From assembly GCA_024220525.1 (NCBI GenBank), contig JAMYWO010000005.1, positions 158,981 to 209,362 on the forward strand: a stretch of 50,382 nt of DNA. Direction: 5' to 3'. Under the pieces are notes generated by a model. It had not been told where the DNA came from. It saw only the letters and a program-made list of their open reading frames with translations, and searched no databases. This stretch comes from Cochliopodium minus. Lineage: Eukaryota > Discosea > Himatismenida > Cochliopodiidae. Of the stretch, positions 1 through 50,382 are shown in pieces; the stretch's first letter is position 1, and the number at the start of each line of letters is the position of its first letter. Made by a program: the position numbers and the translations under genes.

Positions 1-766
1 TTACAGGTATGGGATTGTCTCCATTGGACTTTTCTATGTTCACCTTCGCCAACTCCATCACAGAAAACAGATCTTACGCCCAGGAAGTCCACTTGAAACC
101 AACCCTCTCCCAAATCTACCACTACTTCTCAACTAACTCTGGAACCAAACGTAATTTAACCACCAATGATTACACAAGAGAAACTACCAATGTCATTTTG
201 AATGGAGTAAAAAAAAAAATTAATTTTATTTTTTTATTTTTTTTGTTTAAAAAACAATATTTCTCTTTCTTATTTACTCGTTTTTTTTAAAAAAGGTTGA
301 AAACGAAAAGTTTGAAGACTTTTTTGCTGCTCCTTACACTGAAGGAACCCGATTTGAGAAATTTGCTGGTAAAAAAATAAAATAAAAAATATTAAAAAAT
401 AAATTTTGTGTTTAACTTTAATATTTTTTAATTTCTTTAGATGAAGAAAAACCATCTGATGAAGAGGAGAAGATGGATGAAAGTGAAGAAGAGAAAAAAG
501 AAGAGAGCGAAGAAAAGAAGGACGACGATGAATCCCCTGATAATTTTGACGACATGGTCATTTGCATCTCTGGATCCTTTTCTGTCAACAGAAAGAAATT
601 AGAGGAGATCATCAAGAAGAATGGTGGAGAGATAAGTGCTTCTGTTACCAAAAAAACTACTCACGTTTTGACTGATGATGTCGATTCTGATACTTCAAAG
701 GTCAAGAAGGCCAGAGAGATGGGTTTGAAGATCGTTTCTGAGACTTTCATCTCAAAGTTTATTTAA
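1..766 (+). CDS. BRCT-domain protein, 3' end (partial)
   Basis: The window opens in this gene, apparently just after an intron acceptor (ttacag at 1-6). Three exons can be spliced: 7-206, 296-368 and 441-766, with GTAAAA donors and in-phase joins. The last exon encodes a highly acidic, Glu/Lys-rich linker followed by about 85 residues with the BRCT pattern: MVICISGSFS at the start, IIKKNGGEISASVTKKTTHV in the middle, and KAREMGLKIVSETFISKFI at the end. BRCT domains bind phosphopeptides or ADP-ribose-linked partners in DNA repair and cell-cycle proteins. The upstream part (GMGLSPLDFSMFTFANSIT) belongs to no family I can name. The N-terminus lies outside the window, so the parent protein could be a PARP, a ligase, a replication factor or another repair protein. 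The BRCT call is firm; the protein identity is open. Confidence 0.8.
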
Positions 767-893
767 ACAAGACTTTTTTCATTTTTTTTTATTGTTTTTA
801 ATCAAACTTTAAAAAAAAAATTAATAATTAAAATAATTTTTTAAAAAAAAAAAACTTTGACTGCAAAAAAACAAAATAAAAATTTAATTTTTT

Positions 894-2060
894 TTAATTT
901 TGAGAAAAATGACAAAGATATCTAATTATGATCATTGTCAATCCTTTCACAAGAACTTTGCTCTTATCTTGATATTTGAATTCAATTCTTTTCTTGGAAA
1001 TCAAAAGTAAAATTTTGATTTTTTCTTTCAACAAATTGTTGTTTTCAAAGATCCAAAAAAGATGATATTCCATACTCCAATTTGTCATTTTTTTTGAGAT
1101 TAAATTTTCCAATTCTCCCCGATGGTAAGGTTTCTTGGTATTCTCAAAGTTGTAAAACATTAGATGATAAAAACAAGCTTTATTGTAATCTTTTCTGTAT
1201 TCAATCAACAAATTAACGAGCTTATTCAAAGAAAACTCATTTTTTAAGTTGGCACCTCTTTCATATAGAGAAATAGCTTTATCTATATCTTTAGGTACAT
1301 GGAGTCCAATTTCATAAATGAGTGCCAATTCATTTATAGAATCTAAAGAATCAAAAGCAATGGCCCTTTCATAATAATAAATTGTTTTTTTGACGTCAAA
1401 CTCAACAATCCTCGCTTCTTCGTAAACCTTGCCAAGAACAAACAAAGAAGAACTATTTCCCATTTCACTTGATTTTTCATAAAGTTCCAATGCCTTTTTA
1501 GTATCTCTTCGAGCACCATGATAACCTATTTTAAAATTTTTATGTTTACATTATTTTATTTTTTGTAACATTTTTTTTTGACCCATTTCATATATTGTGG
1601 CCAGATTGTACATTGCAGAACAACTCCCTAGCGAAATAGCCAATTCATAATAACTGATAGTTTTGTTAATGTTTTTCTCACAACCTCCCAATCCTTCCTC
1701 GTGCATTGTCGCCATTATTCTAACACAATGACTCAGAGATTGAGTTTTTTGATTGGAATTTTTTTTGTAATATTCAATCAATAATTCATCTGATTTTTTT
1801 GAAATTTTTTATAAAATTCAATTTTAATTTTCTTTTGAGTATTCTTTTAAATTTTTTTTCGTTTTTTCTTTACAACATTTTTTATAATCCACATCGCATT
1901 CCCATCCTCTCACATATGTATATGCCTTTGCTACAATTGATCCATTTTCCACCAATTTTAGGCAAATCTGTTTGGCATTTTCCACATTCACTTTCATTCC
2001 TATTCCATAGTATAAATTGAACATCATTTCCAATTCATTATCCAAATCTATCAATTCCAT
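894..2060 (-). CDS. Sel1-like repeat (TPR-like) protein
   Basis: Three exons on the minus strand: 2060-1874, 1789-1583 and 1525-894, giving 341 aa. Sel1 repeats are clear from the pattern A-x-YNLA-x-IYE-x-G followed by D-x-x-KAI-x-x-YE: SAMYNLATIYEMG, SSLFVLGKVYE, DSINELALIYEIG and KDIDKAISLYERGANL. Sel1 repeats form alpha-solenoid scaffolds in ER-associated degradation and signalling complexes; nothing here points to one partner. The second intron has a weak donor, GTCAAA, but the splice restores a perfect repeat (IYEMG joined to YHGARRDTKKALELYEKSSE). The start at 2060 (MELIDLDNE) is the first AUG of the open frame. Further in-frame codons lie upstream, so an extra 5' exon cannot be excluded. 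The C-terminal 100 residues, rich in Ile and Lys, lack repeats. Confidence 0.75.
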
Positions 2061-2402
2061 TGCAGAGTTGAAAAATTTCAGGAAAATTCTTTTCAATTTT
2101 TTTTTTTTAATAATTTTATAAGAATTATTTTTCAGAGAAAAAAACAAAATTAAAATATTATAATTGACCAACCACTGGTTTCCTGAATAAACTTTTTGTT
2201 CTTTGTTATTGAAACAATTCTTGAACTTTGTAGAAAATAATTTTTTTTAAAAAGAGAGTTTTCTTTAAAACTGGATTCTTTTCTTCAATTTAATAGTTGA
2301 TTAAAAATTTTCCTTTTCTTTTTTTGAAGGATTTGAAAAAGGAAAATTAAAAGATAATTCCAATTTCTTGAAAAAAAAAAAAAAAAATAAAAAATTAAAT
2401 AA
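2061..2402. other. Intergenic region, divergent promoters
   Basis: This AT-rich 340-bp spacer separates the start of the Sel1-repeat gene (minus) from that of the GLUG-repeat gene (plus), so it should hold both promoters. A poly-A run precedes the ATG at 2403. No conserved ORF, tRNA or repeat was seen. Confidence 0.5.
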
Positions 2403-4433
2403 ATGAAAATCATCTTTTGTTTTTTGGTGATATATTTTGGAACTTTGGCAAAAACACAAATTACAAGTTGTGAGGAATTTCAAGCAATATTGGTAATCTT
2501 AAAAATCGTTTATATTTTACTTTAATTTAAAATCTTTCCTTAATAGCCGAGTATAAACTTGGAATACATTCTTCAAAATGATATAGATTGTATCAATATC
2601 ACATTTACAAAAATTGGAGACCATGTGAGTGGAAATTATTTTATTGGTGAGAAAATAAATTGAAAAAAGATTAAAAAAAAATAAATTAAAAATTGAAAAA
2701 AAAAAAAGGAACTTTGGTTGGAAATGGTTATTCAGTGAGCAATTTGAAAATAATCAATAATACAGACTATTCTGGAATTTTTTCATCAGGGAATTCTGCA
2801 ACAGTGAAGAATATAACCTTCATCGACCTCTATATCGAATCAAATGCAGATAATTTGGGTGGTATTTTTGGATTCTGTTCCAATTGTACAATTGATAATA
2901 TCAATATTACAGCAACTCCTCGTTCACTAATGAGTATCATCAATAACACAGGAATTTCAAACAATGTTGGAGCTATAGCAGGATCTATACAAAATTCAAA
3001 CATCTCATATACTTTTCTCAGCAATATTCAAATTGATGCACCTAATTCAACCAATGTGGGATCTTTCTTTGGGTAAATAAAAAAATAATTTTTCCAAAAT
3101 ATTCGATATTCCAATATTTTTTTTTTTATTTCAGAGCGGCAAACAATAGTAAGATAATGAATTGTCATAATCTTGGATTTCCTCTATTTAAAAATATATT
3201 GGTGATGGGTTCAAAAAATGTGGGTAAGAGCATCTCAATTTCATTAAAATACAATTCTTTATCATTGCATTTTATTATTGAATAGGGGGGATAGGAGGAA
3301 GTTTGAATATGGGGTAAAATTAAATATTAACATTTTTTTTTTTTTTAAATAACTAAAAATCAATTTGTTAGCTCAATTGAGAAATCAGGAATAAGTAATG
3401 GAAAAATAATGGGATTTCTCAACGCTGACAATTTGGGAGGTCTTCTCGGATCATCCCAAGATTTAACCATGAGCGAATGTTACGTGAAAGGATCTGTTGG
3501 CATAACAAGTGTGGCCAACGCTACATCTGTTGGTGGCTTAATAGGAGGACTATCACTAACCATACCTGGTGTTCACATCTTTAACTATGTTTACACAAAA
3601 AGTTTGATTAGCGGAAATGATAGTGTTGGGGGACTAATAGGGTAAAAATAAAAATTTAAAAAAATAAAAATATAAATAAATGTATGAAAATTGTTATAGA
3701 TTTATATTTCTTTAAAATGTTTATAACATTTTCTATTTTTATTTTTTTATCTAAACATTTTCTATTTTAAGATCTATCACTGGAGCAGTCACAAATTCGA
3801 AATTACTTATTACGAACAGTTACTCTACCAATAAAATTATGAACACAACTGTGAATGCTGGAGCGTCTGTTGGTGCTCTTTCAAGTCCCCTCCTAAATTG
3901 CAGTTTCACCAAAGTTTATTTCAATAATGAAACCACAAATTTAAATCCCTTTGGCAATGGCAGTTGTTCCGATAATACTTTTCCTTTGGGTTTGAATTGC
4001 ACTGATCTTTATACAAAAGTGGTTGATTTTGGTTCCATTGTTTGGAATGGAGAGAATTTATTTATTGGTATTTTTGTTTTTATGTTTTTATTTCTATTTT
4101 TAATTTTAAGTGTTTAGAAATTCCTTCTCTTTTTGGTACTTGTAATTGCACAAGTGGTTGTATTTTTCCAACAACCACATCTCCTTCTACTCTTGTTCCA
4201 AGCACCCAAATACCTCCCACAACAGAACCATCCACCCCCTTTACTCTCATTCCTTCCACCATAACTCCTTCTAATTCAGATACTCCAACTACTTTAAATC
4301 CTTCCAAATTAACTCCCTCTACATTTTCTCCTTCAACAATTCCCCCTACAACCTCAATAACTCCAACTATTTTTCCTTCAAATTGTTTGTACAATGTTTC
4401 TTTTTGTGAAAATTGCGGAAATAATGGATTAGT
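2403..4433 (+). CDS. Secreted/surface GLUG-type repeat protein (3' truncated)
   Basis: Eight exons join in phase: 2403-2492, 2547-2646, 2709-3072, 3135-3223, 3286-3313, 3372-3641, 3772-4067 and 4118-4433. The protein starts with a signal peptide (MKIIFCFLVIYFGTLAKT). Repeated Gly-rich motifs of the GLUG type follow (NADNLGGIFG, NVGAIAGSIQNS, NVGGIGGSLNMG, NADNLGGLLGSS, TSVGGLIGG, DSVGGLIG), each with nearby Asn/Ser-rich strands, as in right-handed beta-helix surface proteins. A Cys pair region (LFGTCNCTSGC) leads into a Ser/Thr/Pro-rich stalk of about 75 residues, a likely O-glycosylated spacer. A second Cys-rich segment then begins (FCENCGNNG). The frame is lost at the N at 4434, where the sequence changes to an intron of another gene. 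The C-terminus, possibly a membrane anchor, is missing. A role as adhesin or coat protein is inferred only. Confidence 0.8.
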
Positions 4434-4434
4434 N
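4434..4434. other. Ambiguous base / probable contig junction
   Basis: A single N separates an exon of the secreted GLUG gene from a (TATTTTT)n-rich stretch that behaves as an intron of the TPR gene downstream. The two sides cannot be spliced together in frame. The exon at 4556 needs one carried-over base. A donor GT immediately after GGATTA would leave none, and the reading then meets a stop within nine codons. Confidence 0.6.
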
Positions 4435-4555
4435 TTATTTTTTATTTTTTATTTTTTATTTTTTATTTTTTATTTTTTATTTTTTTATTTTTTATTTTTT
4501 ATTTTATTTTTATTTTTTTATTCCTTTTTTTTTTTATTTTTCATTTTTGGAATAG

Positions 4556-6169
4556 GTCAAGGAGAGCTCATGTCCTCCATAGGCTACTTCGACAAGGGTA
4601 TCGAACTCTGCCAAGACCAGCCTAAGGCACAACACTTGCTCGGAGAAGCATATCTCAACTACGGAGATGTATTACACATGAACCAAAAAAATGTCGAAGC
4701 TGAAGCGTAACCACCAAAATTATTTTTTAATCTTTTTTTTAAATTTCAAATTTTTTTTTGATTGTTTTCATTTTAAATTCTTCATACTTTTTATTTTTTG
4801 AAATTTTTTTTTAAAATTTTTTTTCTTTCAATAATATTTTCTTTTTTTATTATTCCAATTCATTTATTTAATATTTTCATTTTTTAATTTTTTTTATTTT
4901 ACCATAATTTTGATTTTTGTTTTTTTTTCATTTTATATTATATTTAATTTAGATTTTTAATTTTCAAATTTCTTTTTTTATTTTTTTTCAAATATTTTAT
5001 ATTCTTTTATTTAATTTTTAATTTTTAATTTTTTTTTTTTCATTTAGTATGGTGAGAAAAGCAATGCCAATTTTGGAAAAGAAGTATGGAGTGAAGAGTG
5101 AGTATTATGGAGCTGCTTCTTCTAACTTGGCAATGTACATCTGTCTCCAAGCTGATGGAAGAGAACAAGAAGCTTTGGAACACTCTAAACGTGCCCTCCA
5201 AATCTTCACCTCTCATTTCGGAAAAACTGGGTAAAATTAAAAATTAAATGAAATATTTTGAATTTTATGATTAAAAATAGAATTCAAATAAAATTAAAAA
5301 TAAAAAATAATTAAAATATTTTAATTTACTGATTTTTAACATATTTCACTTCATATTTTTCGTTTTTTTTTATTCTGATATAGTTATTTTTATTTTATTT
5401 TTGTTTTCATTTTTTATTTATTTTTTATTATTTTTTTTTTATTTCATTTATTTATTTAAAAAGGGAACAAACAGTATATGCGTTGACAAACACATTGAGA
5501 ATTCTCAAAGAACTCAACGACGAAAAGGGATTCGAAGAACTCCGCAAAAAGTACAACGAAGTGGACGTCGACGTTGACAGCAAGCCTCCTTCTGAAGAAA
5601 CCCTCACTCAGATGTACAACGAATTCTTGGAAACTCCTCACAAGAAATCCTTTGACCCTCCTGGATTCATTCGTAATGAGAAGATGAACAAGGAGCAACT
5701 TTCACACTTTCTTGACATGTGGAAGGGACAAGGTAAATTTTTTATTTTTTTTTATTTTTTTGAAATTATTTTTTATTTTATTTTTTAATTTACTTTGACT
5801 TTTAAATTTCTGATTTTATTTTTATTAATCAGTTTTTTGTTATTTGGTTGATTTTAAATTATTTTTATTTATCATTTTAAAAGACAAATTTTTTCATTTT
5901 TATTTTTTGGTTTTATTTATTTATTTGTTTGATAATTTTATTTGATTTAATTTTCTTTTTTATTTTTAGGACTCCCAACCGACTTTAACTTTATGGACAC
6001 TGTTGCAAAAGAGTTTATGTTGATGGACCAACAAGGGCCTCTCTATGAGGAGAAGAGCGAAGAATACATCAAGAATTTGGCTCTTGAGCAGAACAAAGAT
6101 CAATTCGATGAAGAAACTTATAATTTGTTGAGACAAAAAATAGAAGAACAAAAAGAAAGCACAAATTAA
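4556..6169 (+). CDS. TPR-repeat protein, C-terminal part
   Basis: Four exons, 4556-4706, 5048-5230, 5464-5732 and 5970-6169, encode about 267 residues. TPR-like helices are visible: AQHLLGEAYLNYGDVLH, YGAASSNLAMYICLQADG and REQEALEHSKRALQIFTSHF, the last two as in kinesin-light-chain or TTC-type TPR proteins. A charged helical tail follows, ending in RQKIEEQKEST. The first exon needs one base from an upstream exon (G plus GT). There is no start codon, and upstream lie only T-rich intron and the N at 4434. The missing 5' half fits the gene fragment at 49064-49916: joined, the exons total 1119 nt (372 aa) in frame. TPR identity is sure. The specific family is not recognised, although a basic N-terminus on the other half would suit a mitochondrial protein. 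Confidence 0.8.
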
Positions 6170-6341
6170 ATTATTTTAAAATCTTATCCCTTTTTTTTTT
6201 TTTTTTTTTGAATAAATCAAAGAAAATGAGGAGTTTTGACAACAAAAGTTGTTATTAATCCCTTATCACAAATCAGTTTCCACCAACTTCTTTAATTGGA
6301 ATAATGTATTTAAAGCTTTTTTGTTCAAAAAAGTTTTAATT

Positions 6342-7122
6342 TTATTTTTTATCTTTTTTTTGTGAGTGATCTTTTTTATCTTTATCTTCTACATTTTTTT
6401 TGAGATCATCTTCTATTTTATTATCTCCACTATCTTTTTTGTTACATGAGACCTTATTGTTTTCGTTTTTTTGTTTTTTCTGAAGATTCTTCTTCACTTC
6501 TTTCCTCTTCTTTCTCTTGTCTCTTTTCTTTTGAACTTTTTTCTCATCTTTTTCTTTCAATTGATTAACTTCGTTTTCGAATTCGGCAATTTCTTTCTTA
6601 TAACGAAGTTCATCTTCCAATTTGTTTATTCTGTCATGTTCTTTGTTCCTTGCTATTCTGTATTGATGGAAATTTCCGCTTCCTGCTCCTGCTGACGAAC
6701 TGCTGTAGTTTGTTAATTCTCCTATTAAATTTTAAAAAAACTATTTGTTGAGTAATTAAATGTCAAAAATTTATTTTTTATAGATTTCAAAGAATCTATC
6801 CTTTATAAAGAGAAATAATTTTTTGTGTCTGGATGACATATTTTTAACTTAAAAACAAATCAAACATCTATATTGGAGATATGAAAGCTTCTTATGATAT
6901 GATATTTGCTGGATATAAAGATATTTTTTCATATTTCTTCAATAATTTGTTTATGAATCCTTTTTTTTTACATTTCATGATTATATGATGAATGGAGATT
7001 GTTATTTGATCTTTTCTTCAATATATTTGATTTTTTAAGTTTTAAATGATTTTACCAGGTTGATTTAATACTCCTTGAATGATTTCTTCAGATCTATGCG
7101 TAAATTCACTCATTTCATTCAT
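6342..7122 (-). CDS. PRKRIP1: PRKR-interacting protein 1 homologue (DUF1168)
   Basis: Two exons, 7122-7056 and 6721-6342, give 148 aa. The diagnostic family core sits across and after the splice: NYSSSSAGAGSGNFHQYR, where the family has SSAGAGSGEFHVYR. A Lys/Glu-rich helix follows (KLEDELRYKKEIAEFENEV) and then a basic tail (KKRDKRKKRKEVKK). PRKRIP1 is a nuclear, double-stranded-RNA-binding protein. In animals it is a component of the catalytic spliceosome, where its long helix bridges U2 and U6 elements; that function is inherited from the family, not shown here. The 334-nt intron splits a Gly codon (CCT G | GA GAA). The start at 7122 is the upstream of two in-frame ATGs. The tail after residue 100 is low-complexity Lys/Asp/Asn. 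Confidence 0.85.
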
Positions 7123-7347
7123 TTCAGATGTGATAAATTTAGAGGTAATAAGGGTAAATATCTCTTTCACAATTTTTTAAAAATAATTTAAATTTTCTTC
7201 TAAATTCAAAGAAAAACAAGGAAATAGGATTAGTCAACAACAAGTATTGGTTTAAAAGAACAATATCAAAATTTATGATTGACCTTATGATTGGAAAGGA
7301 AATATTTTAAATTAAATAAAAAAAAAGATAGATACTAAATTAAATCA

Positions 7348-8651
7348 ATGGCAGAGTTCAAGATCATATGTGAGGATCCACCAATTGAAACTATAAAGAA
7401 ATACAAAATCGATGTGAAAATATCAGAACTGAAAGTAAGACCATTTTCAAAAAAAAAAACAAAAATCAAAAATCAACGAACAATAACTTCTATAGTGGTT
7501 CAGAATTCAATATTAAAGATATTAATGAAAATTTATTGTCAATTGAAACCTTTATAATCATCTCAGTTTAAAATATTAATGAAAAATAAGATTATAGAAC
7601 ATTATATTGGAGTTTAGGAAACTTAAATTTTATAATTGTAATTATAGGATAAATTATATATGGTGGTGGGAATAGAAGCAAAAAACATGGTAAAAAAATA
7701 AATTTCGCTGAAAAAAGAATAAAAAAAAAAAATATTTTAAAATTAATTTTGATTGAAGGTACTCACTTTGGAGAAAGAAGAGGAGAAAGGTGTTTCTACA
7801 CCTTTGGATCATGACAACAAATGTTTGAGCGAATTCAAGGTGGTGGAGGGAAACTGTTATGTGTTGAGAGTCAAGTCGAACAGTGAAGAGGATATCAACA
7901 AAATGAGATATATTTTCAACAAAAATGAAGAAGTAAAAAAAATAAAAAATAAATAGAAAAAAATAATAATATCAAATTGAAATGAATAAAAAAATAAATA
8001 AAAGGAATAAAAAAATAAATAAAAGGAATAAAAAAATAAAAATAAAAATAATACAAAATAAAAAAATAAAAAAAATCATTAAAAATAAAATAAATGATTA
8101 AAAATTAAAAAAATGATCATTTTCAAGGTTAAAAAATATGAAATTTCAGAACAAGATTATAATAAAAGGGAAGATAACTTTAGAAAATTCAAAGAGAAAT
8201 TCATAGACAAAAAGAACGACGAAATTTTGATTCACACCAACGAGAAGGGCGCCAAAGTAGGAGACAGATGTCAAGTGTTAAAGACTGGTACAAGGGGTGA
8301 GGTAAAGTTTGTAGGGAAGACAGAATTTTCGGAAGGATTATGGGTTGGAGGTAAAAAAAAAAATTTATTTTCAAATTTTTAAATTTTAAATTTTTTTCAA
8401 AGAATTATTTTAATAAAAATGGTTTTATTTTTTTTCTCCTTTTAATTTTTTTCAATCCTTTTTAAATCATTTTATTTAAATTTTTCTTTTTAGTTCAATT
8501 GGACGAACCTGTTGGTAAGAACGATGGATCTGTTAATGGAAAAAGATATTTCAACTGTCCCAAAAGTTATGGAATTTTCATTCAACCTGATCAGATCGAG
8601 ATTGGTGACTTTCCTGAAGAGGATATCTTCTCTGATGATGAAGAACTTTGA
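7348..8651 (+). CDS. TBCB: Tubulin-folding cofactor B (CAP-Gly)
   Basis: Five exons, 7348-7434, 7648-7689, 7759-7932, 8128-8350 and 8494-8651, give 227 aa, close to the usual 240-250. The order is as in TBCB: an N-terminal ubiquitin-like domain (residues 1-85: [22 protein letters not shown]), a helical linker with the family motif [19 protein letters not shown], and a C-terminal CAP-Gly domain. CAP-Gly landmarks are [41 protein letters not shown] and [15 protein letters not shown], with the typical end GDFPEED and an acidic DDEEL tail that mimics the EEY/F tubulin tail. TBCB works with TBCE to capture and fold alpha-tubulin in the cytosol. The second exon is only 42 nt. A run of AAATAAAAGGAATAA repeats fills intron 3. 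Confidence 0.93.
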
Positions 8652-9022
8652 ATAACTAAATTATTTTAAAAAAAGAATTTAATATTATTAAATTATTAAT
8701 TTAATATTATAATTGAATTAATTTTTTTTTTTGAATGTTGTTAATTTTCTTAATCTATCTCCCAATCACTGTATTTCAATAATTCCACCAATATTTTTCA
8801 AATACAGAGAAAAAATTTTGTTTGAATTAAAAATTAAAAAAATTGGATGTTGTTTATTTAAAACTTCTATGCTTCAAATATGTTCCATTTTGATTAAAAA
8901 TAACAATAAATGATTTTTACGCTTCAAATTTATTTCTGTTGAGAAATCAAAAATTTTATTCAAATTTTCCATAGATTTTTCTTTCTCTGTTTGAAAATAA
9001 TATTAAAAAAAAAAAAAAAAAA
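8652..9022. other. Intergenic region
   Basis: This 370-bp AT-rich spacer between TBCB and the first M6PR/Atg27-like gene ends in a run of 18 A before the ATG at 9023. It contains a short open frame (8731-8913) without initiator context or conserved motifs. Nothing else was identified. Confidence 0.5.
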
Positions 9023-10144
9023 ATGAAAAAAGTAATTTTAGCATTTTTGATCTCAATTGCAATTTGTTTTGCATATGAATGCAAACCATCACTTGGTGGA
9101 AAGAAATATGATTTTACTCCTCTTCAAAAAACGTAAAATCTCTCTTTTTTTTTGTTACAAATAATATAATATTTTATAAAATAAATTTTTTTTTTTTATA
9201 TTCGCCAAATATTTTATAAATCAAAAAAAACTCAATTATCAACGAGAAATAATTAAAAATGCAAGAGGAATATTCAAAATTATTTTCTTTTACAATTTTT
9301 TAATTTTTAAAATAATCTATTATACAGTGATGATTACACTATTGGAAGAGCTATAATTGGTAAAGGATGGGATGTTGTATTAAATATGTGTACTTCTGTA
9401 TCAGAAAAGGCATGTCCTGCATCTGTATCAATTTGCCAAGTTTGGGATTACAATTGCCCAACTGTAGGATGTGGTTCGGCATCATTGGGATCTATCTCTC
9501 AAGCATCTTGGGCATTGAAAGAAGGAGAAGCTGTATTGAAGTTTTTGGGAGGAGATGAAGGAAGAAATTCTGAAATCCGTTTCCTTTGTGCAGCTGGAAC
9601 TGGAGTTGGACAATACAGTTTCACCAATGAAGATCCAGTCAAAGGTAATAAACGAAGATTCTTTAAATTTTGTAATATAATCATTTTTATTTCTAAAAAT
9701 ATTGAAAATATTAAATATATTTTATTTATTCACTTTCAAATTTTGATAATTTTTTTCATTCATTGTTTATCAATTCTTATTTCCTATATCATTGCAAATA
9801 TTATTTTTCATATATGTTTATCCAATCCCATTCATCACATTTCTCAAAAAAAAAAAACAGAATATAACTTTGCATGGAGCACCCAATATGCATGTGCAGG
9901 AGCATCCACAGGATCTTCTTCATCAGGAAGTGGAGGAGGATTGAGCGGAGGATGGGTCTTTGTCATCATCGTTGTTGTAGTCTTCTCTGTCTATTTAATT
10001 GCAGGTATCATCATCAAAAAGGTCAAATTCGATGCTTCTGGTAGCGATATCATCCCTAATAGAGATTTTTGGTGTGGACTCCCTGGCCTCGTTAAAGATG
10101 GTATCATGTTCATTGTCAACAAGACTTGCAGAAGAGGTGGATGA
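9023..10144 (+). CDS. Type I membrane protein, CD-M6P receptor / Atg27-like (copy 1)
   Basis: Three exons, 9023-9132, 9328-9644 and 9861-10144, give 236 aa. A signal peptide (MKKVILAFLISIAICFAYEC) leads to a luminal domain of about 150 residues with eight or more Cys (MCTSVSEKACPASVSICQVW, DYNCPTVGCG, RFLCAAGTG, YACAG). The spacing fits a mannose-6-phosphate-receptor-homology fold. A Ser/Gly linker follows, then one membrane helix (GGWVFVIIVVVVFSVYLIAG), then a cytosolic tail with SDIIPNRDFWCGLPGLVKDG. That tail resembles the FW-x-x-L-x-x-LV-x-DG sorting tail of the cation-dependent M6P receptor and Atg27 family, which cycles between Golgi and endosomes. The role is therefore probably cargo sorting or autophagy-membrane traffic, inferred from topology and tail. 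A diverged tandem copy of almost equal length follows at 10652. Confidence 0.75.
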
Positions 10145-10651
10145 GCATTTTTCGTATTATTCTCCCGCTTCAATTCTTTTTTGGAAAATAATTTAAATAA
10201 AAAAAAAAAGCAAAATTTATTTTAAAAACATTAAATCAAACTATATCTTGACCAACTTCAAATTTGTAAATCCTCCAACTTCAAATTTGTATCACTTGAA
10301 CAAAATTTTTTATAGAATTTTCTTTCGAAATTTAACTTCATTAAATAATCTCTTTTTATTTTCATTTTTTCTAGACATAAAGGGAAATTTCTTTTTTAAT
10401 ATGTATGAAGACATATTTTTAACACGATAAAAAAAAATCATTCTAATGTAGATCCCGTGGGGATTCCCTCATGTTTTCCTCTTCACTAGTGGAGGAGAAT
10501 TTTATATAGAGGTGAATATAAATAAATATTCTTCCAATCCTTACAGTCCTACACTAATATACAATGATATTTACATACAGTGATTCGCTTAATTATGCAA
10601 ATTATTTTTCCTTATGGAATTCCTAAGGAAAAAAATAAAAATAAAAAAAAA
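10145..10651. other. Intergenic region with inverted repeats
   Basis: This 500-bp spacer between the two tandem M6PR/Atg27-like genes holds an imperfect palindrome around CTCTTCACTAGTGGAGGAG (about 10482-10500) and a near-perfect hairpin at 10605-10633 just before the ATG of copy 2. A short open frame (10248-10430) shows no conserved features. Confidence 0.5.
10605..10633. repeat. Perfect 10-bp inverted repeat upstream of start codon
   Basis: TTTTTCCTTA (10605-10614) and TAAGGAAAAA (10624-10633) are exact reverse complements flanking the palindrome-bearing loop TGGAATTCC. The repeat ends 18 bp before the ATG at 10652, so it lies in the promoter or 5' leader of the second M6PR/Atg27-like gene. 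Confidence 0.7.
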
Positions 10652-12235
10652 ATGTTAAAAGTAATCCTTTTACTTTCTTTTGTCGTTTTTTATGCATCTT
10701 GTCAAGACTACAATTGGTAAGAATATCTATATCCTCACGATCATTAAACTCAAATCCATAATATAACCTCGATAGATGTTAAAATATAAAGAAACATGGA
10801 ATATTTATTTAACCTAAATTAGGATCAATATACTCCCATCATAATCATCATTCTCACTCATGAATCAATTATTACTCACTTTAGATCGATATATTTATTT
10901 TTTTAACGAATATTATGACTTTATAAAATTTTTTTCATTAGTTTTCCAGTGATAGAGAGAAAAATGTTTAATTTCACAGGATTGGCAAAAAGCAATACAG
11001 ACTATTATTTCCCAGCAAAGTAAAAAAAAAAAAATTCTTTCAGAGAAATTAAATTAGACATGTCCAAAATTTACAACTTTGTTAGCGGATATAAAATTTT
11101 TACTAACAAATTTTAAACTATTGTAAAATTTTGAACATGTCTAAAATTAAATATCAAATAAAAAATTCAATTCAATTCAATAATCAATTGATATAATCTT
11201 CAAATAAAAAAAAAGATTTCCAACTCAAAATGATGATATCTACATAAACATGTGCCACGGAATTTTGGAACCAAATTGTGGGAATGGAGGTAAACATTTT
11301 TTTAGTTATTTTTTTAATTTTTTTTATTTTTTTTTTTAGTTGCAGGATGGTAAAATTTTTTTTTCATACATCCAAAAAAACATTTTATTGATCAAATCTC
11401 CATATAGTGCCATTTGGGATTATAACTGTAAAGGAGATTTATGTGGAAGGTAAAATAATTAAATTTTAAAATATTAAAAAAAAAATTTAAATTAAAAATA
11501 AAATTTCATTTAAAAATTAAAAATAAAATTTCATTTAAAAATTAAAAATAAAATTTCTTCAATAGTAATATTATTGGAACCACCAAAGAAATTTCATGGG
11601 CGTTAGACGGAGAAGACACAATTTTGGCAACTTTCTATGGAGGAACTGGTAAAAAAATTTTTTAAAAATTAAAAATTATGTTTTAAAAAAAAATTTTCAA
11701 AAATTTATTTAGGAGGAAGATCTCTTCAAATTGCTCTTAAATGTCAAAGTGGGACTGGTAGAAAACCATCATCCATTTAATTTGTTTAATTTTGTTCACC
11801 ATTTTAATCATTATTTTTATTCATTATTTTTTATTTTTTTTTATTTTTTTTTAAAGGACAAGGAACACCAGTTTATTTAGGAACAGAGGATAATGTGTAT
11901 AAATTCTCGTGGAAATCAGAATTCGCTTGCTCCACAGGAACCAAATCAAAATCTCTTAACGGAGGATGGATTTTTCTTATCTTTGTAGTGTGTGCTTTTA
12001 CTGTTTATTTTCTTTTGGGAATAATCATTAAGAAAACTGTGTATCATGCAAGTAATATTTTTATTATTCATTTTAAAAATTTTTTTTTATTTTTTAATGT
12101 TTATTTATTTATTTTAAAGGTGGAAGTGATTTGTTGCCAAACAGAGATTTTTGGGTTGGTTTGCCTTCCTTGATTACAGATGGATTCAAATTCTTGTTCA
12201 GAGGTTGCAGAAAGGAAAGAGTGCAACACTTTTGA
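10652..12235 (+). CDS. Type I membrane protein, CD-M6P receptor / Atg27-like (copy 2)
   Basis: Nine exons give 235 aa, one less than copy 1: 10652-10716, 10942-11019, 11216-11289, 11340-11349, 11408-11449, 11566-11648, 11713-11757, 11857-12051 and 12120-12235. The signal peptide is MLKVILLLSFVVFYASC. The luminal core keeps the same landmarks as copy 1 (NMCHGILEPNCGNG, IWDYNCKGDLCGS, TKEISWALDGEDTILATFYG, ALKCQSGTG, FACSTG). The membrane helix is GGWIFLIFVVCAFTVYFLLG, and the tail is GSDLLPNRDFWVGLPSLITD. Exon 4 is a 10-nt micro-exon that restores V-A-G-C. This copy has nine exons where copy 1 has three, so introns were lost or gained after duplication. Function is inferred as for copy 1: receptor-type sorting in the endomembrane system. 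Confidence 0.75.
11054..11144. mobile_element. MITE-like hairpin element inside an intron
   Basis: The left arm AGACATGTCCAAAATTTACA (from 11056) and the right arm TTGTAAAATTTTGAACATGT (to 11140, continuing CT) are near-perfect reverse complements over about 22 bp. A nested second pair, TTTGTTAG (11078-11085) and CTAACAAA (11103-11110), lies inside. The 90-bp unit lies in intron 2 of the second M6PR/Atg27-like gene and has no coding capacity. It resembles a non-autonomous foldback element, but no clear target-site duplication was seen and no second copy was noticed in the window. Confidence 0.45.
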
Positions 12236-12433
12236 AATATTAAAAAAGAAATAAAACAAAAATTTGTAAAAGAGTTTTTTGTTTGATAACATTTTAACAA
12301 GAGATAGATTGTCTCCTCCTTTGACGGAAAAACTGATAATCCAATCAACATTTGATATGGAACAACATTTTTTATTTTTAAATTCAGTTTAAACAAACAA
12401 AAAAAAAATTTCAAGAATTTGATTGTTTTTCTT

Positions 12434-14896
12434 TTAAAAATTCTTCTTAGAAATGGAACGAATCTGACGAGAAGGATCAACAACCTTGTTCTCCCAAGCA
12501 CGATCATCCTTAAACTCCTTGACAGCAACATTGACATCCCAATCATTGTTGGTCAAATAAAAACGAGCCTCCTCTGTTTTGGAGTTGGTGAACAAGATGA
12601 AACGACGGATGAGCCTGGTTTCACGGTGCTCTTTGGTTTCTACTACGTGAGGCTTGATTTTGTTGTGGGGAACCTTGGTGCGGATCTTGAGGGTTTTGCG
12701 GAGGAAGATGTCGTTGGAGAACAGATTGTTTTGGAGCTTGATCTCGTTGACTGTGGTGTTGTAATACAAAGCAAGACTAGTTTAAAGGAGAAATAAAAAA
12801 AAATTTTTAAAATGGAAAAAGAAAAAATTCATTATTAAAAAATTAAAAATAAATTAATAAGTATTTATAAAAACACCATTTATTTTCATTCAAATGATAA
12901 ATTAATGTTTCAAAACATTTTTTAAAGTAAATAATAAATAAAATGAAATGAAACAAATTATAACAAAAAATGAGTTAAATTGAATTAAAAATTATTTAAT
13001 CAAATATATTCAAATAAGTCAAAAAAATTTAAGTAAAAAAATTTGTTTGTTTTTACCCAGCAAGAGTATCGTCGAGGCTGACTTGGTGGTCGATGATATA
13101 ATATCCGTTTTTGTCGCGAACCAACTCTTTCTCATCTTGTTGATCGAGGATCTTGTTGATGTTCTTTGTGACAGACATGTTGGAGTTGTTGGTGCTGTTC
13201 TGTGAAAAGAGTTGAGGAACGTCAATGAGGATCCCTTTTAATAAAAAAAAAATCAGAAAATGAATTTGTGAAAAAGAAGGAAATGAAACATTAGAAACCG
13301 AAATGATTAATTTGAAATGAAATTTAAAATTAAAAATAAGAAATAATTCATTTAAATTAAAATCAAAAAGAAGATTTAATTCATTTAAATTAAAATTAAA
13401 AAGATAAATAATTCATTTAAATTAAAATTGAAATGAAGAAATAATTAGTTTAATTTAAATTAAAGTTAATTATTAAAAATTATTAAAATTAATTAAGGAA
13501 CAATTAAGATGAAGTTAATTTAATATAGAAAAATCAAATGAAGAGAAAGTCAACAAAAAAAAAAAAGAACGGAAAAATAAAAAAGAAAAAAGAAAAAAGA
13601 AAAAAGAAAAAAAAAAAAAAGAAAAAAAAAAATTTTACCTTCCTTTTGTCCAGAAGGATTTGAATCTTGCAAAACAGTTTTCTCTTCAGGAGGAAAAGAA
13701 AAAGGAGAAGAGTTGGAAGGATTAGGAAGATGATGATTGGAGAGACAGTTGTCGAAACGAGAAAGGATGTGAGAAGTGTTCACATCTTCAATGTGCGCAT
13801 CCATTTTACAACCTAGGGCGTTCTTGTCAAACTCTTTGCAGCAACTCCACTTGGAGAGGGCGGAGAGAGCTCTGGAGGAGACGTATTTCCCTGCGTGGTA
13901 TCTGCAGCTCCCCCTTTTGTTGTGTGCGTCCTTGTAGTAGCCTCCACAGTTGATGCATCTCTTTTGGCCAACGTTGTTTGATTGGATGTTGGTTGATGTG
14001 ATGTTGTTTGAGGTGATGATGTTCCTCTTTGGTTCAACATGGTTGTTAATGCTTTTAAAAATAAAAAAAAAAAGAATTAATTGATTTGGATGAAATTTGA
14101 AAAAGAGAAATTTATATTCGTAAAAAATTCGAATTTGAAAATTCTTTGACGAATTTTTCATTTTCTGAATATTATTTTTTTTAGTATATTGATTTTTAAA
14201 GGATTTAAAGATGGATATCATAGATCAAAGTGATATTTATTAAATTTCGATTGAAATATGTCAGATATAATTGTTTCGAAATTGTTGAAAGAAAATTCCT
14301 TTAAATTATTATAAAAGGTATTCTTTTTCAATAGAATATTTGTTCGAATTAAAACTCAAAGGATTTCTATATTTATTTTTTTTTGATTTTCCTTACCTGT
14401 TTTTAACATTATTATTTGTTCTTACACTATTCATCTTGTTACTCACATTCTTATTGATATTAACCACATTATTCTTTTGGATAGGGATTGGATTGGGGAT
14501 ATTGTTTGTTTTGTAGGGTCCCATTGGCTGCATCTCGATCATATTTCCAGTATATGGAACCTGGATATATACAGGCTGCTGATATACATATTGTACATTG
14601 TTTGGTTGTTGATGAATAGGATATACCAATGGGATCTGTTGAGGAGAAAAATTTATTTGTTGTTGAGGATTGTAAAAAGGCTGAAATTGATATTGAACAA
14701 AATTATTATTGTTATTTGGCACTATTGGTATATATTGTATTTGTGGGTTCATTTGAACAATATTTTGTTGTTGATTCATCATCATTTGATTTCCAACCAT
14801 CATATTCTGATTATTCATCATATTTATTTGATGAATTTGGTTTGGTAATTGTTGATATTGAAAACCTGTTGAAGGATCTTGTATATAAGTGTTCAT
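12434..14896 (-). CDS. CHORD-like zinc finger / LysM / UBA-like protein
   Basis: Four exons, 14896-14397, 14051-13639, 13234-13057 and 12776-12434, give 477 aa. Residues 1-165 are Asn/Gln/Met/Pro-rich with no fold. Around residues 198-250 comes a zinc-binding pattern, CINCGGYY then CRYHAGKY then WSCC then GCKMDAH. This C-x2-C...C-x2-H...W-x-CC...GC...H arrangement resembles a CHORD domain. Residues about 345-395 are a good LysM domain (YYIIDHQVSLDDTLAGLALY, TTVNEIKLQNNLFSNDIFLR). A UBA-like three-helix segment follows (FILFTNSKTEEARFYLTNND, WDVNVAVKEF). Eukaryotic intracellular LysM proteins combine with F-box or TLDc domains; I do not know this combination. No signal peptide is seen, so it is probably cytosolic. 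The start at 14896 is preferred over an ATG 30 nt upstream because of the long A-run directly before it. Confidence 0.75.
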
Positions 14897-15262
14897 TTTT
14901 TTTTTTTTTTTTTTATTGAAATTCATAAAATAATTTAAAGTTCAAAAGAAAAATTATAAGAAAAAAATCGTTTTAATTAATGGGGAATAGACTTTCTATT
15001 TGATGTCAAATTTCTTTGTTTGAAAACATTTATTTAAAGTTGTGAGATTTCTTATAAAGAAATTCCCCTCACTTTTTTTAATTTTTATTTCATTTAAAAG
15101 TCTCATTGACCTATCTTAATAAATAGAATTAAAAACCATATTCGCCAATCTCTTGATGTGGATTTGGAAGGATAAATAATTTAATTCCCCTCCTTTTGTA
15201 TTTCTTTACAATTAAATTAAAAATAAAAAAAAAAAGAAAGAAGTTCTTTGACAACATAAAAG
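14897..15262. other. Intergenic region, divergent promoters
   Basis: This 366-bp AT-rich spacer lies between the start of the zinc-finger/LysM gene (minus) and the RasGAP-SAM gene (plus). A run of about 18 T on the plus strand (A on the coding strand) abuts the minus-strand ATG. No other feature was identified. Confidence 0.5.
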
Positions 15263-18200
15263 ATGGAACAAGGACTAATATTAATCAAATCGATTAAGGG
15301 ATATGATTTTGCAAATTTGACCAAAGATGATAAAATTGGATTTCGTCCAGTATCATATTCTATAATTGGTAAAAAAGATAAGGAAAAATATCAATAATAT
15401 CAAAAAGTTACAAGCCAATACAATTATTTTGTTTAATACTTGGAGAGATGTGAAGATATCTTGTGTTAAATATATAAAGATTTATAAAGCGGATTTAAAA
15501 AATATTTGAATAAAGTACGATTAAAAGCTGATATAATATCTTAAATGTTTCATAATTGGAATTATAATCAATATATTGATTCAAATGAGAAATATAAAAA
15601 AGAAATCTTAATCATTGATTAATTCCAAAAAAAATATTGAAAAAATATTCTTATAATTTTACCCAAAACAAATGCAGCTGAAACATCCATTGAAAATTTT
15701 GAGACCAGCTCAAAATTCAGCGAAGAATCAACCTTGAATCTCTTAGATACACCCAAATACGTGCGTATGATGTCAATCACCGATCATTTGAGCATCCAAT
15801 TGTGCTCCAAGACGATGTCCAAAGAAGATAAAATCACCAAGATACAATTGCATTATAAAGATATAGTCCAATCGATGGTGCACATGCATTCATTTAAAAC
15901 AAAAAATAATCATCAATCGAAAATCAAAGTCAAATTTTGTTATTTTGAAAATCCATTGAAATTAAGTGTAGATTCATTTCATAAGGTAAATTGATTATTC
16001 TTTTATAAAGCATTATCCTTTATAATCACAACCACCAAACCATTTTATGAATAATTGAAAGAAAAAAAAAGAAACATTTATAATTTTTTCTTTATTATCT
16101 CCATTCTATGTCAATATCTCCTTCATTTATCTTTATTCAATAATTTTTCAGGAATATCAAAATAAATATTAAATTAATTAAATACGAATAAAAAAATGAA
16201 ATAAATTTTTTATAAATAGATCATACAAATATTTAAGGCAGAGATGAATTTACTTTAAAAAAAATTTTGCCCCATATATCTTTTCATTTAAATATTTAAT
16301 TATAATTTAATTAATTCGTTAATTAATTCTTTTAAATTAATCATTTTTCTTCAATTAGTTGTTTGAACAACCTCACCAAAAAATTTTGTCATTGTTAGAG
16401 ATTTTCAAGCAGGATTCTGCAGAAGATTATCCTTCCATCATCGAAGGGTTCATCTGCATGCAAGAAGGACTCATGAAATCCCTCCTCAAAAACGAAATCA
16501 AACAAACATGTAAGGGAAATAAAAAAAATAATCAATTCAAAAATTTTAAAATTTTAATTTTTTAATTTTTTTAATTATTTAATTTTATTTAATTTTTTTT
16601 AAATTTTTTTTAAAATTTTTTAATTTTATTTAATTTTTTAATTTTTTTTAAAATTTTTTTTAATATTTAATTTTTTTTTAATATTTAATTTTTTTAATAT
16701 TTAATTTTTTTTAATATTTAATTTTTTTTTATTATTTTTTTATTATTTTTTTTTTTTGATTAGTATCACCAACACAACTATTCAGACAAGACTCACTGTG
16801 CACCACATTCATCTCAGCACTGTTCGGAAGATATCTCCCAAAGTTCCTCTCCACATACATCGGAAGCGCTCTCCGCTCCTACATGCTCATCAACCCCGAG
16901 GAGCTCGAGATCGATCCCAACAAAGTTAAGGAGAATTTAAAGTCTAATCAAGAGGCTTTGTTGGAAATCACCAAAATTTTGTTAGATTCTGTTATGAATA
17001 ATATCCAAAATCTCAACAAGTAAACAAATTTTTATTATTTAAAATAAATTTTTATTTTCCATTTTTTTTTTCAATCATTTTTTTATTAATCTTTTTTGAT
17101 TTTTTTAAATTATTATATTTTTTATTTTTATTTTTTTTAATTTTTATTCTCCTTTAAATATTTTCCATTATTTTTATTTATTTCTATTTTATTTTTATTT
17201 TTATATTTTTACATTTTACATTTTTATTTTTATTTTTATTTTTATTTTTATTTTTATTTTGTTTTTCTTATTCATTATATTTTTAATTTTTTTTTTTTTA
17301 AAAAGATTATATTTTATTTTTATTTTTTTAAAAAAAAAAATTATTTTTATTTTTTATTAATTTTTTATTCTCCTTTAAATATTTTCCATTATTTTTTATT
17401 TATTTTTATATTTTTCTATTTTTACTTTTTTTTTTTATTTCATTTAAAAATTTTTCATTTTAAAAAAGACGAGTTTTGAACGTTTTACTGTACATAGCCA
17501 AAAAATCCTCCAAAAAATTTGGGAAGGAAATAGGACAAATGGCAACCATACAATTCTTTTTTCTACGTTTCATTTCGCCATCCATTATCAAGCCCGAAAC
17601 ACTATCATCTTCGTTTCAAAAAAAAATATTTGAAGAAAAAAATATTAATAAGTATAAATATTTAAATTATTTTTTTTTTCATATTTCTTTTATTATTTTT
17701 ATTTTTTATTTAATAATTTTATTTTTATATTTCTTTTATTATTTTTATTTTTTTTTATTTGAATATTTTTGAAAAATTTTTTTTTTTCAAATTTTTGTTT
17801 TTTATTTATTTATTTTTATTTAATATTTTCGAAAATTATTTATCAATTTTTTTTTAAATAATTTTTTTTTATTTTAATTTATTATAATTTGAATTTTTTT
17901 ATTTATTTTTATTTTATTTAAAAATAGAAATAATTTGAAAAGAGACAAAAAAGGGAGTGTGGACTCCATAAATACTTCTTCCGAAGATAATAGCTACATT
18001 TCTAGTGAGACAATAAAATTCGAAACAACATTAAGGTAGGAAACAAAAAGAAAATAAAAAATATTCAAAAATTAATTCATTTAAATTTTTAATTAATTTT
18101 TTTAATTTTTTTTATTTTCATATATTTTTTTTTAAATTGTTATTTTTATTTTTAAATTTTTTGATTGTTATATTTAAATTTTTTTTCATATTTTTTTTTT

Positions 18201-19691
18201 ATTTCTATTTTCTTATTTATTGTTTATTATCGTTTATTATTAAATAAATTTCTTTTCCAATTTTTTACTATTTATTGTTTACAATAAATCATAATTTTCT
18301 ATTCTTTTTAATCTTTCTTTATTCAATTTTAATTTTTTTTTAATTTTTTGTTGTTTTATATATTTTTTTTAAAAAATTGTATTTTTTCTCTTCTTTATTT
18401 ATTTTATTCATTGATTTCACTTTTATTAATTTTATTTTACAGTTTTAAACTTTTGTTTTTTATTTCCAATTTTTAATCTATAAAATTTATTTTTTAATTC
18501 AAAATATTTTGAATAATAAATAACATTTATCAATTTATTAATGTTAATTTTTATCGATTCAATTTTAATTTTTTTTTTTTATTAATTTCATTTTTATTTT
18601 TATTATTAATATTTAATTAATTTTTTTTATTAAAATGAAAGAAACAACTCACTGTTGATAGCAAAAATGGTGCAATCAGTAGTGAACCAAGCGCTGCCCC
18701 AAACAGAAATGATGAACTTCGAAGGAGTCGAAGAGCTCCTCAACTACTTCAAAGTGAAAGTGACCAACTTCCTCTCCGAGATCGTCTCGCACCAATCCAA
18801 ACCGCAACACTTCATCGAAAAATTCGATTCCATCGATTACAACATATCTTGTTTATTCTCCGCTATTCACACTTTACGTACAAAACTTTTCGAAAATAAT
18901 CATTCCGGCATCGATTACAAGGAGTCTCTTTCTCTTCTCAATTTCTTCAATGATGCCCCTCTTCCCTTTTTGATGAAGAACTACAGTTTTAAGGAGTTCT
19001 TCTCTTTTTTTCAGTCTGACTATCATTTGTTTAAGTACTCTGCCACTGTTTTGGATCAGTATCACATTTTGCATTGGAGTCCCTTTGAGGTTTGTCTTTG
19101 GCTTTGGAACTTGGGTTTATTTATTTTTTATTTTTATTTTTTTTTATTTTTTGATTTTTATTTTTATTTTTATTTTTTTATTTCCATTTTTATTTTATTC
19201 ATTTGAAACCTTTTCTTTGATTTTATTTTTATTTTTATTCTTTTCTTCATTTTTTATTTTTTATTCTTATTTTTATTCATTTTATTTTTTAAATGTTTTA
19301 TTTTTTTTATTTTTTATTTCTTTTTGATTTTATTTTTATTTTTATTAATATCTTCATTTTTATTTTTTATTCTTATTTTTATTCTTATTTTTATTCATAT
19401 TATTTTTTAAATATTTTATTTATTTTTTTATTCAATTTAAAATCTTTTCTTTTTGATTAAAATGTTGTTCCCAAAAGTTTTATATTTCAATTATTTTTAA
19501 TATTTTTATTTATCTTTTTTTTTTAAAATATTCTACTTTATATCTATTTATATTTTATTTTTGTTTTTATTTTTATCATTAAATTTCAAAGGATTGGAGA
19601 ACTGCGTTTCCAACTTTATTGATCATGAAATTTCAGGCTCGGTTCTGAGCGATTTAGATTCTTCTGACTTTCAGGAGCTTGGTGTGAATGT
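15263..19691 (+). CDS. RasGAP-SAM protein (3' truncated by gap)
   Basis: Eight exons, 15263-15368, 15678-15985, 16359-16509, 16764-17019, 17469-17651, 17928-18035, 18642-19114 and 19592-19691, encode about 561 residues before the N gap. After an N-terminal region of about 140 residues without clear homology comes a RasGAP domain. The arginine-finger loop is TQLFRQDSLCTTF (near residue 194), and the hallmark FFFLRFISPSIIKPE sits near residue 305, so GTPase activation of a Ras-family protein is expected. A helical region follows (MNFEGVEELLNYFKVKVTNF), then a SAM domain from about residue 513, split by an intron: WSPFEVCLWLWNLGLENCVS, then FIDHEISGSVLSDLDSSDFQ and ELGV. SAM domains mediate oligomerisation. 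Introns here are up to 600 nt of nearly pure T/A sequence. The end of the SAM domain and the C-terminus are lost in the gap. Confidence 0.82.
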
Positions 19692-19791
19692 NNNNNNNNN
19701 NNNNNNNNNNNNNNNNNNNNNNNNNNNNNNNNNNNNNNNNNNNNNNNNNNNNNNNNNNNNNNNNNNNNNNNNNNNNNNNNNNNNNNNNNNN
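19692..19791. other. Assembly gap (100 N)
   Basis: Exactly 100 N, the usual placeholder for a gap of unknown length. It cuts the SAM domain of the RasGAP gene. The sequence after it (19792-20012) shows no continuation of that gene, so an unknown amount of DNA is missing. Confidence 0.95.
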
Positions 19792-19956
19792 ATTTGAATG
19801 TTTTGGAAATTAATTTTGTTTTGTGATTGATGATGGAAGTGAGATAATCAAACTCCAAAATATAAACATCCAAAATAAATGAGATATCTAAATGTAGAAG
19901 CAGTGATATCGTGATTCCAATATAGGTTTTTTTTTAATTTTTTAATTGGGTGATAT

Positions 19957-19971
19957 GAAAGGACAAAAAAA
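19957..19971 (+). promoter_or_regulatory. Shared upstream element of secreted family (gene 1)
   Basis: GAAAGGACAAAAAAA, 41 bp before the ATG at 20013. The same element recurs at similar places before genes 3, 4 and 5 of the cluster, and a weaker form (GATATTGGCAAATAAAA) stands before gene 2. It may be a core promoter or initiator element. Confidence 0.5.
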
Positions 19972-20012
19972 ACAGAAAAAAATCACATAAAATTAAAATA
20001 TTAAAAAAAAAA

Positions 20013-20786
20013 ATGAAACTTTTGATTGTACTTTTTCTAGTATTGGCTGTCATCAACGCAGCATTGATTCCAGCACCAAAAAAAAGACAAGTAGCATCTG
20101 AACCATCACTTTTAAAGCTTCAATACAGAGGATCATGCTCTGATTTCCTCTCCATCGCACCAACCATCACTGTTAATCAAATTCCAGCAACAACAACACC
20201 TGCAGCAAATCCAGCAGGATGCTTGCCATTGTTGGTAACTGGAACTGCACCTGCAGCTCCTGCAGATACAAATCAATTGACTGGACATTTTGCATGTACT
20301 GAAGTAGGAAGAGGAAGATCTATCATTGATTTGACTGAAGTTTTCCCAACTGGAACCACCAACGAATATGTAGCAACACCTTTTGCACTTGGAATTCAAT
20401 CCAACAAACCTTTCAGAAGTGGATCAGTCACCTACTACAGACGTCCATCTTGCCAACTTTACACTGTCTTGTGTACTGCTAACACCAGAAGAGTTGGAAG
20501 CTGTTCTGTCAACGAAGTCACCACCACCAACAACGGATGGGTTTTGAACAAAGATCTCGTTTACATCGTTCCTAGCAGCGTTGCTCAACCATACCTTTGC
20601 ACCAATCCTGCTGGTGCTTGCTGTCCTTATGTCAATGATGGACTTTTGACTGATTCCACTTTGTGTTCTTTGAACCCTACTGTCAACAACGAATTATTCA
20701 CTGTCAGACAAAACAACGATGAATACGATAATGATTTTGGAAATCATAACTTTTATGAAGATAAGAGAAATGTTCAACAAAACTAG
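20013..20786 (+). CDS. Secreted Cys-rich family protein, cluster gene 1
   Basis: A single-exon gene of 257 aa. The signal peptide (MKLLIVLFLVLAVINAAL) is followed by a short basic stretch (PAPKKRQVASEP) that could be a processing site. The family core then follows: LQYRGSCSDFLSIAPTITV, AGCLPLL, GHFACTEVGRGRSIIDLTEV, FRSGSVTYYRRPSCQLYTVL, NNGWVLNKDLVYIVP and a late ACCPYV. About ten Cys at family-conserved places suggest a disulfide-bonded extracellular domain. The tail is acidic and Asn-rich (NNDEYDNDFGNHNFYEDK). I do not recognise the family. It stands first of five head-to-tail paralogues with 370, 257, 344 and 292 bp between them. Confidence 0.8.
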   Translation: MKLLIVLFLVLAVINAALIPAPKKRQVASEPSLLKLQYRGSCSDFLSIAPTITVNQIPATTTPAANPAGCLPLLVTGTAPAAPADTNQLTGHFACTEVGRGRSIIDLTEVFPTGTTNEYVATPFALGIQSNKPFRSGSVTYYRRPSCQLYTVLCTANTRRVGSCSVNEVTTTNNGWVLNKDLVYIVPSSVAQPYLCTNPAGACCPYVNDGLLTDSTLCSLNPTVNNELFTVRQNNDEYDNDFGNHNFYEDKRNVQQN

Positions 20787-21156
20787 AAAGAGAATCAAAA
20801 AAAAATCACATAAATAAAAGTATAAAATAAAAAAATTATTATATTCTTACCCTTTATCAGATTCATTTCCCTTTAAAATAATATTTTGAATAAGAGATTC
20901 AATTCAACTACAAATTTTCTTTTTTATTGAACTCTCCAACTGAAAAAATTTTTTTTTTGAGAATTTAACAATTTTCATTCAACATTGTGAGAAAAAGGTC
21001 AAATTGAAAGTTGATATAAATCAAGAGGGTTATCACTCTTTTTAAAATGGATGAATAAATCATATGCTAAGCTATAATAGTTTGCTTCCATCTGCATTAA
21101 AAAATTTTTTTTGTGTCTTTTGAGATATTGGCAAATAAAAAAAATAAAAAAAAAAA

Positions 21157-22086
21157 ATGAAACTCATCATCGTAGTTCTTTTTCTCATTTTTGCAGCATT
21201 GAATGCAAAATTGATTGAAAAACCAAGAAGCACCAACATTGGAAGACAAGTAGCAGGAGAACCAGTGATCCTCAAAATTCATTTCAGAGAAAACTGCCAA
21301 AAATGGGCAGCTATTGCTCCAACCATCACTGTAAGCAATCAACCACAAACCACCCCAACACCAGCTGGATGTTTGCCAATTCTCACCACAACAACAAATT
21401 ATGATGATTTGAACGCACATTTTGTATGTACAAACATTGGAAGAGATAGATCAGTGGTAGACATTACTGAAGTTTTTCCAACTGGACAAAGTGAATATAG
21501 CAATTCTTCTTTCACCCTCGCAATTAAATCCAATGCTCCATTTAGAGCACTTGGTGCAAAATATTACAGAACTCCTACTTGCCAACTTTTTGCTAGATAC
21601 TGTTCCGCAGGAAATGAAGTACATACCTGTGAATCCAATAGAGTCACCACTTCAAGAACCGGATGGGTTTTGAATCAAGACACCGTTTTTGTTGTTCCTG
21701 GATATCAAGTAAAAAAAAAACTTTTTAAAAACTTGTTTTGGAAAATTTCATTTTCAAACTGAAATGCAAAAATTTTCATTTTTAAATTTTTTTTTGAAAA
21801 AAAGGTTCAACCTTTTGAATGCCAAGCTACTGGTGTTTGCTGCCCTTACATCAGTAATGCAGTTGATACCTCTACCGTTTGTTCTTTGAGCCCTAGACCA
21901 AACAACTCTTTGTTTGTTTTGGAGCCTAATCATCATGATGACCATCACGATGACCACCACAATGACCACGATGATCACCACGATCACGATGACCATGATG
22001 ACCACCACGGACGTCCTTGGGAAGATAATCATTATGATGATCACGATGACCATGATGACCATGATCACTATAAGAAAACTAATTAA
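21157..22086 (+). CDS. Secreted Cys-rich family protein, cluster gene 2 (His/Asp tail)
   Basis: Two exons, 21157-21708 and 21805-22086, give 277 aa. It is the only member of the cluster with an intron (GTAAAA...AAAG, phase 0, in the VVPGYQ|VQPFEC strand). The signal peptide (MKLIIVVLFLIFAALNAKL) and a basic stretch ending IGRQVAGEP precede the conserved core: ENCQKWAAIAPTITV, AGCLPIL, HFVCTNIGRDRSVVDITEVF, FRALGAKYYRTPTCQLF, RTGWVLNQDTVFVVP, GVCCPYI. The final 50 residues are almost only His and Asp (starting NHHDDHHDDHHNDHDDHH), with a single GRPWEDN break. Such a tail could bind divalent metal, but this is inferred from composition. Family function is unknown. Confidence 0.8.
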
Positions 22087-22307
22087 ATTTGTTTTTAAAC
22101 TATCTAATCACATCATATCTTATGTTTTATCACTTTCAAATTTTTCTATCTTTTATATATTTAAAGAAATTATTCTCCAACAATTTTCCTTACTTCAAAT
22201 TATGAGATCTCATAACTGCAAAAAAACCTTTGATCTCCAATAAAAACCACCTTGCCTCCAAATATTTGTTAAAGAAGAGATATGAAAGAAAACTGATGTA
22301 GTGATTT

Positions 22308-22322
22308 GAAAGGGCAAAAAAA
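22308..22322 (+). promoter_or_regulatory. Shared upstream element of secreted family (gene 3)
   Basis: GAAAGGGCAAAAAAA, 21 bp before the ATG at 22344. It is identical to the element before gene 5. Confidence 0.55.
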
Positions 22323-22343
22323 TTTGAAAAATAAAAAAAAAAA

Positions 22344-23105
22344 ATGAAAGTTATTTTTTTGTTGTTAGTAATCCTTGCATTAACAAGCTGTAAACTTATC
22401 CCAAAGAACAAAAAGATTGGTAGAGGTGTAACTGCTGAACCAACCTTGATCAAAATTGAGTACAGAGGAAGCTGCGCTTCATTCAACACCATCGCAGGAA
22501 GCGTCTCTGTAAATGTATTTAATGGAGGATGTTTGCCAATTGATGAGACTGTGGCAACATTGGTTGATACTGATACTTTAGAAGGACATTATGTATGTAC
22601 TGGGTTAGGACCAGATAGAGCTATTATTGATGTAACTGAAGTATTTGTGCCTGCAACTACCGGAGGAGTCCCAAATGAATATGCTACACCAGCATCTTAT
22701 GTCATTGGTATTACTTCCAATGCTCCTTTCAGAGTTCTCGGTGCTTCTGCAGTAAGAAGACCAGGATGTCTCGTCAACAGACAATTCTGCGCTGCTACTG
22801 CAACTTATGATGTCACCTCTTGCACCAACAACGCAGTCACCAGCATCAGAGGATGGATTTTGAATCAAGATAGAATCTACTTGGTTCCTAACAACGTCAT
22901 TGCTCCTAACACTTGTTCTGCTGCTGCTCCAAACACTTGCTGCCCATATCTCAACAGTGTATACCAAACTGCTTCTCCTTTCGGTTTTTGCGATCTCACT
23001 GATAATTCTAACAACAACTTGTTCTCTGTTGAACAATTCCGCCCAAACCCTCCTCCTCCACAACAAAACAAATATGATGATGATAAAAAAAGAACTTCTG
23101 CTTAA
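22344..23105 (+). CDS. Secreted Cys-rich family protein, cluster gene 3
   Basis: A single exon of 253 aa. The signal peptide is MKVIFLLLVILALTSCKL, with the basic stretch NKKIGRGVTAEP before the core. Core motifs are IEYRGSCASFNTIAGSVSV, GGCLPID, GHYVCTGLGPDRAIIDVTEV, FRVLGASAVRRPGCLVNRQF, IRGWILNQDRIYLVP and NTCCPYL. The tail is short, with a Pro run (PNPPPPQQNKYDDDKKR). It differs clearly from its neighbours in sequence, so the tandem duplications are not recent. Spacing of the Cys residues and of the RRP, GW-x-LN and CC-x-Y motifs is kept. Function unknown; secreted location inferred from the signal peptide and lack of a second membrane helix. Confidence 0.8.
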   Translation: MKVIFLLLVILALTSCKLIPKNKKIGRGVTAEPTLIKIEYRGSCASFNTIAGSVSVNVFNGGCLPIDETVATLVDTDTLEGHYVCTGLGPDRAIIDVTEVFVPATTGGVPNEYATPASYVIGITSNAPFRVLGASAVRRPGCLVNRQFCAATATYDVTSCTNNAVTSIRGWILNQDRIYLVPNNVIAPNTCSAAAPNTCCPYLNSVYQTASPFGFCDLTDNSNNNLFSVEQFRPNPPPPQQNKYDDDKKRTSA

Positions 23106-23378
23106 ATAAATAAGAGAGATATAAACTAATATATTAAAAAAAAAATTAAAATATATTAATATATACCTTTAGATTTTAGAAAGATTCAAATTCATTTTTA
23201 AAAAGATTAACATTTGATCTTGTTTTTTTTTACTGGAAAGATTTATTTTTTACTTTTCCTATATTTGTGAGATTGTGTTATTAACTCTGAAATGAAAGAT
23301 GGATATAATTCTAAATCAAATCGCCCTAGAAGCAGAGAATTAAATACCAGCTTCTTTTTGAATATTGCTCTCAAAAAT

Positions 23379-23393
23379 GAAAAGACAAAAAAA
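23379..23393 (+). promoter_or_regulatory. Shared upstream element of secreted family (gene 4)
   Basis: GAAAAGACAAAAAAA, 56 bp before the ATG at 23450; two mismatches to the copies before genes 3 and 5. Confidence 0.45.
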
Positions 23394-23449
23394 TAAGAAA
23401 AAAAAATATCAAAAATTAAAAAAAAAATAAAAAAAAAGGAATAGAGATT

Positions 23450-24289
23450 ATGAGACCTATTGTCGTAGTTTTAATTGCATTGTTTTGTGCATGTGCATTC
23501 GCAGGATTGACCCCTGCAGCAAGAAGAAAAGGAAGATCATTGACATCTGAAGATAACGCAATAAATATTGAATATCTTGGAACATGCGAACAATTTGCAG
23601 CTTTGTCAGCAACCATCACTGTAAATGAATATGCTCCAACTGGAACTTATGTAGCTTCTACAAATGTACCTCCAGTACCAATTAATGCTGGACCACATGA
23701 CTGTCTTCCAATTCAACCAGTTGCAGGAAACGCAGATTATAACAACATCAGAGCTGAATACTTGTGTAATCAAGTAGGAAGAGAAAGATCCATCATCAAA
23801 GTAGTTGAAATCATTCTCATTCAAGATGCAACCAACCATCCTGATACTGGTTATCCAAACATCAACTTTGTTCTTGGAATCCACTCCAACAGACCATTCA
23901 GAGCTTCTGGATCTTCATACATCAGAAGACCAAACTGTGCAACCACCAACAATTTTTGCGCACCAACTGATCCAACTGAAACTCTCGTCTCCAGCTGCTC
24001 TTCCAACGGAGTCACTTTGAAAGATGGTTTTGTTTTGAATGATGAACTCGTTTATATTCTTCCATCCACCTCTGTTGTTGGAGGAAAAATTGGATCATGT
24101 ACCTCCCTTGCTGCTCCAACCACTTGCTGTAATTATATCTCCCCTTCTGCTGATGTTGCACGTAACGGTATTTGCCCATCCACCGCTACTAACAGACTTC
24201 ACAGCTTGAGCAGACCTAAACCTTCTCAATACGGACACGGTAACGATAACGGAAATCACCACGGACATGGAAACAACTATGATGATTAA
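23450..24289 (+). CDS. Secreted Cys-rich family protein, cluster gene 4
   Basis: A single exon of 279 aa, the longest of the five. The signal peptide (MRPIVVVLIALFCACAFAGL) is followed by RRKGRSLTSED. The core reads IEYLGTCEQFAALSATITV, HDCLPIQ, EYLCNQVGRERSIIKVVEI, FRASGSSYIRRPNCATTNNF, KDGFVLNDELVYILP and TTCCNYI. It carries a longer insert between the first strand and the CLPIQ motif than the other members. It pairs with gene 5 by sharing CNQV-x-R-x-RS, SEDNAINIEYLG/EENNAIDIEFLG and SNRP(F/W)RA, so these two are sisters. The tail is Gly/His/Asn-rich (GHGNDNGNHHGHGNN). Function unknown. Confidence 0.8.
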   Translation: MRPIVVVLIALFCACAFAGLTPAARRKGRSLTSEDNAINIEYLGTCEQFAALSATITVNEYAPTGTYVASTNVPPVPINAGPHDCLPIQPVAGNADYNNIRAEYLCNQVGRERSIIKVVEIILIQDATNHPDTGYPNINFVLGIHSNRPFRASGSSYIRRPNCATTNNFCAPTDPTETLVSSCSSNGVTLKDGFVLNDELVYILPSTSVVGGKIGSCTSLAAPTTCCNYISPSADVARNGICPSTATNRLHSLSRPKPSQYGHGNDNGNHHGHGNNYDD

Positions 24290-24533
24290 AAATTAAATTA
24301 TATAGCAATCAAAAAAATTAAAATATAATTAAAAAAAAAAATGATAACTTTTCTTCACATAAAAAATCAGATATATTAATTGAAATACTTGTGAAAATAA
24401 TTTTTGTTCCATGATTGTTAATCACATTTTTCTTTAGATTTTTGATATGATTGTTGGAATTTTTTGCCCAAATCCCTTTGTTCCATGCTTTGGAAGTAAA
24501 TTAATTCTGTAAAAAAACTTTTATCTGTTGAAT

Positions 24534-24548
24534 GAAAGGGCAAAAAAA
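24534..24548 (+). promoter_or_regulatory. Shared upstream element of secreted family (gene 5)
   Basis: GAAAGGGCAAAAAAA, 33 bp before the ATG at 24582. Confidence 0.55.
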
Positions 24549-24581
24549 TTAAAAAAAAATCAGAAAAATATAAAAAAAAAA

Positions 24582-25355
24582 ATGAAAGTATTGTTGATTT
24601 TAGCAATTATCTGTGGCATTGCATTTGGAGGACTTGTCCAATCAAAAAAAAGAGTTTTCAATGAAGAAAATAATGCAATTGATATCGAATTTCTTGGATC
24701 TTGCGAAAGATTTGGAAGTTTGGCATCATTCATGACTGTCAGCACTGTTGATGCAACTGCAGGATGCTTACCAATCCAAACAGCTCTTGGTAATCCTGAT
24801 GTCAACGATCTTGCTGGACAATATATTTGTAATCAAGTAGACAGACACAGATCTTTGATTCGTATTGTAGAAACCTTTGATTCTGCTCTTGCAACTGCTC
24901 ATCCTGATCCAGCTGTTGCACCAAGAAATTTCGTTCTTGGCTTCAGATCCAACAGACCATGGAGAGCTGTTGCTGCAAACTACTACAGAAGACCATCTTG
25001 TACTACTGCTACCTCTGTATGTTCTTCTACCACTGCTGTAGTTGCAACTTGTACCGCAAATCCTTTGACTATTACTAGAGAATGGGTTTTGAATGCTGAT
25101 ACTGTTTATGTAACTCCTAATGTCAACACTCTTGGTGCTTGCCACGGTTCTATCACTCCAACTGTTTGCTGTAGTTATATTGATTTGAACACCAATTCAG
25201 GTATTTGCCCTAACACTGCTAACAATGCTTTGAACGTTCTTCCTTCCAGACCTACCCCTCCTCCTTCTCCTCCAAAAAAGAAACCACAAAAACCTCACCA
25301 TGACAACGATTATGAAGATGATGATAACAAAAAGAGAACCGTTGAATCTAATTAA
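24582..25355 (+). CDS. Secreted Cys-rich family protein, cluster gene 5
   Basis: A single exon of 257 aa. The start at 24582 (MKVLLILAIICGIAFGGL, a clear signal peptide behind an A-run) is chosen over an in-frame ATG 54 nt upstream that would put a Lys-rich stretch before the signal and would overlap the upstream element. The core reads IEFLGSCERFGSLASFMTV, AGCLPIQ, QYICNQVDRHRSLIRIVET, WRAVAANYYRRPSCTTATSV, TREWVLNADTVYVTP and TVCCSYI. The tail has a Pro block and then a charged end (PPSPPKKKPQKPHHDNDYED). It is the last member of the array. A convergent ALDH gene follows on the other strand. Confidence 0.8.
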   Translation: MKVLLILAIICGIAFGGLVQSKKRVFNEENNAIDIEFLGSCERFGSLASFMTVSTVDATAGCLPIQTALGNPDVNDLAGQYICNQVDRHRSLIRIVETFDSALATAHPDPAVAPRNFVLGFRSNRPWRAVAANYYRRPSCTTATSVCSSTTAVVATCTANPLTITREWVLNADTVYVTPNVNTLGACHGSITPTVCCSYIDLNTNSGICPNTANNALNVLPSRPTPPPSPPKKKPQKPHHDNDYEDDDNKKRTVESN

Positions 25356-25691
25356 TTATTGAGTATTTGCATAAATATAAAATAAAAAAATTTAATAAAA
25401 AAATATTTTATTTTATAAATCCTTTTTTGAATCAATTCTTATTTGGAGAACATTTATTTCAATTACTTATTATGATTTGATTTATTTCTATAAATATAAC
25501 TCCAAGATGCTTTTTTTAAGTATATATTTAAATTAATTGGAAGGGTGATATAGTTTTTGAATGATTCATTTATTGTTTGAAATTATAGGTTTAGATAAAA
25601 TAACGTTTTTTTTTATATCAATTTTATTTTTTATTTCCCCACAATTTTATTCTTTTTTGAAATGATTTATTTTTAAATAGATTGGTTTGTT
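25356..25691. other. Intergenic region between convergent genes
   Basis: 336 bp of AT-rich sequence between two 3' ends; expected to hold the polyadenylation sites of the secreted protein (plus) and ALDH (minus). Nothing else was seen. Confidence 0.5.
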
Positions 25692-28626
25692 TTAATTATT
25701 TTTTTTGTTGGGATGAACTTCAGCTTTGTCAGAATTGGAAAAAGCTTTGAAAAGAGCACCTAAAAAATGGAGCTTCCTGTTGAAAGGACCATAAATGAGA
25801 CCAATGGCATTCTTCATGATCAAAGGAGCAGAAGGAGGGATAGGATACTGAGTAAAAGTAGGAGCAGGAGTTCTAATAGCAAAAGGCCATTGAAAACGAT
25901 CAGTGACAACTGATTTTTGGCGGCAAAAGTCACGGAGACCTTCTGGACCGTTGAATCTTCCGAACCCAGAAACTTTGCATCCTCCGAAAGGCAAGCTGTT
26001 GATGATGGAGCTGATACCCCATTCGTTAAATGCGACCATACCACTGACGTGAGCCTTATTTGAGAAAAAGATAGTTTAGATTGAAGAGTAAAAAAAAAGA
26101 AACGATATTTTAAACAAAAAATGTTATGAAAAATTCAAAATAAAAAAATAAAAAAATAAAAAAAAAATTCAAAATAAAAAATAAAAAATTCAAAATAAAA
26201 ATAAAAATAAAAATAAAAACTAAAAATTAATAATAAAAATAAAAATATTTATAAAAATAATGAAAATGAAAATAAAAAATAAAAAAAATTTACCTTTGCA
26301 ATTCTTTCAGCACGTTGATAGTTGGTAGAAAAGATGGAGCTTCCCAAACCAAATTCAGTGTCGTTTGCTAATTTGATGACTTCTTCGTCAGAGTCGAAAG
26401 GGAGGATTAACATGACAGGTCCGAAAGTCTCTTCTTGGATGATTCTCATGTTGTGTTTGACACCGCTAAGTACGGTAGGCTCGTAGAAAAGTCCGTTAGG
26501 ATGATCTTTGTTTTTTTTACCACCTGTTTCAAGTTTTGCACCTAAAACATTTTTTTTTAAAATGAAAAGTTAAAAAAATAAAAATTTACATAAAATTAAA
26601 AAATTGGAAATGAAAATTTTAATGGTACAAAAAAAAAATCAATAAAAATAAAAGATTTAAAAATTGATGAAATACTACAACAAGATAATAAAAATGTGAA
26701 TTAAAGAAATAAATAAAAATATTTTTTTAAAAAATACCTTTTTGAATAGCATCTTGTACCAACTCATCTACAATTTCAACTTGACGAGGCATACACATAG
26801 CACCAATGTCAACGTGTCCCTCCAAAGCGTTACCTTGTCTGAATTTGGAGACTTTGTCAGTCATGTGTTGAACAAACTTGTCATAGATGTTTCTTTGGAC
26901 GTAGAATCTCTCTGCAGCAATACAGTTTTGACCACAGTTGAAAAAAGTAGAACGAAGTGCAATTGCAGTACATTGTTCAAAGTCTGCATCATCCAAAACT
27001 AAAAAGAAATTTTTAATATTTATATTAATTTTTAATATTTTAATATATTTAATTTTTTATTTAATTTTTTTTTTTAATTTTTATTCTACCAATGAATGGA
27101 TCTTTTCCTCCTAATTCTAATGTGACAGGAACCAAAACATCACTGGCACTGCTCATTACTCTCTTACCTGTTTGCTATTTTTTAAATAATTAAAATAAAA
27201 ATCAAAAAGTTTTAATAAAAAAGTTTTTTTTAAAAAAAAATTAATATTAAAAAGAAATAAAAAAAAATAATTACAGGAGATCCAATGAACAAAACTTTGT
27301 CTACACCCCCTTTGATCAAAGCAGCTCCGGTATCACCATAACCAGTGATAACTTGTACCAAATTGACATCGTGCCCTCTTTTAGAGAGAACGCTGTTGAA
27401 CATCTTTTGAAGGAACTTTCTTGTGTAGCATGAAAACTCGGACGTCTTGATGACAACACCATTACCTAAAAAGTTGAAAATTTGAAAAGTAATTATTGAA
27501 GATTAAATAAAATAAAACTCAAAAGATAAACAAATAAAACTGTTTGAATAAAATAAGAAGAAAGTTAATTATAATTTAAAAAAAACCAAAGATAATTACA
27601 AAAATAATGTAAAAATGAACAAAAAAAAATGAAATTATTGCAAATAATAAATAAAATAAAAAAAAAATTTAAACAAGATTTAAAAATTATTGAAAAAATT
27701 ACCAGAAAAGATAGAAGAGATAGCTGCAGATACAACATTGTGGAAAGGAAAGTTCCATGGAACGATTACACCGATAACTCCGAGAGGATAGTATTCGAGT
27801 CTTGCGGACTTGAGAAACATCAACAAAGGAGTTGATCTGTACTCTGTTGCCAATGCTTTCTCTCCTTCAGAAATGATGAATCTGATCTTTTCGCATGTTG
27901 GCAAAACTTCTCCTTGAATTCCTTCAAGATCTAAAGGAAAAAAGAATGAATATTTATTTTGCAAATGATTTAAAAATCTTTGTTATATTGGATAATATTT
28001 TGATTGTTCAAAAATAATTTTGAAGATATTTTTATTTTCTTTGATGGATATCTTTGGAAAGTGATCAACAATATATAAATAAATCACTTTTAAAAAAAAG
28101 ATAAAATAAATTTCCCAATATTTTATCCAAGAGGAAGTTCCTCTGTATAATGAGATAATAGAAATATATATCTTTAAAAAAATAAATATATTTTCTTTAT
28201 ATATCTCTGAAAAGAAATCTCTATACAAGTTTTTCCAGTTTCCAAGACAGAATTTCTAGCAATCTCTTCCATATTTTCTACCAAGAAGGTTTGGATATCT
28301 GCCAATACAGATCTTCTCTCTGCAAAGCTAGTGAGTGCCCATTTGGATTGTGCAATTCTCGCATTTTTCACGCAATCTTTGACCTCTTCTTCAGTCGCAC
28401 CATTCTCAGTTCCCAAAAATTCTCCAGTTAATGGTGATTTCATTTCTATTTCCTTTCCCTTGAATTGTCTAAGTTCAGGTTCTTTGGTATTGATATTACT
28501 CTTTTTGATGTAATCATTTTTCAAATATTTAAAATATATATATGCAACAAAAGAAATAATGAATGTCCATCCCCAATTAGAAAATGAAAAATCTAAAATA
28601 GATCCAAGAAAAGTGAATATTCCCAT
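25692..28626 (-). CDS. Membrane-anchored aldehyde dehydrogenase (ALDH22/MSC7-like)
   Basis: Seven exons, 28626-28227, 27930-27703, 27465-27275, 27174-27090, 26998-26738, 26541-26294 and 26054-25692, give 591 aa. An N-terminal membrane helix (WTFIISFVAYIYFKYL, residues about 18-34) precedes a complete NAD(P)-dependent ALDH fold. Visible motifs are GVIGVIVPWNFPFHN, SGNGVVIKTSE, VLFIGSPQTGKRVM, the catalytic Glu in LELGGKDP, the catalytic Cys in FFNCGQNC, EETFGPVM and LPFGGCKVSGFGRFNGPEGL. The long form with an N-terminal anchor matches plant ALDH22 and yeast Msc7 more than soluble ALDHs, so it probably oxidises fatty or hydrophobic aldehydes at the ER. The substrate is not shown by the sequence. 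It is divergent from the ankyrin gene with about 550 bp between. Confidence 0.9.
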
Positions 28627-29176
28627 TTTTTTTTTAAAAAATTATTAAAAAAAAATATAAAAAAATTAAAATCACAAAGCTCATTTGATTCATAAAAAAG
28701 TAAGACAAAATATTTCACTATTTATATTATACCATCCAATTTGAGAAATATATTTTGATCAAATATTTTCACAATCAAACTAAATTGAAATATAAATAAA
28801 ATAATAATTGAAATTGCAATATATTGTCAAATAATCAACCATAAATGGTTTGATCATCCAAATAGAATTTTTAAAACAATATTCTCCAAATAAATTTAAA
28901 ATTTTTCTTACCAAGAATATTTTGCTTGTTGATCAAAAAGAGAAAAATAAATAAATTAAATCCAATATAAAATAAAAAATCAAAAAGAAAAAAATATCCA
29001 GCCAAGAGAGAAGAATAGAGTAAAATTCTTTAAAATATTAAAAATATATAAAAATAATATATTTTGGCGCAAAATAAATAAAATTTTTTTTTTCAAAATT
29101 TTCTCTTTCATATTTAAGATAAAAAGCAAATTAAACATTTAATCAATTAATTGATTTTTTTTTAATATTTTATTAG
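28627..29176. other. Divergent promoter region, probably with a 5' non-coding exon
   Basis: This 550-bp AT-rich region lies between the ALDH start (minus) and the first coding exon of the ankyrin gene (plus). It contains possible donors preceded by A (AAAAAA|GTAAGAC near 28700, ATAGA|GTAAAATTC near 29019). Either could splice to the AG|TG at 29176-29177 and create an ATG. Confidence 0.4.
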
Positions 29177-32100
29177 TGCCTCCAAAGAGAAAACAAGAAG
29201 AAAGTAATCCAAATAAAACAATTCATATTTTTTTTTAATTCATTTTTATTCATTTTTGATAGATCAATCAGATAATAATAAGAAAGTAAAGGAATCTGAA
29301 GTCAAACCAAAATTGAGAGATTTTGTGCCAAAAATTAAAAATGACTATCCAAAATTATATACTGGAATAAAGAAATATGAAGAAAAGAAGAAATTGTAAG
29401 TTAAATTTCAATATAAAATATTTTTTTTGAATAATTTTTTCTTCTCAGATTTGATGATATTATTGATGAAGAAAATGGATATAGAGAATTATTTGCACAA
29501 ACAAGGGACAGTCCAATCATCTCTGATAATCATTTAATGTTGATTGATGTATTCAAAAACAATGAGATATTCAAGTATGCCAAATGGTCAAAAGAAGAAG
29601 AAGAACTTCCAAAGGTATTCCCAATCAAAAAAGAATTATTAAAGCCAGAAAATGGATCATGCATCGTAGATAGCAAAGAATTCGAAAGAAATTTTAACGT
29701 TTTCAGTGAAGATCAATTGAGATTCCTTAACTGGGATAACGTTTTGGCAGCTGGAGGTAGTATTTTGGCATCTCTTACACCAGTACCCGGTGAACATGGA
29801 ACCAACAACAAGACAAAAAGAAAATATTATCACGATATTGTAAGAAATTATCTAAATTATACTATATTTCCTTAATTTCTTTTAATAATTATCTTACCTA
29901 ATATTCTTTATCTATAGGCTTATGCTGGAAGTGATATCGATTTATTCCTCTATGGGCTTGAAACTGAAGAAGAATGCAACAAAAAGCTCATTGAAATCTT
30001 TGAAGCAGTCACAGAATCCAATCCAAAAACCACAATTGCTTTCAGATCCAAACATGTTGTCACCCTCATTTCTGAATATCCATACAGACACATCCAAATC
30101 GTTTTGAGACAATACAAAACCGCAGCAGAAGTATTGATGTGTTTTGATGTTGGTAAATATCATCCTCTCATTTCATAATTTGATATCAAATTAATTCAAT
30201 ATTTTATTTCAAAGATGCTTGTTCTGTTGGTTACAATGGAAAATCTGGTATTGAAATAAAAAACTTTTTTTTTGAAAATAATTTTAAAAAAATCTCTATT
30301 TTAATCAAAGTATTCATGACCCCCAGAGCTCATCGTGCTTTGACCCGTAAAAATTTTGAATCTATCCAAATCAAAGTTTTCTTTTAACTAAATTTTTTTT
30401 TTATGATTAGATCAATACAATGTTGTTGATATGGAAAGACGTTCTCCCAGTTATGAAATGAGACTTGCCAAATACGCAGAAAGAGGTTTCTCTGTTGTTG
30501 TGCCATCTTTGGAAAGAGACAAAATCGATCCACAACTTTTTGAAAGAAGATTCGATCAATTGCAAGGACTTGCAAGATTGTTGCTTTTGGAAAAGCTCAA
30601 ATCCCCTGAATCAAGTAAACTTTATAATTCTTTATTCTCAATTTTTATTTTATTTTTTCTTTTTTTTTAAAAAAGGATACAGATACAAAGATCTTTTGAG
30701 AATCAAAAAGATGAGACCTGAACCTAAGGAAGGTAGAACTTCATTTGCCAACAAGTTTGGATTTGATGCTGATGATTTGGAAGATGAAAGAGAAAAAGGA
30801 ACTTCCACTGCTTCTGATTACTCCACTGTCTATTTACCTTGGGGACAAAAATGGAATGCTGAAAGAATTAGAAAGCTTTGTTACACAAAAGATGTTATTG
30901 TAAGAGAAGTTTTCATTTTTTTTTTAATCTTTCAAATTTTTAATATTTGTTAATATTAGTTGAATTCTGAATGGTACGCCAAAAATAAAAAGTATCACAC
31001 TCACCGTAAATAATTTTTCTTTCTTTATTTTCTAATCTTTAATTTTTTTATTTTTTCTTTTCAGCTTGTTTCTTTGGATCTGCAACTGATGTTATCAAAG
31101 ATTGTTGTGGTTCATGCCCACCTGTACCAGAAGAAGATATTGATCCTGATGCACCTTATGTATCTGGAAAATTGTAAGTCATTTTTATTTTATAGGTTTT
31201 TGTTTATGTATTTTTTTTTTTCAATCAAATAAAAAAGAACTTGGGTAACAGTTAATCCTGGTGGTCAAGGAAAGGTTGGATCTTTCAACCCTATCACTGG
31301 TATAATAAAAAAAAAATTTCTTTTTATAATTATTTTAATTTACAATTTCTCTCGTTTAAAAGAGGGTGACTGGACAAGTGGTACATATATCTCTTCTTCT
31401 GCTGAAAAATTCGCACAAGCTGTGAACAAAAATGATGTCGAAACTGTTAAATATTGTATCGAAAAAGAAGGATTGGATATTGAATGCAGAGATGCTGTTG
31501 GGAGAACTGGTCTCCACATTGCTGCTTTGTCTGGATCTTTTGAAGTTGCAAAATACCTTTTGGAGCATGGTGCTAGAGTTTCAGGAAAGACTATTGGTAA
31601 ATTTTTTTTCTTATTTTAAATTTCAATCATTGTTTTTTAAAAAAATAAAGATGGAAAAACCGCTCTTCATTTGGCTGCTGTAAATTTCTTTTTCTTTTTC
31701 TTGATATTTTTTTGACTCATTTTTATTTTAATAATAGTCTTATGGTAACCACAAAATAATCAAGCTTTTGTTGAAAAGAGGAAAGCAAATAGAAGAAGAA
31801 ATGAAAGAGTTTGAAAAAAACCAAAAGGAAGAAGGAGGATCGGAAAAAAAATCAAAAGGAAAAAAGAAAGCCACCCCCAAGAAAAAAGCAAACAAAAAAG
31901 ATGACATGTCTGACGAAGATGGAGAAGGAGACGAAGATGAAGATGAGGGAGAGGGAGACGAAGATGAGGGAGAAGGTGACGAAGACGGAGGAGACGAAGA
32001 TGGAGAAGGAGACGAAGACTTTGAAGGGATCCAATCCATAATAGAGAAGAAGAAGAAGGAAGCTCTTGAAGAACTCGAGAAGTTTGATCCTCTTGCTCAA

Positions 32101-33120
32101 GACAACAAGCCTGATGTTCTTGAAATTAATTTGCATGATTGGGATATGGACATGTCTGCATTGCATTTAGCAATCTTTTTTGGTTGGCCAAAAGGTAATT
32201 TGTTTTTGTTTAAAAATTATTAAACATTTTAAACATTTTTTAAATTTTAGTTGTCAGAGAGCTCAAAAATGGTGGTGCTAGCTTTGATGAAGTTTATATT
32301 GTTGGAAGTGCTACTGTATCCCTTTTGCAACTTGCTATCTTGGGAGGATCTGTCCCAACCATCCAAGCTTTGTTAAAATTAGGATTGGATGCAAATCAAA
32401 AGAACAACCAATTCGAAACTGGATTGGTAAAAATAATTTATAAAACTCAACCCTTTTTTTATTTTAATCTTTATATTTTTCTTTTTTAGCATCATGCTGC
32501 AAAATCTGCAAATCTTGAAATCGTCAAAATCATTGTTGAGCATGGAAAGCCTGATCTCAATGTAATTTCAAGTGACGGTCATACTCCCCTTTCCCTAATG
32601 TTGCAATCTAACATCGGTAAGGGACTTGAAAGCAAAGATGAAGAGAGTGAAGAGAGTGAAGATGAAACTCCAAAATTTGGGAGATTTCCTCCCATGAAAA
32701 AAATGAAGACAAGNAAAAAAAAATTCTTGGAAAAAGTTGAACCAGAAAGATCAGTTGAAATAGTTTCTTCGAATCTTTTGGATACTCTTCAGTTTTTTGA
32801 TACATTTAAAGATATAATGGAATCTTTTTTTGAAATTAAACTCAAAGAACCCAAGAATTATCAATATTTCTCACCAAAAAAATGGTAAAAATTTTTTTTA
32901 ATCTTAATTAAAGCAAACAACATAATTTTTTAAAAAAAAATAATTTAGGAACCCCAAAAACCACAAGTATTACAGTGAATTTTTCAAATTAAATGTTGAA
33001 ATATTTCTCCATTGCATGAAAGTGAATGAGAAAAGAGTAGTAAAGGTTCCAAAGTTTGTTTTGTATGAAATAATAAAGTCTCTTTCAAAAATTTTGAATA
33101 AACAGAAAATTAAAAAATGA
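29177..33120 (+). CDS. Nucleotidyltransferase-like / ankyrin-repeat protein
   Basis: Seventeen exons from 29177 to 33120, counting a single A supplied by an upstream exon, total 2964 nt (987 aa). The coding start reads MPPKRKQEEN after splicing, with a nuclear-localisation-like basic cluster. Residues about 160-200 carry a nucleotidyltransferase-superfamily signature: LAAGGSILASLTPVP, then AYAGSDIDLFLYGL, that is G-G-S followed by D-x-D. A conserved region follows (VFMTPRAHRALTHQYNVVDM, RRSPSYEMRLAKYAERGF) as in a family of fungal and protist ankyrin proteins of unknown function. Ankyrin repeats begin near residue 500 (GRTGLHIAALSGSFEVAKYL, GKTALHLAASYGNHKIIKLL). An acidic Asp/Glu/Gly run follows (near 31910-32030), then further repeats (LQLAILGGSVPTIQALLKLG, HHAAKSANLEIVKIIVEHG). 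An N at 32714 lies in a Lys-rich codon run. Activity as a transferase is inferred from the motif only. Confidence 0.8.
32714..32714. other. Ambiguous base in exon
   Basis: A single N in AAGACAAGNAAAAAAAAATT, in a Lys-coding A-run of the ankyrin gene. The reading frame is kept across it. Confidence 0.9.
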
Positions 33121-33241
33121 TTGTACAAAATTTTATATAAATTCAACCCAACAACTCAAAGGATAGATTTAGAAAATTAAAATACTATTTGATGAAAGGT
33201 TAAATGTAATAATAAAATTTTTTAATTTAATTCCTTTTTTT

Positions 33242-35225
33242 TTAGTTTTTAACGATTCTTTCAGCTTGTACATAAACAGGAGGAGTAGGACTAATGATCA
33301 TAGTGGTATAATTAGGCTTGCTCATCTCCTTATCAAGATGGGTCATTTTGTAGTTTCTCAACAACCAACTGACGATGGTTTTGACTTGGACAAAAGCAAA
33401 ACTCTCACCGATGCAAGCATGTTTACCCGCACCAAAAGCGAGATAAGAAAAAGGTTTCTTATGTTCCTCTCTGTCAAATCTAGATGGATCAAATTTTAAT
33501 GGATCAGTGTAACACCAGTCTGAACGATGTTGGATGAAAGGGGAGCAGGCGACAAGAGATCCAGATGGGATGGTGAAGTTTTTGTGCTCGATGCTTTTAA
33601 GGACTCTCCTGATCAAAAGCATGATAGGTGGGTGGATTCTGAGGGTCTCCTTTACAACATTGTCCAAGTAGGTCATTTCTTTGAGTGAATCATAAGTAAG
33701 TTCATCGTCATCTCCTGTTTAATTAAATAAAGTTTTTGTTAAAGTTTTTTTAAAAAATTAAATAAAAATTTCGCAAAAAAATAAAAAATAAAAAATAAAA
33801 ATTTTACCCAAAATTCTTTTTTGTTCTTCCATACATTTTTGATAGACTTCCTCATTACGAATGATCTCGAGAATGGTCCAACTGGAAGTGACATTACTAG
33901 TATGTTGACCAGCCATCAAAAGACCAACCATGATTCCGATGATGTTGTCATCAGACAACTTTTCACCACTCTTGTACTCTGAGTTCATCAAACTTTGAAC
34001 GATGTCTTCGTGTTGTTCGGTAGGGTTTTCTCTTCTGTGCGTGATCACCTTTTGAAACATCTCTTGCATCTCCTTTCTTGCTCTTCTGGTTGCGTTCATT
34101 CCAGGGAGGGGGAGGTTAGGGAAGAAGAAGCCGAGTGGGTTCAATCCAGAGTCGAGCTCGACAAACAATCTGTGGAACTCGTTGGCGAACTTTCTGATTT
34201 CTGCTCCTTGTAAACATCTGGTAGAAGTCAAAATAGTACAGTAACCTTGAAAGAAAAAGATAGAGATTAATAAAATGTAAAGATAATTAAATTTAATTCA
34301 AAAAAAAATTCTTTTTACTGAAATCATCCAATATTTCTGCCTTGCAGGAGTTTCCCCACTTTTTGGTGAAAAATTCTCTGGTTTCTTCTTCCATCCATGG
34401 AACGTATAATTTAAATCTTTGTCTGGTCAAACCACCAGTGACGAACCTTTAAAAAAAAAATGATTTTTCAATTAATTTTCCAAAATTAAATTTCTTGTGG
34501 ATTTGAATGTATGGATTTAAAATTGAATTTTAGATTAAATTCAAATGGAATTTTAAGGTAAAATATGAATGATTTTTTTGTAATTTTACTTTCTTTGTTC
34601 TTGAAATACAGGAACAGGTGCATCATATACTACTCCTTTTCCAAAAACAGGCACAGTGAATTTATATGCATCTGCTGCAGAAAATATTTCCTCTTCTGTT
34701 TTGAAGAAAAGAGATGCAGAATCTCCTGAGAGCATCACCATATTCTCACCAAATATAGGGATTGTATATGCTTCTCCAAACTGTATATTTATTTTGAGAT
34801 ATTTGTGAATTAATTAGAAAGAGGAAAGAATTTATTCTGAGATTATTCAAGATTCTTTGAATAATAATTTATATCACAAATCAATAATTTATTTAAAGAT
34901 TGGATTGATAAGATATAAGGATATATCACTTTATAAAATTTTGGTTTCTCTTTTACTTTTTTATAATTTTCAATGAAGAACTCTACTGGTCTTTGCCCAA
35001 AATCAATTGCCCTACCCAACCATGGTATTCCTCCCACACTTGGAGGCATACTCTTTGGGAATAACACATTCTGTTCAAAAAATAAATTGAGTGAAAAAAA
35101 AATTTAATAAAATTATAAAAGATAGAAAATGATTTGACATATTTGATGTATAATATGATAAATCCTCCAATTATGACGGTGAATAAGATATAAAATAATG
35201 ATCCCAAAAAGCCAAGGAGAAACAT
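33242..35225 (-). CDS. CYP51: Sterol 14-alpha-demethylase (CYP51)
   Basis: Six exons, 35225-35139, 35070-34957, 34780-34590, 34446-34319, 34245-33808 and 33714-33242, give 476 aa, a usual P450 length. An N-terminal ER anchor (LFYILFTVIIGGFIILYI) is followed by the CYP51 signature PPSVGGIPWLGRAIDFG. The I-helix motif AGQHTSNVTSSW is typical of CYP51, as is KFVTGGLTRQRFK in the B'-helix region. The K-helix is KETLRIHPP (ExxR), and the haem loop is FGAGKHACIG with the Cys ligand. CYP51 removes the 14-alpha methyl group of lanosterol, obtusifoliol or cycloartenol derivatives using three O2 and NADPH, so the organism makes sterols aerobically. The first intron uses the unusual donor GTCAAA. It is convergent with the ankyrin gene (121 bp between). 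Confidence 0.93.
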
Positions 35226-35762
35226 TTGATCTTTTTTTTTTTATATTTTTATATTTTTTAAATCAAGAAAAAATATTGGAAAGCTGATTGGATATCCTCA
35301 TAATGATGAAAGAGGATGTTGCTCAGAGGAATTTCCTTTTCTAAATGAATTTTAAAATTTCCATTAGAGTTACGTTGACCAAATTCAAAAAAGGAATTCA
35401 CCCAAATATATTTCCATAAATAATCTATAAAACTGAAATCACTATCAATCTGAAACTAAAATCTTTTATCTTATTCATTTTCTCCACATAATTATGAAAA
35501 AAATTTAAAATCATCAAAACGATTATAAAAGACAATAGAGTCATAAGGGAAATTTATGGTGATCACGATGATAACTGGAAGATCATCAACATTTAAATAT
35601 AAAAAATAGTTAATCACTATAAATACAATTTGGGGACCCTTCCATCCCACTGTTAAACATTTGATGTTTCACTTTGAGTTATTCCTTTCGACAATAGCTC
35701 AAAACAATTTGATTTCAACTATAAAAATACGAATCAAATAAAAAAAAATTTGATTTGACAAA
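35226..35762. other. Divergent intergenic region
   Basis: 537 AT-rich bases between the CYP51 start (minus) and the LYR-protein gene (plus). No ORF with conserved features, tRNA or repeat was seen. Confidence 0.5.
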
Positions 35763-36186
35763 ATGAGTAATGATATCAAATTAAAGTATCTTTCATTGAA
35801 ACTCTATAAGAATATTGTAAGATCTTTTGATCAAACTATATAAATAATCTCAATATGAAGATATGAAGATATTTGTTGGAAAAAATTACCCTGGAGGGTT
35901 ATCATATGTCAGAAAGAAAGCAAAAGAAGAATTCAATAAAAATAAGTAATAAAAAAACCAAAAATTTTTATTTATGGAATTCATTTGTAAAAATATAAAA
36001 GAAACCTTACTGATCCAGATGAAATAAAGAAGGCCATTGGTTATGGGAGATATATGATTAAAGAAATGGGTAAATATATTGAATTTTTTTGTAATATTTT
36101 ATTTTATACCTTTTTCTTCCATTATCAAAGAGGCCACAATACATCTTCACAAATATAGAAGCCTAAAACGTAGATATTATGATTGA
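35763..36186 (+). CDS. ETFRF1: LYR-motif protein, ETFRF1/LYRM5 homologue
   Basis: Four tiny exons, 35763-35816, 35869-35945, 36002-36069 and 36131-36186, splice in phase to 84 aa. Human LYRM5/ETFRF1 is about 90 aa. The signature is clear: LKLYKN as the LYR-like start (LKLYKNL in relatives), then GKNYPGGLSYVRKKAKEEF (GRDYPxGxxYF in relatives), DPDEIKKAIGYGRYMIKEM, and the terminal KYRSLKRRYYD (KYRxMKxRYY in relatives). LYR proteins are mitochondrial helical adaptors that bind acyl carrier protein. ETFRF1 removes FAD from the electron-transfer flavoprotein and so damps fatty-acid and amino-acid oxidation. The canonical L-Y-R is L-Y-K here, as in LYRM5. Each exon is at most 77 nt, too short to stand out as an open frame. 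Confidence 0.87.
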
Positions 36187-37150
36187 ATTTCATTCACAGA
36201 ATAATCAAGCTTTGTCAAAGGATTAGATTAATTAAATTTTGCAAAGCGAATAAGGCAATAGAATAAAGAATTCTTCAATAGAAAAGAAAAGTGTGAATAG
36301 TTAAAATCAAATATCAACTATTTATCTCATAAATTTTTTGCCTAAACTTTTCCCATATTTTTCCTTCATCATTCCTAATTTCTCAAATACAATTTAGAAT
36401 CAAATGTGAAATTAAAAAATAATTCGTTGAAATATAAAAAAAAATAAGTTAAAATCCACGATCAAGATTATTTTTATTTATTTCCATTTTAAATATTCAA
36501 ATTTCCTTGTTATAAAAATTTCTTATTTTAGCTATCTTACTGTCTGGAAATTGCTGTTAAATAGTGATATTCTTCTTTTATTTTGTTGGAGGAATTAATT
36601 ATTTGTTTGGATAAGAATAGAAATTGACCTTTCTAAAATTGAGTAAACATCAACTTCATCTTGAACCCAATGAAACCAAATGAGTGTTAATGAGTAGGTT
36701 TTTCAAGATCAAAAATAAATATTCGGATCTTTTTTATTTTAATTTTTTTAACTGAAATTTATTAATGAGCTGAATATATTTTTTTTTTTTCTCTTAATTT
36801 TTTATGATAATTTTTAAAATTTTTTGTTAAAACATTGTAATTTCAAGAAGAATAATGCACAAAATTTTTTTATTGAATCTCTCTTTCTTTATTGTTCAAT
36901 CAAAAACAAAAAAAAAATTATTTGAGATCTTTGAATAAAAAATAAATTAAAAAAAGAAAAAAAAGAAAATTAAATAAAAATAAAAAAAAACTAAAATTCA
37001 AAAAAACAAACTAATTTAAAAAAATATACAATAAATTAACCAATAAAGTAAAACAATTCTCTATTTAATTCATCATTTATTTGTTTCCTAACCCTTTTAA
37101 CAAATTAAAATTTTCCTAATCAACAAATTTTCCCTTTTTAAAAACTATAG
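36187..37150. other. Intergenic region with probable 5' non-coding exon
   Basis: About 960 AT-rich bases before the first CH-domain gene. A donor preceded by A (AATAAA|GTAAAAC near 37048) could splice to the AG|TG at 37150-37151, giving AATAAATGAAATCG, an A-rich context like those of the other starts here. No gene or repeat was seen in the rest. Confidence 0.4.
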
Positions 37151-40100
37151 TGAAATCGGATAAAGAACAAAATTGGGTACAAATTCAAATCAAGGTAAAT
37201 ATAATTCGTTTTTTTTATACCAAAATCTCTTAATAAATTTTCTCCAAAAATTCTTTTTCAAATATTTATAAAAATTTTTGCTTCTCTAATAGGGTTTATC
37301 TTCATGGGTCAACTCTTATTTGAAACCAGCAAACTTTGAAACAATCAAGGATTTGCAAAAGGACTTGCAAGATGGTATTAAATTAAATCAGTTTCTGTCA
37401 ATCGTATCTGGAACCAAAATCAATTATGATCCAAAACCACAAATGAAAATTCACAAAATTCAAAATTTGGCAACAGCTGTAAATTTCGCACAAGAGAATT
37501 TGAAAGTCAAATTGATCGGTATTTCTGCTGAAGGTAAAACATATAAATCAAAAAAATTATGAATCAATAACTTAATACTGTTATACATTAAAAAAAAATT
37601 ATTGTAATTATTTTATTTTAATATTTTATTTCTCTTAAAATTATTTTATAATTTTTATTTTTATTCTTGAAAAAGATATTGAGAGTGGAAATATTTCTTT
37701 GATTCTTGGTTTCATCTATTCCACATTCAGAACAGTGAGAATTTCCAAGATTGCATCTCAATTAGGAGAAGGAGACAGTAAAAAAAAAAAAAAAAATTTA
37801 TTTTTTAATTTATTTTAAAATACGTTTAAAAATTTGAATACTAACGAGTACAACTTTGTTAATAATTTTTCTTGAATAATTATAGAAAAGAAAAACGAAG
37901 CACAACAATTGATTGCATGGATGAACACTGTTGTAGAAAACCCACCTTATGAATTACATCTTGAAACCTTCAAGGATGAACCGTTCAAGAATGGAAAAAC
38001 TTTCGGGGCATTGTTGCATGCATATAACAAAGAATTGTGGGATTATGAAGGAATGGGAGATGAAACTGAAGAAAATTTGAGAAAGATCTTTGAAATCTAC
38101 GAACAAAAATTGGGAATTCCTCAATTGCTTGATCCATCTGAGGTCATGAATGGAACTTGTGATGAAAGAGCAATGACTTTGTATTCTTCATTGATCTATC
38201 ACGCACATGCTTCCCAAGAAGAAAGAAAAAAAATGGAGGAAGGAAGATTGAAAAGCGAACAAGAGCATATCATGTCAAGAAAAGAGCTCCAAGAGAAATT
38301 TGATCAACTCATGAACGAAAAGGAAGAAATTGATAGAGAAAGAGAAAAAATTAGATTAGAAAAGGAAGAAGAAGAAAGACGTAGACTCCAATTAGAAAAG
38401 GAAAAGGAGGATTTGGAGAGAGAAAGAGAAAGATTGAGAAAGGAGAAGGAAGAGATGGAAAGACTAAGAGATGAACAAGAGAGACTCAGAAAATTGGCAG
38501 AAGGAGAAAATCAAGATCTCAACAGCCAAAAGAGCAACTTGGAGAAGGAAAGATTGAAAGATGAGGAAGAGAGAAAGAGATTAGAAGAATTGATCAAGAA
38601 ATTGTTGAAAGATGTACAAAATGGAATTTCCAATGAACTCAACCTCAGAGATAAAATGCTTTATCTTTATCAAGCATTGATGGACGATAGATATTCTGAT
38701 ATCGAAAACTTCCTCAGCAATGACAAGAGCGGATCTTCATCTGGTGGAGATTCCAACAGCCAAGGTGGTGATTCCAACAGCCAAGGTGGAGAATCTGGAT
38801 CCTCTTCAAAAACTAGAACTATTCATTCTGGAGACAGCAACTCTAGCGGCAGCGGCGATAGCAACAGCAACAACACCAGTGGTGGTTCTGATGAGGGACA
38901 AACTGGACAAAGAAGCAAGAGAATCGTTCGTACAAGCCCAACTGAAGATATCCACATGGATCTCACCAACGAAGAAGGTATCGAAAAGGAAAGAAAGAGA
39001 ACCTTCGACATGCAAAAGAGATTAGAAAGAGAACTCGATGAGTTGAAGGAAAGAATCAAACAAGAAATTCAAAGAAGAAAGAAAGATGCTCTCAAACTCA
39101 ACCAATACGAAGAAAAGTTGAAAGAATACGAATCAAAAGCAATCGAACAAGGGGAAGCAAACAGAGCTCTTGATATCTTGAAGAAGAATCTTACTGAGCA
39201 CATTGAAGATCTTAAAGTGTGGGTTGATTTGAGTGAATTTGACTTGGACAGCGAAAAGAAGGAGAAGTATGATCCATCTTTGATCAGAAACAACCTCAAG
39301 GACAAGAAATTTGATGAACAAATCGATATCCTTGCAGAACAACTTCAATCTGAAAATGATTCCATGAGACGTGTCTTGCAAATCAAAGATTCCAAGAAAC
39401 AAATCTATGATAACTATGCAGACAAACAAGGGTCCTTGCTCATGAGAACTGACGAAAAGAGCGAATGGAAAACTCAATGGTTCGTCTTGAAAGCTTCTGA
39501 ATTGAGTTACTTCCCGACCGAAGAAAAGAAGGATCGTGCAGGAGGAATCAACATTGATTTCAACTCTAACATTATTTCCGAGAAAAAAGCAGAATTCAAG
39601 GGACAAACAATCTTTCCTCTTAAAATCACTCTTCAAAGTGGAACTAATCTTTTCATTGCTGCATCCACCAAAAAAGCAAAGAAAGAATGGGCTTGTGTTC
39701 TTAGAGGTAAAGTAATCTTCTCTGATTACATGAACAAGATTGAGGAATCTAAAACCCGTCCTGATATCCGTTTGAATAATCTTCTCTTTGCTACTGTTGA
39801 TCTTGGATCTATCAGAATGGACAATGCTCCTCTTTCTAAATATACTGTTGAAGGAGTCTCCAAAGCTCTTGCTTCCTTTGAAGATTTGAATGTAGTTACC
39901 TTTTCAAACTCTGAATTCACTGATGATCTTGCTTCTGTAATTGCTCCATCCCTTAAAACAGCATTCATCAGAACCTTGAATCTTTCTGAAAACCATTTGA
40001 CTTCCACTGGTGCTAAACTCATTTGCGAATCCTTTTTGGAAAACAGATCTGTTGAATCCATTGACTTCTCTGGAAATGAAATCGGAGATGAAAGTTCTGG

Positions 40101-40584
40101 ATCTTTTGCTTCTTTGATCTCTCATAAGAAAGTTTCATCCATCAACTTTGAAGATAACAAAATCACCAGCGAAGGTGCCAAAAAGATTTTGGAAGCTTTA
40201 GTCGAACATCCTACTTGGTCTGTTGTTCAACTCAACGGTAACCAATTGGGGGATGAAGGTTGCAAGTACGTAGAACACTTGATCACTAAAAATTCTGGTA
40301 TTTCTGAACTTCAATTAGCTCGTAATCGTATTTCTGATGATGGTGTTAAACATTTATGTAATGCTTTGAGAAATAACACCTCTATTACTCACATTGATCT
40401 TTCTGGAAATCTTTTGTCTCATACTGCTATCTCCTATATTAACGATTTACTTAAAGATAATAAGACCATCAAGTTGTTGAATCTTTCCGAGAACCCTCAA
40501 ATCATTGGTGGAAAGAACCTTGAAGCTGTATTTTCTAATGAAGCATTTTCTCTCTCATCCTTCTCTTTGATGAGAATCCTTTAA
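37151..40584 (+). CDS. CH-CH-coiled-coil-PH-LRR protein, copy 1
   Basis: Four coding exons, 37151-37194 (plus an A from an upstream exon), 37293-37533, 37676-37777 and 37886-40584, give 1028 aa. Residues 5-130 are a first calponin-homology domain (NWVQIQIKGLSSWVNSYL, KDLQDGIKLNQFLSIV). Residues 132-240 are a second (QQLIAWMNTVVENPPYEL, LLHAYNKELWDYEGM), the actin-binding pair of the actinin/filamin type. A Glu/Lys/Arg coiled coil spans 241-388, a Ser/Gly/Asn-rich spacer 402-481 and a second coiled coil 491-635. A PH domain covers 644-745 (KQGSLLMRTDEKSEWKTQWF, ending KEWACVLRGKVIFSDYM). RI-type leucine-rich repeats close the protein (TLNLSENHLTSTGAKLICES, SIDFSGNEIGDESS, LQLARNRISDDGVKHLCNAL). 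It is likely a membrane-cortex actin linker. A tandem copy follows after 246 bp. Confidence 0.88.
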
Positions 40585-40830
40585 GGAATTAAATATTATT
40601 CTTTTTTGTCGAAATATTAATTAAATTTAAGATTTAAAAATTAACTTTTTTTTCTTTACTATTTTGCTTTTTTTGATATAAGTTTTCAAACCCTCCAAAT
40701 ACTCAACATCTTTTTAATTCTTAGTCTTGTATTGAATCTGAACAAAAAATACTTCATTTGAATAAAAATATAAAAAAAATAAAAAAAAATATTTCCAAAT
40801 TTTTTGAACCTTAATATTTAAAATTTTTAA

Positions 40831-43800
40831 ATGGAGGGTGCTTTTTCATCAGAAGAAAAGAAAAAGAGTCAACAAGAAAGAGAAAAAAATTGGGTTAATA
40901 TTCAGGTCAAGGTAATAATAATCATATGTACTTAATTACAATATTATCAACAATATGTCTTCAAAAAAAAATAAATTTATATATTTTTTTGATACTATTG
41001 AAAATAACAACCATAAAATATAAATATTTTCAAATTTGCTCAATATAACCCAATATATTCTTTATACTTTTATAATGATTCTTTTTTTGTTAAAGGGATT
41101 ATCTGCATGGATCAATTCCTACTTGCAATCTGCCAAAATAGTTCTCATTAAAGATTTACAAAAAGATTTACAAGATGGAGTCAAATTAAATCAATTTTTG
41201 ACAATTATCTCTGGAAAGAAATTGACATTTGATCTTACTCCTCAAATGAAAATTCACAAAATTCAAAATTTATCACTTGCAATAAATTATATCCAAGAAC
41301 AATTAAAAGTCAGATTGATTGGTATTTCAGCAGAAGGTAATGAAATAAAAAAAATAAAAATCAAAAATCTTCAAAAAAAAAAAAAATTATATTATAAAAA
41401 ATATTATTTTCACTTAAAGAATATGATATCTTCTAAATTTCTTTTTAATTTATGAATATTCTTCATATTTCCTTCTAAATCCTCTTTTTTTTAAATAAAT
41501 TTATTTATAGATATTGAAAGAGGAGATATCAAATTGATTCTTGGGTTGATATATTCCGTATTCAGAACTGTGAGAATTTCCAAAATTCAAACTCAATTGG
41601 GAGAAGGAGATAGTAAAAAATCAAATTCATTTTTAAAATATGCTATAAAAATATAAAACATTTTATCTTTTAAAAAGAGAATTTTTGAAATCATTTCTAA
41701 TTAAAAACATATTTATAGAAAAGAAAAACGAATCCCAACAATTGATTGCATGGATCAACACCGTAGTAGAAAATGAGCCTTATGAATTGAAGCTAGAAAC
41801 CTTCAAGGACGATTCCTTCAAGAATGGAAAAGCATTTGGAGCATTGTTGCATGCATATAACAAAGAATTGTTCGATTATGAGGGAATGGGAGATGATTCA
41901 GGGGAGAATTTGAAGAAGATCTTTGAGATCTACGAACAAAAGTTGGGAATCCCTCAATTGCTCGATGTTGAAGAAGTTTTGAATGGAACTTGTGATGAAA
42001 GAGCAATGACCTTGTATTCCTCATTGATTTATCACGCACATGCTTCCCAAGAAGAAAGAAAGAAATTGGAGGAAGGAAGCATGAAAAGAGAACAAGAGCT
42101 CGAAGAGGAAAAGAGAAAGAAAAAGAATCTTGAACAAAAGCACGATGAACTTCTGAGCGAGAATGAAAGATTGGAAAAAGAGAAATTAGATTTGGAAAAA
42201 TCCAAAATAGAAGAATTGGAGAGGAGAAAAAGAGCAGAGGAAGAATCAAAGAGATTAGAAGAGGAGAGAAGAATACTTCAACAAGAGAAACAAGAACAGA
42301 TCCTCGAATCTGAAAGAATCAACAGGGAAAAGGATCAAATGGAAAAGGAGAAGAACGAGGAAGAAGAGAAAAGAAAGCAAGTAGAAAGAGAGAAACTACA
42401 GTTGGAGGAGGAGAGAAGAGAGTTGAGAAGAGAGAAGGAGGAGTTGGAGAGACAAAAGGAGGAAGAAAAAAAGTTGAGAAAGGAACAAGAGAGTCTCAAT
42501 CAACAAATCACTCTTCAGAAGGATTTCATTGAGAAGGAGAAGGAGAAGGAATCCGAGTTGGGAAAGCTTTTGCAAGAGAAACACACGCAATTGATGAATG
42601 AGAAGGATCAATTGGAGTTGAAAAGACAAGAGCTCGAGAAGTCCAAGGAAATAGAACACCAAAGGAGAAAAAGAGCAGAGGAAGAATCTGAGAGATTAGA
42701 AGAGGAGAGAAAGAAATTGGAACAAGAGAAACAAGAACAAATCCTTGAATCTGAAAGAATACAAAAAGAGAAGGATCAGATGGAGAAGGAGAAGCAAGAG
42801 GAGGAGGAAAAGAGAAAGCAGTTGGAGAAGGACAAGAGAAAGCTCGAGCTTGAGAAGGAGAAACTCGAAAAAGAGAAAGAAGATGAAAGAATCCTTCAAA
42901 CAAAGAAGACCAACGAGATCCTTTTGGAGAAACATAGAATCGAAAAGGAGAGAGAAAAGGAGGATGAGATCAGAAAGCTTTTGGAAGAGGAGAAGAAGAA
43001 GCTCGAGGAGGAGAGAGAAAAGTTGAGAAGAGAGAAGGAGGAATTAGAGAAAGAGAAGAAGGAACAAAAAAAGTTGAGAAAGGAGGCAGAGAGACAGAAT
43101 GAAAAGATCACTTATGAGATGGATCTTGAATCCAAAGAGAAGAATACGATCATCGATGAGTTGAAGGACTTTAAGAATCATCTTCAAGCTACTGGTGCTT
43201 TATCCAAATCTCTCAACTCTGAGCGTAATTTGCTCAATGATGAAGTATTCCTTTATCAAGCACTCATGGATGAGAGATATGAAGATATCGAGGATTTCAT
43301 GAGAAAGAATGGAAAGTTGGCAGAAGGAGAATCATTGGTGACCCCTCTTTCATCTGATTCCAGCTTATCATCAAGAAACAAAGGAGAATCATCCAGCAAT
43401 CAAGATTCTAAAGAGGATCAAGAAAAATCCAAAGGAGGATCAGGATCTGGAGAGGGAGAAGAAGGAACTGGATCCTCTAACGATCATTCTTCTAAATCTT
43501 CCACCAGTGGATCATCCCAAGACAACGAGAGTGGATCTTCCCAAGATAACAAAGGTGGATCTTCTTCATCTCATACAAGTGAAGGTGGTGAAGGGGGAGA
43601 AGGTAGCGAATCTGCAAAAAGAACAAAGGTTGTCAGAACTGGAAAGGAGGGAGGAGAAGGATCTAGCAACTCTGTTCATTCTGGAGAAAGTTCTGGGGAT
43701 GTTCATGATGAGGGGGAAACTGTTATTAAAGGAAAACGTGCTATTCGCCATGCTTCTGAACATACCAAATTGGAAGTTTCTAACCAAAGTGACACTGACA

Positions 43801-45407
43801 AAGAAAAAGAAAACAGCAGACAAAGAAAAGAAAAGTTGAAACAAGAGTTGAACGAACTCCAAGAAAAAATCAAACAAGAGATCAACAGAAGAAAGAAGGA
43901 TGCTCTCGCTCTTAAGGAATTGGAAGAAAAGTTGAAAGAGTATGAAAACAAAGCAATTGAACAAGGGGAAGCAAACAGAGCTCTTGATATCTTGAAGAAG
44001 AATCTCATCGAACATGTCGAAGATCTTAAAGTGTGGGTTGATTTGAGTGAATTGGATTTGGACAGCGAAAAGAAGGAGAAGTATGATCCATCTTTGATCA
44101 GATCGAACCTTAAGGACAAGAAATTTGATGAACAAATCGATTATCTCGCAGAACAACTCCAATCTGAGAATGGATCCATGAGACGCATCTTGGAAGTCAA
44201 AGATTCCAAGAAACAGCTCTATGATAACTACTCTGATAAACAAGGATGGTTGCACATGAAAACCAACAAGAAGAGCCAATGGAAGAGTCAATGGTTCGTC
44301 TTGAAAGCTTCTGAATTGAGCTACTTCCCTACCGAAGAAAAGAAAGTACGTGAAGGAGGAGTTGTCATAGATTCTTCTTGTTCCATCACTTTGCTCAAAC
44401 CAGAGGATGCAGGTGAGAACAAGACTGTTTATCCTATCAAAATCAAACTTGAAGGAGGAAATCAGTTTTACATTGCCACCTCTACCAAAAAGGGAAGAAA
44501 GAACTGGGTTTGCCTCTTGAAGGGTAAGATTGTCTTCTCTGAATACATGCATCAAATTGAAGAATCCAAAACCCGTCCTGATATCCGTTTGAGCAACGTC
44601 CTCTTTGCAACTGTTGATCTTGGATCTATCAGAATGGACAATGCTCCTATTTCTAAATATACCGTTTCGGGAATTGGGCAATCTCTCGCTTCCTTCGAAG
44701 ATTTGAATGTGGTCACTTTTTCTAGCTCTGAATTCACTGATGATCATGCTTCTGTTTTGGCTCCATCCCTCAAAAAGGCTTTCATCAGAACCTTGAATCT
44801 TTCTGATAATCATTTGACTTCTAATGGTGCTAGAGTCATTTGCGAATCCTTTGTTGAGAACAAAGTGATTGAATCCATCGATTTTTCAGGAAATGAAATC
44901 GGAGATGAAAGCTCTGAATCTTTTGCTTCTTTGATCTCTCAAAAGAAAATTTCATCCATCAATTTGGAAAACAATAAGATCACCAGTCTCGGTGCAAAGA
45001 GCCTTTTGGAAGCATTGATCGAACATCCTAAATGGACCAATCTCCAACTTAACGGTAATCAATTAGGAGATGACGGTTGCAAACTTATTTCTGATCTCAT
45101 TTCTAAGAATGAAAGTATTGTAGAATTACAACTTGCACGTAATAAAATCATGGACGTTGGTGTCAAGCATTTGTGCAATGCTTTGAGAAACAACACCTCT
45201 GTTACTCACATTGATCTTTCTGGAAATCTTTTGACCCATGCTTCTATTGCTTATATCGACGATTTACTTAAGGATAACAAGACTATCAAATTCATCAATG
45301 TTTCCGATAACGCTCAAGTTGTTGGTGGAAAGGGTCTTCAAAGTGTATTTTCTAATGAGGCATTTAGTTTGATTGGACTTACTTTGACAAGGACAGTACA
45401 CAACTAA
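40831..45407 (+). CDS. CH-CH-coiled-coil-PH-LRR protein, copy 2
   Basis: Four exons, 40831-40911, 41096-41336, 41511-41612 and 41719-45407, give 1370 aa. The architecture, intron positions and phases equal those of copy 1, and exons 2 and 3 have the same lengths (241 and 102 nt). Here the start is an ordinary unsplit ATG (MEGAFSSEEKKKSQQER). The first coiled coil (residues about 253-629) is more than twice as long as in copy 1, mainly through an internal duplication of 441 nt. The Ser/Gly/Glu spacer (676-816) is also longer. The PH domain (982-1084: KQGWLHMKTNKKSQWKSQWF) and LRRs (1092-1366) are close to copy 1. The product is probably a paralogue with a longer rod between actin-binding and PH/LRR ends. 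Confidence 0.88.
42223..43104 (+). repeat. In-frame 441-bp tandem duplication in coiled coil
   Basis: GGAGAAAAAGAGCAGAGG begins at 42223 and again at 42664, 441 bp apart. Both are followed by similar codons (RRKRAEEESKRLEEERRILQ against RRKRAEEESERLEEERKKLE; EKQEQILESERI in both; KDQMEKEK in both). 441 nt is 147 codons, or 21 heptads. The outer end of the second unit is approximate. Confidence 0.7.
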
Positions 45408-45862
45408 GATTGAATCAAAAAATTTTTCATTTCTCTCAAAAAAAATTTATTAAAACAAAAAAAAAAACTATTTTTTCTTTCCCTTTTTCAAAATCATTTT
45501 TTTTTGGATTTTTAGAAAATTTTGGAACAATTTTGAGAGATTTAAATTAAAATCTTTTAAATTTGAAAAAAATGAATATGTTCGGAATCATACTGAAAAT
45601 AGTTAATAATCATAGATCCTTGTTTCCTTTTTTAATTTATTAATTTATTTTTGGAAAAAAATTTGCAAAAATATCAAAATTTGATATAATCAATTTATTA
45701 TTTTGAATGATTTGCAAAATTGATTTCCAAATTTAGAGAGAAATTACATTGATCTTTCTTGATTTTAAAAAAAATGATTAATCTTCAAAAAAAAAAATAA
45801 TAAAATATATTTATAAAAAAAAATTGCCTCAAAAAAAAAACAAATTTTAATTGAGACAACAT
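45408..45862. other. Intergenic region
   Basis: 455 AT-rich bases between the second CH-PH-LRR gene and the Myb-BAH gene on the same strand; several A-runs, no recognisable feature. Confidence 0.5.
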
Positions 45863-48774
45863 ATGAATCTGTAAAAATCATTATTATCAAAGATACAAAA
45901 TAAAATTTTTAATTTAAATTATCATCACCCCAAAATAATTTTTTAATCACAATCAAAAAACCCAAAATATAAATGTTAGTATTTTAAAATTGAAATTTGA
46001 AAAAAAAATAATAATAATATTTTTATATTTTTTTATTTTAGATTTGAAATTCCACCTTCTCATTGGAGTGAAAAGAGAAAGAAAGCATACCTCAAAAGAG
46101 AAAAAAACCCAAATTCATATTATTTCAGATACAAAGATCCAAATGAAGAGATTAGAAAAGGACCATTTACACAAGTAATATTATTTAAAAAAAATTTATA
46201 TTTTAATATGAAAATAATCAATCATTTTTTTTTTTCTTATTCACAAAAATCAAATAGATGGAGAAAGAAGCATTCATACACAGATTGAAAGAAGTTGGAC
46301 CACAAAATTGGGGTAAAAAAAAAAAAATAATAAATTGACATCTTTATTTTTTTTTTCATTAGGAATATTCTCGAGGATGATAGAAGGAAGAGTTGGATAC
46401 CAATGTTCAAATTTTTACAAGTAAAAAAAATGAATAAGAAATTTTAATTGATTGTATTCTCTTTATAAATAATATAAAAAATAAATGATCATTTTGATCA
46501 TTGATAAAATCTATCTCCTCAATAAAAACAAAATAAAAATAAAATAATGCTTTCAAAACAAATTTAAGAATTAAAAAAAATAAAAATACTCAAATTCACA
46601 TTGTTGAAACTTAATTTAATTCTTTACAATTTCTCAATCTCATTCTTATCCTTTGCATAGATATCTTGTATCCAGAGGCGAGATTGAAGAGATCAGAAAT
46701 TTTAAGAAAAAGAAAGTAGTAAATGGACAGAAGAAGCCTAGATTAAGATGGATGGGCAAGAAGGACAAGCAGAATGAGAGGACCTTCCATGATGAATGCA
46801 CCATCAATGGAGATCCCTATCGTGTCAATGATATCGTCTTGTTGAGATCTTCCAACGATATGCCAAGAATTGCAAGAATAGAGGCGATGTATAGCAAAAA
46901 ACCTGGTAAAAAAAGTATCTAACTAAAATATAAAATGTTAAAAAGAAATATCAATTTGATACAAACATATATCATCTTTTGTGATCCTATATTTATTTCT
47001 AATTTGATTTTTAAACAAACCATATCAAAAAATATTCAATTTGATAAAAAAAAAAATAAATAAAAATAAGAAATAAAATAAACTATTAATTTGAAATTTT
47101 ATTTTCAATAAATTTTTATTTTACTCTAATTCAAACAGGAAGAAAACTTTTCAAGTGCAGATGGTTTTACAGATTTGAGGATTTGCAGATTGAAGACGAC
47201 AAAGTAGAGCAGAACGAGTTTGATGACAGGGAGCTCTTCCTCTCCAGCATCTACTCCATCCGTAACTTGGAAGATGTGATCAGAAAGGGATACGTCTACC
47301 AGAAGAGTGACTTCCTCAAGCTTACCACCAAAGATATAGAAAAGTTGGAATTGGATAGCGAATGTGAATGTGTCTTCTACAGTGATAAATACTTCAATGG
47401 ACAGGTAAAAATTTCTAAATTTAATTTTTTTTTTTATTTTTTTTTTGGAATAATAAATTAAATTTCAAATTTTTTTTCATTTTTTTTTTTTTTAAAAAAG
47501 ATAAATTTCAAAGACGACTGCAGTGAAGAAGATGAAGAGCTCGAGATGTTGAAGACTGAAGAGATGAAGACAGAATCTCTGATCAACTATCCCATCAACT
47601 TTGATCTCAAACAAGAGCAACACATCTTCACCAAGAAAGAGATCCAAGAATCTTCTCCCAGCACCAACAAAAAAATCTCCGCCAACAAAAAAAATGTCAC
47701 CAAGGATACCATCTATTGTTGTATCGAGGGTTGCAAGAATATTTGTTGGACTAAAAGGCTTGCGAGCAATTTAAAAAATCATTGGGATCTTAAGGAAGGT
47801 GGCAAATATATCTGTGGCACTCATTATAATAAAGATAAAAAGCAGAAGATGAATAATACTGGCAATTCTTCAAACGGTTCCAACAACAATCATAATCTTT
47901 CGAAGAATGCTCCCATCAAGAAGCGCAAGTTGCCTGACAAGGACGATTTGTGCATCATCAACCAGAATAATGTCATCATCCACAGCAGTGGCCATTCCCA
48001 GGGAAATGGAATCAATGGCATCTCATCCCATTCTCTTTATAAAAATCATCCTGGCCATAATGGCAACCATACCCTCAATACAGCATATAATTTCAATAAT
48101 AATAACTTTCCTTTCAACCATATCCAATCCAATCCCCTCAAAAACAATATTAATAATAATCTCAACAAGAATTTCATCTCCAACAATAATCTCAATCACC
48201 ACAACAATAATACCAATATCAACATCAACTCCAACATTCCTTCCAGTACCAAGAAGATCAAAAAAAACCCCGTCTCTCAGGTTCGTGGTGTCGTGGTCTA
48301 TAAAGATAAGATCGTCAAGGAGAATGCAATTGGTGAGGTAAATTTAAAATACACTTTTGAAATATGTTTTCTTAATTGCAAAAACCAATGAAATTCCTTT
48401 TTAAAAAATACCAATTTGAATTTTTCACTTAAAACTTAAATTGAATAAATTAACTACTCAAGAATTAATAAATAAATAAAAATTATTAATTCACATTTCA
48501 ATTATAGGTCATCATCTTTCCTAATACCACCATTGAAGAAATGAAAGAGGCCATCTGCTCTGAATTGAAGCAAGACTTACCCTTTGATCTCAAGAGATGC
48601 CACATCCCCATTCCCGAGTCTCAATACCAAAAGCTCGCCTACTTGTTCTTCAATGACCGTGTCGAGGACTCTTTGGTTATCGTTCCTTCTTTTAAGAAGG
48701 AAGGTCTTTTTTCTTCTCCGACTGCTGGCCGTGATTTCTTGGGGTTGTTGTCTGTTGTCAATCAAATCAATTAA
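45863..48774 (+). CDS. Myb/SANT-BAH chromatin protein
   Basis: Eight exons, 45863-45870, 46042-46174, 46258-46312, 46363-46420, 46661-46905, 47139-47404, 47501-48337 and 48508-48774, total 1869 nt (622 aa). The 8-nt first exon (ATGAATCT) is inferred from phase and a good GTAAAA donor. A Myb/SANT-like domain comes first (GPFTQMEKEAFIHRLKEVGP, NWGIFSRMIEGRVGYQCSNF). A BAH domain follows (residues about 145-250: YRVNDIVLLRSSNDMPRIAR, KLFKCRWFYRFEDLQ, ELFLSSIYSIRNLEDVI). Then come a short Cys/His segment (YCCIEGCKNICWTKRLASNL, KYICGTHY), an Asn-rich low-complexity region and a conserved-looking C-terminus (IIFPNTTIEEMKEAICSEL, KLAYLFFNDRVEDS). BAH domains read nucleosomes or methylated histones. 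A nuclear chromatin or transcription role is inferred. The family's exact partner is unknown. Confidence 0.8.
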
Positions 48775-49063
48775 TCTTCTCTTTTTTTTTTGTTTTTTGT
48801 TTTTGAGGGAAGCTTGATACCCTTTCTTCATCATCTTTAAAAACATTTGTTAAGATAATTGTTTAATAAAAAAAAAAGTTTGTTTTAAAAGAAAAAAGAG
48901 TTTTTCTTCATTAATTGATCTTCACTTCTCGAAAGAAATCTTTATTGATTTAAACTTTAAACAAGTAGAAAGAAAACCAACTCATCTTGATTGAAAAAAA
49001 GTTTCAAAATCTTTTTATTTTATTCAGTAAATAATAAAAAAAAATTGATCAAAAAAGAGGATA

Positions 49064-49916
49064 ATGTTGAATTTTAAAAGAAAGATTAAAGTATTTGTAA
49101 GACAATAAACATTTTAATAGTTAAATAGACTCCATATATACTATATTCATTCTTCATTGGTCCAATTAATTGATAATTTTTTCTTTTAAAAAAAATTATA
49201 GAAGAATACAAAGATTCTTTTCAATAAGACTATCTGCAAAAAACAAAGCCCAAATTTTTTTTGGACGTAAGTAATTTTTTTAACCCAAACAAATTATAAA
49301 GAAGAAAATATAAGGAATATGCATCTTAAAATTAAAATAATACAAATATAAAGAAGGGATTTTAATTAATCCATACTGATGATTCAAAATATAAATGATC
49401 TCTTTTAAATAATTGAGGGATATAAACAAATAATTAAAAAATCACGTTATCCTCACATTATTAAAAGAAGGAGGCAGAAAAATTAAATCAAATCAAGAGT
49501 TATATACTTTCATTTGAGAAAGATAAGAATTTTATAAAGATAATCCATAAATAATATTAATATTCATTTGGCATGATGGATATTCTTTCAAATGAGAATC
49601 AAAAGAAAGTATTTTGATATTAAAAAATAATTTTTTTTCACAGAAATATTAAATAATATTCAACAAAAAAAAAAAATTAATTTGCTTTTCAAAAACAGAT
49701 TTAAGAGAGGCTATTCAAATAACTTGGAAATCGCAGAAGAACAAAACGAGTTGGGAAGATCATACTTGGCAATGGACGTAACCTCCGACGCCAACAACTT
49801 CAAAAACGCACAAAAGGCCTTCGAGAATGTCATCGAAATATACGAGAAGAACGAGGCCGAAATCGAGAGAACAAAGCTTGTAGAGGCGTATCTAAACTTG
49901 GCATATTCTCTTCAAG
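49064..49916 (+). CDS. TPR-repeat protein, N-terminal part
   Basis: Three exons, 49064-49096, 49202-49266 and 49699-49916, can be spliced to a 105-residue N-terminus. The first two exons are tiny. They encode a basic, Phe-containing leader (MLNFKRKIKVFKNTKILFNK), like a mitochondrial targeting sequence. The third exon encodes TPR-like helices (NNLEIAEEQNELGRSYLAMD, AQKAFENVIEIYEKNEAEIE, KLVEAYLNLAYSLQ). It ends in phase 1 (CAA G|GTAATA). The next exon is not in the window after 50382, but the exon at 4556 fits exactly: LAYSLQ joined by a Gly codon to QGELMSSIGYFDKGI. Exons 1 and 2 are supported by donors GTAAGA and GTAAGT and by an unbroken frame. Confidence 0.68.
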
Positions 49917-50382
49917 GTAATAATTTATTTTTTGTTCATAAACATTTTCTTTATTTTATTTTTATTTGTTCTTTTTTAAAAAATTTATTTGTTATTTTTG
50001 AATTTTTTTCAGATTAATTTATTTTTTAGTTTTATCATTTGATTTTTCATTATTTAAAAAACATTTCTATTTCTCAAATTTATTGTTTAATTTTTATTTT
50101 TATTATTCCCATTTTAAAAACATATTTATTGATTTTTATTATTTATTGATTTTTATTTTTATTTTATTTTTTATATTTTATTTTTTATTTTTATTATTCC
50201 CAGTTTAAAAACATATTTATTGATTTTTATTTTTTATTTTTTATTTTTATTTTTTTATTTTTTTATTTTTTATTTTTCATTTTTATTTTTTTATTTTTTT
50301 AATTTTTATTTTTTATTTTTTATTTTTTATTTTTTATTTTTTATTTTTTATTTTTTTATTTTTTATTTTTTATTTTATTTTT
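49917..50382 (+). other. Intron of the TPR gene, running off the window
   Basis: It begins at the GTAATA donor after 49916 and turns into nearly pure (TATTTTT)n by 50150. The window ends in this tract. The block at 4435-4545 has the same composition and unit and ends in the acceptor used at 4555. Confidence 0.7.

Follow-up and report, generated by a model that had tools for sequence, protein, structure and literature searches.

A TPR-repeat gene at both ends of a Cochliopodium minus scaffold window is very probably a contig-ordering artefact

The window is the whole stretch of Cochliopodium minus DNA that was analysed, 50,382 nucleotides of scaffold C5 (C5:158981-209362; genome 44.65 Mb in 598 sequences). 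It carries the 5' half of a TPR gene at its right end and the 3' half of a TPR gene near its left end, which raises the question of whether the scaffold shows one gene broken by the assembly, two genes, or a circular or duplicated molecule. The sequence evidence makes a contig-ordering artefact of the assembly very probable. The window consists of four contigs separated by N:

1-4433, contig A
4434, single N, A|B join from a secreted-protein gene (A) to B, probably false
4435-19691, contig B
19692-19791, 100-N gap, B|C join
19792-32713, contig C
32714, single N, C|D join from an ankyrin gene (C) to the 3' part of a G-alpha-like gene (D), probably false
32715-50382, contig D

N adjoins the window on both sides; on the right a gap of 5,059 N separates it from contig E, which begins at C5:214422. 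Both break points of the TPR gene coincide with contig ends and N runs (the N at 4434 and the gap from 50383). There are 14 gaps in C5:1-260000, six of one N, one of 100 N, and seven of 1.9-37 kb, and at none of them do the printed neighbors overlap by at least 12 bases. The missing overlap at A|B therefore says little by itself. A single N at a join is presumably the mark of SSPACE-like scaffolders and would denote contigs that the scaffolder judged to be touching; the available portions of the assembly literature on scaffolding, K overlaps, and split genes do not state this one-N convention. L_RNA_scaffolder is described as able to insert 100 Ns (PMC3846640), and it might be the origin of the 100-N gap between B and C.

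The two halves of the TPR gene have the following parts, listed in the order of the joined gene:

49064-49096, forward strand, proposed exon 1, doubtful, 33 nt, GT donor, AT-rich, by eye
49202-49266, forward strand, proposed exon 2, doubtful, 65 nt, GT donor, AT-rich
49699-49916, forward strand, exon 3, 5' half, contig D, 218 nt, one genome match
49917-50382, forward strand, (TATTTTT)n intron, 5' portion, reaching the end of contig D
4556-4706, forward strand, exon 4, contig B, 3' half
5048-5230, forward strand, exon 5, contig B, 3' half
5464-5732, forward strand, exon 6, contig B, 3' half
5970-6169, forward strand, exon 7, contig B, 3' half

Exons 4-7 have GT/AG borders, total 803 nt, and stay open until one stop; the three introns between them are 233-341 bases long. 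Exon 3 is open and ends in phase 1 with CAA G, followed by the donor GTAATAAT. On the acceptor side, AG precedes the exon at 4556, whose first bases, GT CAA, match that phase, and the intron of the gene joined from D into B would be 510 nt. The exon borders, the length of the 3' part, and the fitting phase given in a preliminary description of this DNA are thus confirmed. That description also proposed a 372-residue protein from seven exons. Five of the exons stand, whereas no homology was found for proposed exons 1 and 2 (98 nt together), and the gene has five supported exons, perhaps seven.

Profile searches were compared for the separate and joined halves. The joined protein matches TPR_12 with 59.2 bits (Pfam curated cut-off 30.1), and the 3' half alone scores higher, at 68.8 bits. 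Joining the halves adds a TPR_1 match at residues 62-93 that spans the junction at residue 73, with 25.2 bits, under the model cut-off of 27.8. The true 120-residue junction piece scores 43.6 bits with TPR_12, and all eight shuffled junctions score lower (37.3, 33.2, 32.4, 34.5, 25.6, 26.9, 25.3, and 25.3 bits). TPR_11 behaves in the opposite way, with 15.0 bits for the true junction and higher scores in four of the eight shuffles (15.7-18.8). The scores for the 3' half alone and for the TPR_11 shuffles mean that not all of these comparisons favor the join. The product would be a protein of about 372 residues with ordinary TPR repeats, probably a protein-binding scaffold. It resembles TPR-repeat proteins in its TPR_12 match and in phmmer matches to consensus TPR designs in the PDB; unlike known TPR proteins, its last ~120 residues have no Pfam match above the curated cut-off.

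A DNA search with 4556-6169 returned 206 genome matches. These were rejected as TPR copies because, among the matches listed, the non-self ones cover T-rich intron stretches and not TPR sequence, and protein searches were therefore used for copy number. With the best candidates scored, the 72-residue 5'-half query has one genome match, at its own place (E up to 10), and the 266-residue 3'-half query has four exon matches at one locus (E up to 1).

The end of contig D and the start of contig B share an exact overlap:

50306-50382, forward strand, 77-base overlap at the end of contig D
4435-4511, forward strand, the same 77 bases at the start of contig B

The identity includes the irregular units of the repeat, and the sequence continues from 4512. 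This bears out the proposal that base 50382 is linked to the sequence on the B side of 4434. D and B have no second exact suffix-prefix overlap within 10-399 bases. When the 29 strand-wise contig ends in C5:1-260000 were compared with the start of B, D overlapped by 77 bases and two others by 46 and 44, and in the range of 8-299 bases the remaining 26 of 29 had no exact overlap. The genome has three copies of the 77-mer, at the start of B, at the end of D, and at C38:83481-83557, and its reversed control has no exact genome match. The copy on C38 is a contig start that likewise follows a single N. Since the same 77-mer starts both contigs, either of them could follow D if the graph alone is considered, and the assembly must lack a predecessor for at least one of the two. 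The C38 contig was considered as the successor of D and rejected: it has minus-strand coding beside its start, DUF4460 further in (hand translation), and no TPR exon by eye. The 77-base overlap is not unique, but combined with the evidence from the genes it points to B as the successor.

These data also bear on the idea that two separate TPR genes with similar introns were each cut by their own gap. The third copy of the 77-mer lies beside another gene, which shows that arrays of this kind need not be adjacent to match. Near-matches to an 83-mer from the start of B exist as well: three forward matches at up to three mismatches, one of them B itself, and equally three in the reversed control. 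Against two genes, the halves are complementary and phase-matched, each occurs at one place, a TPR is built across the joint, and the exact 77-mer has no counterpart in the reversed control. Two genes are accordingly very improbable, and contig D very probably runs into contig B as one gene.

The length of the overlap recurs at other contig ends. Nine of the 29 contig ends in C5:1-260000 carry an exact repeat that is anchored at the end and is 30 bases or longer, and four of the nine stop at exactly 77 bases (the left end of B, the left and right ends of D, and the right end of contig 50189-52095), two of these four being the two sides of the same D/B overlap. The other five are 58, 37, 47, 352, and 61 bases long. 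This pattern suggests that the assembler was a de Bruijn graph program with K=77. A K of 77 is among the defaults of SPAdes. The ends of D and B, which are not neighbors in the scaffold, thus overlap by exactly the apparent K.

The start of contig D points to contig E. The relevant feature is:

32715-32791, forward strand, opening 77 bases of contig D, which match C5:230531-230607 (E 16110-16186) exactly and diverge at base 78

A 48-mer from the start of D is present twice in the genome, once in D and once in E. Contig E contains a tandem array whose homologous 3' parts lie near 13229, 14669, and 16110, with a shorter part near 12036. This G-alpha-like array spans C5:226450-231128 with a unit of about 1.44 kb and includes an exactly repeated 352-base stretch. 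The array unit matches the Pfam G-alpha model with 86.7 bits (cut-off 48.8), and no Pfam match was found in the 113-residue peptide at the start of D, so the G-alpha label for D is taken from its homologue in E. The last 352 bases of E exactly repeat E 14903-15254 and carry the same gene start a second time; an unresolved identical 855-base copy would therefore lead from the end of E to the start of D. The end of contig C encodes ankyrin repeats, and a blastn comparison of the last 3 kb of C with E gave a single match, 26 bases long, at a different place and on the opposite strand. E-D is probably a better adjacency than C-D on this sequence evidence, and the true predecessor of D could be a contig absent from the assembly. 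By eye, the frame is open from C into D through the single N (window 32600-33120). An annotator could predict an ankyrin-G-alpha fusion from this frame, which would probably be false.

The preliminary description had offered a 46-kb tandem repeat or circle as ways of connecting base 50382 to base 4435. A real circle or large direct tandem duplication of the form B-C-D-B, with B, C, and D contiguous, would account for the junction from the end of D to the start of B that is present in the sequence, and it is compatible with the chance reading frame at C|D. It requires that B|C and C|D are both true. An ankyrin gene lies at the end of contig C, D starts with a G-alpha-like 3' end that fits the array in E, the SAM-domain gene at the end of B is broken at profile position 48 of 64, and C opens with non-coding sequence. 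No second copy of either TPR half was found in the genome, although an assembly could collapse identical copies. The proposal is not borne out, and such a molecule is very unlikely. The variant in which an extrachromosomal circle or tandem array holds B, C, and D with its junction in the TPR intron and hidden sequence at the N joins has an equally slender chance. The idea that the scaffold is correct, with the halves trans-spliced or the gene genuinely split and its order reversed, has nothing but the printed order in its favor and is close to negligible, since both breaks are contig ends with 77 intron bases in common, as in assembly breaks.

The reading that we prefer is that of misordered contigs. 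A short-read de Bruijn assembly (K=77) would have broken the TPR gene within its low-complexity intron of (TATTTTT)n units, at a 77-mer with a further copy in the genome, and scaffolding would then have set D after B instead of before it. The true local order would be E-D-B, where the scaffold shows B..D..E with strands kept. Long-insert links may have caused the misorder, perhaps because their pair orientation was misread. Pair orientation is suggested by the fact that the order is reversed and the strand is kept: both inferred adjacencies (D-B and E-D) are reversed relative to the scaffold, and the reversed order rests on these two. The constant sum of gap and flank that a pair-orientation error would give was not found in six large gaps (7.7-56 kb, hand sums). 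This cause is a guess, and misplacement by long inserts would fit equally well. D-B and E-D reverse the printed order, which casts doubt on A|B, C|D, E|F, and the gap between D and E as direct junctions. A scaffold error at 4434, one of the options in the preliminary description, is thus very probable, but it probably involves several misordered contigs and not one bad join. Searches for other neighbors of the end of A, the end of B, the start of C, and the end of C found each of these sequences only once in the genome (up to two mismatches).

Genes split over separate contigs, which inflate gene counts, are known from draft assemblies as 'cleaved' genes (Denton et al. 2014, PMC4256071). The TPR gene is likewise one gene in pieces on separate contigs, and it differs from the cases described there in that both pieces lie on one scaffold with their order swapped, so that the break resembles a circle. 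Relocation misjoins of scaffolds are counted in the GAGE pipeline, as described in PMC3846640, and these are likewise cases of contig order at odds with the genome. Unlike in that tally, the misorder in the present case was deduced from overlaps in the graph and from the continuity of genes, with no reference. For users of the assembly, gene order on the C5 scaffold is unsafe at single-N joins, and one TPR gene is likely annotated as two. Contig ends with exactly K common bases, combined with gene continuity, provide a cheap check that is applicable assembly-wide.

Several other features were observed in the same contigs and elsewhere on C5. In contig C, five consecutive open reading frames of more than 200 residues lie on one strand at window 19959-25355. 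The first of them, with coding at 20013-20786, has the look of a secreted protein by eye; no Pfam match was found for 20013-20786 or 22335-23102. In contig D, the open reading frames 37876-40581 and 41649-45404 encode 902 and 1252 residues, each with CH, PH, and LRR matches, and their DNA is about 80% similar across 1.5 kb. The cut genes at the right ends of contig 106982-121488 (C5:121488) and contig A (window 4433) look paralogous, and their peptides are cut near the same residue by eye. Finally, C5:46671-47499 contains a 276-residue open reading frame that, by eye, looks like the terminal part of a retroelement polyprotein.
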